Origin: Colwellia sp. M166
GTDB lineage: Bacteria > Pseudomonadota > Gammaproteobacteria > Enterobacterales > Alteromonadaceae
DNA length: 64,000 nucleotides
Direction: 5' to 3'
Assembly: GCF_024585285.1 (NCBI RefSeq)
Contig: NZ_CP040755.1
Location: 1,488,001-1,552,000, forward strand
In this document: one piece after another, positions 1-64,000 of the stretch
Layout of the letters: each line of letters starts with the position of its first letter
Position numbering within the stretch: position 1 is the first letter of the stretch
The notes under the pieces: model-generated
Databases searched by the model: none
What the model saw: the letters and a program-made list of their open reading frames with translations, nothing else
What the model was told of the DNA's origin: nothing
Position numbers and translations under genes: made by a program

Positions 1-325
1 ACGCAGCATGTAAACCTTTTAAACTCTACCTCTGGGAGTTTTCTCGATATCCACTAACATCGTTAAAGTTATTTGATTTAGCGTGACTAAACCGAAACAA
101 ATTCGCCTTGCTTTTGAACACCGAGAAGCGCTCAGAATTGGGAAGAAATTTAATCAAATTGGTATTACTAAGCAATAGCGAGCTATTGGGTGTGAAAATA
201 ACACTGATAGGCGCTTAAATAGTATGGTTGAGTAAATGAGCTTAACCCGAACTGGCGGGATTGGGTGTCGAGCAAAGAATGACAAGTCCGCTATAACGCC
301 TCCAAGCTCAGAGTTAGCGCTCGTA
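1..325. other. No gene recognised at the left edge
   Basis: No open frame with a plausible start and family resemblance is visible here. The stretch lies downstream of the minus-strand copper sensor kinase gene and may hold its transcription end or the remnant of a neighbour lying outside the window. Confidence 0.5.
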
Positions 326-1732
326 TTATCTTGTTGCTAGTGATAGAAAAACGTTGAAACATGTTTTTTCATCATTTGAAGTGACATTGATTTTACCTGC
401 ATTCGTTTCAACTAATGCTTTGACAATGGCTAGCCCTAACCCTGCACCATCGCTATGCCGTTTCCTTGACTTATCCGGTCGATAAAAACGATCAAATAAA
501 TAGGGAATATGCTCTGCAGGTATCTTTTCTCCTGGGTTTATTACCGATATGCAAGCTTGCCCATCAATTGTTTTGTTAATGCTAACGGTAATTGATAAAC
601 CTTTTGCGGTATAACGCATCGCATTTGATAGCAAGTTTGATAACAATTGGCGAAAATGTAATTTATCGCAATAAAAAGCTAAATTGTCACCCTGTTTTAT
701 AAGCGTTATATTTGCCTCTTCAGCTAGTGCATCAAAATATTCAAATAATGCTGCTATCTCTGCATCACTATTTAATACTTGTTGTTCAGGTTTTATCAAG
801 CCATTTTGAGTCTTAGCTAGCCACAACATATCGCTGACCATTTTGGTCAACCTATCTAGTTCCTCTAAGTTGGAAAATAATAATTCCTGATATTCTTCTA
901 ATTTTCTTGGTCTTGATAATCCAACCTGACTTTGTGTAATAATATTGGTTAACGGCGTTCTAAGTTCATGGGCAATATCGGTGGAAAAATTTGATAAGCG
1001 TAAAAATTCATTTTGTAGTCTATCGAGCATTAAATTAAAAGAACGCACCATATTAATTAATTCAGTAGGTACTTTCTCTTCATCTAACCTAATTTCAAAG
1101 TTATCACTTTGGATATCTTGCATTTTTTTACTAAGACCACGTAAAGGATTTAAGCCCTGATAAACCGCGAACCAAGCAGCTAGCAATACTAATAAGCCCA
1201 AACCGACCATAATAACCCACAGGCTTTGTTTAAATTGACTGAGAAACTGCATATGAAAACTCATATCAATAGCGACCGTAATCTTATAGTGGGCATACTT
1301 GTTTCTATAATCAGTAACTAACACTCTATAAGTCGACTTACCAACGTGATGCTTGATTATATTTTGACTATTAAAGCCAAGGGTCGTTGGTAAAGATATG
1401 CTTAAGTCGCTAAAGTCTCGAGTTGAATTGCGGTATATTAATTCTCCTGTTTGACTATTCACTTGAAAATACACGCCATGATGACCGACAACGGCTTTTG
1501 ATAAAGAGGTCGTTAATTGCGCGGTTGTGTGGTGCAGTTGTGATAATGTCGCTTCAATTGAATGATTAATAACCCTAAGCTCTCCAATATCTTGCTGAGT
1601 AAAGTGATGGTCAATAGAGTTATTGATCAAAGTACCTATAAGGGTAAGGCTAAATACAACGGTTATGGCAACAAATAGCACCACCCTAAGGGTAATAGAC
1701 ATTGGTCTGAAATTAATTTTCATCAAATTCAT
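326..1732 (-). CDS. copS: Heavy-metal (copper) sensor histidine kinase, CusS/CopS type
   Basis: This is the membrane sensor kinase of a copper-responsive two-component system. It has an N-terminal membrane segment (about residues 15-36), a periplasmic sensor region to about 168, a second membrane segment (about 170-190), HAMP, and a HisKA domain with the phospho-acceptor His at about 255 in AHELRTPL. The ATPase domain has the N-box [13 protein letters not shown] and the G-box [13 protein letters not shown]. Length (468 aa) is normal for the CusS family. It overlaps the upstream response-regulator gene by about 20 bp, so the two are translationally coupled. The copper-resistance genes start immediately beyond the regulator on the other strand, which supports copper or silver as the signal; the metal itself is inferred. 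Confidence 0.9.
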
Positions 1733-2399
1733 CCTCTAATTTATAACCCATACCTCGCACCGTATGAATCAGCTTTACCTCAAAATCATCGTCAACTTTT
1801 CCCCTTAACCTGCGAATAGCGACATCAATAACGTTAGTATCGCTATCAAAATTCATGTCCCACACCTGTGAAGCGATTAACGAACGAGGTAAAACTTCGC
1901 CTTCGCGACGGAGCAATAATTCAAGAAGATTGAACTCTTTGTTGCTTAACAAAATACGCTTACCTGCACGCTGTATTTTGCGCTTGGGTATATCCATTTC
2001 TAAATCAGCAATGGTTAATATATCGGCGACTGTTTGTGTTCCCCTTCGACGAATAAGCGTGCGCACTCTTGCTAACACTTCAGCAAAAGCAAATGGCTTA
2101 ATCAAATAGTCATCCGCCCCCAGCTCAAGCCCTTTGACTCTGTCATCGATACTATCGCGAGCAGATAAAAACATTACCGGGGTATCATTTTTTGCCTGAC
2201 GAATAGACTGCAAAATTCGCCAACCTGAGACATCAGGCAACATCACATCTAAGATGATAATATCAAATAATTCGGTCATGGCTAAGTGATGACCATCTAG
2301 GCCATTACGTGCTAATGACACCTGAAAGCCAGCTTCACTTAAGCCTTGTTTTAAGTAATCACCGGTTTTAATCTCGTCTTCAACAACTAATAAACGCAT
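1713..2399 (-). CDS. copR: OmpR-family response regulator, CusR/CopR type
   Basis: This DNA-binding response regulator is the partner of the adjacent sensor kinase. The receiver domain (residues 1-120) shows the acidic pair in VVEDE, the phospho-acceptor Asp in IIILDVMLP and the conserved Lys in DDYLIKPF. The C-terminal half is a winged helix of the OmpR type, ending in the typical [14 protein letters not shown] and [11 protein letters not shown] motifs. Length (228 aa) is standard. It is divergent from copA with a 160-bp intergenic region holding an inverted repeat, so it probably activates copA and its own operon when phosphorylated. Confidence 0.92.
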
Positions 2400-2489
2400 A
2401 CATTTCCTTTAATAAGTACTTAACCCGCTGGGCGGTTAACACTATGCAACATTAGTCCCAACAGCAAGATGACATTAAGATTACAACTT

Positions 2490-2516
2490 TGTCATGTTGG
2501 CGTCATGCCAATGACA
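2490..2516. promoter_or_regulatory. Candidate CopR operator between copR and copA
   Basis: An imperfect inverted repeat pairs TGTCATGTTGGC with GCCAATGACA around GTCAT. TGTCA/TGACA half-sites are typical of CusR/CopR boxes, and a further ATGACA lies about 20 bp to the left. It sits upstream of an AT-rich possible -10 region (TATTCTAATAT) before copA. The assignment is by position and motif only. Confidence 0.5.
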
Positions 2517-2559
2517 GGTCTAACTCCTATACTTTGTGCATATTCTAATATAAAAGGCT

Positions 2560-4368
2560 ATGGAAATGAGAGTTAATGAGTCATTACAACCAAGGTTATT
2601 ACCAAGACGACGTTTCGTTCAAGGATTAATAGCGGGCGGCGTAATTGCTGCTTTCCCTAGTATACTCAATGCAACTTCATCTTTAGCAGCAACCATTATC
2701 GGTGATACGCCTGAATTAAGCGGCAAGGTTATTGATTTAGTGATCGCAGAATCACCGGTTAACTTTACTGGTGTTGTCCGTATGGCTACCACCATTAATG
2801 GCTCTATTCCTGCCCCAACCTTACGTCTTAAAGAAGGCGATGATGTCACTATTAGAGTGACGAATAAGTTAACCGTACCGAGCTCAATTCACTGGCATGG
2901 CATAATTTTACCCTACCAAATGGATGGCGTACCCGGCATTAGTTTTAAAGGTATTATGCCGGGTAAAACTTTTGTCTATAAATTTAAACTCCAACAAAGT
3001 GGCACTTATTGGTATCACTCGCACAGCGGTTTTCAAGAAATGACCGGTATGTACGGTGCTTTAATTATTGAGCCGAGAGAAAAAGATATTATTAGTGCCG
3101 ATAAAGATCATGTGATTTTGCTATCTGATTGGACTGACGAAAACCCTATGGATGTGTTTGGTAAATTAAAAGTGCAGGGTGATACCTACAATTTCAATCA
3201 ACCAACTGTGCCTGAATTTTTTGATGATGTCGCTAGTTCCAGTGTAGCTAATGCCTTACAACGTCGAGAAATGTGGAATAAGATGCGAATGAATCCTACC
3301 GATCTTGCTGACTTATCCGCATCAACTATGACGTTTCTCATGAATGGTAGCACCCCAATGGCAAATTGGCGTGGACTATTTAAAAGTGGTGAAAAGCTCA
3401 GACTAAGATTTATTAACGGCTCAAGTAATAGTTTTTTTGACCTGCGCATACCAGAGCTAAAACTAACCGTCGTGCAAGCTGATGGACAAAATATTGAACC
3501 GGTAACTGTTGATGAATTTCGCTTTGGTCCCGGAGAAACTTACGATGTTATTGTCGAGCCAAAAAATGATGCTTATACCATTTTTGCACAAAGTATAGAC
3601 CGCTCTGGTTATGCCAAAGGTACGTTGTCGATAGCGCCGAGTATTGACGCTCCTGTACCGTCACTCGATCCTGTTGAATGGTTAACAATGACAGATATGA
3701 TGGGGAATATGGCTAATGGCGGCGAACATAGTTCAATGTCAGGTATGCAGGGTAATGCTATGGATAAAGGCGCTATGAAGCACGGTGCTATGGCGATGGA
3801 TCACAGCAAGCATGACACGGCTGAAAACCCTTTAGCGATTGCTAGTAGAAAAGTTCGTCATGCTAAAACTGAATATGGCGCCTCAGTCGATATGCGAGTT
3901 GATATGCCAAGAACAAACTTGGATGACCCAGGTATTGGCTTGCGCAACAATGGTCGTCGCGTATTAACACTTGCTGATTTACACTCACTTGATGGTATCA
4001 CTAACACCCAAGAGCCTAAAGCTGAAATTGAGCTGCATCTAACCGGTAATATGGAACGTTATAGCTGGTCATTTGATGGTTTAGAGTTTGGTAAAAGTAC
4101 GCCTGTACACATGAAACATAACGAAAGAATACGGGTTATTTTACAAAACGACACCATGATGACGCATCCAATGCACTTACATGGTATGTGGAGTGATTTA
4201 GAAAATGAGCAAGGTAACGTACAAGTACGTCGTCACACCATTCCGGTTCAACCCGCACAGCGGATCAGTTTCTTAACCACACCACACGATGTCGGGCGAT
4301 GGGCGTGGCACTGCCATTTATTATTTCATATGGATGCCGGTATGTTTAGAGAGGTGGTTGTATCATGA
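2560..4368 (+). CDS. copA: CopA-type multicopper oxidase, Tat-exported
   Basis: A periplasmic copper-resistance multicopper oxidase. A twin-arginine signal is visible (RRRFVQG at about residues 16-22, then a hydrophobic stretch). Three cupredoxin domains carry the copper ligands HWHGI and HSHSG near the N-terminus, and HPMHLHGM and WHCHLLFHMDAGM at the C-terminus, forming the T1 and T2/T3 sites. Between them is a Met/His-rich insert (MTDMMGNM ... MAMDHSKHD) typical of CopA/PcoA. Length (602 aa) fits the family. An alternative start lies two codons downstream. It overlaps copB by 4 bp and is the first gene of the copper operon. Confidence 0.95.
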   Translation: MEMRVNESLQPRLLPRRRFVQGLIAGGVIAAFPSILNATSSLAATIIGDTPELSGKVIDLVIAESPVNFTGVVRMATTINGSIPAPTLRLKEGDDVTIRVTNKLTVPSSIHWHGIILPYQMDGVPGISFKGIMPGKTFVYKFKLQQSGTYWYHSHSGFQEMTGMYGALIIEPREKDIISADKDHVILLSDWTDENPMDVFGKLKVQGDTYNFNQPTVPEFFDDVASSSVANALQRREMWNKMRMNPTDLADLSASTMTFLMNGSTPMANWRGLFKSGEKLRLRFINGSSNSFFDLRIPELKLTVVQADGQNIEPVTVDEFRFGPGETYDVIVEPKNDAYTIFAQSIDRSGYAKGTLSIAPSIDAPVPSLDPVEWLTMTDMMGNMANGGEHSSMSGMQGNAMDKGAMKHGAMAMDHSKHDTAENPLAIASRKVRHAKTEYGASVDMRVDMPRTNLDDPGIGLRNNGRRVLTLADLHSLDGITNTQEPKAEIELHLTGNMERYSWSFDGLEFGKSTPVHMKHNERIRVILQNDTMMTHPMHLHGMWSDLENEQGNVQVRRHTIPVQPAQRISFLTTPHDVGRWAWHCHLLFHMDAGMFREVVVS

Positions 4369-5228
4369 ATAAATTTACTTTATCTAAAGCTATTAGCTAT
4401 GGGCTTATCATGAGCTTGCCGTTATTAAACCAACCAAGCTTCGCACAAAGTGAGATGCCGGTAATGAGCAAGCAAAAAATGCAAGCTCAAGGTGGTGATG
4501 CACCAATAAATGCAAGAGATCCCCACGCGTACGCAGCTGGCACCACGTTAACTCAAGGCCCTTATGCATTAACTGATGGAAAAAGACTAACGCTTGCTGA
4601 CGAATATAAATTTTATGCGCTATTAGGCGATCGGCTGGAATATAACGAACAAACGGATGCCACGGTGTTTGACTTTCAAGCATGGTATGGCACCACCTTT
4701 GACCGGTTAGTTGTAAAAACGGAAGGTGATATCAGTAAAGGTAAGCTTGAGGAAAACCAAACCGATATTTTATGGGGCCATGCTATTTCTGCGTATTGGG
4801 ATACCCAAGTAGGATTGCGCACTGATTACTCTAAAGAGGGTAAAAATCGTCAATGGCTAGCTGTTGGTCTGCAAGGTTTAGCCCCCTATTGGTTTGAGCT
4901 TGATATGACCGCATATTTAGGGGAAAAAGGTAATAGCGCGTTTACGCTTGAAGCCGAGTACGAACTATTATTGACACAAAAGTTGATTGTACAACCACGC
5001 GCTGAAATCACCTTTTATGGCAAAGACGATGAGCAAAATGAACTCGGTAGTGGCTTATCGAGTAGTGCGATTGGTTTTCGTGTCCGTTATGAGTTCACTC
5101 GTCAGTTTGCTCCCTACCTTGGTGTTGAGTGGACAAATACCTACGGTCGAACCGCCGATTATGCAAAATCAAACGAGCTAAGCAGTAGCGAAACAGAGTT
5201 TGTTGCCGGCATCAGGTTTTGGTTCTAA
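4365..5228 (+). CDS. copB: CopB copper-resistance outer-membrane protein
   Basis: A beta-barrel protein of the CopB/PcoB family with a signal peptide (residues 1-27, cleaved after SFAQ). The body matches the family pattern, with DRLEYNEQ, FDFQAWYGTTFDRL and the C-terminal GIRFWF that ends in an aromatic residue, as expected for outer-membrane barrels. The long N-terminal Met-rich region of some CopB proteins is short here. Its start overlaps the end of copA (ATGA), so the two are coupled. It probably acts with CopA in periplasmic and outer-membrane copper handling. Confidence 0.92.
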   Translation: MNKFTLSKAISYGLIMSLPLLNQPSFAQSEMPVMSKQKMQAQGGDAPINARDPHAYAAGTTLTQGPYALTDGKRLTLADEYKFYALLGDRLEYNEQTDATVFDFQAWYGTTFDRLVVKTEGDISKGKLEENQTDILWGHAISAYWDTQVGLRTDYSKEGKNRQWLAVGLQGLAPYWFELDMTAYLGEKGNSAFTLEAEYELLLTQKLIVQPRAEITFYGKDDEQNELGSGLSSSAIGFRVRYEFTRQFAPYLGVEWTNTYGRTADYAKSNELSSSETEFVAGIRFWF

Positions 5229-5416
5229 CTAATCGGTAGAGTAAAATCAGCCCATCATAAGAGTGAATTAACTAAGGTGGCATATCAACACTATAGCTGA
5301 GCTTAGCTGATGAATTTGAACATGAATTAGATACAAAAATAGTGTTAAAAAAAGCGATGTCGCTTTGAGACATCTACACAAAAACCCAATAGAATTTATC
5401 AAACTAGGAGTCAACC

Positions 5417-5701
5417 ATGAACACCTTAACAAAATTAGCTTTAGTATTAATACCGACAATGACCTTATCAATGTCGGCGTTGGCACACGACCCATCAATG
5501 CATGTAAAGAAAGCTGAAAAGGCAGATTGTAGCAAAATGGATCACAGTAAAATGGACATGAAAAACCCTGTTGCAATCGCCATGATGAAAAAATGTATGC
5601 AGCAGTCGAAAGCTGATCAAAATGCAATGAAAGATATGGACCACAGCCAAATGAAGCAAGCTGAGCATGAAGCCGCTAAGAAAGATGAGCATAATCATTA
5701 A
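5417..5701 (+). CDS. Small exported Met/His-rich protein, probable copper-binding
   Basis: A 94-aa protein with a clear signal peptide (MNTLTKLALVLIPTMTLSMS, ending ALA). The mature part is rich in Met, His, Lys and Asp, with repeated KMDHSKMDMK and DMDHSQM motifs and two cysteines. Such motifs bind Cu(I)/Cu(II) in periplasmic chaperones such as PcoE/CopK-like proteins, but no specific family is recognised. The ribosome-binding site AGGAG lies 6-7 bases upstream. It belongs to the copper cluster by position, separated from copB by about 190 bp. Confidence 0.75.
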   Translation: MNTLTKLALVLIPTMTLSMSALAHDPSMHVKKAEKADCSKMDHSKMDMKNPVAIAMMKKCMQQSKADQNAMKDMDHSQMKQAEHEAAKKDEHNH

Positions 5702-5784
5702 ATCATCTTAATTAGAAACTTAGCGCTAATGCCGGCAGCCACGCGCTAAGTAACTTTTAGTATCTCATCCTTGAAAGGAATTTT

Positions 5785-6318
5785 ATGAAAATCATTAAAT
5801 TATTATTGTTACTTGTTGTTTTAGCTATAGGCTCAGTCGCTACTGTGATGTACTCCGGTATTGTTGATGTCGCCGCCGATAAGCCACACAGTGATGTTGT
5901 CTATTGGCTGTTAGAGGAAACCAGAGAAAACTCTATTCGCAAGGCGGCAGAAAATATCATAGTTCCTGATTTAAGTGCACCTGAGTTATTACTAACCGGT
6001 GGCACTGATTATGAATATATGTGTTCCAGTTGTCATCTAAAACCCGGCCAGAGTGACAGTGATATGAGTTTAGGCTTATACCCTGCGCCACCTAACTTGA
6101 CTGTATCGAGTGAAGAACATATCGGCCATGAGCATGGTGATGGTAATGATGCAGCTCGGAGAAATTTTTGGATAATTAAGCACGGCATTAAAGCCTCTGG
6201 CATGCCTGCGTGGGGCAAAACCCATGATGATCAGCGTATTTGGGCAATGGTAGCTTTTATCAATCAGCTACACACCTTAACACCAGAACAATATCAAGTG
6301 TTAACAGCGATAGATTGA
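5785..6318 (+). CDS. Exported c-type cytochrome of the copper cluster
   Basis: A 177-aa protein with an N-terminal hydrophobic anchor or signal (residues 4-24). It has a single haem c-binding motif CSSCH (about residues 76-80) and a likely distal Met ligand in GMPAWGK, followed by the helix AMVAFINQL typical of class I cytochrome c. It has a strong ribosome-binding site (GAAAGGAA). Monohaem cytochromes often accompany CopA oxidases and may accept or pass electrons during Cu(I) oxidation; that role is inferred from the neighbourhood. Confidence 0.85.
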   Translation: MKIIKLLLLLVVLAIGSVATVMYSGIVDVAADKPHSDVVYWLLEETRENSIRKAAENIIVPDLSAPELLLTGGTDYEYMCSSCHLKPGQSDSDMSLGLYPAPPNLTVSSEEHIGHEHGDGNDAARRNFWIIKHGIKASGMPAWGKTHDDQRIWAMVAFINQLHTLTPEQYQVLTAID

Positions 6319-6354
6319 TGGTTAGTTGCAATCAATAAAACAAAAGAGAAAGAA

Positions 6355-6840
6355 ATGAAAAATATACCAATTATTATTAGCCTGATTTCGTTTATGGCAC
6401 TAACTCTGAGCAATAACTCAATTGCACATGCTAGTGATACAGAGAGTTCAAAAAATCATGAAGTACTGTCAGTATTAACAACGGATGCAGGCAAAGCCGT
6501 TACTCAGTTTCATCAAGCAATACAAGCAGGAAATAAAAAAGAAGCTCGCTCTTTTTTAGCTGATAATGTCATCATTTATGAAGGTGGACGGGTTGAACGT
6601 TCCGCTGATGATTATGCCAATCATCATATGCTCGCCGACATGAAATATTTAGCCGATATAGATATAGAAATACTTGAGCATGAGGTTAGCGTGCTAGGTA
6701 ATATTGCCTATTCTACGTCTAGAACAAAATTAACAGGGGACGTTAAGGGCAAACAAATAAACAGCGAAGGTATGGAAAGCATGATCCTTCAAAAAATAGA
6801 GAGTAAATGGAAAATTGTACACATCCACTGGTCTCATTAG
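6355..6840 (+). CDS. Exported SnoaL/DUF4440-like (NTF2-fold) protein
   Basis: A 161-aa protein with a signal peptide (cleaved near IAHA, residues 23-26). The mature part resembles the NTF2-like SnoaL/DUF4440 fold, with the opening helix AVTQFHQAIQAGNKKEARSF, the strand DNVIIYEGG, and the closing strand pair SMILQKIESKWKIVHIHWSH. No catalytic residues can be assigned. It is followed after about 40 bp by a paralogue of the same fold. Both lie downstream of the copper cytochrome and are probably co-transcribed with it. Confidence 0.75.
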   Translation: MKNIPIIISLISFMALTLSNNSIAHASDTESSKNHEVLSVLTTDAGKAVTQFHQAIQAGNKKEARSFLADNVIIYEGGRVERSADDYANHHMLADMKYLADIDIEILEHEVSVLGNIAYSTSRTKLTGDVKGKQINSEGMESMILQKIESKWKIVHIHWSH

Positions 6841-6881
6841 TAAAAAATAAAACAACAATAATAAATAAAGGATAAACAAAT

Positions 6882-7385
6882 ATGAACAAATATATGACGG
6901 CGCTATTACTACTTGTTGTCAGTTTTTTTACCATTGCTCATAATGATAAAGCGCATAGCGATAAAGACATACAAGCAATTATTACAATTATCGACGGTAT
7001 TAAATTTGGCTGGGAAAATGGTGATGGCACGCCTTTTAGAAAAAATTATCTGAATTTTCAAGGTGCTAGATATATCGAATCTGGCGGTCAAAACCCAGGG
7101 TTAGACAGTTTAGTAAATCATCATGTTGAACCTGAAAAAGACGCAATGGAATACCTCAAATTAGACTTTTCCAACATAGAAGTAACATTTGAAGGCAGTG
7201 ATAAAGATTTTGCCTGGGCTATTGCTGATAGTGAAGTGCAAGGAAAAGTTAAAAACTCAGGTAAAGTATTTGATAAAACGGGCTATCAAACCTTTTTATT
7301 TCGCAAGATTGACGGTGACTGGAAAGTTATTCACACCCATTCATCAACTCGCGATAAGCAGCCAAAAGCCCCCCATAAACATTAA
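6882..7385 (+). CDS. Exported SnoaL/DUF4440-like (NTF2-fold) protein, second copy
   Basis: A 167-aa protein with a short signal peptide (residues 1-19). It aligns in outline with the preceding gene: both have a conserved central HH (NHHML there, [14 protein letters not shown] here) and the ending WKVIHTHSS, like WKIVHIHWSH. The C-terminus is His-rich (PHKH), which could bind metal. The ribosome-binding site is AAAGGA. The function is unknown; the paired arrangement after the copper genes suggests a periplasmic role in metal stress. Confidence 0.72.
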
Positions 7386-7532
7386 GCAATAATATCTTAA
7401 TAGAATTGATGCAGCTAACACTTAGGTTTTAGCTGCTTCCTGGTAAAAATTACATAGAGCCAAGATGTATAGCGATGATGATCATCGCTATACCCATCGA
7501 GGAACACTATTTTGAAATAAAGAAAAAAGCTT

Positions 7533-8351
7533 ATGAAAGTAGTTTACTTCGGAAATAATTTATTTTCTTCGTGTTTAAAGTATTTGTTGGATGAAGAACA
7601 CCAAATATTGCGAGTATATAAAAATAGTTATGCGCATGATTCATCTATTATCGATAGGTTATGTGAGAAAAGTGATATCACTATTTGTGAGCACAAACCT
7701 GACTTAACTGAGCTCAATGATTTGATCTCTTTAGGGGCAGAAATGTTCATAGTTGCTGAATATGCTTATTTACTTCCTGATACCAATGTGAAATATGCCA
7801 TCAATATACATCCGACATTATTACCCGAAGGACGGGGACCTACTCCTTTACCGTATTTAATAAAAAGGCCTGGATTTTCAGGAGTGACTATCCACAAAAT
7901 CTCTAATAATTTTGATTCTGGGGATGTTATTTTACAAGCTAAAATACTGCAATCTGCCAATGAAAGCCTGACTACGTTAATGATAAAAATACACCTTGAA
8001 TCTGGCAGGTTATTGAAAGTTTTTCTTGAAAACATTAATAAATACTACAAATCTGCTAGCCCGCAAGTGAATCACTCCTATTGGTCAAAAATTGAGATGT
8101 CAGAGAGAGTTTTAGATTGGAATGCACCAATAAATGAAATCAAAATACAGAAACGATGCTTTGGCCATATAGGCCTAATTGTAAAATTAGATCAAACTTT
8201 ATGGGTGGCATCTCATCTAGAGTTCATAAATTGTCAGCATACCTCGCAACCTGGAGATGTAGCTTTTGAAGACCACAGTTTATTGGCCATCAACGCATTA
8301 GACGGGATAGTCTGTATACATAAACGGTCTATGTTTGCGATGCCTGTATAA
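7533..8351 (+). CDS. Formyltransferase-family protein (Fmt/ArnA-like)
   Basis: A 272-aa protein with the 10-formyltetrahydrofolate-dependent transferase fold. The diagnostic segment is INIHPTLLPEGRGPTPLPYL followed by GVTIHKISNNFDSGDVI, carrying the catalytic Asn-His ... Asp set (N in INIHP, H in IHP, D in DSGDV). The C-terminal 80 residues resemble the Fmt C-terminal beta domain. It is shorter than true Met-tRNA formyltransferase (about 310-320 aa) and is not in the def/fmt context. It more likely formylates an amino-sugar or another small molecule. It stands alone. Confidence 0.75.
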   Translation: MKVVYFGNNLFSSCLKYLLDEEHQILRVYKNSYAHDSSIIDRLCEKSDITICEHKPDLTELNDLISLGAEMFIVAEYAYLLPDTNVKYAINIHPTLLPEGRGPTPLPYLIKRPGFSGVTIHKISNNFDSGDVILQAKILQSANESLTTLMIKIHLESGRLLKVFLENINKYYKSASPQVNHSYWSKIEMSERVLDWNAPINEIKIQKRCFGHIGLIVKLDQTLWVASHLEFINCQHTSQPGDVAFEDHSLLAINALDGIVCIHKRSMFAMPV

Positions 8352-8938
8352 TAAAATTTTATTGTTAGTTATATCATTAACTTGAGCAGATAATATTATC
8401 AGTTATATACCTTAATATCATCGTTTACTCATTATACTTTGCTTAATTGATATTGTGTCATTGCTGAGAGTTACACTTGTACTATTTCCAATAATTCTGG
8501 GGCATACTATAAAAGTCGATGCCTAGTGACTGCGCCTATTTTCAGCTCACAACTTCTCTTTAATACTGAAACCTTCGCTACATTGCAGGCTTTACCACCT
8601 AAGATTCAACGTAAATGCTGATTGTATTTCGCATCTCTAATATATAAGGAAGACCCAGAAAATTAGAATACTTTACTGGCTTAAAGCTTTTAGTCATTTA
8701 CTTCATCTAATTAACGATCACATTAGAACAAGTCAGCCCTTATCAACATTCCCTTTTATCCCATTTTTAGCGTTAAAACGTTGATAAATAGCCCTCTATT
8801 GATAAATATTTTGCCTTGATAATATAATAAGATATTGATGGCGCATATGGTTATTTTAGCTTTGCAAAAGCTATCATATACGTCATTGATTTAATTTGAA
8901 CATCAAGAAATTATCATTCAAAGTTCAGCTTACATAGA
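8352..8938. other. Intergenic, no gene seen
   Basis: About 590 bp of AT-rich sequence between the converging formyltransferase and ABC permease genes. No convincing reading frame or RNA was recognised. Both neighbours end here, so terminators are expected, but no strong GC hairpin stands out. Confidence 0.4.
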
Positions 8939-10471
8939 TTAACCTGTGCTTTTAGCACTAATCGTTAACATGAGTAAGCTTACTGAAATAGCGATAAAAT
9001 AATAAGGCACGCCTGCCTGCCAACTTGCTTGACTATTAACACCAAAAAAATCGACATATAATGCGGTTTGAATGGGTCCCATGTACCAAAGTGCAGGGTA
9101 AAGCACTTCAAACGTCCGTTTTGTGCCAGTAAACGCGCCACAAAAATAGGCAAGTGATACGGTAAATGAAATGGCGATAATCAATTGCACGAGCAACAAC
9201 CACTCAGTACTGCCAGTGAAACGGACAACGCTGCCCATACTTGCTAAAGCTAATAATATCCATGCCGCACAATAGCAGGCAAAGCTTTGTAAAATGGATG
9301 ATTGCTTACTGTATGTGATCAACTCAGAAGTATTAGCTTGTTTTTCTAATTGCCCTAGCTGAGAGATCACCAACACACACCATAACCACGAAATAGGTAA
9401 AACAAGGCTAATAAGCAATTTTTGACTGATAAACAATTGCACGATATTTAACACCAGTAAACCGATAAACCAATACACTGAATGACCTTTAAGTATTAAT
9501 TTTAACTCTAATCGTAACAGGCGGGTAAAGGCAAAATGCTTGCTTAAAGCAACAAAAAACCTATCAAGTTGGCCACCCACTTTAGTTTTTAAGGTGAAAT
9601 TTAACCATGAAGTTGGTTTATTTTCAGGTATGGCGTTTTGGCTAAAACGATCAAAAAATAAATAGGTTAACGTTAAACAACTAAGACAAATAAAAAATAA
9701 AGGCAGTGCTCCCCACAGGTGCATTATTGTCGGCTCTATGCCTTGCCAAACAAAAGTGTTTATTTCATTGGCTTCATTACTGATACTTACCCCGATATTG
9801 GTCCCACCTTGCTGTAATGGAAAACGCTTTACAACTTCGGCATCTAATTGGTTGAGCAATGCACCGATCCCAGAAGCACTTTCAATGGTTTGAACAATAG
9901 AGCCAATCCATAAGAAAAAATAAAGCACGTTACCTAACCCGCCTTTAAGCCACTTAATTGACTCAAACATTAGCGCGATAGCGGCAATAGCTAATAACAT
10001 AGGCAAGACAAAAACTAGCTGTGGCCAGGCTAACGCCCAAAGGTTTATGTGATAACTCTCGCCATAATAAAGCTGGATAGCAATACTACTCAATAGCATA
10101 ACCAGCACAATAGAAATCAAAATAACGACACTGGTGCACCATTTAGCTAATAAAAATTTTAGCTTACTAATAGGCGTAGCGGCGATGAGTTCGCCGGTCA
10201 TTGATTGTCGGTCTAATTCAAGGGCATTTTTAACCAAATAAAAACAGATAACAGGTAAAAACAAAACGTTCATCATAGCTAGGCATACACCAAGCCAAGC
10301 GCTATTGTAGCTCCCCCGATAACCATTGATCACTAGCGTTTGATAATCAGCATCCGGAGAAGGGAAAAAAAGTAATGTTAATACCGACATCGCCAAAAGT
10401 GTAACTACAAAGCTCTGCTGGCGGGTCCGTTGTTTAAAATCAGCATTGATGCATTGCCATACTTGATTCAT
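8939..10471 (-). CDS. ABC-2 type transporter permease subunit
   Basis: A polytopic membrane protein of about 510 aa, partner of the ATPase encoded just upstream. Hydrophobic segments recur through the protein (for example FVVTLLAMSVLTLLFF, WLGVCLAMMNVLFLPVICFYL, VVILISIVLVMLLSSIAI, and the C-terminal YYFIAISVSLLMLTIS). The motif LELDRQSMTGELIAATPISK is typical of ABC-2 permeases. I place the start at the ATG at 10471, 4 bases after the ATPase stop and preceded by GAGGG, rather than 20 codons earlier inside the ATPase gene. The substrate is unknown. Confidence 0.82.
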   Translation of the reverse strand: MNQVWQCINADFKQRTRQQSFVVTLLAMSVLTLLFFPSPDADYQTLVINGYRGSYNSAWLGVCLAMMNVLFLPVICFYLVKNALELDRQSMTGELIAATPISKLKFLLAKWCTSVVILISIVLVMLLSSIAIQLYYGESYHINLWALAWPQLVFVLPMLLAIAAIALMFESIKWLKGGLGNVLYFFLWIGSIVQTIESASGIGALLNQLDAEVVKRFPLQQGGTNIGVSISNEANEINTFVWQGIEPTIMHLWGALPLFFICLSCLTLTYLFFDRFSQNAIPENKPTSWLNFTLKTKVGGQLDRFFVALSKHFAFTRLLRLELKLILKGHSVYWFIGLLVLNIVQLFISQKLLISLVLPISWLWCVLVISQLGQLEKQANTSELITYSKQSSILQSFACYCAAWILLALASMGSVVRFTGSTEWLLLVQLIIAISFTVSLAYFCGAFTGTKRTFEVLYPALWYMGPIQTALYVDFFGVNSQASWQAGVPYYFIAISVSLLMLTISAKSTG

Positions 10472-10475
10472 TAAC

Positions 10476-11375
10476 TTACCCTCGCATAGCCAGTGCGGCC
10501 GGTCGGTTACAGGTAAAGTAAAGGTAAGCATCTTCTAATGACGGTGCTCTTGAAATAGCTCTTGCATCAGGACAATAGTCAGCAACAATATTAAGTTCAA
10601 CCATGGTTTCTTTACGCACACTATGGCTAACAATGAATTCATGCTGGCACTGTTTAAGTTCACTGAAATTGACCGTTAGTTGCCAGCATTTATTGGCGAC
10701 TTTATGTTGAAGTGTATTGGGTGATGCTGATTGAATTAAATGCCCTGAGTGCATAATCGCAATGCGATCTGCAATTGATTCAACATCTGTCACTATATGC
10801 GTAGAGAATAGTATGCAACGTTCACCTGCCAACTCGGTTAATAACTGGCGAAAATTAGCACGTTCTTGTGGATCTAGGCCAACGGTTGGTTCATCAATAA
10901 TCAGCAACTTGGGATCATTAAGTAAAGCCTGCGCAATACCAATACGCTGTTTCATACCACCAGAATAGCCTTTTAATGACATATGCGCAGCGTGCGTTAG
11001 GTTGAGTTTATGAAGCAAAGCTTCAATGGTCTGATCTGCTATTGATTTATCTAATCCTTTTAAGCTAGCGATGTATTGCAAAAACTCGATGCCTGATAAC
11101 TGATCATATACCCCAAAATATTGTGGCAAGTAACCCAATTCATTCCTCAATATTTGAGGTGACTTAATAATATCTTGCCCTTGCCAAAAGATATTTCCTT
11201 GGGTTGGTTTTGTAATCGTTGCAAGAATTCGCATCAGGCTAGATTTCCCTGCACCATTTGGACCTAACAAACCCAAAATTCCTGGCTCAACTTGCAGTGA
11301 CAGTGAGTTGATTGCAAACTCAGTATTTTTGCCACTCTGATATTGATGACTAAGTGATTGAATATCCAATAACAT
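10476..11375 (-). CDS. ABC transporter ATP-binding protein
   Basis: A 299-aa ATPase that energises the adjacent permease. The Walker A motif GPNGAGKSS, signature SGGMKQRIGIAQALL, Walker B LLIIDEPTVGLDP and H-loop FSTHIV are all intact. The sequence is of the CcmA/YhaQ/drug-exporter type of ABC-2 ATPases. The last 70 residues form a regulatory extension. It is the first gene of a two-gene operon; the permease begins a few bases after its stop. Confidence 0.92.
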   Translation of the reverse strand: MLLDIQSLSHQYQSGKNTEFAINSLSLQVEPGILGLLGPNGAGKSSLMRILATITKPTQGNIFWQGQDIIKSPQILRNELGYLPQYFGVYDQLSGIEFLQYIASLKGLDKSIADQTIEALLHKLNLTHAAHMSLKGYSGGMKQRIGIAQALLNDPKLLIIDEPTVGLDPQERANFRQLLTELAGERCILFSTHIVTDVESIADRIAIMHSGHLIQSASPNTLQHKVANKCWQLTVNFSELKQCQHEFIVSHSVRKETMVELNIVADYCPDARAISRAPSLEDAYLYFTCNRPAALAMRG

Positions 11376-12578
11376 TATACTTCCCTTATAAATTAAGATT
11401 CAGTTACTGAGCAAAAACAACGCCATAAATAACTCATTGAAATTAAAAAAATTAAAAGCACTGCAACTCAAGAAATAGAAAGAAATGGTAAATTTAACTA
11501 ACTATTGGTGAAGTAAGAAAAAGTGATGATGAAAATAATAGTCATTTTTCATAGTAATCTACTAAGCCCAAAATTGACTAAACGCTGGAAGGTTATAAAT
11601 AATGATAAACGCGTCACGTGATAAGAAAAATCAGCATTTAATTTACATTTTTTGCGGCGCCGGTATGCGGCTGTACATAATTTTTGAGATTGCCAATCAC
11701 CAAGTGAAATTGAGGTCTGACGAATAGTCTTAACCATAAGGAGCATTTTTTTAATGAACAATCTGTATATTTTAAGGACGGTTTAGCCACCCAAACGATT
11801 ATTAAAAATCTTAATCAACCCGACTAGTCTTCCTACAGAGTAGACATTATTACACTTTAATAAAATCTAGATTTTAGACACTAAATAAACATGTTATTTT
11901 AGGCTAGAAGTATTTAAAAGTGGCACGTTGACTATCAACTAATTGCCTGTGCTTGAAATATATAATTAGGTATCTCTGTGTAAATCTACACAGTCAATTA
12001 CAACGATGACTAGAAGTGATGATTAATTAGCACTTGATGCGCTCTGAAAAAGAAATAAATTCATATACTGAACCTATTATCAACAATAAATAAGCTTTTT
12101 ATTAATAACTTACGCAAGATCATTATAAACTGAATTTATAGAACAAGTAGCGATCAGAGCAAGGCATAATGAGCATATTGGTAACTCAATATGAGCGCTA
12201 CTTTTCTGAAAAATTTTAATTAATAACTGACTCTTGCATTGAGCACTGTAAAAGCAGGGATCACTTAATGTTTAATATAATGCGAAGGATAGCGATGGCA
12301 CTATTTAAACTAAGCGACAAGCAAGTCAGCTAGATGGCGTGAAAAAATGGCAGGACTAGACGATGATTGCCATTCAAGCTTATTAGATTGTGGGATTAAA
12401 TACCCTAACTATTCGATATAAACACTTAATTAATAAGCTTTTATTAACTTTAATCGTCATATGAACTACAATCGAACATCATATAAATCGCTCTTTTATG
12501 AGCACTTGTGATTATAAAAGTGATGCTAAATAGTTAAAACATGGAATATAGCCATTGGTAAATAAGGAGAGTAACTCG
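11376..12578. other. Long intergenic region, no gene seen
   Basis: About 1.2 kb of AT-rich sequence upstream of two divergent genes (ABC operon on the left, outer-membrane protein on the right). Short open frames exist but lack family resemblance or good start signals. A good ribosome-binding site (AAGGAGAG) lies just before 12579. Degraded genes or small RNAs cannot be excluded. Confidence 0.4.
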
Positions 12579-13427
12579 ATGAAAAAAACGGCTTTGGCAG
12601 CAACGCTTGCTATGCTTTTTACGGCTAACGTACAAGCAGCTTTTACTTTTACCCCAAAAGCAAATAATAAGGTTGGTTTATATTTGGGCGGCCAAACTTG
12701 GCAAAGTGAAGCCAGTGGTATTTTGGGTGAAAAAAATACACTAATTGATTTCAATCTAAAAAAAGAACAGCAAAATAACTTCTTTGTTGCCATTGTACAT
12801 CCTTATCCTTTACTCCCTAATGTTCGTATCTCAAGTACTACAATTGCTACCACAGGTAGAGCTAATTTAACGCAAGTATTTAGCTTCGGCGATGAAACTT
12901 TTCTAATTGATACTGATGCTAATGCCAATTTTAACGTCAGTTATTTGGACTACACCTTATATTATGGGTTATTTGATAACGACTTATTTTCATTTGATTT
13001 GGGTTTAAGCGCGAGAGATTTTAATGGTGCTGTTATTATTACAGGGCAAACAATTATTGATTATGATGATTGCCTACAAACATCGCAAGGCAACCCTTGT
13101 CCATCAACATCAACATCAAGTTCAGTTACTCCTACAGGTAAAATAAAAACCGACGAAATTGTACCTATGCTGTATGCAGCTACCAACATTAGCTTGCCAT
13201 TAACAGGGCTAAGTTTATTTGCTCAAGGGGATTTTTCATTGATAGATGACCATTCACTTTTTGACTATCAAGTTGGTCTAAATTACAACCTAGCTTATAT
13301 CAGCAAGATGGATTTTAATCTGGCCTTAGGGTATCGAGTCATGAAAATCGAGTTTGAAGATTTACATAATTTAGATACTGATCTTGAATTTAAAGGTGCT
13401 TTTGTTGGCGTGATTGTGCACTTTTAA
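12579..13427 (+). CDS. Outer-membrane beta-barrel protein, TIGR04219-like
   Basis: A 282-aa protein with a classic signal peptide (MKKTALAATLAMLFTANVQA). The mature protein resembles the TIGR04219 outer-membrane family found in marine gammaproteobacteria: VGLYLGGQTWQSEASG near the N-terminus, alternating beta strands, and a C-terminal strand ending in VGVIVHF with the terminal Phe of barrel proteins. The start is set at 12579, 8 codons into the longest frame, because AAGGAGAG and the signal peptide fit only there. The function of the family is unknown. Confidence 0.8.
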   Translation: MKKTALAATLAMLFTANVQAAFTFTPKANNKVGLYLGGQTWQSEASGILGEKNTLIDFNLKKEQQNNFFVAIVHPYPLLPNVRISSTTIATTGRANLTQVFSFGDETFLIDTDANANFNVSYLDYTLYYGLFDNDLFSFDLGLSARDFNGAVIITGQTIIDYDDCLQTSQGNPCPSTSTSSSVTPTGKIKTDEIVPMLYAATNISLPLTGLSLFAQGDFSLIDDHSLFDYQVGLNYNLAYISKMDFNLALGYRVMKIEFEDLHNLDTDLEFKGAFVGVIVHF

Positions 13428-13613
13428 AGCTTAATGTCTAAAGTCTGGTAAAAGTTAGCGTGCTGAAATGAACTTCCATAAGCAACAATGAGCTTAAGCC
13501 GTATCTTTCAGCTCAATATCCCGCCAAAAATCCGATCCAGCTTCATTAGAAACCTTCTAGTTCTATATTGGAATGATCAGGAACAAACTTAATAAACTTG
13601 GTATAAACTTTAC

Positions 13614-13633
13614 AACCGACCTACCGGTCGGTT
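13614..13633. promoter_or_regulatory. TetR-type operator upstream of the tetR gene
   Basis: A perfect inverted repeat AACCGACC/GGTCGGTT with a 4-base spacer lies 42 bp upstream of the TetR-family start. A related site (shared GACC-N3-CGGTCGGT) is found before the MlaC-like gene at 14335, which marks both as likely binding sites of the regulator encoded between them. Confidence 0.7.
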
Positions 13634-13675
13634 AAACTAACACTATTATCATTTTCGCTGCTTTAAGATAAATTC

Positions 13676-14260
13676 ATGAGAGATGCTGAACAAACCCGTA
13701 ACAAAATACTTGAGATAAGTGCTGATGAAATTCATAAAAAGGGTTTCACTGCCACGAGCTTATCTTGTATTTTAGCGCGTTGTGAAATATCTAAAGGTGC
13801 GCTGTATCATCACTTTTCTAATAAGATGGAGCTTGGCTATGCGGTATTTGAAGAAGTATATGCGCCTGCTTTTATTGCACTTTGGCAACCACCAGTAGAG
13901 TCTGAAGATCCAATTCAAGGTTTATGCGACTTTTTCAGTTCAATGTCTAAAGAGATGACTTGCGATGAAATCATTTGTGGCTGCCCGCTAAACAACCTCT
14001 GCCAAGAAATGTCTGGCGTTAATGAAGGCTTTCGTATTCGTATATTAGCGATGCAACAACAGTTAAACTTATTAATCGCCACTAATTTGTCACGAGTTAG
14101 CAAGCAGCTAAAACCTGATCTAGATTTTAGTCAAGTCGCCTACTTTATTGTTTCAACCTTTCATGGCTCTTCAAGTTTAAGTAAGAGTACATTAAATAAA
14201 GAGCTTTTTGACAAAGTCATCAAAGAACTTTGTCGCTATCTTCAACAGCTCAAAGCTTAA
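13676..14260 (+). CDS. TetR/AcrR-family transcriptional regulator
   Basis: A 194-aa regulator. The N-terminal helix-turn-helix is clear: RNKILEISADEIHKKGFTAT and then LARCEISKGALYHHFSNKMEL, the signature of TetR proteins. The C-terminal ligand domain has several Cys (CDEIICGCPLNNLCQ), which is characteristic of the YcdC/TetR_C_33-like subfamily. Palindromic operators sit in front of this gene and in front of the following MlaC-like gene, so it probably represses both. The inducer is unknown. Confidence 0.9.
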   Translation: MRDAEQTRNKILEISADEIHKKGFTATSLSCILARCEISKGALYHHFSNKMELGYAVFEEVYAPAFIALWQPPVESEDPIQGLCDFFSSMSKEMTCDEIICGCPLNNLCQEMSGVNEGFRIRILAMQQQLNLLIATNLSRVSKQLKPDLDFSQVAYFIVSTFHGSSSLSKSTLNKELFDKVIKELCRYLQQLKA

Positions 14261-14334
14261 TAACCATTAATTACGTCTTGAGTTAACACTTCTTAACACT
14301 TTATCTTCTATCTTAATCCTAAAAGTCATTTACA

Positions 14335-14349
14335 GACCGTGCGGTCGGT
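14335..14349. promoter_or_regulatory. TetR-type operator upstream of the MlaC-like gene
   Basis: GACCGTGCGGTCGGT contains the inverted repeat ACCG-TG-CGGT and shares GACC-N3-CGGTCGGT with the operator before the tetR gene. It lies about 60 bp before the MlaC-like start and next to a possible -10 (TATAAT at about 14353), so it would block transcription when bound. Confidence 0.65.
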
Positions 14350-14410
14350 ATGTATAATAGCTAGCAATATAAATACCATCACACTTTAACGTTATTTCGC
14401 AAGGATCGTC

Positions 14411-15025
14411 ATGAAACAGCTCCTAATACTTCTGGTATTACTTACTGGCTTTATTCAAAATAGTATTGCAACTGAGGCTACGCCATCAGTTTCTCCCTAT
14501 CAAGTTATCGAAGTAACAGGTAATAGTTTGTTTACTAGAATTGCCAATAATCAAGAGGCTTTAAATAAGTTTCCTGAGCTAATGCGAGATATTGTCGAAG
14601 AAGAGTTAATGCCGTCAGTAGATTATCAATATGCAGCATTTAAAATTTTAGGTAAACATTTGAGAAAAACCACCCCTGAGCAAAGGGTAAAGTTTATTAC
14701 GGCAATGCGTGCATATTTAGTGCGTACTTATGCTAACGCATTAACCCAATATAAAAATCAAAAGGTCTTGTTTGAACCTGAAACTAATTTAAAAGCAAAC
14801 GCCAGATCTGCTTCGGTTGATGTCAAAATAGTCGATACTGGTAAGCCAGATATCAAACTAACATTTCAAATGCGCAAAGATAGCAAGACACAGCAATGGA
14901 AAGCCTATGACATGATTGTTGAAGGAATATCTTTAATTAGCACTAAACAATCAGAGTTTAATCGCAAAATATCAGATTTAGGCTTAGATCAAGTAACTAT
15001 CGAACTTGCATCAATTACTAAATAA
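14411..15025 (+). CDS. MlaC-family phospholipid-binding / toluene-tolerance protein
   Basis: A 204-aa periplasmic protein with a signal peptide (MKQLLILLVLLTGFIQNSIA). The body matches the MlaC/Ttg2D family: FPELMRDIVEEELMPSVDYQYAAFKILGKH, then RVKFITAMRAYLVRTYANAL, and the closing WKAYDMIVEGISLISTKQSEF. MlaC shuttles phospholipid between outer and inner membranes. Here it is separate from the mlaFEDCB operon and under a TetR-like operator, so it is probably an inducible paralogue rather than the housekeeping copy. Confidence 0.85.
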   Translation: MKQLLILLVLLTGFIQNSIATEATPSVSPYQVIEVTGNSLFTRIANNQEALNKFPELMRDIVEEELMPSVDYQYAAFKILGKHLRKTTPEQRVKFITAMRAYLVRTYANALTQYKNQKVLFEPETNLKANARSASVDVKIVDTGKPDIKLTFQMRKDSKTQQWKAYDMIVEGISLISTKQSEFNRKISDLGLDQVTIELASITK

Positions 15026-15038
15026 ATTATCTGTAAAC

Positions 15039-15068
15039 AAAGAGGCCAGCATAAATGCTGGCCTCTTT
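15039..15068. terminator. Bidirectional intrinsic terminator
   Basis: A perfect 14-bp stem AAAGAGGCCAGCAT/ATGCTGGCCTCTTT with a 2-base gap lies between the converging MlaC-like and penicillin-acylase genes. T-rich sequence follows on the plus strand and the A-rich arm serves the minus strand. Confidence 0.9.
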
Positions 15069-15083
15069 GTTTATAGCTGCTAA

Positions 15084-17615
15084 CTAATTACTCGATACTG
15101 TCGAAGTAATCGTCATTTCTGACACTTTATTTGCTTCTATATCGGCCTCAGTAAAACGTAAAGGTCTAAGTTGAGGTTGCTGTGAATATAATAAAGTTTG
15201 ATCTAAGTTATGATCACTACCATATTCACTAGATTGAGAGTAAGTCAGTAAACCACGAGCAACTGGACCATCATCAGTAAAGTTAACAACAGTCATCCAA
15301 CTACTACCGCTATTAATATGATAGCCTGCAGAGTCTGCGCTCAAAGGCGAATCCATATTTTGTGCTGAGTAATTATGTCGACGCAATAGCGTGCCGTCAT
15401 TGATAGTCATGGGGCTAAAAACATTAAAGCCACCTTCAATATTATGCGCCCCGGCCCATGGAATTTTCACGCCTGAAGCACTACCATCTGGTAAGCTTCG
15501 TTCAACAAATTGCACGCTACCCAGTGTGGCATCCAAGGCAAAGCCAGCAGATTCAACATTAACAATAGCTTGAGTAAACTGTTCAAGGGTAGTCGTATTA
15601 TTCACTAAGCCTTTTGGTGTTGTTGTCGCACTGTCAACAGCAAAGCCTTGTTGCCATTGAGGGTTTTGAGCAAACAAAAAAGCAAACTCTCTAAATAAAT
15701 GTGCAGAGCTACTGTTTTTATTCATTGTGCCATCCCAAAGCGCCAGCGCTGAACAACCACTACTAATATCTATATTGCCTGCTCCAAGAACAACAGCTGT
15801 ACTTCCTTGTGCTTGGCAAATAGACAATAACTCAGCGAGAATATCTTCAGCTAAATAACTACGATTATTTAGTAAAGCTAGTTCAAGCTCTTGCAGATTA
15901 AATAAGCCATCACTGCCGGCACTATCAGCTAGTAGTTTATGTGCCATGCGTGATCGTAACGATTGCTCATTTTCAACTTTTCCATATAGCGGTGAAATAC
16001 CGGTTATTGGTGCATTAAGATTAGTTAACCAGAAACTATCATTAGAGTTTTGTACATAATCAGTACCTGAATACTTAGGTGCATTTGCATAAGGCACAGC
16101 ACGTTCAAAATCGAATGCCGATAAGAAACCGGGTAATATTGTAAAGCCGGCGGCTTGCTTAGCACCAATAAGTAAAGGATTGGTAGTCATTTCCTTGAGC
16201 GCAATATCAGTTAAATAAGGCACGGGAGAGTCATCAACATAATAAACATTTCCCTCGCTATCTGCTGACATCGTGTTATTAAAAATGACACCATCATAAT
16301 CTTGGAAAGCTTGTTCAAATTCGGCAATATTACCGGCTAAATTCATCGCCAACCAATGATCAATAATATCCACATTGCCTAAGTTCACATCTTTAATCGC
16401 AAAAGCACTGCCACCAGGTCCCCATTCAAAGCTACCGGGGATAATAATCATAGGGCCATGATGTGTTGAATAACTTTTTTTGGCTAATTTAATGGTTTGC
16501 CCTGGCGCTACAGCAACATCAATAACAAATTCTTTTTGCGTAATAACACGATTAACACCATCAATTACTTGCGACATTTGTGCGGGGTCATTGGGATTCA
16601 ATGTTAGTTGATAAACCACAAAATGCTCTGCTGAAGAGAAAGTATGTGTCCAAGCAACATGTTCATTAAAACCAATATTAACAACGCCTGGCATACCTGT
16701 TAATGAGCCCCCCATGACATTTAAGTGCTCAGGAATAGTGATATGAAACTGCCAAAAACGTAAATTACCAGTATGGGGGAAATGCGGGTTAGCCAGCACC
16801 ATACCCTTGCCATTTTCAGTTTTATCTTTGCCTAAGCCCCAACCATTTGAACCTAAATCACCTGGATTTATTGCTGGTAGTTTCACTATTGGTTTGGCGT
16901 TAACTTGGTAGCCACTAGCATTAACACTTTGTTGGTACGGTATATAATTTTCTCCAGGAGGAGCAGCGAGAAACATCGGTCCAAGAAAGTTTGCTGCACC
17001 GGGTAACAAAGCAATTCCCAGAGAATACGTTAACACATCAATATCAGTTATCGGTTGCACCCAAGGCATATTAGCGCAGGCACTATCGATATTGCTAACA
17101 CCGGTATCGGCCAAGTATTTATTATAGCCTTGAGCATAACCAGACAATAATGCCTGACTATTAGCGGATAAGGCGTTAATATTTTGCTCTGCGTGCTTTC
17201 TAATACCCAAGGTTAAGAAGCCAAAATCATTAATTAAATGTTCTGAATCCCCTGAAGCGGCAATTAAGTCCGGACCTAAGTATTTTGCGCGCTGAGAGTT
17301 ATATTTAACAATTTGATCAGCCAAGATACAGATATTATCCTTTGCGAATGCATAACCAACCCCATAAGACATGCTTTCAAGGTTATCTGCCGTAACGTGA
17401 GGCACACCATAATCTGTCCAGCGAATATTGGCTGTTAGAATACCGTCGTTATCAAATGAAGGTACTGGAGTAACCACCGTAGGGGGTAGTGTTGGCTCTG
17501 GAACAGTAGGCGCTGGCGTGCCAATATAAGTATGTTCTCCACCACAGGCGGCGAGCAAACAAGCTAAACTGAACATTGCTAATGGTGTACGTAAGTATTG
17601 AAATGAATATGTCAA
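15084..17615 (-). CDS. Penicillin acylase-family lipoprotein (Ntn hydrolase; acylase)
   Basis: An 843-aa S45-family Ntn hydrolase. The N-terminus is a lipoprotein signal (LACLLAAC at about residues 17-24) followed by a Pro/Thr-rich linker. The alpha-chain region begins with RWTDYGVPHVTADNLESMSYGVGYAFA. The expected self-cleavage and nucleophile Ser is in DLGSNGWGLGKDKTENG. The beta-chain motifs NPHFPHTG, GFNEHVAWTHTFS and the paired Asn region NDSFWLTN follow. Family members hydrolyse amides such as penicillins, cyclic lipopeptides or acyl-homoserine lactones. The substrate here is unknown, but quorum-signal acylases of this size exist. It is monocistronic. Confidence 0.88.
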   Translation of the reverse strand: MTYSFQYLRTPLAMFSLACLLAACGGEHTYIGTPAPTVPEPTLPPTVVTPVPSFDNDGILTANIRWTDYGVPHVTADNLESMSYGVGYAFAKDNICILADQIVKYNSQRAKYLGPDLIAASGDSEHLINDFGFLTLGIRKHAEQNINALSANSQALLSGYAQGYNKYLADTGVSNIDSACANMPWVQPITDIDVLTYSLGIALLPGAANFLGPMFLAAPPGENYIPYQQSVNASGYQVNAKPIVKLPAINPGDLGSNGWGLGKDKTENGKGMVLANPHFPHTGNLRFWQFHITIPEHLNVMGGSLTGMPGVVNIGFNEHVAWTHTFSSAEHFVVYQLTLNPNDPAQMSQVIDGVNRVITQKEFVIDVAVAPGQTIKLAKKSYSTHHGPMIIIPGSFEWGPGGSAFAIKDVNLGNVDIIDHWLAMNLAGNIAEFEQAFQDYDGVIFNNTMSADSEGNVYYVDDSPVPYLTDIALKEMTTNPLLIGAKQAAGFTILPGFLSAFDFERAVPYANAPKYSGTDYVQNSNDSFWLTNLNAPITGISPLYGKVENEQSLRSRMAHKLLADSAGSDGLFNLQELELALLNNRSYLAEDILAELLSICQAQGSTAVVLGAGNIDISSGCSALALWDGTMNKNSSSAHLFREFAFLFAQNPQWQQGFAVDSATTTPKGLVNNTTTLEQFTQAIVNVESAGFALDATLGSVQFVERSLPDGSASGVKIPWAGAHNIEGGFNVFSPMTINDGTLLRRHNYSAQNMDSPLSADSAGYHINSGSSWMTVVNFTDDGPVARGLLTYSQSSEYGSDHNLDQTLLYSQQPQLRPLRFTEADIEANKVSEMTITSTVSSN

Positions 17616-18126
17616 AATAAACTCCCTGTCATTTAACGATTATTATTTTATTTTTACAGCCCTAGAACTGAGTATAACAACAATAGTTGCATAATAATCA
17701 ACCAACCACAAACACTCATTTATTTGAAAAAGTCACAACGCTAGCAAGCGATTTATGCCCAGTTCATATGCAGACCAATAAGAAAAATCAACCTACAAAG
17801 CGATATAATACCAAGTTTATTAAGTTGGTTCCCAATCAGAGCTTAGTAAAATTGGTATTAGCTAATTTTGGTGATTACACATAGCCTCTTGGCTTGTCTT
17901 GAAAAAGCGTCAATATTTGTGGGTTACAGGATCTAGGTACTTAGCGTGAGCAGGACGCGGTAAGCTGTGCTTAATATGCCTTTGGAGTAAGCAAACATTA
18001 TATCAAGCGCCTAGATTGCCAACTTTTTCAAACACAACAGAGCGATAAAATGAAAGAGCAACAACCCCTAGTATCGTGTATACCCTTAGAATATTAAATA
18101 CCGAGCAATAATCACGGTTTTTTGGG
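17616..18126. other. Intergenic region upstream of the acylase, no gene seen
   Basis: About 510 bp between the start of the acylase gene and the end of the LysR gene. It holds the inverted repeat at 17806-17860 but no credible gene. Confidence 0.45.
17806..17860. repeat. Imperfect inverted repeat, possible REP/MITE-like hairpin
   Basis: The arms TAATACCAAGTTTA and TAAAATTGGTATTA are near-perfect reverse complements separated by about 27 bp. Short ATTGGTATTA-type palindromes between genes recall small dispersed hairpin repeats. Only one clear copy is seen in this window. Confidence 0.4.
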
Positions 18127-19074
18127 TCAACCACCTTGATATAAACGCTCAAAGTTAGGAATATTAGACTCCCAAATAGGAATATCTTTACCAATATATT
18201 CACGAACGGCATCCAGAAATAATCGCGTTCTTACCGGTAAATCGCGATGCGGGTAAATCGCATACATAGCACTGTAATCTAACAACTTTAAGTCTGGAAG
18301 GATCGGTACTAAATGACCATCGGCCACTTCACTACCAACAATAAATGCAGGCATAACAACGAATGCGGTGCCTGAAAGTGCTTTTAATAACAATATTTCA
18401 CCATCGTTCGCGCGAAAAACACTTTTCATGTTTTTTTCAACTCTCTCACCGTGCTCATCAAGGTACTTAATTGTGGTAACACGTAAAGACGTACTGGTAT
18501 AGTTCGCCACCGGCAATAACGCTAATTCGTCTATATTTTTCGGCATACCATAAGTATCAATAAACTCAGGTGACGCTAGAATAATCATGCGATTACGGGC
18601 GAGTTTGCGCGCGATCAGTGTCGAATCTTTCGGTTCACCGACACGAAACGCTAAATCAAAGCCTTCTGCAACAATATCCATCACACGATCATCTAAGCGC
18701 AATTCAACTTCAACTTGCGGAAAACGTTTTTGAAAGTCATTGATCACGGGCTGTAAATAACGCTTAGCAATAATTGTCGATGACGTTATTTTTAAAACCC
18801 CACGCGGCTCTTGATGGTAGTTTTCAGCTAATCTAACCGTTTGTCCTAATAACTCACGCAGCTCTCGGGATTTTTTTATCATTTCCGCACCTGCAGCGGT
18901 GAGCGAAAAAGACCGAGTTGTTCTATTCAACAGCCTTACGCCTAAGTCATCTTCAAGTCGGCTGATTTGTTTTGAGATCACTGAACGGTCAATATTACGA
19001 CTTGTTGCTGCACCAGCAAACGAGCCGTGTTCAACAACATCTAACAGCATGAGTAATCGACTGGTGATATCCAT
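18127..19074 (-). CDS. LysR-family transcriptional regulator
   Basis: A 315-aa LysR regulator divergent from an RND efflux operon. The N-terminal winged helix is typical (LLDVVEHGSFAGAATSRNID ... ISRLEDDLGVRLLNRTTRSFSLTAAG). The effector domain begins with GVLKITSSTIIAKRYLQPVI and contains FDLAFRVGEPKDSTLIARKL, as in the CrgA/DsdC-like group. The position next to an RND pump resembles MexT-MexEF and BpeT-BpeEF arrangements, so it probably activates or represses the pump in response to a small molecule. Confidence 0.9.
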   Translation of the reverse strand: MDITSRLLMLLDVVEHGSFAGAATSRNIDRSVISKQISRLEDDLGVRLLNRTTRSFSLTAAGAEMIKKSRELRELLGQTVRLAENYHQEPRGVLKITSSTIIAKRYLQPVINDFQKRFPQVEVELRLDDRVMDIVAEGFDLAFRVGEPKDSTLIARKLARNRMIILASPEFIDTYGMPKNIDELALLPVANYTSTSLRVTTIKYLDEHGERVEKNMKSVFRANDGEILLLKALSGTAFVVMPAFIVGSEVADGHLVPILPDLKLLDYSAMYAIYPHRDLPVRTRLFLDAVREYIGKDIPIWESNIPNFERLYQGG

Positions 19075-19096
19075 AATTTATTTTCAGTAAATTTCA

Positions 19097-19119
19097 ATTG
19101 GTGCAATATTGGCACTAAT
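19097..19119. promoter_or_regulatory. Candidate LysR operator in the divergent promoter region
   Basis: A dyad ATTGGTGC ... GGCACTAAT centred on AATATT lies between the LysR gene and the efflux operon. Its size and symmetry fit a LysR-type box, and it overlaps the start-proximal side of the LysR gene as expected for autorepression. Confidence 0.5.
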
Positions 19120-19214
19120 GAATTTAAAAATCTATGCTTTTTTTGCACATATTAGTTCCGTATCATGCACGTCATGAATTTAAGTAATATCAATATGGGC
19201 AAAAGAGCACCACT

Positions 19215-20396
19215 ATGAATAAAACATTAATTATTGTCGCCATTCTCACTATCAGTTTAGCTATTACCGGTTGTACTGATGAGTCAGCGCAAAAATCTGC
19301 ACAACAACCACTACAACCGATTGATGTTGCACAGGTATTAGTGAAACCAGTACAAAGCTGGCACACCTATACAACACGTTTAGAGTCACCTGAAGAAGTG
19401 GCACTGATGCCACGCGTATCAGGCGTTATTGATCAGATAACTTTTAAAGAAGGCGATGATGTAAAACAAGGCGATTTATTATTTCAACTTGATGACCGCC
19501 CTTTTGCCGCAGTAGTCGCTAGCTTAGAAGCACAAATTCTCAGTGCTAAAGCGGCCTTAAATCAAGCAAAAAGTGAAGCAAAACGTGCTATACGCTTAAC
19601 AGAGCGAAATGCCATATCAACAGAACAAGCGCAAGCTCGCACCTCAACTTTACATCAACGTGAAGCACAATTAGCCGCATTACAAGCCCAGCTAACTTCT
19701 GCACAACTTGACCTAGAGTTTACTGCCATTCGTTCACCTATTGATGGCGTAATTTCACGCGCTAACATCACCCGTGGTAATAACGTGCTTGCTGGCCAAA
19801 GCGTACTCACGTCAATTGTTTCTAATAATGAAATGTATGCCTATTTTGATATTGATGAACGCACTTGGAATAGTTCATTTGCTAATGTCACTGCTACTAG
19901 CAAGCAACAAGTAGTTATGCAAAAAGTAGGTGAGCAAAGCTTTGCTCATGAAGGTTATATTAATTTCATTGATAACCGCATTAACGCGTCAACCGGCACA
20001 TTGCGTGTACGGGCAATTTTTGAAGGCGAACATGAGCAAATAAACGACCAGTTACGAGCCGGTTCTTTTGCTCGTATTAAACTGGCGGCTAATGCCATTA
20101 CTGAGCAAATTATTGTGCCGGAGCGTGCCATAGGTACAGATTTAAAGAATCGTTTCGTACTAACTTTGGATAAAAACAATGTGCTTGCCTACAAGTTAGT
20201 TGAAATCGGCGAGCGTTACGGAAAACTCCGTGCTATTACATCAGGTTTAAGCGAAGGCGATATTATTGCTGTTAACGGTCCAGCGCGTGTTGGTCCTGGC
20301 ATGCCTGTTAACCCGAATACCGTCACCATTGATAGCACGGATATCGCATTTACTTTATCTACATTTGACGATGCTAGCCTTGTTGCTAAGTACTAA
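19215..20396 (+). CDS. RND efflux periplasmic adaptor (membrane-fusion) lipoprotein
   Basis: A 393-aa adaptor protein of the AcrA/MexE family. It has a lipoprotein signal with lipobox LAITGC (Cys at about 20). The domains in order are beta-barrel and lipoyl halves (PRVSGVIDQITFKEGDDVKQ and FTAIRSPIDGVISRANITRG), separated by a coiled-coil hairpin (residues about 100-160, rich in Ala/Gln), then the barrel and membrane-proximal domains. It is the first gene of a three-component pump operon; the transporter gene starts 10 bp downstream. Confidence 0.93.
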   Translation: MNKTLIIVAILTISLAITGCTDESAQKSAQQPLQPIDVAQVLVKPVQSWHTYTTRLESPEEVALMPRVSGVIDQITFKEGDDVKQGDLLFQLDDRPFAAVVASLEAQILSAKAALNQAKSEAKRAIRLTERNAISTEQAQARTSTLHQREAQLAALQAQLTSAQLDLEFTAIRSPIDGVISRANITRGNNVLAGQSVLTSIVSNNEMYAYFDIDERTWNSSFANVTATSKQQVVMQKVGEQSFAHEGYINFIDNRINASTGTLRVRAIFEGEHEQINDQLRAGSFARIKLAANAITEQIIVPERAIGTDLKNRFVLTLDKNNVLAYKLVEIGERYGKLRAITSGLSEGDIIAVNGPARVGPGMPVNPNTVTIDSTDIAFTLSTFDDASLVAKY

Positions 20397-20405
20397 GAGC
20401 TGAAC

Positions 20406-23400
20406 ATGAATTTTTCTCACTTTTTTATTCAACGCCCGATTTTTGCGGCGGTATTGTCACTGATCATCTTGATCGGTGGTGGTATTTCATTATTTCAATT
20501 ACCGGTTAGCGAATACCCAGAAGTTGTCCCGCCGACCGTTGTTGTCACTGCCAGTTATCCAGGTGCCAACCCAACGGTTATTGCACAAACGGTGGCAACA
20601 CCGCTCGAGCAAGAAATTAACGGCACTGAAAACATGCTTTATATGTTTTCACAAGCGACCAGCGATGGCCGTATGACATTAACAGTTACCTTTGCCCTAG
20701 GTACTGATTTAGACCGAGCACAAGTGCAAGTACAAAACCGTGTTAACAGTGCCTTGCCGCGTTTACCTGAAGAAGTACAACGCTTAGGTGTGGTTGCTGA
20801 AAAATCATCACCTGATTTAACTATGGTAGTGCATTTATACTCACCCGAAAAAACCCATGATACGGCGTACTTATCTAACTATGCCGATCTAAACATTAAA
20901 GATGAAATTGCCCGTTTATCTGGCGTTGGCGATATTCGTTTATTTGGTGGCGGTAAATACGCCATGCGCGTATGGCTAAACCCAGATGCCTTGGCATCAC
21001 GTGAATTAACAGCAACAGATGTAGTAGCCGCATTACGTGCTCAAAACCAACAAGTTGCTGCAGGTAGTTTAGGCGCACAACCTATCTCTAACGATAGCCA
21101 ATTTCAAATATTGTTAAACGTTAAAGGCCGTTTAAACAATATCGAAGAATTTGAACAAGTTATTATCAAAGTGGGAGACCAAGGCCAATTAACGCGTTTA
21201 TCTGATATTGCTCGTGTTGAATTAGGGCAAGACTCATATTCACTTCGAGCTGAACTTGATAACCAACCAGCACTCGCTATGCCTATTTTCCAACGTCCGG
21301 GTTCAAACGCAATTGAGCTTTCTGATCAAGTACGTGAAACCATGGCACGCTTAGCAAATGATTTTCCAGCCGGTGTTGAATACGACATAGTGTACGACCC
21401 AACAGTTTTCGTTCGCGGCTCTATTGATGCGGTTATTACCACTTTATTAGAAGCAATTGCCTTAGTTGTTATTGTTGTTATCGTATTCTTACAAACCTGG
21501 CGGGCATCGATCATTCCATTAATTGCCGTGCCTATTTCACTGATTGGTACCTTTGCCGTGATGCAATGGTTAGGGGTGTCGATTAATACCCTATCGCTAT
21601 TTGGCTTAGTTTTAGCGATCGGTATCGTGGTCGATGATGCCATTGTGGTGGTGGAGAATGTTGAACGTAATATCGAAAAAGGTTTATCGCCACTAGAAGC
21701 AACGCGTGTTGCGATGAGCGAAGTAACCGGCCCTATTATTGCCATTGCCTTAGTATTAAGTGCGGTATTTATTCCAACCGCTTTTATTACCGGTTTATCA
21801 GGACAGTTTTATAAGCAATTTGCTTTAACTATCACGATTTCAACGATTATTTCAGCCTTTAATTCACTGACCTTGTCGCCAGCGTTAGCAGCTTTGTTAT
21901 TAAAACCGCATGACGCAAAACCAGACGCCTTTACGCGTTTGTTGAATAAATTGTTTGGTCGTTGGTTATTTGAACCCTTCAACCGAGTATTTAATCGCGG
22001 TGCAAATGGCTATGAAAAACTCGTACAGAAACTTATCCGTATGACCGTTGTTGTGATGGTGGCTTATATCGCTTTAGTGGGCGGTACAATTAAATTATTT
22101 GATGCTGTGCCTGGTGGCTTTATTCCACAACAAGATAAACAATATTTAGTATCTATTGCCCAATTACCTGATGCTGCCAGTCTTGATCGTACGCAAGATG
22201 TACTGGCACAAATGCAAAAAATTGCCTTAGAAGTGCCAGGGGTTGCCCACACGGTTGCCTTTCCAGGCTTATCCGTGAATGGTTTTACCAATAGTCCGAA
22301 CAGCGGTATTGTTTTTACGCCATTAGATGCTTTTGCCGATAGAACAGATCCCAGCCAGTCTGCCATGGCGATTGCCGCGCAGTTAAATCAACGTTTTGCC
22401 GCTATTGATGAAGCCTTCGTTGCAGTATTTCCGCCGCCGCCAATTCAAGGCTTAGGTACAACCGGTGGTTTTAAACTACAAATTGAAGATAGAGCAAACA
22501 AAGGCTTTGAAACCTTGTTCAATAGCTTACAAGCGGTTATTGGTAAAGCACAACAAGATCCTGCTTTAATGGGGCTTTACTCAAGTTTTCGTATTCAAGT
22601 ACCACAAATGGATATTGATATTGATCGTGAGCAAGCGCTTATTCAAGGCATCCCATTAAATGAAGTATTTGACGCTTTACAGATTTACTTAGGCTCTGTT
22701 TATGTCAACGATTTCAACATATTTGGCCGAACTTACCAAGTTAACGCCCAGGCCGATGCAGATTATCGTCAAGACCCTGCGCAAATTCTGAACCTAAAAG
22801 TACGCAATCGCGCAGGTAACATGGTGCCACTCGGCTCGGTATTAACCGTCACACCGACGATTGGTCCAGACCGTGTGATGCATTATAACGGTTATCCAAG
22901 TGCTGAGCTTAATGGTAGCCCAGCACCGGGTTACAGTTCAGACCAAGCACAACTGGCTATTGAAAAAGTACTAGCAGAAGTATTGCCTGCTGGCATTGAA
23001 TATGAGTGGACCGAAGTCACCTACCAACAAGTACTGGCGGGTAATACCATGGTTTATATCTTCCCATTAGTGGTGCTACTAGTCTTTATGGTACTCGCCG
23101 CTCAATATGAGAGCTTGCGCTTACCACTGGCAATTATTTTAATTGTCCCTATGACTATTTTCTCTGCCTTACTTGGCGTTTGGTTTGTCGGTTCAGATAA
23201 TAATATATTTACCCAAATTGCTTTGATAGTACTGGTCGCCTTAGCCTCGAAAAATGCGATATTGATGGTCGAATTTGCCAAAGATAGACACGACTCAGGT
23301 TTATCACATTTAGCAGCAATACTTGAGGCTTGTCGTATGCGTTTACGCCCAATTTTAATGACCTCAATTGCCTTTACTGCCGGTGTTGTGCCACTGGTAT

Positions 23401-23558
23401 TAGCAACAGGTGCCGGGGCAGAAATGCGTCACGCCATGGGTAACGCCGTATTTTCGGGCATGATTGGTGTCACGGTATTTGGCTTATTGTTCACCCCCGT
23501 TTTTTACATGCTAGTAACCCGTAAGAAAGCAAAAACACAGGAGTTGTCTGATGATTAA
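20406..23558 (+). CDS. RND multidrug efflux transporter, HAE1 family
   Basis: A 1050-aa inner-membrane proton/drug antiporter of the AcrB/MexF type. It opens with MNFSHFFIQRPIFAAVLSL and the first membrane helix. The central motif GLVLAIGIVVDDAIVVVENV carries the two Asp of the proton relay, and TM10 has ALASKNAILMVEFAKD with the conserved Lys. Length and 12-helix layout are typical of the family. The stop overlaps the start of the outer-membrane factor by 8 bp. The substrates are unknown; similarity of outline to MexF suggests amphiphilic drugs or biocides. Confidence 0.95.
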   Translation: MNFSHFFIQRPIFAAVLSLIILIGGGISLFQLPVSEYPEVVPPTVVVTASYPGANPTVIAQTVATPLEQEINGTENMLYMFSQATSDGRMTLTVTFALGTDLDRAQVQVQNRVNSALPRLPEEVQRLGVVAEKSSPDLTMVVHLYSPEKTHDTAYLSNYADLNIKDEIARLSGVGDIRLFGGGKYAMRVWLNPDALASRELTATDVVAALRAQNQQVAAGSLGAQPISNDSQFQILLNVKGRLNNIEEFEQVIIKVGDQGQLTRLSDIARVELGQDSYSLRAELDNQPALAMPIFQRPGSNAIELSDQVRETMARLANDFPAGVEYDIVYDPTVFVRGSIDAVITTLLEAIALVVIVVIVFLQTWRASIIPLIAVPISLIGTFAVMQWLGVSINTLSLFGLVLAIGIVVDDAIVVVENVERNIEKGLSPLEATRVAMSEVTGPIIAIALVLSAVFIPTAFITGLSGQFYKQFALTITISTIISAFNSLTLSPALAALLLKPHDAKPDAFTRLLNKLFGRWLFEPFNRVFNRGANGYEKLVQKLIRMTVVVMVAYIALVGGTIKLFDAVPGGFIPQQDKQYLVSIAQLPDAASLDRTQDVLAQMQKIALEVPGVAHTVAFPGLSVNGFTNSPNSGIVFTPLDAFADRTDPSQSAMAIAAQLNQRFAAIDEAFVAVFPPPPIQGLGTTGGFKLQIEDRANKGFETLFNSLQAVIGKAQQDPALMGLYSSFRIQVPQMDIDIDREQALIQGIPLNEVFDALQIYLGSVYVNDFNIFGRTYQVNAQADADYRQDPAQILNLKVRNRAGNMVPLGSVLTVTPTIGPDRVMHYNGYPSAELNGSPAPGYSSDQAQLAIEKVLAEVLPAGIEYEWTEVTYQQVLAGNTMVYIFPLVVLLVFMVLAAQYESLRLPLAIILIVPMTIFSALLGVWFVGSDNNIFTQIALIVLVALASKNAILMVEFAKDRHDSGLSHLAAILEACRMRLRPILMTSIAFTAGVVPLVLATGAGAEMRHAMGNAVFSGMIGVTVFGLLFTPVFYMLVTRKKAKTQELSDD

Positions 23559-24963
23559 CTTGCTACAGAAAAAGCTTAAATCCAGCCTCGCTGCCCGTGC
23601 GGTGATAATAACGATATTGTTATCTGGCTGTGCAAGTAAAATTGATACGGCAAATGAACAAAACTTAGTGAGTGACTTTGTCGCTAAAGCAAATATTGCC
23701 GGAGAGCTAAGCGGTAAAAATGAAACGAACTGGTGGCAAAAGCTTGATTCAAGCCAACTTAATCAATTAGTTACTGATGCATTAGCGAATAATCACAACT
23801 TACACACCAGTCAATTAACCCTGAAAAGTGCTTTAGCGCGGTTAGGTGAACAACAAGCGCAATACCTACCGCAAGGTGGTGTTGAAATTGGTGCTCAGCG
23901 TAGTGGCTTAGGTGCAACAAACGCTCGCCAGTCAAGTGCTAATTTAGCGCTCAATTGGCAGTTGGATTTATTTGGTCGTATTACCGCCTTAGTTGATGCC
24001 GCCAATGCTTCAGCCATGAGCCAAGCCGAAAAAGTGCGTTTATTACAAATTGAAGTGGTTTCATCAGTGGTTAAAGGCTTTGTAAGTTATCAAGGTAATG
24101 TTGAAAAACAACATATCCTTACTTTGCAAATAGAAGCCTTAAGACAAAGTATTGAGGTGCTACAAGCGCGTGTTGACGAAGGTGTTGCCAACGATCTCGA
24201 CTTAAATCGAACCATGGCGCAACTTAGACAACAACAAGCCTTAATGCCAGCAATTGAATACGCTAAGTACCGAGATTTATCAACATTGGCGGTATTAACC
24301 GGTCGTTTAGCACAAGAGCTGAAATTAACCAACGAGCAAGCTATTTTACAGCATGAGTTTAGTGTTTCCTTAAGCGAGCCAAATAAAGCCATTGCGCTAA
24401 GGCCAGATATTAGCCGCGCACTTTATGACTTTAGCCAAGCCAATAGCTTAAGTGTTTCAGCCAGCAAAGCATTATTGCCTGATATTAGTTTAACCAGCTT
24501 TGCTGGTGTCGTCAGCATAGGTAGCAATGGTTTTAGCGATACTCAGCAACAATGGCAAGTTGCACCACAATTACAGTGGTCACTACTGAGTTACCCTGCC
24601 TTGTTAGCACAACGAGATGCCCAACAGTTTTTAACGCAAGCAGCCTATAGTGATTATCAACAAGTGGTGTTAAGTGCCCTGAGTGAAAGTGAACTTGCTT
24701 TACAGTTTTTGCTCAATCAAGCGCAGAAGCAAGAGTTTTCAGAACAGCGTTATCACTTTGCTAATAAAGCATTTCTCCAAGCAAATGCCATGTACGAAGA
24801 AGGTCAAATACCTTACTTAGAGTTGTTAGATGCCCGTCAGGATGTTTTAATAGCACAAGAAAATGCTGTTGATTCAACGATTTCTTCTTTGCTTGCTAAA
24901 GTAAATGCTTACCAGTCATTTAACGGGCAATGGAGCTATGCGTTAAGCACACCTAACAGATAG
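23551..24963 (+). CDS. Outer-membrane efflux factor, TolC/OprN-like lipoprotein
   Basis: A 470-aa NodT-type outer-membrane channel of the RND pump. It has a lipobox (ITILLSGC) at the N-terminus, the conserved WWQKLDSSQLNQLVTDAL opening, long Gln/Ala/Leu-rich coiled-coil helices and the paired motif ANLALNWQLDLFGRI ... PQLQWSLLSYPAL. The start overlaps the transporter gene by 8 bp and is coupled to it. It completes a self-contained tripartite pump. Confidence 0.93.
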   Translation: MINLLQKKLKSSLAARAVIITILLSGCASKIDTANEQNLVSDFVAKANIAGELSGKNETNWWQKLDSSQLNQLVTDALANNHNLHTSQLTLKSALARLGEQQAQYLPQGGVEIGAQRSGLGATNARQSSANLALNWQLDLFGRITALVDAANASAMSQAEKVRLLQIEVVSSVVKGFVSYQGNVEKQHILTLQIEALRQSIEVLQARVDEGVANDLDLNRTMAQLRQQQALMPAIEYAKYRDLSTLAVLTGRLAQELKLTNEQAILQHEFSVSLSEPNKAIALRPDISRALYDFSQANSLSVSASKALLPDISLTSFAGVVSIGSNGFSDTQQQWQVAPQLQWSLLSYPALLAQRDAQQFLTQAAYSDYQQVVLSALSESELALQFLLNQAQKQEFSEQRYHFANKAFLQANAMYEEGQIPYLELLDARQDVLIAQENAVDSTISSLLAKVNAYQSFNGQWSYALSTPNR

Positions 24964-24973
24964 AGATATTTTG

Positions 24974-25999
24974 ATGCTAGATACTGATATTTTACCTAAT
25001 GACATTATCGCTAAAACTATGCGCGCCATTGTTTTACCCGAAGCCAATGAACAGATTCGATTAGAAAATGTTCAACTGAATGTACCGCAATGCCGTGATA
25101 ATGAATTATTGATCAAGATAGAGTATGTTGGCCTTAACCCGTTAGATGCAGAATATGCAAAAACAGGTTTTTGCCATTGGCAGTACCCACATATACTTGG
25201 CTTAGATGCCGTTGGTGTTGTTGTTGATGCAGCCAAAGGCATTTATCCCACTATGGGTACTCGTGTTATGTGGCATGCCAGTATGGGTGAGCAAGGTGTA
25301 CTCAGTGAATACGCTAAAGTGCCAAACTATGCGGTCTCTGTCGTGCCTGAGGGCATTAGTTCAGAGCATGCTGCAGCTTTACCTTGCGCGGGTATGACGG
25401 CGCTAATTTCACTCGACAAGTTACAAATTACCGAAGGTGATACCTTATTGATCGACGGTGGCGCTGGTGCTGTTGGTCAAATTGCCATTCAATTTGCTAA
25501 ACAGCGTGGTGCTGATGTTTTTACCACAGCAGCCAAACGTAACCATAAATTAGTCAAATCATTAGGCGCCGATGTCGTTTTTGATTATCAAGACAAAAAA
25601 CTTTGTCAAAAAATACGCCATGAATTAGGACCACAAGGGTTTGATGCGGTACTTGATGCTATTGGTGGTGATGCGACGCGACGCAATATTGAATTAATGC
25701 GTTTTTGTGGTCATATTGCTTGTTTAAAGCCATTGCCAAATTTTGAACAAGAATTACTTTTTAGAAAAGCACCTAACATTAGTATTGTCTCACTTGCTGG
25801 TGCTTGGCTTGCCAACAGCTTATGCGCACAACAACGCATGAGTTTTATGAGTAAGTTGTTGCTTGAAGACTTAGCAAAAGGTGACTTAACCGTGCCGGAA
25901 GTGAGCCTAGTTGAATTTAATGCTGAACATATTTCTGCCGCATTGAATAAACAACTGGCTGGAGGTTTTACCGGTAAACAAGTGGTGAAAGTAAGCTAA
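24974..25999 (+). CDS. MDR-superfamily NAD(P)H-dependent alcohol dehydrogenase / quinone oxidoreductase
   Basis: A 341-aa medium-chain dehydrogenase/reductase. The GroES-like domain has VGLNPLDAEYAKTG and HILGLDAVGVV. The Rossmann domain has the nucleotide-binding motif LLIDGGAGAVGQIAIQFAK. It lacks the catalytic zinc ligands of true alcohol dehydrogenases and ends GFTGKQVVKVS, so it is likely a quinone oxidoreductase-like enzyme. I place the start at the ATG at 24974; a TTG one codon earlier is also possible. It starts about 10 bp after the efflux operon and is probably its last gene, as oxidoreductases often are in MexT-like regulons. Confidence 0.82.
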   Translation: MLDTDILPNDIIAKTMRAIVLPEANEQIRLENVQLNVPQCRDNELLIKIEYVGLNPLDAEYAKTGFCHWQYPHILGLDAVGVVVDAAKGIYPTMGTRVMWHASMGEQGVLSEYAKVPNYAVSVVPEGISSEHAAALPCAGMTALISLDKLQITEGDTLLIDGGAGAVGQIAIQFAKQRGADVFTTAAKRNHKLVKSLGADVVFDYQDKKLCQKIRHELGPQGFDAVLDAIGGDATRRNIELMRFCGHIACLKPLPNFEQELLFRKAPNISIVSLAGAWLANSLCAQQRMSFMSKLLLEDLAKGDLTVPEVSLVEFNAEHISAALNKQLAGGFTGKQVVKVS

Positions 26000-26115
26000 A
26001 ATGGCAATATTCGTCTCGTTCAAGGTAATATTGCTCTTCTGTAACACGATTAACAGCTTGCACAGCTAAATACTGATGATATAAACCAAGCGATTGAACT
26101 TATTTGTTTTGGTTT

Positions 26116-28530
26116 TTATTGCTTCACTTTATTTAAAATAAAATCTTTAAAGTCGCTAGCAAACATAGGCTTTGCAATATGATAGCCTTGACCAACATCA
26201 CAGCCAATTTCTTTTAGCTTTTGATATTGTTCTTCTGTTTCAATACCTTCAGCTGTGGTTTTTATTTTTAATGTTTTCGCTAAATTAACCACAGCATCTA
26301 ATATCAATACTTTATTGCCCACTTCGTTCAAATCATCAACAAAGCTTTTATCTATTTTCAAGTAATCTAAAGAAAATTGATGTAAATAGCTAAGCGATGA
26401 GAAACCGGTGCCGAAATCATCCAGCGCTACAGGAATATTAATACTTTTCAAAATCGCTAAATTTTTCTTCACCGCATCAATATTTAAGATCAAACTTTCT
26501 TCGGTAATTTCTATACATAAGTGACTGGTGAAAGCGGCGACTTGCTGATGCTCAGCTTGTAAATAAGTAATAAAGTCTTGCGATGCAAACCCTGATGTGG
26601 AGACATTAACATTGAGTTTAAATTGTTCTGGTAGCCAAGTATTCCAGTGGCTGAGGTTATTTAGCGCCAGCTTAAGCATATAAAGATCGAGTTGAATAAT
26701 TTGTCCTGACTTTTCTAAAGTTGGAATAAAAACATCTGGAAATAACAGCCCTAATTTAGGATGTTGCCAGCGCACTAAAATTTCGGCGCCAATAACGGCA
26801 TCGCTCTCAAAGTCAATTAAGGGTTGATAGCTACCAATAAATTCTTGATTTTTAATCGCCTTATCAAAATCATACTCAAGTTTCACATTACTTGATTTCT
26901 TTTGTTCTTCAAGCGTTTCAAAAAAAACATACTGGTTACGCCCTTTTAGCTTAGCTTGATACATCGCATGATCGGCATCAATCAATAATTGTTCCGCACT
27001 ATCACGGCTCTCACTATAAGTTGCGATCCCGATACTGACACTACTGAAGATGGTCAAACCATCAATATTAAAAGCTCCCGTCATAGCGACAATAATATTT
27101 TCAGTAATTCGACAAATAGCCTCATGGTCAATTTTTCCATCAAGCAATATGGCAAATTCATCACCACCTAATCTAGCCAAGGTATCGGTGTTTCTTAACG
27201 TAGTCGTAATCGCGTTTACGATAGCAATAAGTAATTTATCGCCAACATGATGGCCATAGCTGTCATTAATTTGTTTAAACCTATCGACATCAATAAACAG
27301 TATCGCTATGTTGTCGAGACGATTATTCTGGCAATGTAGAAAAGCATGTTGAATGCGGTCTTGAAATAATGAACGATTAGGCAAGCACGTTAAAGGATCA
27401 TGTAATGCTAAAAACTGCAGTTTCTGTTGGGCTTCCATTCTTTCAATCGCATTATTGATATGCTTAGCGACAAAAGATAACAGTTGCTTGTCTTTTTCTT
27501 GGAATAAAAAATCAGTGCTGTAACTTTGTACCACCACAATACCTTTATTATCACCTTTACCGAAAGGCACACCGAGCCAAGCTTTAGGAATACTCCCTAA
27601 AATATAGAGTTCCTTGTTATCGAGCATTCTTTGAATGTCTTTTTCATATAACAAAAAAGGCTTGTCTTTTGATAAGGTATAACCGGTAATACTTAAATTA
27701 TTGGGATCAATAGCGACCTTTTCAAATATCTTTCCTTGATCAAACTCATCAAAAGCATCTTGGTCTAACTCATCAACAGCATAAGGAAACTCAATAGTTT
27801 TGCCATTATCTTTAAGCAAAGCGACAAAAAAATTTTTAGCAAAAGTTAAACGACCAATACATTGATGTAAATGACGATAAAACTCACCAATAGTTTTAGT
27901 TTTAAAAGTAAGCTCAGCAATCTCAAATAAAGCATCTTGAATTTTATTGGAATATTCTAAATTATCAATGATTTCTTCTAAACCGTCGACCTTAATGATT
28001 TGAGATATTTTTATTGCGGTAATCGAGGCTAATGCGGTCAGTGTTCTCAAGTGATATTCAGTGTAAAAGTCAACTTGGGTATGTTCGGAATCAATAACAC
28101 CTAATAATTGCTCTTTGAATAAAATAGGCACAGCCAACTCGGAAAGCGTGGTTTCGTCGTCAACAATATAGCTTTCAAATTCACGCGTGTCTTTTACTAA
28201 AATGGCTTTTTTAGTGGCGGCTACTTTACCAATAACACCTTGATTGAAAGGAATAATCATCGAATTTGATGAGGTATCTCTTATTTGAGTATTGCTAAAC
28301 TTAGCTTCGCCGACTGATGTTTTTTTATCAAAGCCCGACATGCGACTTAAGGTTTCGCCCCCTGTATCTAAGGTGTAGATAACTGCATCATCAAAGCCAA
28401 GTTTTTCAACAATATTCTGTGCCAAATATTGCCAAACCTCATTAGGGGTATTGAGCAATAGAATATCGGTAGCAAACTGATTGGTAATCGTTAAGCTTTT
28501 TATCGTTTGTGATTTAGAGAGTTCAGACAA
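26116..28530 (-). CDS. GAF-GAF-GGDEF-EAL cyclic-di-GMP turnover protein
   Basis: An 804-aa soluble signalling protein. Two N-terminal GAF-like sensor domains (about residues 15-180 and 190-375) precede a diguanylate cyclase domain with an intact active site RLGGDEFAIL, and a phosphodiesterase domain with GAEILVRWQHP (E in the EAL position), NVNVS, DDFGTGFSSLSYL and LKIDKSFV. Most catalytic residues of both domains are visible, so it may be bifunctional. No transmembrane helix is seen, so it is cytoplasmic. It is monocistronic. Confidence 0.92.
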   Translation of the reverse strand: MSELSKSQTIKSLTITNQFATDILLLNTPNEVWQYLAQNIVEKLGFDDAVIYTLDTGGETLSRMSGFDKKTSVGEAKFSNTQIRDTSSNSMIIPFNQGVIGKVAATKKAILVKDTREFESYIVDDETTLSELAVPILFKEQLLGVIDSEHTQVDFYTEYHLRTLTALASITAIKISQIIKVDGLEEIIDNLEYSNKIQDALFEIAELTFKTKTIGEFYRHLHQCIGRLTFAKNFFVALLKDNGKTIEFPYAVDELDQDAFDEFDQGKIFEKVAIDPNNLSITGYTLSKDKPFLLYEKDIQRMLDNKELYILGSIPKAWLGVPFGKGDNKGIVVVQSYSTDFLFQEKDKQLLSFVAKHINNAIERMEAQQKLQFLALHDPLTCLPNRSLFQDRIQHAFLHCQNNRLDNIAILFIDVDRFKQINDSYGHHVGDKLLIAIVNAITTTLRNTDTLARLGGDEFAILLDGKIDHEAICRITENIIVAMTGAFNIDGLTIFSSVSIGIATYSESRDSAEQLLIDADHAMYQAKLKGRNQYVFFETLEEQKKSSNVKLEYDFDKAIKNQEFIGSYQPLIDFESDAVIGAEILVRWQHPKLGLLFPDVFIPTLEKSGQIIQLDLYMLKLALNNLSHWNTWLPEQFKLNVNVSTSGFASQDFITYLQAEHQQVAAFTSHLCIEITEESLILNIDAVKKNLAILKSINIPVALDDFGTGFSSLSYLHQFSLDYLKIDKSFVDDLNEVGNKVLILDAVVNLAKTLKIKTTAEGIETEEQYQKLKEIGCDVGQGYHIAKPMFASDFKDFILNKVKQ

Positions 28531-28853
28531 AATTTACTGCCTACAAAAGTTATGGCAAAAATACAGTGCTTCGGTCGTTAAGCCATTTCAACGCGAAGCG
28601 TTTACTTTAAGTAGAACAAATTTTTAGCACAGTGTCTATTTTAGCTCAAATTTTGATAAGGCTTTCAGATGATTAACGTAAAAATATTGGTACTCTTAAT
28701 TTTTTATAGTAGAAAAGTACGGAGGATTTTCTTAACTGTCTTTATTAAAATACAGCAAAAAAAGGCAATAACATAAAATGTTATTGCCTCTAACCTAACT
28801 AAAACAAACTAAAACAAACTAAAAACTGCGTGGTATGTTATTCAACACTCTCG
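28531..28853. other. Intergenic region with a terminator
   Basis: About 320 bp upstream of the GGDEF/EAL gene and downstream of the chemoreceptor gene. It contains the chemoreceptor terminator (28757-28788). A TTTAGCTCAAATTTTG-type AT-rich promoter region is likely but not certain. No gene is seen. Confidence 0.4.
28757..28788 (-). terminator. Intrinsic terminator of the chemoreceptor gene
   Basis: The stem GGCAATAACA/TGTTATTGCC with loop TAAAA is followed on the minus strand by a run of seven T. It lies about 65 bp beyond the stop of the chemoreceptor gene. Confidence 0.85.
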
Positions 28854-30989
28854 TTAGTTTTTACTGGTTTTAAGTTTACTCAGCACATTTTCTAGCTCAA
28901 TAATATCAGTATTAATAATCATCGCACTTTGCTTAGACGCTTCGGATAAAATCAGCACTTCCTTAGTGGCATCTCCGACAATCACCATATTTCTATTTAA
29001 CTCTTCAGACACTTGGCTTTGTTCCTCTGCCGCTGCCGCTATTTGAATGATATGCTGAGTAACTTCGCCAATTTGAAGCACAGTTTCTTTCATTTTAACA
29101 AAGGCGGCATTAGATTTAGATGCGGCGGCTTGAGCCTTTTCAGTACCTTGCTCAATAAGATTTACTGTCGTGGTCACTTCTTCCTGTAATGAAGAAATAA
29201 CTTGTGATATTTCATCAACAGAATCCGCCGTTTTAGATGCTAGGGCTCTTACTTCATCTGCAACGACACTGAAACCTCGACCATGTTCACCAGCTCTAGC
29301 GGCTTCAATGGCAGCATTTAAAGCCAGTAAGTTGGTTTGATCAGCAATCGCACTAATAACGTCTAATATTTTTCTGATATCTTCACTACGCATTGACACT
29401 GCTTTTACTGCATCTGTAGCAGTTGCCATCTCGTTCGACAACGTGGTAATTTCAGTGGTAGCCAAGGAAACGTCAGATTCTGTGCCTTTAATTGAGTGAC
29501 TTGCGGCGTCAGCATTGGTTGCAGCATTAGAGGCAGTAGTGGCAACTTCAGATGCTGTTGCTGACATCTCAGTAATGGCCGTAACAATGCTATTAACTTC
29601 CATCTCTTGAAGAGATATTTGTGCATGGGTTTGTTCAGCGTTGTGCTTACTTTCTTCACTTTGCTCAAGCACCATTTGCCCTGATTTTTTTGCTTGCTCT
29701 AATAAATCTCTAACGGTTTCTCTAAACTGGTTAAAGGCGACACTCAAGCTAATTAACTCAGCATGTGAATGCACCTGAAGCTCTTGCGTTAAGTCACCAC
29801 CTTGACCAGCAAGCTCAGCCATTTTATCTGCTACAGCTTTCACTGGTTTAACAATACTTCGAGTAAAGAAGTTAACTAAAATTAAAGCAAAAATAGTAGA
29901 AACTAAGGCTAGCACAAGAAAGCTGATCAATATTTTATTAATAATTTCAGTAATATCATTAGAGATTTTAGCTACGGGTGACATAGCAATATTAATATCA
30001 ATACCAACAATTAAATGCCATTCATTATCTGCAAGATTAATTTTAATAGGCCGAACAACGTACAATAAACCATCAATAACTATCGATTTATTTTGTCCAG
30101 AAATACTCAGCAACTCAGTACTGCTGTCGAGCGCTTCTTTAATTGGACGTGCCAAGCTATCTTCTTGTTCTGTAGCTGCCGCCAAAAACCCGTCCTGACT
30201 GACAATTAATACACTTGATTTACCACCATAAAGTGACGCTTTTAATTGTTGTGCTTTTTCTTGTAATATCGGTAAATTAAGATCGGATCCAACAACCCCC
30301 CTAAATTCTCCATTAGCAATTACAGGTACAACTAAACTCGTCATAAGTTCAGTATACCCAGGCCTAATTTCATATTTATAAGGGTTACTAATACAAGGCT
30401 TTAAACTTTCTTTTGAGCATATATACCATTGTGCTGCGCGGTTGCCAAACTCATCTAACGTTTCATCGTATTTTTCTGCTGAGTCGTCAACGATTTGCTG
30501 AGATATTTTATTATCTTGCTCTCGAAAAAAATAAACTTCTAAACTACCTGAGTTAGTAACAGAGTGACTATAACCTGAAGTGAAATTTGCATCCTCACCG
30601 TCAAACTTATCAGCATCAAACTGTGCATACATTGAAGAAACTTTGCTATACGACAAGCTATTTTTCACCATAGCTTCAACCTGCCCGCGACTATAAGGCT
30701 CTGGCAATTTACCTTCAATACTCGCAGCAAGCTGGTTCGCTAACTTATGCGGGTAAACGTAATTTTCATTGAAAACACTCGAAATATCAGCAGCAATTGC
30801 ACTAGATTTAGCAGCGACTGTTTGCTCAATTTGAGCTCTAACTTCAGTACTTACCCCTGAAACAATATCTTTTTCAGCATCATTTAAGGATATTGAACTC
30901 ACTAAAATAAAACTTAGCGACATTAAAATCAACAAGCCTCCAACCACTAGCAGTAACTTCAGGGATAAGCTTTTCTTTTGTAATAACAT
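28854..30989 (-). CDS. Methyl-accepting chemotaxis protein with dCache sensor
   Basis: A 711-aa transmembrane chemoreceptor. An N-terminal membrane helix (residues 8-30) is followed by a large periplasmic region of the dCache type (about 35-340), with [21 protein letters not shown] and [10 protein letters not shown] second helix (about 350-375), a HAMP domain and a cytoplasmic signalling domain follow, with the conserved hairpin tip [20 protein letters not shown] and [19 protein letters not shown]. No C-terminal CheR-binding pentapeptide is evident. dCache domains usually bind amino acids or organic acids; the ligand is unknown. Confidence 0.93.
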
Positions 30990-31529
30990 TTATTAACCTC
31001 AAATAAGATCAGGTCTTAGTAAACAGACCATGACACTTCAATATGTAGAATTTAGCTTAAAAAACGATATAGATTAGCTTATTAAAATCCATAGCATCTT
31101 GTACTTCGTTTTTATTCCAGTCCTTCGTGAAAAAGGCGTTAAGCTCTGCGTTATCTTAATGGATTTAAGTACTTATATTATGTTGGGAACATATAACCTT
31201 TGTATTAGTTTGAAAGCCACACTGCATTCCTAAAAATACGTCTTGAACGAGTTATATTAAATAACGCTGAAACACGTTATAAAGTATTATAGCTATATAT
31301 CATAAACATAACTAACCATAGTTAGATAAAGTCATTCTCGCCATATAAATTATGGCTTTGTTTATCCTAAATAACGAAAAATATTCAGAGCCAACTGAGT
31401 GCTGTTTTATGCGGCATAAAAAGGGGAATAACATCGCTGTTATTGCCCTTATGTAACAGCAATTAATTGAATCGATTCGTGATTTTTAGAGACTATATAG
31501 ATGGTATGTTGACATTAAAAATAAAGGAT
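30990..31529. other. Intergenic region, no gene seen apart from a terminator
   Basis: About 540 bp between the CadC-like gene end and the chemoreceptor start. The right part holds a terminator for the CadC-like gene (31423-31448). The left part should hold the chemoreceptor promoter. No gene is recognised. Confidence 0.45.
31423..31448. terminator. Intrinsic terminator, CadC-like gene
   Basis: The stem GGGGAATAACA/TGTTATTGCCC (one mismatch) has loop TCGC and an A-rich left flank that gives a T-tract on the minus strand. The same hairpin family (loop TCGC, arms GGGTAATAACA) occurs after the trypsin-ankyrin gene at 35340. Confidence 0.75.
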
Positions 31530-33635
31530 TTATTCCAATACAACAATATCTTTTTCTTGTTGGCTAGGAGTCGTAAATAAACGTTGGCTACCATCAGCAC
31601 TAACATCAATTATTTTATCAAATATGGTCGGCAATATACTGAGGTATGTTGCCTGCTTTCCTTTCATATCAACCTGCCATAATTCTTTGCACTTTGTTCC
31701 GTTATCAGCTTCATCATTTAGTTGAAATAGCACTCCATCACCAATAGCGGCTGAGGCAACAATCTTCTGATCATCACTTGCTTTATAAAGAACAAGCTCG
31801 TTTTCTTTTATGACTTTTACAATGCTGTTATCTTTAATAATAACAAGTTCGTCTTCTACTAAATGAGCATAGTTGATATTCCCACTTGTTATTGGCGTTA
31901 ACTTATTAGTGTCTAAATTATATTTAGTAATAGTAATTCCTGTGTCACTTCTATAATCAACTAACAAGGCATTCTCCTTTTGATACCAAGCATAAACATA
32001 TGAAATATCTATTGATTTCTCTAGGAAGTGATTTTTTTTAGTCAATGGGTCAATAAACAATAATTCCGAGCCTAAATTTATTAAAACGGTTTTGCCATCA
32101 TTTGACCACAGTGGTGCGCTATCTATGCTTTGCCGATCTTTATTAGCAAAAAGTAATTCAGTTGTTCCTGCTTGATAGAGATAGACCTGTTGATACCCAG
32201 CATTCTCAGATAAATAAACAATGCCAGTCCCGTCAGGCGAAATATCTGCACTTGAGTCTATTGCATTTGAGTTTGCTACTGTTGTTACCTCGTTATTGTC
32301 ATTGACCGACTGAAGTAACAGATCAACATCTGTCATCGATAAAACTAGGGCTATTTTATCTCCTTGAGTGTTAAAACTTGGACTTTCTATGTCTCTAAAG
32401 TATAACCAATCAATGACTTGTACATCACCTTTCAAACTAAGAAGTTTTAGCTCTCTTATATCGGTAAGCAAGAGGTATTCGCCTAATGGGTGCCAGTTTA
32501 TTTGTGTATAAACGGGCAAATTAGCTATTAAGGGCATCAGTGACTTATCTTCAAGATCAAGTAACTTAATATCAGTTTGAAAGCTTTGTCCGTACCCTGA
32601 TAATGCCAGGGTATTGTTATCAGGGGATAAGCTCATATCATAAGGCATAAAACTATTATTTTGTTGCCAAATCAAATGAGCAGTCTTTGTCATCAGATCA
32701 ACAGAGTGTATTGTAGCTTGTGTTGAGACTAAATCTTCATTTGGATAAGACAGATAATACAGGTGATTGTTCTTCCCCCATTGTATTGAACCTATATGCT
32801 TATTACTTTGAAAACGATAGATAACGTTTGGGAATAATGGCCTAGATAGCGACTTTGGCAGATCAAAATACCCTAGTTCAAAGCCACTGTTTACTTTACT
32901 AATATATGCTATTGCCTTGCCATCGCTTGACCAAGTTAACGATAAAAATTCTTGGCTATCCTTACTCAGTCGATATTCCTTTTTTGTGGTTAAATGCTTT
33001 ATCCACAAGTGCGTTTGATGTCCATTGTCTGTTCGAATAAATACAACAGTATCGCTCACAGGAGAAAGTTCAGGCTGATACTCAAAAGATTGTGTTGAAG
33101 TGATAGGAGTCAGCTCACTAAATTGCGTTTTAACAGCTGAGGGGCTATATGCTTTCCACAAAATACAGCTTAGCAAAACAAAGCTGATAGAATAGATGCA
33201 TTGATAAAACCTGCTTTTTGCGCTTTTATTAACAACTCGCTTATCTTTTGAAAAGATGTTCGTAATCGCTAAACGGTTGTCTGAATCACTTGATTGCAAT
33301 TTTTTTAAAGACGGATCCGTAAGTTGTTCAACTTCAAGCTTTAGGCTATAACCACGCTTTGGGTGAGTATGAATAATAGACTGTTTTTTTGCATCATCGC
33401 CTAATGCTTTTCTTAATTGCGCAATACAACGAAGAACTGAACCGGAACTAAATAAGCTATTTGGCCAAAGCGCTTCAAATAGTTCTTGTTGGCTCACGAC
33501 CTCACCTTGATGTAGAGCTAAATGATGAAGAACATCCATAACTTTGGGTTCTAATAATATTGTACGACCCAAAATATCCAGTTGATTACGTTTCACATCA
33601 ACATGAAATTCACCAATTTTAAATTTCTCCAACAC
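31530..33635 (-). CDS. CadC-like membrane-bound winged-helix regulator with TolB-type beta-propeller
   Basis: A 701-aa one-component regulator. The N-terminal OmpR-type winged helix (residues 1-105) contains LEPKVMDVLHHLALHQGEVV and KALGDDAKKQSIIHTHPKRGYSL. A single membrane helix follows (about 148-165, ISFVLLSCILW). The C-terminal 500 residues form a periplasmic TolB/WD40-like propeller with repeats such as LSPVSDTVVFIR, LTWSSDGKAIAYI, ISPDGTGIVYLS and LWSNDGKTVLIN. ToxR/CadC-like proteins sense periplasmic conditions and act on nearby promoters. The divergent trypsin-ankyrin gene is the obvious candidate target. Confidence 0.88.
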   Translation of the reverse strand: MLEKFKIGEFHVDVKRNQLDILGRTILLEPKVMDVLHHLALHQGEVVSQQELFEALWPNSLFSSGSVLRCIAQLRKALGDDAKKQSIIHTHPKRGYSLKLEVEQLTDPSLKKLQSSDSDNRLAITNIFSKDKRVVNKSAKSRFYQCIYSISFVLLSCILWKAYSPSAVKTQFSELTPITSTQSFEYQPELSPVSDTVVFIRTDNGHQTHLWIKHLTTKKEYRLSKDSQEFLSLTWSSDGKAIAYISKVNSGFELGYFDLPKSLSRPLFPNVIYRFQSNKHIGSIQWGKNNHLYYLSYPNEDLVSTQATIHSVDLMTKTAHLIWQQNNSFMPYDMSLSPDNNTLALSGYGQSFQTDIKLLDLEDKSLMPLIANLPVYTQINWHPLGEYLLLTDIRELKLLSLKGDVQVIDWLYFRDIESPSFNTQGDKIALVLSMTDVDLLLQSVNDNNEVTTVANSNAIDSSADISPDGTGIVYLSENAGYQQVYLYQAGTTELLFANKDRQSIDSAPLWSNDGKTVLINLGSELLFIDPLTKKNHFLEKSIDISYVYAWYQKENALLVDYRSDTGITITKYNLDTNKLTPITSGNINYAHLVEDELVIIKDNSIVKVIKENELVLYKASDDQKIVASAAIGDGVLFQLNDEADNGTKCKELWQVDMKGKQATYLSILPTIFDKIIDVSADGSQRLFTTPSQQEKDIVVLE

Positions 33636-33874
33636 TTACTTCCTTTTTTCAGCGAAAAGAACAGAACATATCCTATTGATTTAATTGAACATCATATTTT
33701 AATCATAAAAAAATATCATCGTCATCATCGCCTATATTTTTTATTAAGGTATAAGTAATGGCAATAATTTTTTGCATTTTATCAGGTAAAAGTTCGTACA
33801 AAAACTATTTAATTTTTCAATAAATTTGACCTAAAAATACAGATTACCAATACAATAATAAGGCTAATAAAACG

Positions 33875-35320
33875 ATGCTTAAATATCATATTAAAGTAAC
33901 ACTGCTCATCATAGTATTCTTCACAGCAACTATGGCTGAAGCTATTGTGATTCGACACGACATTGACGATAAGGATTATCAAAAACTAGCAGAAAGATAT
34001 AAAGACTCAATAACATATAATGATGGCTGCGTTGGTACAGTTATAGATCCCTCATGGGTACTCACCGCAGCGCACTGTGTTACTCCTAAAGAGCAACGCC
34101 CTCTTTTTATCGAACACTTAGGAAAAAAATACCCCGTTGAATTGATCAAAGTACATCCAAAAAACAACACCGAAACAAATGCTTATGATATGGCATTATT
34201 ACGGTTAAAGTGGCCAATGAATAACTCGCGACCAGCCATACTTTATCCTTTGTCTGATGAACAGGGTAAGCAAGTCACTTTCGTTGGTAATGGTAATTTT
34301 GGCAACGGTATTAAAGGGATCATAAGTACTAAAGCTATACTCAGAGCCGCGACAAATATCATAACAGGGGCTAGCCCAAGCCAATTATCCTTCACATTTG
34401 ACAAGCCTGAGCATGCTCTGAGATTAGAAGGTATAAGTGGTCCTCACGATAGTGGCGGACCGGCGTTTATTGAACAGGATGGCAAGCTTTATATTGCTGG
34501 TGTTAGCTCTTGGCAAGATAATCAAGGTATAGAGGGTATTTATGGCGTAACGGAATATTATGCCAGAGTGTCACCCCAACAGCAGTGGATTAAAAATATA
34601 TTGCAAAAATATAAGGCCACTCCTGCTATGCAGCACGCATTATTAGTAGCGATTAAAACAGCTTCAGCCGACACGCTAACAAAACAATTCTCTCAACATC
34701 TCACATGGAAAAATAACACCAATTTAACCAGAGAACTGCTTATTCAACTTATTTATCAATTACCTTCTGAAAGATCACAAAAAGTCATCAATGCTGTACC
34801 TGAGTTAGCGACTTTAACCCTTAATAATATCAGTTTACCCAGTTACGTTATTGAGCAAGGAAATTGGCCGTTATTTGAAGCTTTAATAGATCTAGGCATC
34901 AATATTCATGAGAAGAATATTTATGGTGAATCCTTTTTAACGCAATTGTTAATGCCATACCCTCAAGCGTTAGCATTATCTCCATTACTCGATAAACTAT
35001 TAGAAAATAACTTAGATATTAACGCCAGAGATGAACGAGGAAATACCGCCTTAGCTTTAGCCACCTATTTAACTAATCGCGATAATAATTTGCAACGAGT
35101 GCAGTTATTGCTTGAGAAAAATGCGGATCCTAACATTGGTGATTTAGAAAATTACACCCCTTTAATGTACATAGCGAGTGTTGGGAACCGCGAGCTAGCA
35201 GCTTTGTTTTTAAAGTACGGTGCAAAAATTGATTTAAAAGATAGCACAGGAAAAAGTGCGCTAGATCACTTGAGAGAACATAATCGAAAGGTATTAACAC
35301 CATTACTAACTAAAAATTAA
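33875..35320 (+). CDS. Exported trypsin-like serine protease fused to ankyrin repeats
   Basis: A 481-aa protein with a signal peptide (about residues 1-23, ending AEA). The S1 protease domain shows the catalytic triad: His in VLTAAHCV, Asp in NAYDMALLRL, and Ser in GPHDSGGPAF. Cysteines that could pair are visible (DGCVG, AAHCV). The C-terminal 170 residues are ankyrin-like repeats (ENNLDINARDERGNTALALA, EKNADPNIGDLENYTPLMYI, KYGAKIDLKDSTGKSALDHL). An extracytoplasmic protease fused to ankyrin is uncommon in bacteria. It is divergent from the CadC-like regulator and followed by a strong terminator. Confidence 0.88.
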   Translation: MLKYHIKVTLLIIVFFTATMAEAIVIRHDIDDKDYQKLAERYKDSITYNDGCVGTVIDPSWVLTAAHCVTPKEQRPLFIEHLGKKYPVELIKVHPKNNTETNAYDMALLRLKWPMNNSRPAILYPLSDEQGKQVTFVGNGNFGNGIKGIISTKAILRAATNIITGASPSQLSFTFDKPEHALRLEGISGPHDSGGPAFIEQDGKLYIAGVSSWQDNQGIEGIYGVTEYYARVSPQQQWIKNILQKYKATPAMQHALLVAIKTASADTLTKQFSQHLTWKNNTNLTRELLIQLIYQLPSERSQKVINAVPELATLTLNNISLPSYVIEQGNWPLFEALIDLGINIHEKNIYGESFLTQLLMPYPQALALSPLLDKLLENNLDINARDERGNTALALATYLTNRDNNLQRVQLLLEKNADPNIGDLENYTPLMYIASVGNRELAALFLKYGAKIDLKDSTGKSALDHLREHNRKVLTPLLTKN

Positions 35321-35339
35321 CTAAAATTTAATTAAAAAA

Positions 35340-35370
35340 GGGTAATAACATCGCTGTTATTACCCTTTAT
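35340..35370 (+). terminator. Intrinsic terminator of the trypsin-ankyrin gene
   Basis: The perfect 11-bp stem GGGTAATAACA/TGTTATTACCC has a TCGC loop followed by TTTAT on the plus strand. It starts 20 bp after the stop codon. Confidence 0.88.
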
Positions 35371-35650
35371 AAGTGATTGCATTGTAAACAACTAGTGGTT
35401 TTCAGAGAGCATATTGATGGTACATTCACTTTAGGACAAATTTTTCAAATAACAGCCGAACGAACATATTGGCCGTTCACAGCTCTATTTGGTTTTCGCT
35501 CTATAAAATTAATACCATCACTTTCTATCAAATAGCCAAACTTGTTTACCTTAAATCATTCAACATATATTTAGTAACGCTTACCGTGAATAAAGCTTTA
35601 ATACCGGACAATTAAAGCCTCGTACATGAGGCTTTAAAAAGTACCACATA
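35371..35650. other. Intergenic boundary region between core genes and the Rhs/defence region
   Basis: About 280 bp with no gene recognised, containing the terminator of the ankyrin gene on the right side. It marks the transition from ordinary chromosome to the repeat-rich accessory region. Confidence 0.4.
35614..35635 (-). terminator. Intrinsic terminator of the small ankyrin gene
   Basis: The stem AAAGCCTC/GAGGCTTT with loop GTACAT lies 15 bp beyond the ankyrin stop on the minus strand. Its AAAGCCTC arm is also the arm of the 33-bp repeats at 36531, 50163 and 63658. Confidence 0.75.
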
Positions 35651-36165
35651 TTATTCACTAGCACCTGAGTCAATTAGTAATTGAGTTATAACGTCATTAT
35701 TATCATTTTTAGCCAGTTGAAGTGGGGTAACGCCGTTAATATCCTTTACATTAATATTTGGCTTGTTAGATGCTTTTAAAAGTAACTTCATCATTAACTC
35801 ATCGCCCAAGTAAGCAGCGACATGGAAAATTGATAAACCTTCAGATGCAACAGCATTCACATCGGCTCCAGCTTTAATCAGTTTTCTTGCCATTTCAAGT
35901 TGATTTCCCCCTACAGCCGTATGAAGGAAAGTCATCCCTTCATTGGTGCTATAATTAGCGTTAATTAAAGGGATTAGCTCACTGAAAGCAGCAATATCAC
36001 TATCTGAAATTGCTTTCATAAGCATATCTTCTTTTGTTAACTCTCTAAGTTCATCTTTTTTTGCAGATCATAAACTTGGACTGCTAATTCTTGATTTTCA
36101 TAGTGTAACCAAATGCTTGAAGCGATTAAGCAAAATACAGCTATGATTATAATTTTTTTAAAAAT
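35651..36165 (-). pseudogene. Membrane-anchored ankyrin-repeat protein, frameshifted
   Basis: The 3' part encodes about 124 residues of ankyrin repeats (GMTFLHTAVGGNQLEMARKL, AGADVNAVASEGLSIFHVAA, NVKDINGVTPLQLAKNDNND). Upstream, in another frame, a hydrophobic anchor is encoded (IIIIAVFCLIASSIWLHYEN), and reading through it gives a coherent protein only if one base is lost or gained in the A7 run at 36056-36062 (minus strand). The anchor frame has no ATG. The best start is ATT at 36165, 6 bases after GGAGG and just after the upstream stop. It is therefore either a broken gene, a sequencing error or a frameshift-regulated gene. It may be an immunity protein of the Rhs cluster. Confidence 0.6.
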
Positions 36166-36167
36166 TT

Positions 36168-36398
36168 TTAGCCTCCGCTATTCAACTGGTTCCACCAATT
36201 ATCTTTGCCTTCATTTATTGACTTCTGAAGGAATGAATTTGGCGTAGAATAATATTTTGAATACTTAGATCGAATTAAATTTAAATATTTCAATGCATCA
36301 GCTTTACTTAAGCGAATATTCTTCCCTTTTCCATACAGTTTTTCGAAATCATCTTTTAGCTTTGAATCTAGCACTACTTCTTTTAATGATAATGCCAA
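36168..36398 (-). CDS. Small protein of unknown function in the Rhs cluster
   Basis: A 76-aa charged protein (MALSLKEVVLDSKLKDDFEK ... NWWNQLNSGG) with no signal or membrane segment and no recognised family. It immediately precedes the ankyrin frame (its TAA lies inside the GGAGG-to-ATT interval), so the two look coupled. It may be the tail of a degraded Rhs toxin tip or a small partner of the ankyrin protein; neither can be shown. Confidence 0.45.
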   Translation of the reverse strand: MALSLKEVVLDSKLKDDFEKLYGKGKNIRLSKADALKYLNLIRSKYSKYYSTPNSFLQKSINEGKDNWWNQLNSGG

Positions 36399-36530
36399 AA
36401 TACTGCGTCCTTTTAATATTCAATTCCCAACAAAAGCATAATTGCTATTCTAAAAATCAAACTAACAATTATTTATTCTTCTGTAAAACATGATGTTACT
36501 CAAAGTAAGTTGTTTTTGATGTGACGCAAC

Positions 36531-36563
36531 AAAAAGCCCCGGCTAGCGAGGCTTTGGATTCAA
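36531..36563 (-). repeat. 33-bp terminator-containing repeat, copy 1
   Basis: The core AAAAAGCCCCGGCTAGCGAG continues with GCTTTGGATTCAA. On the minus strand it forms the stem AAAGCCTCG/CGGGGCTTT with loop CTAGC, followed by T5, which is a good intrinsic terminator. It lies 17 bp beyond the immunity-like gene. The same 33 bases recur at 50163 and 63658, including bases outside the stem, so it is more than a generic terminator. Confidence 0.88.
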
Positions 36564-36579
36564 TATTAACTTTAAAAAA

Positions 36580-36882
36580 TTAAATCTCTCCGCCAATCAT
36601 TGTATGGAACTCAATAGCAACCCACATAAACTCCAAATAGCTTAAAACTACCCCTGCAATAAAGGCTAAAACCATTAAAAGAATAGACTTTTTAACAAAT
36701 TTATATACATAGAGACTATAAACAATTGGCAAAGTTAATACGAGTATACTTAAGGTGTTGTACCAACCTTTTACTTGGTCAGCTCCAAAGACAAAAAACA
36801 AATCTAATACGCATAGCAAAAACAAGTAAGTTATGGCTATCGCTAAAAGCTTCAATATATGAAGCAGAGAACTTTTTGACAT
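36580..36882 (-). CDS. Small three-helix membrane protein, probable Rhs immunity protein
   Basis: A 100-aa protein with three hydrophobic segments (ITYLFLLCVLDLFFVFG, LSILVLTLPIVYSLYVY, ILLMVLAFIAGVVLSYL). Its start overlaps the stop of the Rhs tip gene (TAATG), the coupling typical of Rhs toxin-immunity pairs. No family is recognised; the immunity role is inferred from position. The 33-bp terminator repeat follows it directly. Confidence 0.65.
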   Translation of the reverse strand: MSKSSLLHILKLLAIAITYLFLLCVLDLFFVFGADQVKGWYNTLSILVLTLPIVYSLYVYKFVKKSILLMVLAFIAGVVLSYLEFMWVAIEFHTMIGGEI

Positions 36883-37415
36883 TAAGGATTACCCCTTTTA
36901 CCCATTGTATTTTGAAGCATTTCAAGTTGGTTGTATCTTTTGATAACGTCAGTAACGAAATCTTGGCAGTTGTTTGTTACAAAATTATATCCATCATTTG
37001 GATAGTTTTTCTTAACATCTTTAACGGCATCCCGAACTAAATCATCATCATAACTTTCTGCGTCACATTGATACTTCCCTTTGTTTTTATTGTCATCAAA
37101 AACTCCACCTTTAGTGTAACCCCAATTATCACCAGTTCCATCTTCTGAAAAGATATGTTCGTGGAATACTGCTAAGTCCATTCCTGTTGCCCCACTTGTT
37201 TGAAAATCACCAGCAAATGAAAGAGGTCTAGTACAAATTTTTGCTAACCCCAGAGGGTCTACAAAACTAATAGGATTACCACCAACATACCCATAAGTAT
37301 TTATCCCACCTGCTAAACCAATTGGATCTGACTGAATATAGCGCCCCAATTCAGGATCGTAATCCCTAAAGTAGTTGTAAACTAATTTAGCTTCTAGGTG
37401 CGATTGTTCCTGCAT
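36882..37415 (-). CDS. Orphan Rhs C-terminal tip with possible papain-like toxin domain (A)
   Basis: A 177-aa protein that begins inside the conserved Rhs core end: [40 protein letters not shown], then DPLGLA (residues 1-57). After this boundary comes a variable tip of about 120 residues with HEHIFSEDG and [15 protein letters not shown] Cys in NCQ plus an upstream His is reminiscent of NlpC/P60 or LRAT-like folds, but this is a guess. Full-length Rhs proteins exceed 1000 aa, so this is a displaced tip rather than a complete toxin. Promoter and leader sequences upstream are shared with the second tip at 51131. Confidence 0.8.
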
Positions 37416-37519
37416 TTTCGTGAGGTTTAATTTTTTGATTTACAGGTGTTTAGGGAGGGTTTTGGCTGGTGAGTTAGCATATACATTTCCTTGTATCAGT
37501 TTAGTCTATATTTGCATTT
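37270..37519 (-). repeat. 250-bp Rhs-end repeat with conserved upstream block, copy A
   Basis: This segment covers the 3' part of the Rhs core code and about 105 bp upstream of the tip start. It matches 50986-51235 closely and without net length change. Conservation beyond the coding part (for example TTTGATTTACAGGTGTTTAG and TACATTTCCTTGTAT) suggests shared promoter or leader function, or a recombination anchor. Confidence 0.85.
37427..37486 (-). CDS. Possible 19-residue leader peptide upstream of Rhs tip A
   Basis: An ATG preceded by AAGGAA opens a 19-codon frame ([19 protein letters not shown]) ending 12 bp before the tip start codon. The second unit has a frame of identical length ([19 protein letters not shown]) with several amino-acid changes but no indel. 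It may be a leader that controls translation of the tip, or a chance frame in a conserved block. Confidence 0.35.
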
Positions 37520-37644
37520 TTTGTACTCAAGTTAAAGATAATTTATACTTAGGACAATATTCGCGAACATTCGGATTATCGATTAAATAAACCAAAATCG
37601 GTTGACTAATACATCCCTAATAGGTATATTTGATCTTAACAACG

Positions 37645-37681
37645 CCCGCTACTCCATTTATTGGAAGTCAGTGGGTTTTTT
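37645..37681 (+). terminator. Terminator-like hairpin before the Abi_2 gene
   Basis: The arms CCCGCTACTCC and GGAAGTCAGTGGG pair with two single-base bulges around ATTTATT and are followed by T6 on the plus strand. It stands about 30 bp before the Abi_2 start, so it could be an attenuator or the terminator of a lost upstream gene. Confidence 0.5.
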
Positions 37682-37709
37682 ATTTCTAGGGACTGAAAAA
37701 TAATAATTA

Positions 37710-38645
37710 ATGCCATATCAACTATACAATAAGCCATATTGTGCTCCACGAGACTTGGTTACTCATATAGAGAATCAAGGGTTGACCATTCAAGATAAGG
37801 CAATGGCAGAAAGCTTATTGTCAGACATCAATTATTATCGCTTCAAAATTTACCTGAAACCGTTTTTCAATCAAGCCAATAATCAATTTCATGCAGGCAC
37901 AACATTTGAAAATGGTGTTGAATTGTATCGATTTGACGATGAATTACGAGACATCTTATTTTCGTTTATTGGTAGAATAGAAATAAAGCTTAGATCTAAA
38001 TTAGATCAAGTAGTAACTTGTCAAACACAAAATCCGTTTTGGTATTTAGATGATGCAAGCTTCGCTAATACAGGTGCAGTTTTTGGTTTAAGAAATATTT
38101 TAGCTTCTCAATTTCAAAATTCGAAAGATGACTTCTCTACTCACTTCAAACAAAACTATTACAACGACACTAACCCAAACTTTAAGCAGCTTCCGCCATT
38201 TTGGATGATTGGTGAACTAACAACATTTGGCAATGTTGTTAGTTTGTATAAGTCTATAGATAAGGGAATATTCAACGACCAGCCCAACCCGAATAAATTA
38301 GATGTTTTAGCAAGAGAATTTGGGGCAAGAAACCTTAAACAAATAAATGATTGGATTCGTGCGATTAAAGATGTTCGTAACCGTTGTGCCCATCATTCTA
38401 GAGTTTGGAATGCAAACTACAGGGAGCCAAGTGGTATCACTAACATGCTAAATATTGCCCCTGCGCACCCAAATAGATTATATCTATTCATAGCTCTATC
38501 ACACAAAATAACCAAGTCACTAGGTATGGACTTTGACATTAAGACTTTAATGTCGGACCTATTCAATAAATATCCAGCGGCTAGCGCTAAAGCTAACTCA
38601 GCCGGATTTCCTAATAATTGGGAAACTGATCAATTCTGGTCATAA
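37710..38645 (+). CDS. Abi_2 (AbiD/AbiF) family abortive-infection protein
   Basis: A 311-aa protein of the Abi_2 family, named for lactococcal AbiD/AbiF phage-resistance proteins. The family opening is visible: LVTHIENQGLTIQDKAMAES then LLSDINYYRFKIYLKPF. The HEPN-like motif lies in IKDVRNRCAHHSRVWN (R-x4-H type, RNRCAHH), which in HEPN domains forms an RNase active site. Activation on phage infection and cell shutdown are the expected role by family. It is the only plus-strand gene between the Rhs leader and the recombinase module and stands alone. Confidence 0.88.
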   Translation: MPYQLYNKPYCAPRDLVTHIENQGLTIQDKAMAESLLSDINYYRFKIYLKPFFNQANNQFHAGTTFENGVELYRFDDELRDILFSFIGRIEIKLRSKLDQVVTCQTQNPFWYLDDASFANTGAVFGLRNILASQFQNSKDDFSTHFKQNYYNDTNPNFKQLPPFWMIGELTTFGNVVSLYKSIDKGIFNDQPNPNKLDVLAREFGARNLKQINDWIRAIKDVRNRCAHHSRVWNANYREPSGITNMLNIAPAHPNRLYLFIALSHKITKSLGMDFDIKTLMSDLFNKYPAASAKANSAGFPNNWETDQFWS

Positions 38646-38751
38646 GTACATCACAATAAAGAAGAGTTTATTTTACTACTCACTTATCAACTATAAGTAT
38701 AGAAATGATAGTAAATATAAACTCCTGCGAATTAATATCAGCTTAAGCAAC

Positions 38752-39711
38752 TTATTGAGAGTCACGTTTATTCGAAAACGGATGCGTCTTCTCATGTACT
38801 TTTTTCAGATGCTTAATGCTAACAAGGGCATATAATTGAGTACTGCTTATATCTTCATGCCCCAACTGTTCTTGAACAACTCGAATATCAGCACCATTCT
38901 CCAACATGTGGGTTCCAGTCGCATATCTCAGGATGTGACATGCTCCATCTTCTGAAACACCAGATCTACGCACGTAATCTCCTACCAATTCAGTTAGCTT
39001 ACTGCTAAGAATGCGTTTTCCTGTCATACCTAGAAACAATGCATCACCACTTTCAAATGTTGCTAATTCAGGTCTTACATTCTCAAGGTAGTCATTCAGT
39101 GCATCAATTGTTCTTTGCACAATTGGGATCGTTCTATCATAACTTCCTTTGCCTTTTCGAACTGTGACGGTTAACTTCTTAGCATCTACATGTCGAATAT
39201 CTAAATTAGCCAATTCATTTCGTCTAATGCCTGAAGCATAAAACACTTCAATGATAGCTCTATCTCGAATACCAATTTTTCCCTTAACCAATGCTTGGTT
39301 AATAATTAATTCAACTTGCTCTTCATCAGGAACGAATTTTGGTAACCGTCTTCCTGTTCTGGGCAACGTAAACTTAGAAAAGTAGTTATCAGTGATAATA
39401 TCGTAGTAAAACATTCGGTCTAAAAATGTTGTTAAGGCAATCAAACGTTGTGCCTGAGTAACAATCGACAAGGGTTCGTTATTTTTAGGTTTTCGATAGG
39501 CCGATACATATTTTCGATAATCTTCCATCACATATAAGTCAATGTCTTGAATACGTTCAATCCCCTGAGTCACTGCCCATCGGATAAACATTAAGACGAG
39601 GTTATTCTTCGTGTTAACGGTTGAATTGCTTTGACCTCTCGCCATACAGTCTTCGATGTAAAAAGCTAAACAGTCAGTTAATGTACTGAGTTTTTTAATT
39701 AATTCTTTCAT
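38752..39711 (-). CDS. Tyrosine recombinase/integrase of module A
   Basis: A 319-aa XerC/D-like site-specific recombinase. The N-terminal SAM-like core-binding domain spans residues 1-110. The catalytic domain has Arg 163 (ASGIRRNEL), Lys 188 (RKGKG), His 259 and Arg 262 (CHILR), His 285 (GHEDISS) and the nucleophile Tyr 294. Around the nucleophile the motif is LYALV instead of the common YTHV seen in copy B, and R262 is followed by Tyr instead of His; both may be tuned substitutions. It is the last gene of a minus-strand operon and starts one base after the upstream stop. The first 29 residues are identical to copy B. Confidence 0.9.
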   Translation of the reverse strand: MKELIKKLSTLTDCLAFYIEDCMARGQSNSTVNTKNNLVLMFIRWAVTQGIERIQDIDLYVMEDYRKYVSAYRKPKNNEPLSIVTQAQRLIALTTFLDRMFYYDIITDNYFSKFTLPRTGRRLPKFVPDEEQVELIINQALVKGKIGIRDRAIIEVFYASGIRRNELANLDIRHVDAKKLTVTVRKGKGSYDRTIPIVQRTIDALNDYLENVRPELATFESGDALFLGMTGKRILSSKLTELVGDYVRRSGVSEDGACHILRYATGTHMLENGADIRVVQEQLGHEDISSTQLYALVSIKHLKKVHEKTHPFSNKRDSQ

Positions 39712-40530
39712 ATTAGTTCACCATATAACGATGTGATGAATTGAGTAACTGCTGCAACTCATCTTTCGGGTTAATTTCCTGGGTAATGAAGCTATTCGCA
39801 TCAAAGCCGTTGGGGTATAACACCAGCATTACCGCGATGCGCTTTCTCTTAAGTAATTTTGCAATACGTCTAGCTTCAATTAACGTATTTTTTGTTGTCC
39901 CCATTGCTAAATAAATCGTTTTTATACCGTTATCCTTGAGTAACTTTGCATGTTGTTCATTGAAGTCACTACTCCCAATAGTAGAAATGGCATGAGTAAA
40001 ACCATTGACCCACCAACTCAGTGCATCAATGGGGTTTTTACAGTAAATGAGTTGCTCATTATCTTTTAAAGCGGTGCAATTAAAAAAGCCGATACCATCA
40101 GAGTACCAATGTCTATGGTAAATTTTTCTAGGTTTAGACTCTGTTGTTATACGCCTTCCATAGCAGCTAACAATATGCCCTTGTTGGTTTAATAAAGGAA
40201 AGGTAACAGCACCATAGAACAGTTCATGCCCTGTAGATTTTAATAGCCCTAAACGCTGTAATGCGCCTCGGCTTATCTCCTCATCATTTTTAGATAACTT
40301 TTGTAATTCAAGCCCTAACTTTCTATTGGAGAAACCTAAATTAAAATGTTCGATAACCTTATCGCTGTATATTGCTCTATTTTTAAGAAACTCTATCGCA
40401 TCAACAGATTGTAGTAATTCTTGATGATAAAACTTCATCGACATCTGAAGCATTGCATCATCACTAGACACCATGCTTAAACAGGCATCATCACTGGAAA
40501 GCGGATAGGCAATTCGCTCTCCAATGTTAA
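39626..40530. repeat. 905-bp near-identical block shared by modules A and B (copy A)
   Basis: This segment spans the 5' end of the recombinase gene and nearly all of the pseudo-Toprim gene. It matches 55158-56062 at an estimated 95% or more with no net indel. Similarity drops at both edges: recombinase proteins beyond it are roughly 75% alike, and the IstA and IstB proteins are very divergent. This points to recent gene conversion or module swapping between the two copies. Confidence 0.85.
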
Positions 40531-40558
40531 TCTTTGGTGTGATTTCAGAGTTATGCAT
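39713..40558 (-). CDS. DnaG/Toprim-like protein lacking catalytic residues (A1)
   Basis: A 281-aa protein. Residues about 45-165 resemble the DnaG RNA-polymerase basic domain: AIEFLKNRAIYSDKVIEHFN, LGFS, LQRLGLL and YGAVTFPLLNQQGHIVSCYG. Residues 168-240 resemble a Toprim fold (LIYCKNPIDALSWWVNG ... AISTIGSS ... KTIYLAMGTTKN). In active Toprim domains a Glu is expected at the CKNP position and a DxD where LAMG stands; both are absent. There is no CHC2 zinc domain. It is probably a DNA/RNA-binding or structural component rather than an active primase. It is nearly identical to its copy in module B. Confidence 0.72.
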   Translation of the reverse strand: MHNSEITPKINIGERIAYPLSSDDACLSMVSSDDAMLQMSMKFYHQELLQSVDAIEFLKNRAIYSDKVIEHFNLGFSNRKLGLELQKLSKNDEEISRGALQRLGLLKSTGHELFYGAVTFPLLNQQGHIVSCYGRRITTESKPRKIYHRHWYSDGIGFFNCTALKDNEQLIYCKNPIDALSWWVNGFTHAISTIGSSDFNEQHAKLLKDNGIKTIYLAMGTTKNTLIEARRIAKLLKRKRIAVMLVLYPNGFDANSFITQEINPKDELQQLLNSSHRYMVN

Positions 40559-40578
40559 TACCGAAAGTTCTACATCAA

Positions 40579-41316
40579 TTAAGCTTGATAGCGTTCATTG
40601 CGCATACCTACATTAGATAATGCACACGTTAAACGTTTATCAAACAACTGCCATTGAAAGGTATCCCATTCGCCAATATGCCGAGTAAGAAAAGGTAAAT
40701 TCACCTCACATAAAGTTATACCGTATCGTTGAGCAATATAACTTGCCTCAGCAATATCAAAGCTAACACCTAGTACACTGGTAAAATAAACGATGGTTGA
40801 TGTACCCAGTTGCTTTAACTCATCAATGGTCGTTTCTGACAAGCAGCTACCGAATTCACAAAAAGTATTTTTGTAGCCGTGTTCGTTAAAAGCAATCACA
40901 TCAAGTGGTGAATCACATTTGATAGCGACATTATCAAGCGCTTCTAGCGTGAAGATAGGCTGATAAATAGGATTAAATACAGAGCCAATACTGTCACTTT
41001 CTGTTGGTATTATTTTAAGTCCAAATAGTTCAACCGTATTATCGTCATATGCCAAAGGCAAAGTAATACAGCCTTTGAATAACGAATGTTCAAAGACTGC
41101 GGTATCACAATAACCAATGCTATAGGTAGATAGGCTCAGTTCATCAATACCCAGCATTTTTACAAGGTAGGTTTTTATTCTTGGGCAATGTGCTAAACAA
41201 TTACTATATTGTGCAACAAAACTGACAGGAACATTGCTAACGACAGAGTGACTATTTTCCACATGTGGATTTGAAAACGGTATTGAATGTTCAGTTGATA
41301 CAGATAAATTATTCAT
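40579..41316 (-). CDS. Second DnaG/Toprim-like protein, degenerate (A2)
   Basis: A 245-aa protein with the same outline as its downstream neighbour but strongly diverged: YLVKMLGIDELSLSTYSIGY, LFKGCITLPLAYDDNTVELF, then VAIKCDSPLDVIAFNEHGYK and TIVYFTSVLGVSFDIAEASY. The Toprim Glu and DxD positions are again replaced (CDSP and YFTS). Module B has no equivalent, so A carries an extra paralogue. A subunit with a role in target or replication-fork recognition is imaginable but unproven. Confidence 0.62.
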   Translation of the reverse strand: MNNLSVSTEHSIPFSNPHVENSHSVVSNVPVSFVAQYSNCLAHCPRIKTYLVKMLGIDELSLSTYSIGYCDTAVFEHSLFKGCITLPLAYDDNTVELFGLKIIPTESDSIGSVFNPIYQPIFTLEALDNVAIKCDSPLDVIAFNEHGYKNTFCEFGSCLSETTIDELKQLGTSTIVYFTSVLGVSFDIAEASYIAQRYGITLCEVNLPFLTRHIGEWDTFQWQLFDKRLTCALSNVGMRNERYQA

Positions 41317-41345
41317 CAGTATTTCCTCATTTAACGTTGTACTTA

Positions 41346-42074
41346 TTAGTGTGAAACTTTAGTAACTTCTCTAAACTTGAGTTCGCGCACGTTATCGCAT
41401 ACCAATTCGGTTAAGCGACTTGATAGCAACGGCTCATCTAAGCTATTCGCCCATTCTTGTATAGGTGGATCAGATGTAATAAGTAGTGAAAGAGATGGCA
41501 GAACCGTTTCCAAGAGTGAAAACAACAAGTACATATCAACCAGCTCTAACTCATCTAAATGCCAGTTGCTAAGCATCAATAGATCTAGTTTTGATAGTTT
41601 TTCAAATAATTCAGTTAATTCATTATTTTTCTGTGCTAAGCGCAGTTCGAAAATTAATTGATTAAACTCAAGATGTTCTGTTGGATGCATTTGTTCTATC
41701 GCATGATTGGCAAAGCCACAACCAAACTTAATTTTGTCTTTTCCTACTGAGCCATGAATAACTAGATGTTGTCCTTTGGCTATCCAATTTAACGAAAGCA
41801 AATGTTCAACTTGACTACGCTTAATACTGGGTTGCTGCTTTAAATCAAAATCAGAAACCTCAGCACACGGATAAGGCAATTTGGCTTGGCGCTTAAGTCG
41901 CTCTACCTTTTGAATATCCTGATTTTCACTGACAATATCGAGCATAGAGAAGAAAAACTCATCTTTACTCATTGGCTCAAATGAGGGTGATGAACGAAGG
42001 CGAACATAAGCTCGCCCAAGCCCTCCCATGCGAACATCTTTGCTACGGGAAATTATCGCTTTATTAGTGTACAT
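41346..42074 (-). CDS. istB: IstB-like transposition helper with degenerate ATPase motifs (A)
   Basis: A 242-aa protein in the istB position, overlapping the end of istA by 11 bases (ATGTACACTAA). The IstB outline is recognisable: LNWIAKGQHLVIHGSVGKDK, LSKLDLLMLSNWHLDELEL, then LLITSDPPIQEWANSLDEPL and LSSRLTELV. However, the Walker A GxxGxGKT is replaced by GSVGKDKI and the Walker B acids by SN. IstB normally uses ATP to choose the target and stimulate IstA, so this protein may work without ATP hydrolysis or with another partner. I set the start at the internal Met six codons into the longest frame because the overlap is conserved in module B. Confidence 0.72.
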   Translation of the reverse strand: MYTNKAIISRSKDVRMGGLGRAYVRLRSSPSFEPMSKDEFFFSMLDIVSENQDIQKVERLKRQAKLPYPCAEVSDFDLKQQPSIKRSQVEHLLSLNWIAKGQHLVIHGSVGKDKIKFGCGFANHAIEQMHPTEHLEFNQLIFELRLAQKNNELTELFEKLSKLDLLMLSNWHLDELELVDMYLLFSLLETVLPSLSLLITSDPPIQEWANSLDEPLLSSRLTELVCDNVRELKFREVTKVSH

Positions 42075-43620
42075 GGTGTTTTCTTCCTCCATTGTTATTT
42101 TGGGTTTGCTGTTGATATAACTGATAGGCTTCTTGAAGCCCTTCGTTCGAGGTTACATTGGCTTGTAAAGCGTCAGAGAAAGCAGTTACGGTTAAACGCC
42201 CAAGTGAAACCACCCACTGGCAAGTTTCTACGTATTTATCAAACTCACCTTTCTTAGCTAACCTTTGTATCTGCAAACAAGCCTTTCTTGCTTTATAATC
42301 AGGCTCTCCAGCGCCTTTGTATTGCGCTTCAACTAAAGTGACAACAGATGCATCAATTTGACTAGCCCATTCAATAAAATGCGCTTTATTTTGCTCAACG
42401 AGCACTCGATGATTCATGGGCATATGCTCTGGTTTCATTGAATCTCTCTCACCTTTTTTAAGGCGGGTATGAATACAAACAGTTTTGGTTTTGTATTTTA
42501 TTTCCACTTCATTTTTAGTAACAATAACGGTTACTTTTTGACCTTTTAAGTTTTCTGGTATCGAGTAATGACCACCCTCAAAGACAAATTTGTAATCTTT
42601 TTGAACCGTAATAACATGCGTTTCAATCGGGAGAGGAAAGCGTTTGCTGTTTAACTCTCTGAGTGCTTGTTGCTCACGAACTAAAAAGCGCTGTGTACTG
42701 GTATCATTCGTTTTAGGTGAAATTTTGTTATTGATTTCTTTAACCTTACTTTGAAGCCAAGTGTTAAAATCATCTAAATCTAAAAATGTAAGCTCTCGTG
42801 CATAAGCTAAAATAGCATCGACAAATTTTCTAACAGTTCGCTCAGCGCGATAGTTATATCGTGGACTTCGAATTGGAATATCAAAAGGAATAAAATCATA
42901 GTGTTCAGAGAACATTCGATACTGAGCCGTAATCTTTTTAGTGTTTTTTCTGCTTGTGCGTAAAGCTGCGGCATTGTCTGTTACAACAAAAACCGGAACA
43001 CCATTTACATCAATAAACACCTGCTCTATAAAATTGAGCCAAGATTCTTGGTTTTCATTAACATAGCCTTTCATGAACGCAAGATCTGAATCACCAAATG
43101 CACCTGCAAATAAACTAACGGGAATGTCCTTGTTTATCCCTATGTAAACTTTAGAGCCTGCGATATCGCAAAAGAAATAATCTCCAGGTGCTTTGAATTG
43201 CGTCATACTGCGATCAGAATCATCACGATATGATTTCAAGTCGTTGTAAAAGGTAGTACGACCAACGCCTAACGCACCATGTTCAAGTAAAAATTCGCGC
43301 CAATAATCTTCTTTCTTTAAATTTCCCTTTTCATGTGTTCTGTCATTTAACCGCTTATATACCTCAGCACAATTTGGACGGATCAAGTTTGATTTTCTAA
43401 ATGGATAATTAGGAAAAAGGCAGGTAATTAGCTCATCGTTATCAAGTGATTTAACCTTAGGCCATGTTAAACCAGCCGTTAAAGCAGACTTAAAGTAACG
43501 GCTTACCGTTTGGTGACTTACCTCTATATGTCGAGCTATTGCACGATTAGACCATGGAGATAAATACTTAAGCTTAAGCAAAAGTCGTGCTTTTTCGCCT
43601 GATATCATGTTTTTATCCAT
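42064..43620 (-). CDS. istA: IS21-family DDE transposase IstA (A)
   Basis: A 518-aa transposase. An N-terminal helix-turn-helix (WSNRAIARHIEVSHQTVSRY) is followed by a second DNA-binding region and an RNase H-like rve core. The three acids are visible: Asp at about 152 (YFFCDIAG), Asp at about 215 (VVTDNAAA) and Glu at about 260 (RYNYRAERTVRKF). A C-terminal beta-barrel (DYKFVFEGGHYSIPENLKGQ) matches the Mu/IS21 C-terminal domain. The start is set at the ATG at 43620; a TTG lies one codon upstream. Length is standard for IstA, and the catalytic core looks intact. Confidence 0.88.
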   Translation of the reverse strand: MDKNMISGEKARLLLKLKYLSPWSNRAIARHIEVSHQTVSRYFKSALTAGLTWPKVKSLDNDELITCLFPNYPFRKSNLIRPNCAEVYKRLNDRTHEKGNLKKEDYWREFLLEHGALGVGRTTFYNDLKSYRDDSDRSMTQFKAPGDYFFCDIAGSKVYIGINKDIPVSLFAGAFGDSDLAFMKGYVNENQESWLNFIEQVFIDVNGVPVFVVTDNAAALRTSRKNTKKITAQYRMFSEHYDFIPFDIPIRSPRYNYRAERTVRKFVDAILAYARELTFLDLDDFNTWLQSKVKEINNKISPKTNDTSTQRFLVREQQALRELNSKRFPLPIETHVITVQKDYKFVFEGGHYSIPENLKGQKVTVIVTKNEVEIKYKTKTVCIHTRLKKGERDSMKPEHMPMNHRVLVEQNKAHFIEWASQIDASVVTLVEAQYKGAGEPDYKARKACLQIQRLAKKGEFDKYVETCQWVVSLGRLTVTAFSDALQANVTSNEGLQEAYQLYQQQTQNNNGGRKHHVH

Positions 43621-43633
43621 CAATAATCTCCCT

Positions 43634-43766
43634 CAAGAAATCAGAGGATTTCTTGACAAAAGCTATAGCTTGACTAGTATTGATGGTGTCGGGTCTCAAA
43701 CGACAAAATCAAAACGTAGCCTCTTGTGTTAACCCACGAGGGGCTTTTTATTTGCGTCTCAAACGA
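43634..43766. promoter_or_regulatory. Structured region between the DNA-binding gene and istA (A)
   Basis: Three structures are packed in 133 bp. A perfect 9-bp inverted repeat CAAGAAATC/GATTTCTTG (43634-43655) lies just before istA. A direct repeat GTCTCAAACGA occurs at 43693 and 43756. Between the repeats a 10-bp stem with TTAACC loop (43719-43744) is followed by T5 on the plus strand. It may act as operator plus attenuator for istA. Module B has an equivalent arrangement with different sequences. Confidence 0.6.
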
Positions 43767-43771
43767 TTACG

Positions 43772-44053
43772 TCAATTCATATCTTTACCTTCTACTTTTT
43801 GAATATTATCCGTAGCCTGTAGCGCCATAAAACGAGCCACTTCTACCGTTAACGCAAAATGTCCCCTGCGGTTTGGTATTTTAAAGACGGGAATAGGAAA
43901 TATGCCTTTACTAACAGCTTGATGAATAGCAGCAGTGCTGGAATAGTTCATGGCTTTTTTCAAATCACTGACGGTTAGAATTGGTGTCCCAAATAACTTA
44001 AGTAAATCGCACTCGATTTTCTTTGTTAACGCTTTAAGCTCTATCTCTGTCAT
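43772..44053 (-). CDS. Small AlpA/excisionase-like DNA-binding protein (A)
   Basis: A 93-aa protein with a predicted helix-turn-helix: LFGTPILTVSDLKKAMNYSS then TAAIHQAVSKGIFPIPVFKI. A conserved PNRRGHFALTVEVARFMALQ tail follows. The pattern recalls AlpA/Xis-type winged-helix proteins that regulate integrase genes or steer excision. The copy in module B aligns along its full length. It is divergent from the unknown gene at 44138 with an 84-bp shared promoter region. Confidence 0.72.
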   Translation of the reverse strand: MTEIELKALTKKIECDLLKLFGTPILTVSDLKKAMNYSSTAAIHQAVSKGIFPIPVFKIPNRRGHFALTVEVARFMALQATDNIQKVEGKDMN

Positions 44054-44137
44054 GGTAAAAACCTTCCGAACCTATCCTCATCTATTTAAGGCTATACTGA
44101 ATATTAAAAATATCGAACGGAAAGCTTTTTACATGTA

Positions 44138-44947
44138 ATGGAAAATAATAAAACCACGAATAAGGGTAATAACTCCTTAAAAAGACAAGCGAATATTGCT
44201 AACTATGCGAGGCAAGAAGAAGGTGTTCTCTTAACTGAATCTAATACTTTGTCTTTTAATAAAAAAACTCTCGCTTGCAAAGCATGGAATAACAGTGGCT
44301 ATAAATCGTTATCAAATGAGATCAGATCTATGTCATCTCAGTTTGCACTTTTGGAATACATGAATCGTAATAATATCAATTCTCTAGAGGAACTTTATCC
44401 AAGGTTAAAACAGGAACAAATAACAACAGAAAATGAAATAAGGAATGGAGATTACAGAAAGAGGTTAACTGGCACAGCCTTATCAAAAGTTAGCTTCAGA
44501 AACTTCAACAAAGCCACTAATTATCGCTGCTACTCAACACTGAATCATTGCTTATGGCTTTTACTACAACAAAACTCTTTATTGCTCACCAAGCCTTTCA
44601 AAATTATCAACGCGCTTCCAAAATCAATCAGACTTCAACTTATCACCAAACCAATATATAAGAATTCAACTTTTAGTGACTTAAGATCCGTAGTAAAACA
44701 ATCCTACAAGCAACAACGTATTTCTTTTTACCTTTTAAACAATCTCGATGGGTTCACGGCTTTATTAATAACAGTCATTTTTCAGCTAATCATTTGGCAA
44801 CAAACTAGACCAACAAATGCAGAGTTGTTAGCTGGCAAAATGTTTAATGAATTATTTGAAGTAAAGTTTCCATTAGCAAAAGCAGAAGTAATGAAAATAA
44901 AAATAGAAAGCCTTTTAAAATTTTACGAAGATCGAAGACAGCATTAA
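44138..44947 (+). CDS. Conserved element protein of unknown function (A)
   Basis: A 269-aa basic protein divergent from the rest of the module. It is similar at low level to the 312-aa protein at the same place in module B. The best conserved stretch is LDGFTALLITVIFQL with TRPTNAELLAGKMFNELF, which in B reads LDSLTALLIIAIYQQ with ARPTHAEKCAFELFIKLF. No known domain is recognised. It lies about 100 bp before the inverted TGGTC array, so it could bind it; this is inference. Confidence 0.65.
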   Translation: MENNKTTNKGNNSLKRQANIANYARQEEGVLLTESNTLSFNKKTLACKAWNNSGYKSLSNEIRSMSSQFALLEYMNRNNINSLEELYPRLKQEQITTENEIRNGDYRKRLTGTALSKVSFRNFNKATNYRCYSTLNHCLWLLLQQNSLLLTKPFKIINALPKSIRLQLITKPIYKNSTFSDLRSVVKQSYKQQRISFYLLNNLDGFTALLITVIFQLIIWQQTRPTNAELLAGKMFNELFEVKFPLAKAEVMKIKIESLLKFYEDRRQH

Positions 44948-45050
44948 AACCATTCCTGTAGAAGTTTTCGACAACCACACTTCAAGTAATCATTAGCAAA
45001 TTAAATCTATCCTCTTATTTATTTTTAGTTTAATAATATAACGTTATTAT

Positions 45051-45213
45051 TGGTCCACGATAACTGAATTAATGGTAAAGGATAAATGAACTGACTGGTC
45101 TTAGGCGCTGGACTTTAGAATTGTAAAATACGGGGTTCAAGGAACTTTAATCCACCGCCAATAGACCGTTAATCCACATTGGTTGGACCATAAAAATACA
45201 ATAACGTGGACCA
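45051..45213. repeat. Inverted array of 22-23-bp spaced TGGTC sites (A)
   Basis: The forward arm has TGGTCC at 45051, TGGTAA at 45073 and TGGTCT at 45096. The reverse arm (complement strand) has TGGTCC at 45213, TGGTCC at 45190 and CGGTCT at 45168. Each arm therefore steps 22-23 bp, about two helical turns. The outer sites extend further (TGGTCCACGATAAC and TGGTCCACGTTATT). A short dyad GTTC-AAG-GAAC lies near the middle. The layout suggests an array bound by a transposase or recombinase: an element end, attachment or resolution site. Module B has a matching array of 164 bp. Confidence 0.72.
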
Positions 45214-45380
45214 TGTTTTATAAGAGTATTGATTTATTATTATGTTAATTATTTACTAAACAAGCTTAAGTTAAGGCACTTTTACCTTAGCAGCTTTTGT
45301 TGTGAAATAATATTTTCTTGCTCAAATACTACGTTTTAGATCCATCCATTATTGGCGACTTTAACATTGATTTTTTATCA

Positions 45381-45394
45381 TTAACCTTGGTTAA
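45381..45394. promoter_or_regulatory. Palindromic operator before the 110-aa gene
   Basis: TTAACCTTGGTTAA is a perfect 14-base palindrome ending 2 bases before the ATG. No Shine-Dalgarno sequence is seen, so the palindrome may control a leaderless or weakly initiated message. Confidence 0.4.
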
Positions 45395-45396
45395 GT

Positions 45397-45729
45397 ATGA
45401 TGGATAAGACGATGAACACGATAGTTTCAGACTGGAAAATTGTTTCTGTTATGGACGATAACGAATTGGTTGGTAAAGTTATTTATGCGACTGTAGTTGA
45501 TGATATGACTTGCCGTTTTTTTAAAGGTGATTATGTATGTACTTCTAGCATCGAATCAATCAGCATAAAAAGCCAAATGATCTTCACTGAAAGCGGCAGT
45601 ATTTATCAACTAATAGGTAATGGCTCAAAGGCCAAAATTGATATGAAAGATTTTGAGTTACTACGCAACGGCTTCAGCCCAGAGATGATCAACCAACTCA
45701 ATTTGACACCAAACGACTATTTTCACTAA
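45397..45729 (+). CDS. Small hypothetical protein between array and 34-bp repeat (A)
   Basis: A 110-aa acidic protein (about one third hydrophobic beta-strand-like residues, ending NQLNLTPNDYFH). No family is recognised and no signal or membrane helix is seen. In module B an unrelated 161-aa gene occupies the same slot between the array and the 34-bp repeat. A second Met five codons in may be the start. It may be cargo. Confidence 0.55.
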   Translation: MMDKTMNTIVSDWKIVSVMDDNELVGKVIYATVVDDMTCRFFKGDYVCTSSIESISIKSQMIFTESGSIYQLIGNGSKAKIDMKDFELLRNGFSPEMINQLNLTPNDYFH

Positions 45730-45739
45730 GTGGCAGATA

Positions 45740-45773
45740 GGCAAAACCAGCTTCCGCTGGCTTTGAGAGCAAA
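45740..45773. repeat. 34-bp hairpin repeat, copy A
   Basis: The sequence runs GGCAAAACCAGCTTCCGCTG and then GCTTTGAGAGCAAA. It contains the stem CCAGC/GCTGG (extended by AAA/TTT) with a TTCC loop. An identical 34-base copy lies at 60837 in module B, each time 5-10 bp after a plus-strand stop and before the end of a minus-strand operon. It may serve as bidirectional terminator and as a fixed boundary for the cargo to its right. Confidence 0.85.
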
Positions 45774-45783
45774 TTGGATATTT

Positions 45784-47550
45784 CTATTTCTTAGCCTTTA
45801 AAACATCCATGATAGGAGCGTTAGTGACCCCTTGAGGAATAATAGGATCATCATCTATTGTTATTGCCGTTTGTTCAATGTCATTTGTTCCAACTTGCCA
45901 TGCTTCCAATACAACTAAGTTATTAATTTTAATCCCACTAGTTAAAGTGTCGAAGCCAGCAACATATTGCCCAGCTTTCATTGTTCCATAGCCCAAAATA
46001 AATGATTTTTGAGAGCTAAACTCTAATAAAAACCGATCTAAATTATCCAATGTTTTAGGGGTCATAGTGTGAATTCTAGAAACTGACATTATTAATTTTC
46101 TATCATGATTTTTTGTGAAGTTTTCAGACAATACAACCTTATAATTGCAAGGTTCTTTTGCAGAGACTCCTTTAATTATTGATACTCTTAATCGATTCGA
46201 TAGATCTTCTTTCCCAAGCTCTTCCTTTAATCCTTCAATAATTTTTTTACCCACATCACCATTACCAAACAACAAATCTAAGCCCAATTCTTTAGTGGGG
46301 AATTGACTAAAACCTACACCAGACCATTTAGCTTTGTCCCACAAGCGAGGTTTAATAATGCCATTAATAATAAGGTCTTGATGGCCAATTCTTTCTCTTT
46401 GACTAGAGAAATTCACAGCATTTTTTGATGTTTCATTGGTATTTTGGCTTTCTTTATTCTTTGGATAACCGATATCCCAAGCTACTTTCCGAACTAAAGT
46501 ATATTGTTTATCTTCAATATTACTAAATAAAGCTTTAACTCTTTTAACAAAATCATGACCTTGAATATTGTGTAAGGCCATAAAGCTTGTGCCAAAAGAT
46601 AATGATCTCTCTATAGCCCTATCATCTTTAAACATTGCTTCTAATAGCCTTTCAGGATCTTTAATGTAAAAAAATCTTGATAGTATTTCTATTGAAAACT
46701 CCGTGAACCATTGCTGAATCTCACGTTGGGCAGAAAGATTCATTTCTTCAATGTTAAAGTTTGAACACGTTATCTCTATATGTAAATTTTGATCTAAATC
46801 TTCAATATCATGAGTAATACAAATATCATCGTCATCATCTGCAATTATTTCAATTGAAATAGAAGACTCTATTGGGAAAAAGTCATCAACCCATGCTGTA
46901 GCCAATAGTCCTTCTAACATAGCTAAAATTGACTCGGCCAATTCAATGAAAGGTGTTTTCTGAGGGTAGTTAATGGATATTTCTCCCCCTAGAAGATAAG
47001 ATTTAATATCACCACGCTTACCTATTATATCATTGAATATTCTAATATCTTTTCCAAGGTCAATGTCTCTAACCATAATCAAAAAGTCGTGATGTTTTTG
47101 ATCAATAGTGACCTCATACTCATCAGAGAAATCATCTTCATACCCTAAAGTACAAAGCAGCATTCCTCTTGAACTCTGTAACCCAAGCTTATCCAATAGG
47201 TTAGGAAGAGATGTTAAATTTGGTAAGTCTAAAAAGGGGATATTTAGGATTAGATGACTTATACACCCATCAAAGTTAATGATTTCGTTTTCAGTAATGA
47301 CGTTATCATCTAGACCTGACTGGACAATCAGTGCCAATTCGAACCAGAGTAAAGACTGGCCTAATCTTCCTAGCTGCAACTCCATCCAGCTCAATCGAAC
47401 ATAAGCGTTTACTTGTTCAATACTCAGTTCATCTTGTTTCCAATATTTGTCTGTTAACATCGATGCTGCAAATAACATGCTAGCTCTAGATGCCCAAGGT
47501 AAACCAACACTCTCATAGGCCGCTGATATTATTCTCATAGCAAAGATCAT
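45784..47550 (-). CDS. C-terminal part of a PD-(D/E)XK-TPR defence-like protein, downstream of an in-frame stop
   Basis: A 588-aa open frame in the same frame as the gene before it. The two are separated by a TAG at 47563-47565 and four more codons before the first ATG. Its first 80 residues continue the helical, TPR-like pattern of the upstream protein (IISAAYESVGLPWASRASML, WMELQLGRLGQSLLWFELAL), which suggests a single ancestral protein of about 1080 residues. The rest (about 500 residues) has no recognised domain. It could be expressed separately, by readthrough, or not at all. No ribosome-binding site is obvious before 47550. Confidence 0.7.
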   Translation of the reverse strand: MIFAMRIISAAYESVGLPWASRASMLFAASMLTDKYWKQDELSIEQVNAYVRLSWMELQLGRLGQSLLWFELALIVQSGLDDNVITENEIINFDGCISHLILNIPFLDLPNLTSLPNLLDKLGLQSSRGMLLCTLGYEDDFSDEYEVTIDQKHHDFLIMVRDIDLGKDIRIFNDIIGKRGDIKSYLLGGEISINYPQKTPFIELAESILAMLEGLLATAWVDDFFPIESSISIEIIADDDDDICITHDIEDLDQNLHIEITCSNFNIEEMNLSAQREIQQWFTEFSIEILSRFFYIKDPERLLEAMFKDDRAIERSLSFGTSFMALHNIQGHDFVKRVKALFSNIEDKQYTLVRKVAWDIGYPKNKESQNTNETSKNAVNFSSQRERIGHQDLIINGIIKPRLWDKAKWSGVGFSQFPTKELGLDLLFGNGDVGKKIIEGLKEELGKEDLSNRLRVSIIKGVSAKEPCNYKVVLSENFTKNHDRKLIMSVSRIHTMTPKTLDNLDRFLLEFSSQKSFILGYGTMKAGQYVAGFDTLTSGIKINNLVVLEAWQVGTNDIEQTAITIDDDPIIPQGVTNAPIMDVLKAKK

Positions 47551-47562
47551 TTCACTTGATGA

Positions 47563-49026
47563 CTATTCTTTATATAACCCGGCCAATGATTTTCCAATTA
47601 ACTTAATGGCTTGATATGGTTTACCTGACTCTAACCTTCTTGCACCTCTTTTAAGGTAATTCCACGAAGCGGCAACATCACCATCTCTTTTAGAAGACTG
47701 CTCAGTTAAGTAGTCTAGTAAATCTTCGTATGCTTCAATCTCCATAAAAATATCATCAACAGCGGAAATTAAATAGAAAACCTGTTCAAAAGGATAGCCA
47801 ACAAGTGATTCACTTTTTTGAACAATATCGTGAAGAGACTTAAAAGTAGGTCCTGCATCTTCAATACAGTTTAGGCTTTGCAATTCAAAAATGGCTAGTT
47901 GAGTTTGTGCGTATAAAGAATTACTAGGTTTCGTATCATCGTCAGCTATCTTGGTGATAAGTTTTATAACTTTGTTTTTTACTTCCAAAATGTTATTTGA
48001 TAATGAAACACCTGTAATTTTAGCATGACCAATTGCAACATTAAGTAAAGTAACTACCTTTTCCCACTTTGCTGAACTAGTTGATTTTTCAATCGCTTGG
48101 AAAGCCAAAATTAAATGTTCTTCAAAAGTAGATGAGTTTTCATACCAAAAATGAGATTTCCAAGCGTAGTGGTAATGTGCTTCCAAAAGTTGCTGGTTAT
48201 TACCAAATTTATTAGCAATTTTTATAGCTCTTTCAAATAAACCCTCTACTTCAATTTCTGTATTCTCAAGTTCAGCATTCAAAATTGCTATTTGTAAAAA
48301 CCAACCAACTTGTTCATTAGTAATCTCTTGTGGGTTAACTTCTTGGTTAATTTTTTCATTAAGTTCATCCAGTTCTTGGCTTTTTATATAATCATTTGAA
48401 CCAATATGCTTCTCTCTACTAAAAGTTACAGGCATAGCCAGCGTATCAATAACTATTTGCTCAAGCTTATTTTTATAAACCTGATTTAAAATCCAACTTA
48501 AATCTAAAATTATTACATCAAGACCTGTTTCTTTAGCCAATAAGTCTTCAATTTTTGCTCTTTGGTCAGACTTAACATATTGGTTACTAACGAAATACGC
48601 TTTCTTATATCCTCTTTCTGTGCCTTTAATCTTTCGAACATCACTCTTACATTTAACATCCCAATCAACTCTAGTACTTACGGCAAAGGCCCACCGTTCT
48701 TTGTGAGAGGTATCATTTATACCTTCAAACCATAACAATTTATTTTGCTCTGAGACTGGAAATGTTTGAGTGTCAGTTTTTCCATCACCACCAGCAACAG
48801 GGCCTGTCTGTTCCAACAGATTTGGACATACTATTTTTTCACATAGTCTCTTGGCAAAATCTTCAAACTCTAATTCTTGGCTGCGTTTATTTAAAGTAGC
48901 AAGGTAATGCTCCAGTACTGGCCTTTCTAATGAACTTATTTCTTTTTCAAATGAGTCAGAAAATTTTTCCGGCCTACGTCCTTTTAAAAACTGTTTTTGT
49001 GAAAATTTAGTTTTTTCCGTAGCCAT
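47563..49026 (-). CDS. PD-(D/E)XK nuclease-TPR protein, N-terminal part
   Basis: A 487-aa protein. The N-terminal 190 residues look like a restriction-endonuclease-like fold of the Mrr type: LEFEDFAKRLCEKIVCPNLL, GGDGKTDTQT (residues 79-88, catalytic Asp) and VDWDVKCKSDV (residues 120-130, with the D-x-K pair). The following 280 residues are helical with TPR-like character (LLEAHYHYAWKSHFWYENSS, FEEHLILAFQAIEKSTSSAK). The frame ends at a TAG and reopens directly after it. Nuclease-TPR proteins in such islands are usually anti-phage effectors; this role is inferred. Confidence 0.75.
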   Translation of the reverse strand: MATEKTKFSQKQFLKGRRPEKFSDSFEKEISSLERPVLEHYLATLNKRSQELEFEDFAKRLCEKIVCPNLLEQTGPVAGGDGKTDTQTFPVSEQNKLLWFEGINDTSHKERWAFAVSTRVDWDVKCKSDVRKIKGTERGYKKAYFVSNQYVKSDQRAKIEDLLAKETGLDVIILDLSWILNQVYKNKLEQIVIDTLAMPVTFSREKHIGSNDYIKSQELDELNEKINQEVNPQEITNEQVGWFLQIAILNAELENTEIEVEGLFERAIKIANKFGNNQQLLEAHYHYAWKSHFWYENSSTFEEHLILAFQAIEKSTSSAKWEKVVTLLNVAIGHAKITGVSLSNNILEVKNKVIKLITKIADDDTKPSNSLYAQTQLAIFELQSLNCIEDAGPTFKSLHDIVQKSESLVGYPFEQVFYLISAVDDIFMEIEAYEDLLDYLTEQSSKRDGDVAASWNYLKRGARRLESGKPYQAIKLIGKSLAGLYKE

Positions 49027-49224
49027 AGAGCTGTACCTTGTATCTTAGTAAGAAGTGAATTGCTGCAAAAGTTATCTTATACATATAGCCAACAACTGTA
49101 TATTTCAACATGTATCAATAATTAAAACGCAGTAAAATCTGAAAGTTAATGCTACCAACGTTCTGAATTATTATTAGCTTTTCCATAGAGGCAGATAGGG
49201 TTTTAATGTTATTTGGTTCTCAAT

Positions 49225-50061
49225 TTATCTAATGTTCATTTCTTTTTTTATTCGATGCTTTGCTGTTTTAAATTGATCATCACTAATAATTTCATCAGGC
49301 CCAAGTGCAAGACCAATATTGAATATTGAAGTAAAACATTGATTCGACATGTTCATGACTTTTACTGAAATATTATGATGCCTATTTTCATAATTTTTTA
49401 AAGCGGTAAAAAAAGCTCTAATGGTGTCTACAACTGATGAGCGTGTTGATTTAGTCCCTGCTTCAGTAATAGAGTCGCTTGCTTCAATATCGGCACAATC
49501 CGCATCAATACCAATCGCATCGATTACCTGAGTAATATTTGGCCAATACTTCAAATCATATTGATAGAACAGTTGGTTAAATTGTTTTTTCGGGTTTGAT
49601 TGAAATAGATAATTATCTTGAGCAGCGTCATTAATTACATCAGAAATTGAATAATAAGTGTTACTGCTCATTTGTGTGCAATTATTCAGCTCACTTCTTT
49701 TTTCTATAAGTTCAGCTAAATCAAATGCCTGTTTTGCAATCTTTCTATTCAGTTCTTGCAGCGATTTTTTATCTTCTCTAGATTTCTGTAAATCACTTGG
49801 CTTAGTTATTGCCAAAATACCTAACAAACAATCTAAAATCGAGTAACGTTCCATAAAGTTAAACTTTTCATTTAATTGCAAACAAAAACATTCAATTTCA
49901 TCAAATCTACTTAAAAGTTTATCAATAAGGAGGTTTTCACTAGGCCAAATTTTCTTATCGAGATTATCTGCTTTTCTACTAGATAAAGACCGTCTAATAG
50001 ACTCTGTTGTGCCTTCTCTTAGCACATCAATATGTGAGGGTAGTTCAGTTATACTATTCAT
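49225..50061 (-). CDS. Hypothetical protein in the defence operon of unit A
   Basis: A 278-aa soluble protein, predicted mostly helical, with segments LDKKIWPSENLLIDKLLSRF and LNRKIAKQAFDLAELIEKRS and a Ser/Thr-rich middle. No family is recognised. A good ribosome-binding site (AAAGGAAA) precedes the ATG. It is the first gene of the minus-strand cargo between the 33-bp and 34-bp repeats, separated by about 200 bp from the nuclease gene, so it may be a regulator, immunity or separate system. Confidence 0.6.
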   Translation of the reverse strand: MNSITELPSHIDVLREGTTESIRRSLSSRKADNLDKKIWPSENLLIDKLLSRFDEIECFCLQLNEKFNFMERYSILDCLLGILAITKPSDLQKSREDKKSLQELNRKIAKQAFDLAELIEKRSELNNCTQMSSNTYYSISDVINDAAQDNYLFQSNPKKQFNQLFYQYDLKYWPNITQVIDAIGIDADCADIEASDSITEAGTKSTRSSVVDTIRAFFTALKNYENRHHNISVKVMNMSNQCFTSIFNIGLALGPDEIISDDQFKTAKHRIKKEMNIR

Positions 50062-50162
50062 AGCTATTTCCTTTTATTAATTCAATACCACTATATAACT
50101 TCCCTCAATTTACGAAGTATCTGAATCAGATTTAATTATTGAAATTTCAGTTACCCAAAAAC

Positions 50163-50195
50163 AAAAAGCCCCGGCTAGCGAGGCTTTGGATTCAA
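50163..50195 (-). repeat. 33-bp terminator-containing repeat, copy 2
   Basis: Identical over 33 bases to the copies at 36531 and 63658. It follows the small membrane gene of Rhs tip B by about 30 bp and forms the same stem-loop with T5 on the minus strand. Confidence 0.88.
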
Positions 50196-50226
50196 ATCAA
50201 TATATATTAGTAAGAAATGGTCATAA

Positions 50227-50448
50227 TTATTTCTTGTGAATCTGTCTGTTTATTTTTCGCAGCCAATTACAACCGAATAATCCGGCAAAGACTCCAAAAG
50301 AAAACCAAACAACAATAAACATATCAAACACCATATCAGATGCATTATTACCTAGTAATAAATAGACCCAATAGAAAACATAACCAACCCCGATACCCGC
50401 AATTGGAAATAAAATTAAGTAGATTACGTACATCATTTTACTATTCAT
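50227..50448 (-). CDS. Small membrane protein, probable immunity protein of Rhs tip B
   Basis: A 73-aa protein with two strongly hydrophobic segments (VIYLILFPIAGIGVGYVFYW, then FIVVWFSFGVFAGLFGCNWL) and a basic tail RKINRQIHKK. It starts 2 bp after the Rhs tip stop. It is unrelated in sequence to the immunity-like protein of tip A, as expected for matched toxin-immunity pairs. The role is inferred. Confidence 0.6.
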   Translation of the reverse strand: MNSKMMYVIYLILFPIAGIGVGYVFYWVYLLLGNNASDMVFDMFIVVWFSFGVFAGLFGCNWLRKINRQIHKK

Positions 50449-50450
50449 AA

Positions 50451-51131
50451 CTAATTTCCATTTCCACTAACATTGACAGGTAGGTTACTAATAACTCCAC
50501 CAACAGTATTCCCAATAGTCACACCACCAGTTATCAGATGAGAGTTAGGAAGTCCATGCAATGCATTGGAACTTAAAAACAACTGTTGAGATAGAGGAAG
50601 TGAATTAAAGTATGATTGATTCATTTTTGAAATAATACCAGACGTACCATTTCCTACACCCGATCCCAATCCACCAAAAACAAATCCATTTAAAAATGAG
50701 TTTTCAATACTATCACAACTTCCAGTTAGCTCATTTTTACTTGCAGTTACGGCTGCGCCAATAGCACCACTACCAAATGCATTTGCAGCGATATTTTTCC
50801 CCCATGATAATCCCTTGGTTAGGTTACCAAGACCTCCACCTAAAGCACCTGTTGCTGTTGATGCTGCAAACGATCCCCAATCAAAAGGACCGTCAGAATT
50901 ATATTGTGACCAGGCATTCAAACCTCCACCAATAACACCTCCTACAACACACCATGGGCACAAACCACTCGGATCTGAATAGGATATAGGATTCCCACCA
51001 ACATACCCATAAGTATTAATACCACCCGCTAAACCAATCGGGTCACTTTGAATATAGCGCCCCAATTCGGGGTCGTAATCCCTAAAGTAGTTGTAAACTA
51101 ATTTAGCTTCTAGGTGTGGTTTTACCTGCAT
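50451..51131 (-). CDS. Orphan Rhs C-terminal tip (B)
   Basis: A 226-aa protein that starts at the same place in the Rhs core as tip A ([40 protein letters not shown], then DPSGLCPWC). The tip that follows is Gly/Ala/Ser-rich ([50 protein letters not shown]), a pattern typical of the pre-toxin region of polymorphic toxins. The last 50 residues have no recognised nuclease or protease motif. Full Rhs core and N-terminus are missing, so it is a displaced tip that needs recombination or another delivery route to function. Confidence 0.78.
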
Positions 51132-51235
51132 TTTCGTGAGGTTTAAGTTTTTGATTTACAGGTGTTTAGGGAGGATTTTGGCGGTTGAGGTAGCATGTAC
51201 ATTTCCTTGTATTAGTTTAGTCTATATTTGCATTT
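50986..51235 (-). repeat. 250-bp Rhs-end repeat with conserved upstream block, copy B
   Basis: This is the partner of 37270-37519, equal in length and closely similar, covering the end of the Rhs core code and about 105 bp before the tip start. Confidence 0.85.
51143..51202 (-). CDS. Possible 19-residue leader peptide upstream of Rhs tip B
   Basis: The frame [19 protein letters not shown] has the same length, start context (AAGGAA) and distance to the tip ATG as the leader of tip A. Whether it is translated is unknown. Confidence 0.35.
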
Positions 51236-51274
51236 CTGCTGTCTTAACTAAAGACAATTTTAAGTTCTTTAGCC

Positions 51275-52414
51275 TTAGAAATTTCCTATTCTCATTTTAT
51301 TTATAGTATCAGAGTTAGATAAGCGATAAGTTGTTTCATCATTGTATGCAGATCGAACAAAGTATGTCCCACCAGCAAATCTGATTCCCCAGCCAGTTAA
51401 TCCTTGCTTATCACCATTGATTGATAAAGTTCCAACGCGTGCATGGTTAGCTACATGAATCATACCACTCCATTCAATTTGATCATTCTCCCACTCATAT
51501 CCTAAATTTTTAATGAGAGCAGTTTCAGAAGAAAAAGATAAATTCGAAAATAGTAAACAAAATTTTGTCTTAAATTCTTTATCTTTAATTTTGAAAAGAC
51601 AGTCGTTGTAGCTAATAGTTTGCCATATGCCTCTACTAGTTTTGTGTGTAAAACCTTCTTCCTGTTTAAAGTATTTAACCTCAACACCAAACGGTTCTTC
51701 AACAAAGCCTTCAGATATAAGGTGCTCTTTAGGATATAGAATGAAGTCAATACGAACATTTGTATTTTCTGCTAAATGAACTCCTGGTACTTCTTTATAA
51801 ATATGAAAATCTTCTTGTAGGTGAGTGGTAAACCAGTGCTGTAGCTCTTTTTCGCTTGTAAATCTATCTGTTTTTTCTTTGCGTTCAGAGTAAAGCTTTT
51901 TCTTACGTTCTACTGTTTGCGCAATTAGGCTTTTTATAACTTTTTCTTCACCAAACTCTTCTTCAAATTGCTCAAGTAAATTTGATAGTTTTTCGTTTGC
52001 TTCTTCTAGCTGCTGTTGTTCTTTACTATAACTACTTTCAAAGCTTTCAGGAGACCAACCGTGAATTAGAGATGTAATTGTTCTTTCTTCTGAATAAGTC
52101 GTCTGAAGTTTTTCATGCGCCTTTTGTCTAATTTTGTCTCTTTCTGTTTCTATTGAATCATCAAATAATTTTGGCTCAACCCCACCATTTATTTCTAAGG
52201 CAGTATCTCGTTTTAGTGATTGCCCCCTCTGCCAGCCACACTCTTGGCATTGATATACATAGTGCTTACCTCTACCGAAGTGCCTTACTCGCAACTCTTT
52301 ATGCTCTTCACAGTCATGAGGTTGCAATTCAGGAGCTTGTAAAAACTGTTCCCTTTTTTCACGAATAACAACTAATTTTTGATATAACTGCTCTTCATTT
52401 ATTTGTGTTTCCAT
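51275..52414 (-). CDS. Zinc-ribbon and PD-(D/E)XK nuclease-like protein
   Basis: A 379-aa protein. An N-terminal zinc-ribbon-like segment (HDCEEHKELRVRHFGRGKHY then QCQECGW) is followed by a charged coiled coil (about residues 100-180). The C-terminal 170 residues contain the nuclease-like motif NVRIDFILYP (Asp) and FGVEVKYFK (Glu-x-Lys), fitting the PD-(D/E)XK fold. It is likely a DNA-cleaving effector or homing-type nuclease. It lies just after the AbiE pair on the same strand, 42 bp beyond AbiEii, but may be an independent unit. No close named family is recognised. Confidence 0.68.
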   Translation of the reverse strand: METQINEEQLYQKLVVIREKREQFLQAPELQPHDCEEHKELRVRHFGRGKHYVYQCQECGWQRGQSLKRDTALEINGGVEPKLFDDSIETERDKIRQKAHEKLQTTYSEERTITSLIHGWSPESFESSYSKEQQQLEEANEKLSNLLEQFEEEFGEEKVIKSLIAQTVERKKKLYSERKEKTDRFTSEKELQHWFTTHLQEDFHIYKEVPGVHLAENTNVRIDFILYPKEHLISEGFVEEPFGVEVKYFKQEEGFTHKTSRGIWQTISYNDCLFKIKDKEFKTKFCLLFSNLSFSSETALIKNLGYEWENDQIEWSGMIHVANHARVGTLSINGDKQGLTGWGIRFAGGTYFVRSAYNDETTYRLSNSDTINKMRIGNF

Positions 52415-52456
52415 ACTTTATTTTAATACTCCAAAAGGTTTTCACATTAAGGTTGT

Positions 52457-53431
52457 TTAACTATCAAACTTAACTAATTGCCTATGAATTATACCCATGG
52501 ATTCTATTAGAGATTCTTTTGAAGGAATATCTTCCCCCACAACCATCGCTTTGAAGTCACCATTGTATGTACTTTCAAGAGAAGGCCAGATTTCTGCTAA
52601 GCTAGAAAATACACAAGCGCTAGCTAGTGGCACATCAAACCACGGTGTTGACTTAAAAGTTTCTTGGTCACAAGCAATAACTTTAGCTGTCATTTCACCA
52701 AAGCTGGCTGACTCAACAAATTCACAGGTAAATTTATCGGCTATTAAAAAGTGAACATCATATAAATGTCTAATTTTACTGTTAATTTGGTTAATATGAT
52801 TTTCACCGTAAGAGGCTTTAACCAATCCCATAACTTTTTCACAAACAGTACGAGATGTACAAAGTACGTTCATTTCAAACGTTTCAAGCCCAAATTCAGA
52901 TACGGCAGACTCTTGTCCACTGTTAATAAAAAAATCAGCTATATAACAAGAAAGAGGCATTTTGCTGTACGGTTCAGGATCAGCGAATGCGTTTATCTCC
53001 AATAATAAGCTATCTTCGATTTGACCTTCAACTGGCGCTGATTCATCGATTCTTGGGTATTGAAATCTAATTTTTCTAAAGTGTGAGTTTTTAGAAGTAT
53101 CAGGAGAGTCTATTTCATTAAATATATCAGAGATATCTGAAATTATTTTACTAGCCTTCTTAACTTTTCTACCTGCTTGAGCTTTACTTAAGTTATCTGT
53201 TAATACAGCTATATCTACATCTTCTGAAAACCTAGAAATCATACTGTAAGCTTTACTTAAAGAAGTACCGCCCTTAAAAACAATTTCATCACAAATATCT
53301 GATGAAGCGAGTTCCTTTAATGCATAAGTTACCCAATAATCTTTTTCGACATATTCTATTGGCAAAGATAAATGTTTTGCTGTCGCTCGTATTGCTTCCT
53401 CTAGAGCTTTTTTGTCTTCGTGTAATAACAC
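52457..53431 (-). CDS. abiEii: AbiEii-family nucleotidyltransferase toxin
   Basis: A 324-aa protein of the nucleotidyl-transferase AbiEii/AbiGii toxin family. The motif VFKGGTSLSKAYSMISRFSE then DVDIAVL contains the GGTSLSK element and the metal-binding Asp pair (DVD). Downstream ELIA-type helices and RKIRFQYPRI are typical. AbiEii inactivates tRNA by adding nucleotides and is paired with AbiEi. The gene starts 12 bp after the AbiEi stop, so they form an operon in which the antitoxin is first. Confidence 0.88.
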   Translation of the reverse strand: MLLHEDKKALEEAIRATAKHLSLPIEYVEKDYWVTYALKELASSDICDEIVFKGGTSLSKAYSMISRFSEDVDIAVLTDNLSKAQAGRKVKKASKIISDISDIFNEIDSPDTSKNSHFRKIRFQYPRIDESAPVEGQIEDSLLLEINAFADPEPYSKMPLSCYIADFFINSGQESAVSEFGLETFEMNVLCTSRTVCEKVMGLVKASYGENHINQINSKIRHLYDVHFLIADKFTCEFVESASFGEMTAKVIACDQETFKSTPWFDVPLASACVFSSLAEIWPSLESTYNGDFKAMVVGEDIPSKESLIESMGIIHRQLVKFDS

Positions 53432-53443
53432 ACATATTCCTTT

Positions 53444-54184
53444 TTATTTTTTGTTATAGATCAGATGCCAGTGCTTTTGAGCTTTTTCCCATTTATAGGC
53501 ATAGGAGAAATAGTATTTAGATGTAGGGTTCAATGAATCTCGCAATTTATCGCTAAAATGATTCATATACGTCTCTAAAATAAAGCCCAGAATTGCTTTG
53601 GTTCTTTCGGGGTAATTATCAATTGCTATTTTTTCCATTTCCTTGATTGATTTAGAAGAATATTCCTTAAGCTTTATTGAAAGCTTATTTGTTACTTCTT
53701 TTGTATCAGCATCTGGAATGCGATCAATATTTTTAAGAACGTCTAAAAATTGAAGTATTTCAATGTTGTTCTTAGTTACTTTGTGCTGTGCAGGTGACGT
53801 AGAAACCCTAAGACCAGATAGCTCAGCCTTCTCTCGTTTATTTGTTGAAGTTGCAATATTCACTTCTGCTGGAATTTGAGTAGTTAATCCCCATCGGTAA
53901 TACAATGCAGGACCTGTTACATAACCAACCGTTCTATTTTTACGGGAGGTGAAGTAATTAATAACATCATTATCTTTAGGAGCCATTGGACCAAAACGAC
54001 CAATTTCAGACTTATAAAATAAGCCTTTTTTGATTTTCACTAAACCCAACTTTTTTGAATTTCTACTGATTGCTTTTACAACAGCATCACTGTGCTCTGC
54101 ATAGCTAAAGATATCCTGATAAGAAAATAACTTACCCGGTTTCATCTGATCTATTTGTTGATTAACTGATTTAGTGACGTTCAT
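53444..54184 (-). CDS. abiEi: AbiEi-family (DUF6088) antitoxin/regulator
   Basis: A 246-aa protein of the DUF6088/AbiEi type. The N-terminal winged helix (SYQDIFSYAEHSDAVVKAIS, KKLGLVKIKKGLFYKS) binds the operon promoter in AbiE systems. The middle has NRTVGYVTGPALYYRWGLTT QIPAEVNIAT in two parts, the typical conserved core. It neutralises or represses the toxin encoded next. Together they form a type IV toxin-antitoxin and abortive-infection pair. Confidence 0.85.
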   Translation of the reverse strand: MNVTKSVNQQIDQMKPGKLFSYQDIFSYAEHSDAVVKAISRNSKKLGLVKIKKGLFYKSEIGRFGPMAPKDNDVINYFTSRKNRTVGYVTGPALYYRWGLTTQIPAEVNIATSTNKREKAELSGLRVSTSPAQHKVTKNNIEILQFLDVLKNIDRIPDADTKEVTNKLSIKLKEYSSKSIKEMEKIAIDNYPERTKAILGFILETYMNHFSDKLRDSLNPTSKYYFSYAYKWEKAQKHWHLIYNKK

Positions 54185-54298
54185 ATGTCCTCCACATAGA
54201 GTAATTCTAATATACTCGCTCTGTTTTTGTCCAGTTTTTTGTAAAAGTTCCTGACATAAATATGGATTAATCAGCTAGTTTTCAATATATTTTACAAA

Positions 54299-55243
54299 TT
54301 ATTTTGCAAATGGATGTGTTTGCTTATGCACTTTTTGTAAATCATTGATAACCACATGGGTATAAAGTTGGGTACTGCTGATATCTTCATGGCCTAACAT
54401 CTCTTGCACATAACGAATATCGGCACCATTACGCAACATATGTGTCCCTGTAGCATGTCTAAGTAGGTGACACGCGCCTTCTTCTGCCACACCCGATCTG
54501 CGAATATATTCACCGACAAGCTCGGTTAATTTACTGCTCAATATTCGCTTGCCTGTCTCACCTAAGAAAAGCGCATCACCGCTGGCAAATATTGCCAATA
54601 ATGGGCGAACTTTTGTTAGGTACTCGTTGATAGCATCTACAGTACGTTGAACAATAGGTACAACTCTATCGTAACCGCCTTTACCTTTTCTTACAGTGAT
54701 CGTAAGGTTTTTAGTATCAACATGACGAATATCCAAATTGGCAAGTTCAGTACGTCTAATACCCGATGCATAGTAAATTTCGAGTATAGCTTTATCTCGA
54801 ATACCAATGTTTCCCTTCGTTTTAGTTTGGTTGATTATTAGCTCAATCTCTTCCTCATCAGGAATAAACTTAGGCAACCGTCTACCAGTACGAGGCAGTT
54901 CAAACTTAGCGAAGAAGTTATCCGTGATAATATCGTAATAGAACATTCTCTCCAGAAACACTCTCAAAGCTATTAAACGCTGAGCTTGTGTAACAATTGA
55001 AAGTGGCTCTTGATTTTTAGGTTTTCGATAAGCTGATAAATAGCGTCTGTATTCTTCCATCACAAACAAGTCAACGTTTGATATTTTCGTTATTTGTTTC
55101 GTTGCTGCCCAACAAATGAACATAAGCATCAAATTGTTCTTTGAAGTGATAGTCGCGTTGCTTTGACCTCTCGCCATACAGTCTTCGATGTAAAAAGCTA
55201 AACAGTCAGTTAATGTACTGAGTTTTTTAATTAATTCTTTCAT
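54299..55243 (-). CDS. Tyrosine recombinase/integrase of module B
   Basis: A 314-aa recombinase, co-linear with copy A. All catalytic residues are present: Arg 163 (ASGIRRTEL), Lys 188, His 259 and Arg 262 (CHLLRHATGTHML), His 285 (GHEDISS), Tyr 294 in the standard LYTHV context. The first 29 residues are identical to copy A; the rest is an estimated three quarters identical. It is the last gene of the minus-strand operon and starts 1 base after the pseudo-Toprim stop. Confidence 0.9.
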   Translation of the reverse strand: MKELIKKLSTLTDCLAFYIEDCMARGQSNATITSKNNLMLMFICWAATKQITKISNVDLFVMEEYRRYLSAYRKPKNQEPLSIVTQAQRLIALRVFLERMFYYDIITDNFFAKFELPRTGRRLPKFIPDEEEIELIINQTKTKGNIGIRDKAILEIYYASGIRRTELANLDIRHVDTKNLTITVRKGKGGYDRVVPIVQRTVDAINEYLTKVRPLLAIFASGDALFLGETGKRILSSKLTELVGEYIRRSGVAEEGACHLLRHATGTHMLRNGADIRYVQEMLGHEDISSTQLYTHVVINDLQKVHKQTHPFAK

Positions 55244-56062
55244 ATTAGTTCACCATATATCGATGTGATGAATTGAGTAATTGCTGCAATTCATCTTTCG
55301 GGTTAATTTCCTGAATAATGAAACTATTCGCATCAAAGCCGTTGGGGTATAACACCAGCATTACCGCGATGCGCTTTTTCTTAAGTAATCTTGCAATACG
55401 TCTAGCCTCAATTAACGTATTCTTTGTTGTCCCCATTGCTAAATAAATCGTTTTTATACCGCTATCCTTAAGTAACTTTGCATGTTGTTCATTGAAGTCA
55501 CTACTCCCAAGAGTGGAAATGGCATGAGTAAAACCATTGACCCACCAACTCAGTGCATCAATGGGATTTTTACAGTAAATGAGTTGCTCATTATCTTTTA
55601 AAGCGGTGCAATTAAAAAAGCCGATACCATCAGAGTACCAATGTCTATGGTAAATTTTTCTAGGTTTAGACTCTGTTGTTATACGTCTTCCATAGCAGCT
55701 AACAACATGCCCTTGTTGGTTTAATAAAGGAAAAGTAACAGCACCATAGAACAGTTCATGCCCTGTAGATTTTAATAGCCCTAAACGCTGTAATGCGCCT
55801 CGGCTTATCTCCTCATCATTTTTAGATAGCTTCTGTAATTCAAGCCCTAACCTTCTATTGGAGTAACCTAAATTAAAGTGCTCAATAACGTTATCGCTGT
55901 ATATTGCTCTATTTTTAAGAAACTCTATCGCATCAACAGATTGCAGTAATTCTTGATGATAAAACTTCATCGACATCTGAAGCATGGCATCATCACTAGA
56001 CACCGTGCTTAAACAGGCATCATCACTGGAAAGCGGATAGGCAATTCGCTCTCCAATGTTAA
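55158..56062. repeat. 905-bp near-identical block shared by modules A and B (copy B)
   Basis: Partner of 39626-40530. Sharp edges on both sides, with a few scattered substitutions and no net length change, suggest recent conversion or exchange. Confidence 0.85.
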
Positions 56063-56093
56063 CCCTATGTGGGACTTCGTTGTTAAACATCAA
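55245..56093 (-). CDS. DnaG/Toprim-like protein lacking catalytic residues (B)
   Basis: A 282-aa protein nearly identical to the A1 copy except for the first 10 residues. The same substitutions occur at the Toprim positions (CKNP for the Glu, LAMG for the DxD), so the loss of catalysis is conserved rather than accidental. The primase-like basic domain (residues 45-165) is kept. It starts 3 bp after the IstB-like stop. Confidence 0.72.
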   Translation of the reverse strand: MMFNNEVPHRVNIGERIAYPLSSDDACLSTVSSDDAMLQMSMKFYHQELLQSVDAIEFLKNRAIYSDNVIEHFNLGYSNRRLGLELQKLSKNDEEISRGALQRLGLLKSTGHELFYGAVTFPLLNQQGHVVSCYGRRITTESKPRKIYHRHWYSDGIGFFNCTALKDNEQLIYCKNPIDALSWWVNGFTHAISTLGSSDFNEQHAKLLKDSGIKTIYLAMGTTKNTLIEARRIARLLKKKRIAVMLVLYPNGFDANSFIIQEINPKDELQQLLNSSHRYMVN

Positions 56094-56096
56094 AGC

Positions 56097-56828
56097 CTAC
56101 TTACTTTCAACAAGATTCAAATGATGACAGTAAGGCAATATGTGTTGGGCCAGCATTTGACCAACTAACCCAATGCCATTACCGCTTGTAATTTCATCTT
56201 CTAACGGACTCTTGCTAATAAGGATAAAGCCACCTTTTTCACTACGCGTTTTGATCAAAGATGCAAGAATATAGGCTTCTTTAATGGAAAGTATATTTAA
56301 CTCGAAGTTATCGAGCATCAGTACATCAATGACCTCAAGCGGCTTTAGTGCTGATTGCAAAAGACTCTTAGCGTCTGCTACCAGTAAATCTTGTAGCATT
56401 TCTTTCATCTCTTTAAATAGAACGGAAATTCCCTTATCTATTAATTCATTGCCAAAAGCGCTCACCAACTCCAGCCGCGCTTTAGATGGCTCTCCATGGA
56501 TAATGATAGAGTCACCTTCTTTTAACCAAGCACCACGGCTTAAATATTCAAAATATTTATGATTAAATTGCCCGATAGGATATTGCTCAATATCAGCATA
56601 GCGAATGCTCGTATATGGCAGGTTAGCGGCTTTACGATACTTTTGTGTCTTATCAACTAGCTTATTGCAGTGAATAGCATCTAGAACAACGATTAGGTTT
56701 TTCTGAAAGCCAACTAAGTCAAATTCTTTATCAAGTGCAGCTCCATCCATACCGCCAATAAACGCACTGTATCGCAATGTTTTACACATTGACCTAACTG
56801 TTGAGTCTAACGTGGAATTAGTGTGCAT
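56097..56828 (-). CDS. istB: IstB-like transposition helper with degenerate ATPase motifs (B)
   Basis: A 243-aa protein starting inside the end of istA (ATGCACACTAA, the same overlap as in A). The IstB outline is present (LSRGAWLKEGDSIIIHGEPS, VIDVLMLDNFELNILSIKEA, GGFILISKSPLEDEITSGNG). The Walker A region reads GEPSKARL, without GKT, and Walker B reads LDN. It is very divergent from the A copy but degenerate at the same motifs. The start was chosen at the internal Met 29 codons into the longest frame. Confidence 0.68.
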   Translation of the reverse strand: MHTNSTLDSTVRSMCKTLRYSAFIGGMDGAALDKEFDLVGFQKNLIVVLDAIHCNKLVDKTQKYRKAANLPYTSIRYADIEQYPIGQFNHKYFEYLSRGAWLKEGDSIIIHGEPSKARLELVSAFGNELIDKGISVLFKEMKEMLQDLLVADAKSLLQSALKPLEVIDVLMLDNFELNILSIKEAYILASLIKTRSEKGGFILISKSPLEDEITSGNGIGLVGQMLAQHILPYCHHLNLVESK

Positions 56829-58371
56829 GATGTTCTCCCTGTGAACCTTGTTGCATTTGCTGATAACAAGCAAATGACTCTTGAATATCGTCATCATCCA
56901 ACTTAGCAACTTCAATCATTGATTCTAATGCGCTAATGCTTAATCGATTACTGGCTTGGCACATTAAACAGCCCACAACAAATTCTTCAGCAAACCCTTC
57001 TTTCACCGAGTTTTCTAACACGCGTTTTAAAGTATTGCATTGCTCTCTGGCATAGAAATCACGTTCAGATACATCAGAGTAAAATTCTTCGACAAAAGGA
57101 ATTAATGACGGCTCTTCTTTTTTTGCCCAAGCCAAAAAATAAGTTTTGTTTTCGCTTCTCAACACCTTATGCTCTGGCGGCATATGCTCAATCAGCATGG
57201 CATGCGCATCACCCGATTTTCGTCTGGCATGGCTATAGCTAAGTTCACCGTTATGCTTAATATCAACCTTATCTGGGTAAATATAAATCTGCACTTTTTT
57301 ACCAAACAGCTTGTGGTCAATTGAATAGTATATTTGGTCAACTTTGACTCTATAATGCTTGTCAACCGTAACTGTACGCTGTCCTGTAGGCACAATAAAA
57401 GATATTGGATTTATCTCTCTAAACGATGGTTTTTCTTCTTCGAATAGCTCATCGCGTGATTCAGCGCGTCCCGTTAATGGTCGCTTATTAATCGCAGACA
57501 CCAACCAATCCAAACAGTCGTTAACCTCTTCTACCGAGTTAAAAGACATTTCGCTTAAATAAGGATAAATCTCATTATTAAAAATTTTCACTGCTATTTC
57601 AGCCGCATAGTTGTAATTCGGGCTTGCTGGTGGAGATGGATATGCAATAGCGTCTTGATGCTTACAAAATTGCTCATAACCTTTTGTGAGCTTCAGATGG
57701 GGTTTTGGTGTTGTCACCAAAGGTTTTGCATTATCAGTGATGATAAATTTAACGACACCATTTATTTGAATAAATATCCATTGCATGAAATCAAGCCAAT
57801 CTTTCTGTTTCTGATGTGTGGTCGCACGAATGAATATTTTCTTTGAATAACCTAAAACACCGGCAATAAAGTATACGTAATGCCTATTTTTTTCAGGGCC
57901 GATAGATAAACGAAGGCCAGCATAATCAATATACAAACGTTCTCCAGGGTTTTCTATGATAGTTAGTGCAAATTTAGGGTTATTCAGTGCAGCCTTAACC
58001 CCTGCATAATAGGTAGACTCTGCAACTGCATTAGCTTCACCGACTGCTTTTACATAAGCTCTGTAATGAAATCGAATATTGGGCTTACCCTTTCTACCTT
58101 TTGTACTAGATATCAGGTTTGCAACTTCCTCATATTGAGGTAACGTAAACCTTGATTGATGCGGAGGTCGCCCAGTGAGAAGAATTTTTGTCGCATCACT
58201 TAAGGGCAAATCTTTTACATCATGGTAAGAAATGCCTTTTTCTGTCCATGCATTTATTTTTCTGCCTACTGCTTGATGACTAATACCTAAATACTCACCA
58301 AGCTTACGGTATGACCATTGTGTTAATAACCACAGTCTTAACAACTCAATCCAAATATCAATTTTAATCAT
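56818..58371 (-). CDS. istA: IS21-family DDE transposase IstA (B)
   Basis: A 517-aa transposase with an N-terminal helix-turn-helix (WSYRKLGEYLGISHQAVGRK). The catalytic acids are Asp 149 (RLYIDYAG), Asp 213 (FIITDNAKP) and Glu 258 (NYNYAAEIAVKIF). The C-terminal barrel (DKHYRVKVDQIYYSIDHKLF) is present. It ends in a His-rich GEHHAH overlapping istB, as in A (KHHVH). Sequence identity to copy A is low, so the two modules carry transposases of different lineages. Confidence 0.88.
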   Translation of the reverse strand: MIKIDIWIELLRLWLLTQWSYRKLGEYLGISHQAVGRKINAWTEKGISYHDVKDLPLSDATKILLTGRPPHQSRFTLPQYEEVANLISSTKGRKGKPNIRFHYRAYVKAVGEANAVAESTYYAGVKAALNNPKFALTIIENPGERLYIDYAGLRLSIGPEKNRHYVYFIAGVLGYSKKIFIRATTHQKQKDWLDFMQWIFIQINGVVKFIITDNAKPLVTTPKPHLKLTKGYEQFCKHQDAIAYPSPPASPNYNYAAEIAVKIFNNEIYPYLSEMSFNSVEEVNDCLDWLVSAINKRPLTGRAESRDELFEEEKPSFREINPISFIVPTGQRTVTVDKHYRVKVDQIYYSIDHKLFGKKVQIYIYPDKVDIKHNGELSYSHARRKSGDAHAMLIEHMPPEHKVLRSENKTYFLAWAKKEEPSLIPFVEEFYSDVSERDFYAREQCNTLKRVLENSVKEGFAEEFVVGCLMCQASNRLSISALESMIEVAKLDDDDIQESFACYQQMQQGSQGEHHAH

Positions 58372-58532
58372 TTTTCTTGCCTCTCATTAGAGGCGCAAAA
58401 ACCTATCGCACACTTGCAAAAACCTGCAAATGTACTACAGTTGAATTGTCTGCTTTCAAAAGACAATTCTGCAAAGGCCCACTGTGTTAGAGCACTTCGG
58501 GTCTTTGTTATTTCTGCGCCAGTTAAAATTCG
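58372..58532. promoter_or_regulatory. Structured region between the DNA-binding gene and istA (B)
   Basis: It contains a direct repeat GCAAAAACCT (58395 and 58416) and a perfect 9-bp inverted repeat GAATTGTCT/AGACAATTC (58443-58469). A weaker hairpin GGCCCACTGTG ... CACTTCGGGTC with TTAGAG loop follows at about 58476-58503. The architecture parallels the same interval in module A (repeat pair, 9-bp dyad, hairpin with GTGTTA at the loop side), although the sequences differ. Confidence 0.55.
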
Positions 58533-58802
58533 TCACATCTTCTTATTTTCCATCTCGACAACAGCGCACTGCGCCATATACCTTGCTACCTCTGCAACCA
58601 AGACAAAGTAGCCCCTACGATTTGGCTGTGAGAATATCGGTATGGGTAACGTCCCCCTTAATAGGGCTTGGCGCATTGTTGCAACACTTCGATAGTTCAG
58701 TGCCTTATGCAATTGCTCAAGATTTAAAATGGGCGAGCCATAAAGCTTTAATAAATCAGCTTCTAACTTTTCTCGTAATTCATTGAGTGCTTCTTCGCTC
58801 AT
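58533..58802 (-). CDS. Small AlpA/excisionase-like DNA-binding protein (B)
   Basis: An 89-aa protein (LEADLLKLYGSPILNLEQLH, YRSVATMRQALLRGTLPIPI, PNRRGYFVLVAEVARYMAQC) aligned end to end with the 93-aa protein of module A. I set the start at 58802 because homology begins there; a longer frame extends upstream without support. It probably controls the divergent promoter or the direction of recombination. A TGGTCT motif occurs upstream at about 58842. Confidence 0.72.
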   Translation of the reverse strand: MSEEALNELREKLEADLLKLYGSPILNLEQLHKALNYRSVATMRQALLRGTLPIPIFSQPNRRGYFVLVAEVARYMAQCAVVEMENKKM

Positions 58803-58969
58803 GTCTGCTTCAGTCGTGTTCAGTAAGGTAATAATTAAGTATTGGTCTAGACTTTGGTTACAGCCAGTGTGTTTTTTGAATGATAGAAACAAGAATAAAT
58901 AATGTAAGGCACTGAAAAGTAGTGATTCTGCTAAAAACGAACAGATGAATAAAAAGTAAATTAAATACG

Positions 58970-59908
58970 ATGTACAATTTTACCGCCTACAAAAAACTTC
59001 CCAAATATGTGCAGTCATTAGCTACGCAACACTTCTTGTTGGAGTGGTTATTTTCTTTAAATGATAAGCAAGAGAAGACGCTAAACTTGATGCAAAGGCT
59101 CAGAGCGTTAAGGATTAAAATAATTGAAGACGCTCATATTTCTACTACCGCTAGATTCAGCCCCTCTCCGCTGAAGTTGTTGACGTATCTAGACAGTGAA
59201 ATTAACTCGCGATATTGGCGCGTAAAGCTAAAAGGCAAACCGATTGTGAGTAAGTTTAAGTTTTCCCGGTTGATGCAGCTTACAAACTATCAGCCTATCT
59301 ATACCGATAAAGCCTTCTTTATACTGTTGAGTCAGCCTAATACAGCAAGTCAAAACCTTGCTCCTGCAATCAATGCACTTTCATTACATATAAAAGATAT
59401 GCTTTTGAGCAAGCAGGCAAGGAAACATTGGCATTTACCAGCAACAGCAGCCGATGAACTATCAACGATTATTAATCGCAAGTACGCTTGGCATATTGAT
59501 GAACTTTGCAATACCTACACGTTAGATAGTTTGACTGCATTACTCATTATTGCCATTTACCAACAAAATGAGCTTCAAGAAGCAAGACCAACGCATGCTG
59601 AAAAGTGTGCCTTTGAACTTTTTATAAAGTTATTCGCCATTAAATATTGTCCGAGCAATACACCTAAAATTGGTTTTGGTATTGCTCAGTTATTGATAGC
59701 TTTATCAGCTCACTCAAATGAACAAGAAAAGGAGTTCGTTACGCCAACTGTTAAACATTTCGATCATCTATTAGGTTCACTGAGTGAGACAAACATCACG
59801 CTGAAACGAGACTTTAAATTTGACCAAAAAGTATTGGATGAGAGTTTATTAAATTTTGATGACTCGAAATATTTAAATCAAAAAGAATTAGGCTTTCTGA
59901 TCAAGTAA
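58970..59908 (+). CDS. Conserved element protein of unknown function (B)
   Basis: A 312-aa protein divergent from the module operon and related to the 269-aa protein of module A by the motif LDSLTALLIIAIYQQ ... ARPTHAEKCAFELFIKLF. The N-terminal half differs and the C-terminus is longer. There is no recognised domain, signal or membrane helix. The array of TGGTC sites begins 37 bp after the stop. Confidence 0.65.
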   Translation: MYNFTAYKKLPKYVQSLATQHFLLEWLFSLNDKQEKTLNLMQRLRALRIKIIEDAHISTTARFSPSPLKLLTYLDSEINSRYWRVKLKGKPIVSKFKFSRLMQLTNYQPIYTDKAFFILLSQPNTASQNLAPAINALSLHIKDMLLSKQARKHWHLPATAADELSTIINRKYAWHIDELCNTYTLDSLTALLIIAIYQQNELQEARPTHAEKCAFELFIKLFAIKYCPSNTPKIGFGIAQLLIALSAHSNEQEKEFVTPTVKHFDHLLGSLSETNITLKRDFKFDQKVLDESLLNFDDSKYLNQKELGFLIK

Positions 59909-60346
59909 CCCACCTTTATTTTTAATTTTATTTATTATTTCAAATGGTCCAATAATTTTAGAATGCTGTATTGCTATTTTTAGAATCACTGGTCTATTTC
60001 TCTTGGAATCTCTGTACAGAGATCCTGCTTTTTTTGAGACAAGCCTCTATGTTGACAGAGACACTTTCTACTAATAACGGACCAGTATGATTCTATGGTT
60101 TAGGACCATTACTTTTATTGAAATTAAAACTCAACAAAGTTAAAAACATAACTAACAATGTAGATATATTTTACATTAAATTAATTAGTTACGGGATTTT
60201 CAAGGTAGAAGTTAACTTTACCACTTATGAAAGTGAAAGACTATTTAGGCGCTAAAATCATATCAATCCTGCCATCAAATTCTTGGTAATATTACCCGTA
60301 AATTTTTATCATAGGTACTCGGCTCATGATCACAAGGTAGTAGGAA
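59909..60346. other. Intergenic region with TGGTC array (B)
   Basis: About 440 bp containing the array at 59945-60108 and an AT-rich stretch that probably contains the promoter of the 161-aa gene (ribosome-binding site AGGTAGTAGGAA before 60347). No gene was recognised. Confidence 0.6.
59945..60108. repeat. Inverted array of TGGTC sites (B)
   Basis: Forward arm: TGGTCC at 59945 and TGGTCT at 59990 (45 bp apart, exactly as in A), with a weak TGTATT at 59967. Reverse arm: TGGTCC on the complement at 60108 and 60084, with a weak TGTCTC at 60063. Total 164 bp versus 163 bp in A, while the intervening sequence differs. A perfect 16-base palindrome ATCTCTGTACAGAGAT (60008-60023) lies near the middle. 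Confidence 0.7.
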
Positions 60347-60832
60347 ATGCACTTAAATTTACTCGCCATGTTGCCGACTGAACTGAGAGAAAAAATAGAC
60401 CAAGAATATGAATTGATCATTCAATTGAAACCGCACGAAAGATTTCAGCTTTGGCCTCGACTAAGGCCAATGATTTACTATGTCACTAACGATGAGTTGA
60501 TCCGCCAAGCAAGTCAGCAATACTTGGCTCATCACGACTGTATGATTGCTAACACCTTATTTGGCTTGTCACTTTGTCCAAGCGTCTTAGCAAGAGGGCC
60601 TATTACATCTGCTACCGCAGCCGAAAAATACCTAAATACTGGCATTAGGAATATTTTCAAGCATAAGGAGACAATCGATTTTGGTTGGCTTACTGAACAT
60701 CATTTAAAGCTATGGCAACATTGCTGCCATAGCTTTTTAATCTACGCATATAGAAGTAATTATTGGAATGATGATGTTGTTGAATATGCTGAATCTCAGT
60801 GCGATCCAGCGATATTGATTGAACGTGCATAG
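60347..60832 (+). CDS. Hypothetical protein between array and 34-bp repeat (B)
   Basis: A 161-aa protein with no recognised domain (LPTELREKIDQEYELIIQLK, RFQLWPRLRPMIYYVTND, FGWLTEHHLKLWQHCCHSFL). No signal peptide is seen. It sits in the slot held by an unrelated 110-aa gene in unit A. A good ribosome-binding site precedes it. It may be cargo or an element accessory protein. Confidence 0.6.
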   Translation: MHLNLLAMLPTELREKIDQEYELIIQLKPHERFQLWPRLRPMIYYVTNDELIRQASQQYLAHHDCMIANTLFGLSLCPSVLARGPITSATAAEKYLNTGIRNIFKHKETIDFGWLTEHHLKLWQHCCHSFLIYAYRSNYWNDDVVEYAESQCDPAILIERA

Positions 60833-60836
60833 TTAA

Positions 60837-60870
60837 GGCAAAACCAGCTTCCGCTGGCTTTGAGAGCAAA
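60837..60870. repeat. 34-bp hairpin repeat, copy B
   Basis: Identical over 34 bases to 45740-45773, with the same position after a plus-strand stop and before the end of a minus-strand defence gene. Confidence 0.85.
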
Positions 60871-60887
60871 GAGAATTTGAAGTTAAG

Positions 60888-63539
60888 CTACAGCACCTGA
60901 TCCAGTGACTCTATTGCAGCTACAATGGTATGAACTGAATTTCGATCAAATTCCGCTCGGTCTACCTCTTCATGTGTACCTTTGTTCAAGTACCTCCATT
61001 CACGAGAATCACCATTAATACCTAACAATTGTTCAATGGGAGACAACACGTTGTCTTTATCAGGATCAGAGAAATCACCTTTGTTAATCTTAGTTTTAAG
61101 TTGCTCTGTCAGTTGGCGCAATTCAATTGGAGAATTGGCAGTACGTAACTTGATACTCAAATTGCCATCACCATTCTTACTGACATATCGCCATATTTTC
61201 CCTTTAGCTAATGACTCAAGTGCTTGGCGAGATTTACCCAATGCAAATCGTAATTCATTTTTGCGAATATGCTCTAACGCACCTTCAACATAGTTCCTTG
61301 GTGCGCATTTGAAGTCAACTTGAATATGCGGTTCATTAATACGAGGCAAGAATGCTAACCTCTGGCTACTCTTAACTTGCTCAACTGATAACAGATTTTG
61401 AATATCTTTAAAAAACTCCTCTCCATGACATGTCAAGATAATCTGTTTTCCATCGAAATAATGATCTTCAAACAGTGTGCGCCTTATTGATTCGCGGTGA
61501 TCATCATCAATGGCATTTACAGGATCATCAAAAATAAGAAGGGGACAACCTTCTTTTATGTTTTTTGCCAAAAGTATTGCCAAACCAACGCAACGAATAT
61601 GCCCTTCACTTAATACGTGAAGCGCATCAAAATATTTTTTAGGCTCATTTTGATAAGAAATTTTTAACTTTTGATTTTGCGCTAATGGTAACTGGATAGA
61701 AGCCATTAATTCAGTAGGTGCGTCATTTCTATTAAAAGCATTATAAAGTTCAACAACTACATCGCCTAAGTTTTCAACTAGCTGAGCTGGCAACTTTTTA
61801 CGATAGGCATTAAGTAAAGAGACGAACTGTTGGTAAGATTCCCGTATTTCAATATTCTTCGTAACAATCGGCTTTTCCTGTTCTACTTCTTTAATAAGTG
61901 ATTTGTTTGCTTCATCAAACTCACTGATCAACTTTCGAGCATCTTCTATTGCTTTAACCGCAGCACTTTTGCTAGCTGCTAACTTTTGAGCGTCATTTAA
62001 AAATCCTTTTAGTCGCTTCAATTCAGACCGCTGAGCATTCTTGTTTTGCTCAATTTGAACACTCTCAATATCCTGCTTTTCTAAACAAGTTACTTGAGTC
62101 TCTATATGTTGTATAGCTGTCGTGCCATCTTCTAGCGCGGCATGTAAACTATTCCACCATGTTACATTTAAGTGTGACATATCAGCTAACTTAAAAGGCG
62201 CTAACTTGTTATTAGAGAAAAAGTTTAAACAAGTAGATAATACCTGATGTAATTCTTGTAGTTTTTGAAACACTGTTTGCTCAAGTTGCTTTATGGTCGC
62301 TTGCAATAGGGCTAAATGTTGAAGCTTGACTAACTCCTCTCCGGCATAAGTAAAAGGATTAACTGTTACTTCAGTTAATGGAGTTAAACATGCAGGACAT
62401 TTATCAGGGCTATTCGGCTGTACTTGAGTTACGGCTTCAAATAGTTGTTGGAAAGATACTTGTTGACTTGCTTTTGCTATCTCTTCACTTTTTTGAGTAT
62501 GCTCATTCAGACTGCTTATCAACGTCTGTTTAATTGCGGTTAGGTTAGCCACAGTTAGGTTACTTTTTTGAGGAATAGGCTTCTGCAACTCAGCTTCTAA
62601 TAAAGGTACGTGCCCTTGCTTTTCTTCTGTGCCATTAAGCTCAGACATCATTGTAAGTAAAGTACAGCCTTCTCTATAGCGAGATGCTAATGAAGCTTCA
62701 TCATCCTTTGCTTGTTCAACGATACCTTGATTAAGTTTAATTTGTTGTTCAGCCCCTTGGAGTTTAAGCCGTTTTTGAGCAAGTGTTTTTGCTTTTACAC
62801 CTTCTAAATCTATATATCGCCCATCAATTTCAGGAGAGAAATTCTTTACAAACTCATTAAATGCATCAAGGCCAAATAGTGTTGATATTAGTTCTGACTG
62901 TTTGGCCGGAGCTTGCGCAGCAATACGCGAAAAGCTATCTATTCTATTTTTTTCAACGAAGCAAAATCGATAAAGAGCATCATTAGATTTGATACTGACA
63001 TCAGCGCCATCATCATCAATTCCGATCAATTTGGGTGGTGCGAATTTATTGGTGTGTGCATTTTTTAAATAAGCTTCAACATCTCTAAAACGCTTACTTT
63101 CAGCTTCTGCTACTGAGCCTAACAAGGCGTATTCTAATGCTTCACAGAAACTAGACTTCCCCGTACCGTTTGGCCCAAAGATAAGCACTAACAGACTTTT
63201 TAGGTCAAAAGTTTCTTCACGGCTAAATCCCCTAAATGAGTCAACCGATAACTCTTTGAGTAGAGCAAAAGAGGCTACATCTGACTCAACTTCTTCAAGG
63301 TTAGTTGGAATATCTTTGCTTAAACTAGCCCACTCTTTTTGAGCAAGCTTTGCGACATGTTTAACCCGTTGCCCTTGATGAGTAACTAATGGAACAATTT
63401 CTTCAAGGTGTTTTAGTACCAAGTTAGCGAATTTATGAACTGATGCACTAGATGGAGTTGAAAGTAAAGTTTGAAGAAAACGTTGAAATTCAGACTGGAT
63501 CATATCTTCCCTTATATTTGATAAATTGTCAGATTGCAC
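60888..63539 (-). CDS. SbcC/RecF-like AAA ATPase with CxxC hook, probable defence protein
   Basis: An 883-aa SMC-like ATPase. The N-terminal head has Walker A FGPNGTGKSS (residues 121-130). Long coiled-coil arms flank a zinc-hook-like CPAC (381-384). The C-terminal head shows the signature LSEGHIRCVGLAILLA, Walker B PLLIFDDPVNAID and the H-switch ILTCHGEEF. The last 120 residues (RQALESLAKGKIWRYVSK ...) are a separate helical domain. Single-gene SbcC/RecN-like ATPases occur in many anti-phage islands; no partner nuclease is adjacent. It is the only gene between the 34-bp and 33-bp repeats in unit B. Confidence 0.82.
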   Translation of the reverse strand: MQSDNLSNIREDMIQSEFQRFLQTLLSTPSSASVHKFANLVLKHLEEIVPLVTHQGQRVKHVAKLAQKEWASLSKDIPTNLEEVESDVASFALLKELSVDSFRGFSREETFDLKSLLVLIFGPNGTGKSSFCEALEYALLGSVAEAESKRFRDVEAYLKNAHTNKFAPPKLIGIDDDGADVSIKSNDALYRFCFVEKNRIDSFSRIAAQAPAKQSELISTLFGLDAFNEFVKNFSPEIDGRYIDLEGVKAKTLAQKRLKLQGAEQQIKLNQGIVEQAKDDEASLASRYREGCTLLTMMSELNGTEEKQGHVPLLEAELQKPIPQKSNLTVANLTAIKQTLISSLNEHTQKSEEIAKASQQVSFQQLFEAVTQVQPNSPDKCPACLTPLTEVTVNPFTYAGEELVKLQHLALLQATIKQLEQTVFQKLQELHQVLSTCLNFFSNNKLAPFKLADMSHLNVTWWNSLHAALEDGTTAIQHIETQVTCLEKQDIESVQIEQNKNAQRSELKRLKGFLNDAQKLAASKSAAVKAIEDARKLISEFDEANKSLIKEVEQEKPIVTKNIEIRESYQQFVSLLNAYRKKLPAQLVENLGDVVVELYNAFNRNDAPTELMASIQLPLAQNQKLKISYQNEPKKYFDALHVLSEGHIRCVGLAILLAKNIKEGCPLLIFDDPVNAIDDDHRESIRRTLFEDHYFDGKQIILTCHGEEFFKDIQNLLSVEQVKSSQRLAFLPRINEPHIQVDFKCAPRNYVEGALEHIRKNELRFALGKSRQALESLAKGKIWRYVSKNGDGNLSIKLRTANSPIELRQLTEQLKTKINKGDFSDPDKDNVLSPIEQLLGINGDSREWRYLNKGTHEEVDRAEFDRNSVHTIVAAIESLDQVL

Positions 63540-63657
63540 AGCAGAGTCTTAACCTAACGATAATGTCCTTTGTAAATCCGATATCAAAGTTATCAGTTTA
63601 AAAAACGTAAGTAAATCAATACGCGACCTAATGCTAATTGGTTTGATTTTGCACAAT

Positions 63658-63690
63658 AAAAAGCCCCGGCTAGCGAGGCTTTGGATTCAA
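63658..63690 (-). repeat. 33-bp terminator-containing repeat, copy 3
   Basis: Identical over 33 bases to the copies at 36531 and 50163. It follows the last minus-strand gene of the window and suggests that another Rhs tip unit continues beyond the right edge. Confidence 0.88.
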
Positions 63691-63716
63691 ATAAAAATAT
63701 TAAAGCACATTTAAAA

Positions 63717-63992
63717 TTACATATTGGTGTTTTCTAATTTAAATACTGCTATATCCAAACCACCGTTTTCTAATAAATGATTAACCTTAAATTCGATTAA
63801 GTGAATATAACTTTGACGAGAATTTGGATCGAGTTCTGAAACATGAAAATAGTAACTATTTTCAAAAAGAACACTATCACTTCCATAAACCCCAATTATT
63901 TTAAACTTAGAGTTTGGGGGGATCTCATTTCTGAATACAACCTCAGGGCCAGAAAAGTTAGGTTTAGGTACAATAAACACATAATCTACCAC
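63717..63992 (-). CDS. Small protein before the third 33-bp repeat, possible immunity protein
   Basis: A 91-aa soluble protein (MVDYVFIVPKPNFSGPEVVF ... LDIAVFKLENTNM) without membrane segments or a recognised family. Its position directly before the third 33-bp repeat parallels the immunity-like genes of tips A and B. Its start is 8 bases from the window edge, so the gene may continue further upstream and be partial here. Confidence 0.5.
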   Translation of the reverse strand: MVDYVFIVPKPNFSGPEVVFRNEIPPNSKFKIIGVYGSDSVLFENSYYFHVSELDPNSRQSYIHLIEFKVNHLLENGGLDIAVFKLENTNM

Positions 63993-64000
63993 TTTATTTC

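Follow-up and report, generated by a model that had tools for sequence, protein, structure and literature searches.

Elements of the IS21 group carry istA and istB only, transposons of the Tn402/Tn5053 type have the layout TniA-TniB-TniQ-TniR, and the TnpI of Tn4430-type elements is a precedent for a tyrosine recombinase beside a transposase. Gamma-Mobile-Trio islands are defined by a trio of proteins (GmtX, GmtY, GmtZ). Tn7-like transposons of clades 2 and 3 are described as having tyrosine or serine resolvases beside the DDE/AAA+ transposase (PMC8649781), Tsy elements as being driven by their own tyrosine recombinases and targeting comM (PMC10293859), and Gamma-Mobile-Trio islands, in a citing passage, as mobile and as mixing toxins with phage defence (PMC12715929).

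Composition of the module and comparison with described systems

The window analysed here is a stretch of 64,000 nucleotides from Colwellia sp. M166. An earlier note on this DNA reported two copies of a module with the same gene order, which is confirmed: in each copy a XerC-like recombinase (Xer), a DnaG-derived pseudo-primase (Top1), IstB, IstA and a small HTH protein are encoded in an operon with open frames, and a further gene, Div, is divergent. The Toprim-like protein(s) of that note are present in both copies, but copy B has one such gene and not two. The features are listed below.

38752–39711, minus: XerC-like tyrosine recombinase, copy A (Phage_integrase 122 bits; NCBIfam PRK01287 306 bits, below the cut-off of 371)
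39713–40558, minus: Top1, DNAG_N/Toprim pseudo-primase, copy A (DNAG_N 1.3e-10, Toprim_2 3e-7)
40579–41316, minus: Top2, second primase-like protein, copy A only (dnaG model E 0.0065; no Pfam match)
41346–42092, minus: IstB-like AAA+ protein, copy A (IstB_IS21 2.6e-25; Walker A degenerate, GSVGKDK)
42064–43623, minus: IstA-like DDE transposase, copy A (TTG start; NF033546 131 bits, below the cut-off of 160)
43653–43681, plus: promoter-like boxes of the putative small RNA, copy A (TTGACA, 17 nt, AGTATT)
43682–43750, plus, opposite to the operon: putative small RNA with two hairpins, copy A (z -4.68; covariation)
43772–44053, minus: small HTH (PrtN-like) protein, copy A (alignment A6)
44138–44947, plus: Div, copy A (match to copy B Div, E 5e-10)
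45397–45729, plus: X_A, a DUF6957 gene (PF22275 7.6e-9)
45739–45773, plus: D9, 35-nt terminator-like repeat, copy A side (identical to 60836–60870)
54299–55243, minus: XerC-like tyrosine recombinase, copy B (profile match)
55245–56093, minus: Top1, DNAG_N/Toprim pseudo-primase, copy B (profile match)
56097–56915, minus: IstB-like protein, copy B (IstB_IS21 4.4e-15; Walker A lost, GEPSKAR)
56818–58371, minus: IstA-like DDE transposase, copy B (Mu-transpos_C_2, rve; DDE kept)
58414–58442, plus: promoter-like boxes of the putative small RNA, copy B (TTGCAA, 17 nt, ACAGTT; hand-assigned)
58443–58509, plus: putative small RNA, copy B (z -5.56)
58533–58892, minus: small HTH (PrtN-like) protein, copy B (PyocinActivator 0.0012, below cut-off)
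58970–59908, plus: Div, copy B (homology to copy A Div)
60347–60832, plus: X_B, at the place of X_A (no Pfam match)
60836–60870, plus: D9 repeat, copy B side (identical to 45739–45773)

As in IS21, a gene for a DDE-triad IstA overlaps or adjoins that of an AAA+ helper. The module differs from the two-gene composition by the extra conserved genes found in 26 modules, and the scores of copy A were below the NCBI curated IS21 equivalog cut-offs both for IstA (131.2 bits against 160) and for IstB (107.9 bits against 200). The four parts (DDE, AAA+, third protein, site-specific recombinase) and the cargo resemble Tn402/Tn5053, but here the third protein is primase-derived, the recombinase is of the tyrosine and not the serine type and the DDE protein is IS21-type; neither TniQ nor a serine resolvase was detected among the window module proteins (Pfam, E 0.1). 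The Tn7-like clades 2 and 3 are likewise described as DDE/AAA+ transposons with a resolvase and defence cargo (PMC8649781). However, no TnsA or TniQ match and no TnsB/TnsC with TniQ/TnsD were found in the window module, where IstA and IstB take the place of TnsB and TnsC. A relative of the HTH protein adjoins a Tn7-like operon in locus L203. Tsy, like the module, combines a small HTH protein with active tyrosine recombinases in a mobile element; in its description, as far as drawn on here, a DDE transposase is unmentioned (PMC10293859). The mixing of toxins and phage defence in mobile islands is shared with the Gamma-Mobile-Trio (PMC12715929). Against the IntI-type integron model integrase_gron, Xer scored 102.5 bits, below the cut-off of 265. 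Comparison with NCBIfam, where models of that name are expected, gave no Gamma-Mobile-Trio match for the proteins of copy A and three from copy B. The interpretation in the earlier note, of a composition not recognised as a named element, was supported, with the adjustment that tyrosine recombinases next to DDE/AAA+ transposases are already known from the Tn7-like clades.

The active-site residues R163, K188, R262, H285 and Y294 of Xer were present in all 20 aligned sequences and H259 in 16 of them, and D153, D216 and E261 of IstA were retained in every one of 21 full-length copies, a single 129-aa fragment having been set aside. Walker A of IstB was kept in 19 of 21 modules; both window copies are without Walker A and B, and the loss in copy A is also seen in the relatives P0022–P0024. 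The AF2 model of Top1 (pLDDT 85.5) showed the fold of the DnaG RNA polymerase domain (5guj, E 1.6e-15). In all 22 rows of alignment A1 the Toprim glutamate is replaced by lysine and DxD is absent, and the protein is, as judged from these residues, a pseudo-primase; it is cut down to the DNAG_N half in seven of 21 modules. A Top2 homologue occupies the corresponding place in L056 (27.7% identity). Div was found at its corresponding place in 19 of the 23 modules checked, and its AF2 model had no PDB match at E 0.001.

The statement that the transposases of the two copies differ strongly holds for IstA (31.0% identity) and IstB (23.3%), but divergence is uneven, with 94.0% identity in Top1 (dS 0.13), 77.4% in Xer, approximately 49–51.7% in HTH and approximately 26–28.6% in Div. 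At the sequence level the copies are a mosaic. Top1 looks to have been exchanged recently, and Xer looks to be under purifying selection (dN/dS approximately 0.04, dS saturated).

Recurrence in other genomes and insertion of whole elements

Modules with four or more of the five operon genes in unchanged order numbered 26 and came from 23 genomes or plasmids, 24 of these modules lying beyond the window. As order and strand recur across all 23, the association of the recombinase and Toprim genes with the IS21 genes is not a chance one, and the possibility raised earlier that they are only chance neighbours of an IS21 copy failed on this result, as well as on the two whole elements described below. 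The HTH protein alone was an unspecific marker, all five genes being present in one of nine fetched match regions (three more ended at contig ends). In a scan of viral contigs with alignment A1, 27 stretches fitted a pattern and none encoded a relative; phages gave four weak primase matches only.

Besides Div, a further recurring part is a structure of two hairpins, lying with promoter-like boxes between the HTH gene and istA on the opposite strand, which is probably a small RNA. Eight of eight sequences folded better than their own shuffles and the covariation score was reached by none of 500 shuffles. RNAalifold on a 24-sequence MAFFT alignment finds hairpin A only, and covariation of hairpin B was scored on a hand-set structure with 12 sequences. 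Model R1 gave 54.5 bits for copy A and 51.9 bits for copy B, both of which are in its training set; it missed L057, L058, L066 and L100, and it matched places without a module in L109 (0.006), L061 (0.22), L202:3516 (0.0015) and L198 (0.012). No Rfam match was obtained in the window at gathering thresholds. Hairpin A was considered as a core site for Xer and rejected because its spacer varies in length, between roughly 8 and 12 nt on visual inspection. That the RNA acts directly as a guide is so far unsupported: in comparisons with two insertion sites and the ends, one of seven (a 9-nt match) exceeded the 95% shuffle level and was taken as chance.

Two relatives were found as whole insertions. 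On the Pseudomonas aeruginosa megaplasmid pPUV-9, an element of 24,684 bp with a 32/33-nt subterminal inverted repeat lies in an 8-bp target duplication, and the empty site was found on pPUV-4 by BLAST; among 108 plasmid records matching a 16.7-kb query, three held most of it. In genome G163, an 8.7-kb element is flanked by a 5–6-bp duplication, (G)CTATG, and the site is uninterrupted in at least seven of nine other genomes with the right flank. Both elements end in TG...TA. Junctions of the form RE-2 bp-LE, as known from IS21 dimers, were seen at three places in G086 and G380, one of them over only 9 bases of RE. The pPUV-9 ends were sought in six other loci and found in none. These duplications (4–8 bp in IS21), TG-type ends, subterminal repeats and tandem junctions are IS21-like, whereas the size of the whole elements (8.7 and 24.7 kb) is a difference. 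Since two relatives sit whole in target duplications, with empty sites elsewhere, the family is, on this comparative evidence, a unit transposon with an IS21-type engine, a Tn402-like layout and a cargo of defence and toxin-immunity genes.

It is very unlikely that the tyrosine recombinase is instead the sole engine of an integrative element, with IstA/IstB an old IS21 insertion kept for another role. Relatives with the primase-like protein and XerC in which IstA/IstB were not found do exist, one of them on an 11-kb circular plasmid, and the window IstB proteins are degenerate; however, the target duplications, the empty sites and the invariable DDE triad speak against this, and it is largely refuted for pPUV-9 and G163, a refutation that does not reach the window copies.

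Boundaries and cargo of the window units

The window copies form a tandem behind an RHS toxin gene, and their units are delimited by a 36-bp repeat that occurs three times in the 4.84-Mb genome.

36528–36563, plus: att-like 36-nt direct repeat, outer end of unit A (identical to 50160–50195, flanks unrelated)
36882–37415, minus: orphan RHS tip, unit A (277-column RHS-core block, 88.8% to unit B)
37710–38645, plus: cargo AbiD (PADLOC AbiD 1.3e-56)
50160–50195, plus: att-like 36-nt direct repeat between units A and B (identical to 36528–36563)
50451–51131, minus: orphan RHS tip, unit B (RHS-core block shared with unit A)
52457–54184, minus: cargo AbiEii and AbiEi (PADLOC 2e-86 and 1.6e-41)
60888–63539, minus: cargo LmuB-like ATPase (PADLOC LmuB 5.5e-29)
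63655–63690, plus: att-like repeat behind the parent RHS gene (1 mismatch)

It is possible, though on the whole unlikely, that the element has two engines, IstA/IstB spreading it to new sites and Xer integrating units in a site-specific way at RHS-cassette terminators to build arrays such as that in the window, the primase-like protein perhaps presenting folded single strands. The repeats stand at three places with unrelated flanks on both sides, and the att family occurs in 48 of 395 family genomes (with the reversed pattern as control, every listed row gave 0). Thirty-eight of 40 att sites (22 loci) lie at most 3 kb behind an RHS core, against 817 of 4400 random positions. A compact unit in L115 has the conserved att half at both ends, and the block with the LmuB cargo (60883–63691, 83.6% identity to L101) terminates at att. 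However, terminators common by descent, together with homologous recombination at RHS cores, would lead to an identical pattern; att is also present in genomes without a module match, the G163 element is without a GAGGCTTTGGATTCAA-type att, and a before/after pair at an att junction was not found. A 1.54-kb inverted duplicate in G056 was rejected as an att cassette, and gives no evidence for cassettes, because it is an IS-like sequence inserted into att and accompanied by a 9-bp duplication. Relatives of X_A were seen near att in L068 and L115.

Terminal repeats or transposon ends were not found around the window units: inverted repeats in chosen non-coding stretches gave no pairs of at least 19/24 (0–4 in ten shuffles), and in candidate-end local alignments two of 15 comparisons exceeded the 20-shuffle maximum, by 3 points. 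Because the ATPase motifs of IstB are lost and no ends were found, the window copies may be unable to move on their own. These same two points would fit dead remnants that persist only by lying next to useful defence genes, which we consider rather unlikely; the frames of both operons are open, the signs of selection on Xer and of exchange of Top1 argue against it, and the copy-A loss in IstB is common to P0022–P0024. The working system proposed in the earlier note is supported by the insertions of two relatives, for which empty sites, a check put forward in that note, were also found; the window copies look partly degenerate from their sequences.

Proposed mechanism and significance

It is proposed, with a probability of about 0.72, that the module is the transposition operon of IS21-type unit transposons bearing anti-phage defence and toxin-immunity genes. 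IstA (DDE) and IstB (AAA+) would insert the whole element with its cargo, producing the 5–8-bp duplications that comparison of sequences showed in two relatives. If Tn402/Tn5053 and the Tn7-like transposons with resolvases are taken as models, transposition may be replicative, and the XerC-like enzyme would then resolve cointegrates or tandem copies; no resolution site was identified, which counts against this reading. As catalytic acids are lost and some modules keep only the DNAG_N half, the DnaG-derived protein is more likely an adaptor binding DNA or IstB than a primer maker. Control of the operon probably lies with HTH, Div and the divergent small RNA. In the window, two elements would be stacked behind the RHS gene, each having brought an orphan RHS tip and defence genes, and the 36-bp repeats resemble RHS-cassette terminators where joining may have occurred, perhaps via Xer.

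It is improbable that the dead-primase adaptor and Xer, perhaps with the small RNA as a structural or guiding component, form a co-opted target selector steering insertion, and the stacking of defence and toxin cargo, at toxin-gene terminators. If true, no earlier IS21 system would have had such a selector; IS21, a two-gene element, is not known to possess one.

On the preferred reading of an IS21-type unit transposon, the operon adds to the IS21 pair a tyrosine recombinase whose active-site residues are intact, a dead primase, a probable small RNA and two accessory proteins. This conserved operon offers a direct route for testing how DDE/AAA+ transposases recruit accessory proteins. The family is bacterial, mobile, sparse and little-described, and its members bring anti-phage and toxin-immunity genes. 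In relatives, defence and toxin genes have travelled within whole elements, for example onto a P. aeruginosa megaplasmid, which makes these elements a concrete vehicle for the spread of defence islands.

Composition and recurrence of the module

In both window copies, A and B, a single strand encodes HTH (a small PrtN-like protein), IstA, IstB, either one or two proteins derived from DnaG, and an XerC-like recombinase (Xer); each copy also has a divergent gene, Div. The gene set which the earlier note had described for both is thus borne out by gene and domain content, although its "Toprim-like protein(s)" come to one or two DnaG-derived proteins per copy. Identity between the copies is 94.0% for Top1 (the DNAG_N/Toprim pseudo-primase), 77.4% for Xer, 51.7% for HTH, 31.0% for IstA, 28.6% for Div and 23.3% for IstB. 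The strong divergence that the earlier note saw between the transposases holds for IstA and IstB, Top1 and Xer are closer, and the copies are mosaic. The 4.84-Mb genome (window, G000:C1:1488001-1552000) is rich in insertion sequences, with 34 rve-domain matches.

A primase-like search matched 186 of 295 relatives, mostly at housekeeping-DnaG length; those of the other matches that were fetched yielded further modules. The module was present in all six named genome contigs confirmed with a primase-like alignment (three from Pseudomonas, one from Reinekea and two from MAGs) and on the P. aeruginosa plasmid pPUV-9. Among 21 tabulated modules, the window's two included, order and strand were identical for every gene found. 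All five genes were called in 18, with HTH split or missing at loci L053 and L066 and L054 reaching the contig end before Xer. With L100 (HTH uncalled), L101, L110, L115 and L204, the count rises to 26 modules, each holding four or all of the five genes, from 23 genomes or plasmids, which answers whether the gene order recurs; the census is not unbiased, because loci were chosen through primase-like matches. IstA identity to the best query was as low as 26%. Two primase-like genes occur in 5/21 modules, and the DNAG_N half alone (159–163 aa) in 7/21. Div is divergent to HTH in 19 of the 23 modules checked (exceptions L051, L058, L066 and L100), and these 19 are joined by blastp at E 0.001 or better, mostly through weak matches.

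The DDE triad is intact in all 21 full-length IstA copies. Walker A is retained by 19/21 IstBs, the exceptions being both window copies, from which Walker B is likewise gone; Walker A is also absent from P0022–P0024, the three close relatives of copy A found. The active-site residues of Xer are conserved. The predicted fold of Top1 is the DnaG RNA polymerase domain (pLDDT 85.5; 5guj, E 1.6e-15), and 22/22 aligned relatives have lysine at the position of the primase Toprim glutamate and are without DxD. Simpler elements (L010–L014) carry a large DnaG_N/Toprim protein and XerC, with a CHC2 zinc finger in 4/5; DxD is kept in 5/5 of these large proteins, and the glutamate-motif pattern matched 0/5. 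Three of the five adjoin polymorphic or secreted toxin genes, and one is carried by an 11-kb circular plasmid of Lonsdalea populi.

An HTH profile matched 5/369 class genomes and 6/398 phylum genomes, with the own genome included in both counts and all matched genomes from the same class. One of nine regions fetched from these matches holds the full module (L204). L201 and L202 show HTH-Div-IstA and L197 HTH only, all three cut by contig ends. In L203, HTH adjoins a Tn7-like operon (Pfam matches TnsA-like, rve and TniB), and in L196 HTH and Div adjoin an apparent one, with AAA_22 as its sole confirmed match; HTH was seen alone in L198, L199 and L200.

A putative small RNA in the HTH-istA gap

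A putative small RNA was located in the HTH-istA gap, on the strand opposite to the operon. TTGACA is present in 20/25 gaps and TTGACT in L052, with the −35 assigned by hand for copy B, L059, L067 and L101 and putative −10 boxes placed on an assumed 17-nt spacer. Two hairpins follow these promoter-like boxes, the second terminator-like. In folding, each of the 8 tested sequences beat every one of its 200 shuffles; z runs from −4.4 to −8.0, in part through the terminator hairpin. A covariation test of 12 sequences, on a two-hairpin structure set by us, gave 86.9% paired cells against 75.8% when shuffled, 34 double-change cells against 13.1 and a covariation score of 0.433 against 0.241, with 0/500 shuffles equally high for each; further pair types numbered 28 against 24.3, with 23/500 shuffles as high.

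An RNA model built from these 12 sequences located other modules at the exact gap, strongly for near-copies of training sequences (L099, L110, L144 and L184) and weakly for independent modules: L052 (0.010), L115 and L068 (0.011; 98% alike), L059 (0.014), L060 (0.14), L067 (0.31) and L065 (0.69). Later loci gave 0.00066 (L201/L202) and 0.0019 (L204). Since L109 (0.006), a locus without the module, outscores the independent modules of the first search and four modules (L057, L058, L066 and L100) were missed, the RNA claim rests on position and structure, not score alone. The putative RNA may act in antisense regulation; no support was obtained for its serving as a guide.

Movement of relatives

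The pPUV-9 element (L184 13498–38181) is 24,684 bp long, with a target duplication, CAAGGGGG, taken from two BLAST rows, and a subterminal inverted repeat of 33 nt (32/33 identical) at its ends; among the genes it carries are those for LmuA/LmuB, AbiEi and a Fic protein. A 16.7-kb query matched 108 plasmid records, 3 containing most of it, and on pPUV-4, the one inspected of the others, the gene broken by the element stands intact. In genome G163, an 8.7-kb element is flanked by two copies of (G)CTATG; its right flank occurs in 10/19 genus genomes, with the uninterrupted site displayed for 7 of the nine others. Genomes G086 and G380 each show a right end next to a left end, 2 bp apart, with ends placed by us; end-to-end junctions are a form seen in IS21 dimers. 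Such duplications, empty sites and junctions are, at the level of sequence, signatures of IS21-kind DDE transposition. The empty sites and target duplications proposed as a check were thus found for pPUV-9 and G163, but no transposon ends were found in a search around the window units.

The window units and comparison with known systems

The units, of 13.6 and 13.5 kb, form a tandem pair behind a split RHS gene (64166–69304 in extended coordinates), near the isc operon, and are bounded as follows.

36528, 50160 and 63655: att-like 36-nt repeat, bounding both units; flanks unrelated

The genome holds no further copy, even when as many as 3 mismatches across 31 nt are tolerated. Relatives of the repeat occur in 48/395 family genomes and 19/52 genera, and 38/40 sites (22 loci; one additional site excluded at an edge) lie within 3 kb after an RHS core, against 817/4400 random positions. 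At L115, a 7.9-kb element has the repeat's conserved half at each end. In the L099, L101 and L116 arrays relatives of the repeat terminate short RHS tip cassettes. The repeat may be a Xer site, or it may be a shared terminator exploited by homologous recombination. Short orphan RHS tip/immunity cassettes, many closed by a shared terminator-like repeat, form arrays at L099, L101, L102 and L116. In G056, an IS-like element lies inside the att repeat twice (L068 84–1623; L106 6688–8226), in opposite orientations and with a 9-bp duplication.

The terminator that lies behind fdx recurs, standing at window 31421 and 35338 and at ~70600 in extended coordinates (L018), the fdx copy being about 90% alike; this suggests that an integration hot spot at the isc operon houses the entire RHS island. 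Repeated matches near their own fdx/isc are seen in several genus genomes. A frame resembling a serine recombinase, named by eye, lies between the RHS gene and fdx (L018, 69625–70431 extended).

No paper joining IstA, IstB, a tyrosine recombinase and Toprim was found in a search covering subscription journals thinly, and no such element was found by title or abstract in the literature on IS21 with recombinase, RHS, antisense RNA or defence. The composition which the earlier note did not recognise was accordingly not found described in the literature searched. According to Faure et al. (2023; PMC10293859), no target selector has been reported for IS21. Since tyrosine resolvases are known in Tn7-like transposons (PMC8649781), that system is a precedent, and a DDE transposase accompanied by a tyrosine recombinase is no novelty as such; the feature for which the searched literature gave no description is the conserved arrangement of the two on an IS21 engine, together with a dead primase, Div and a putative RNA.
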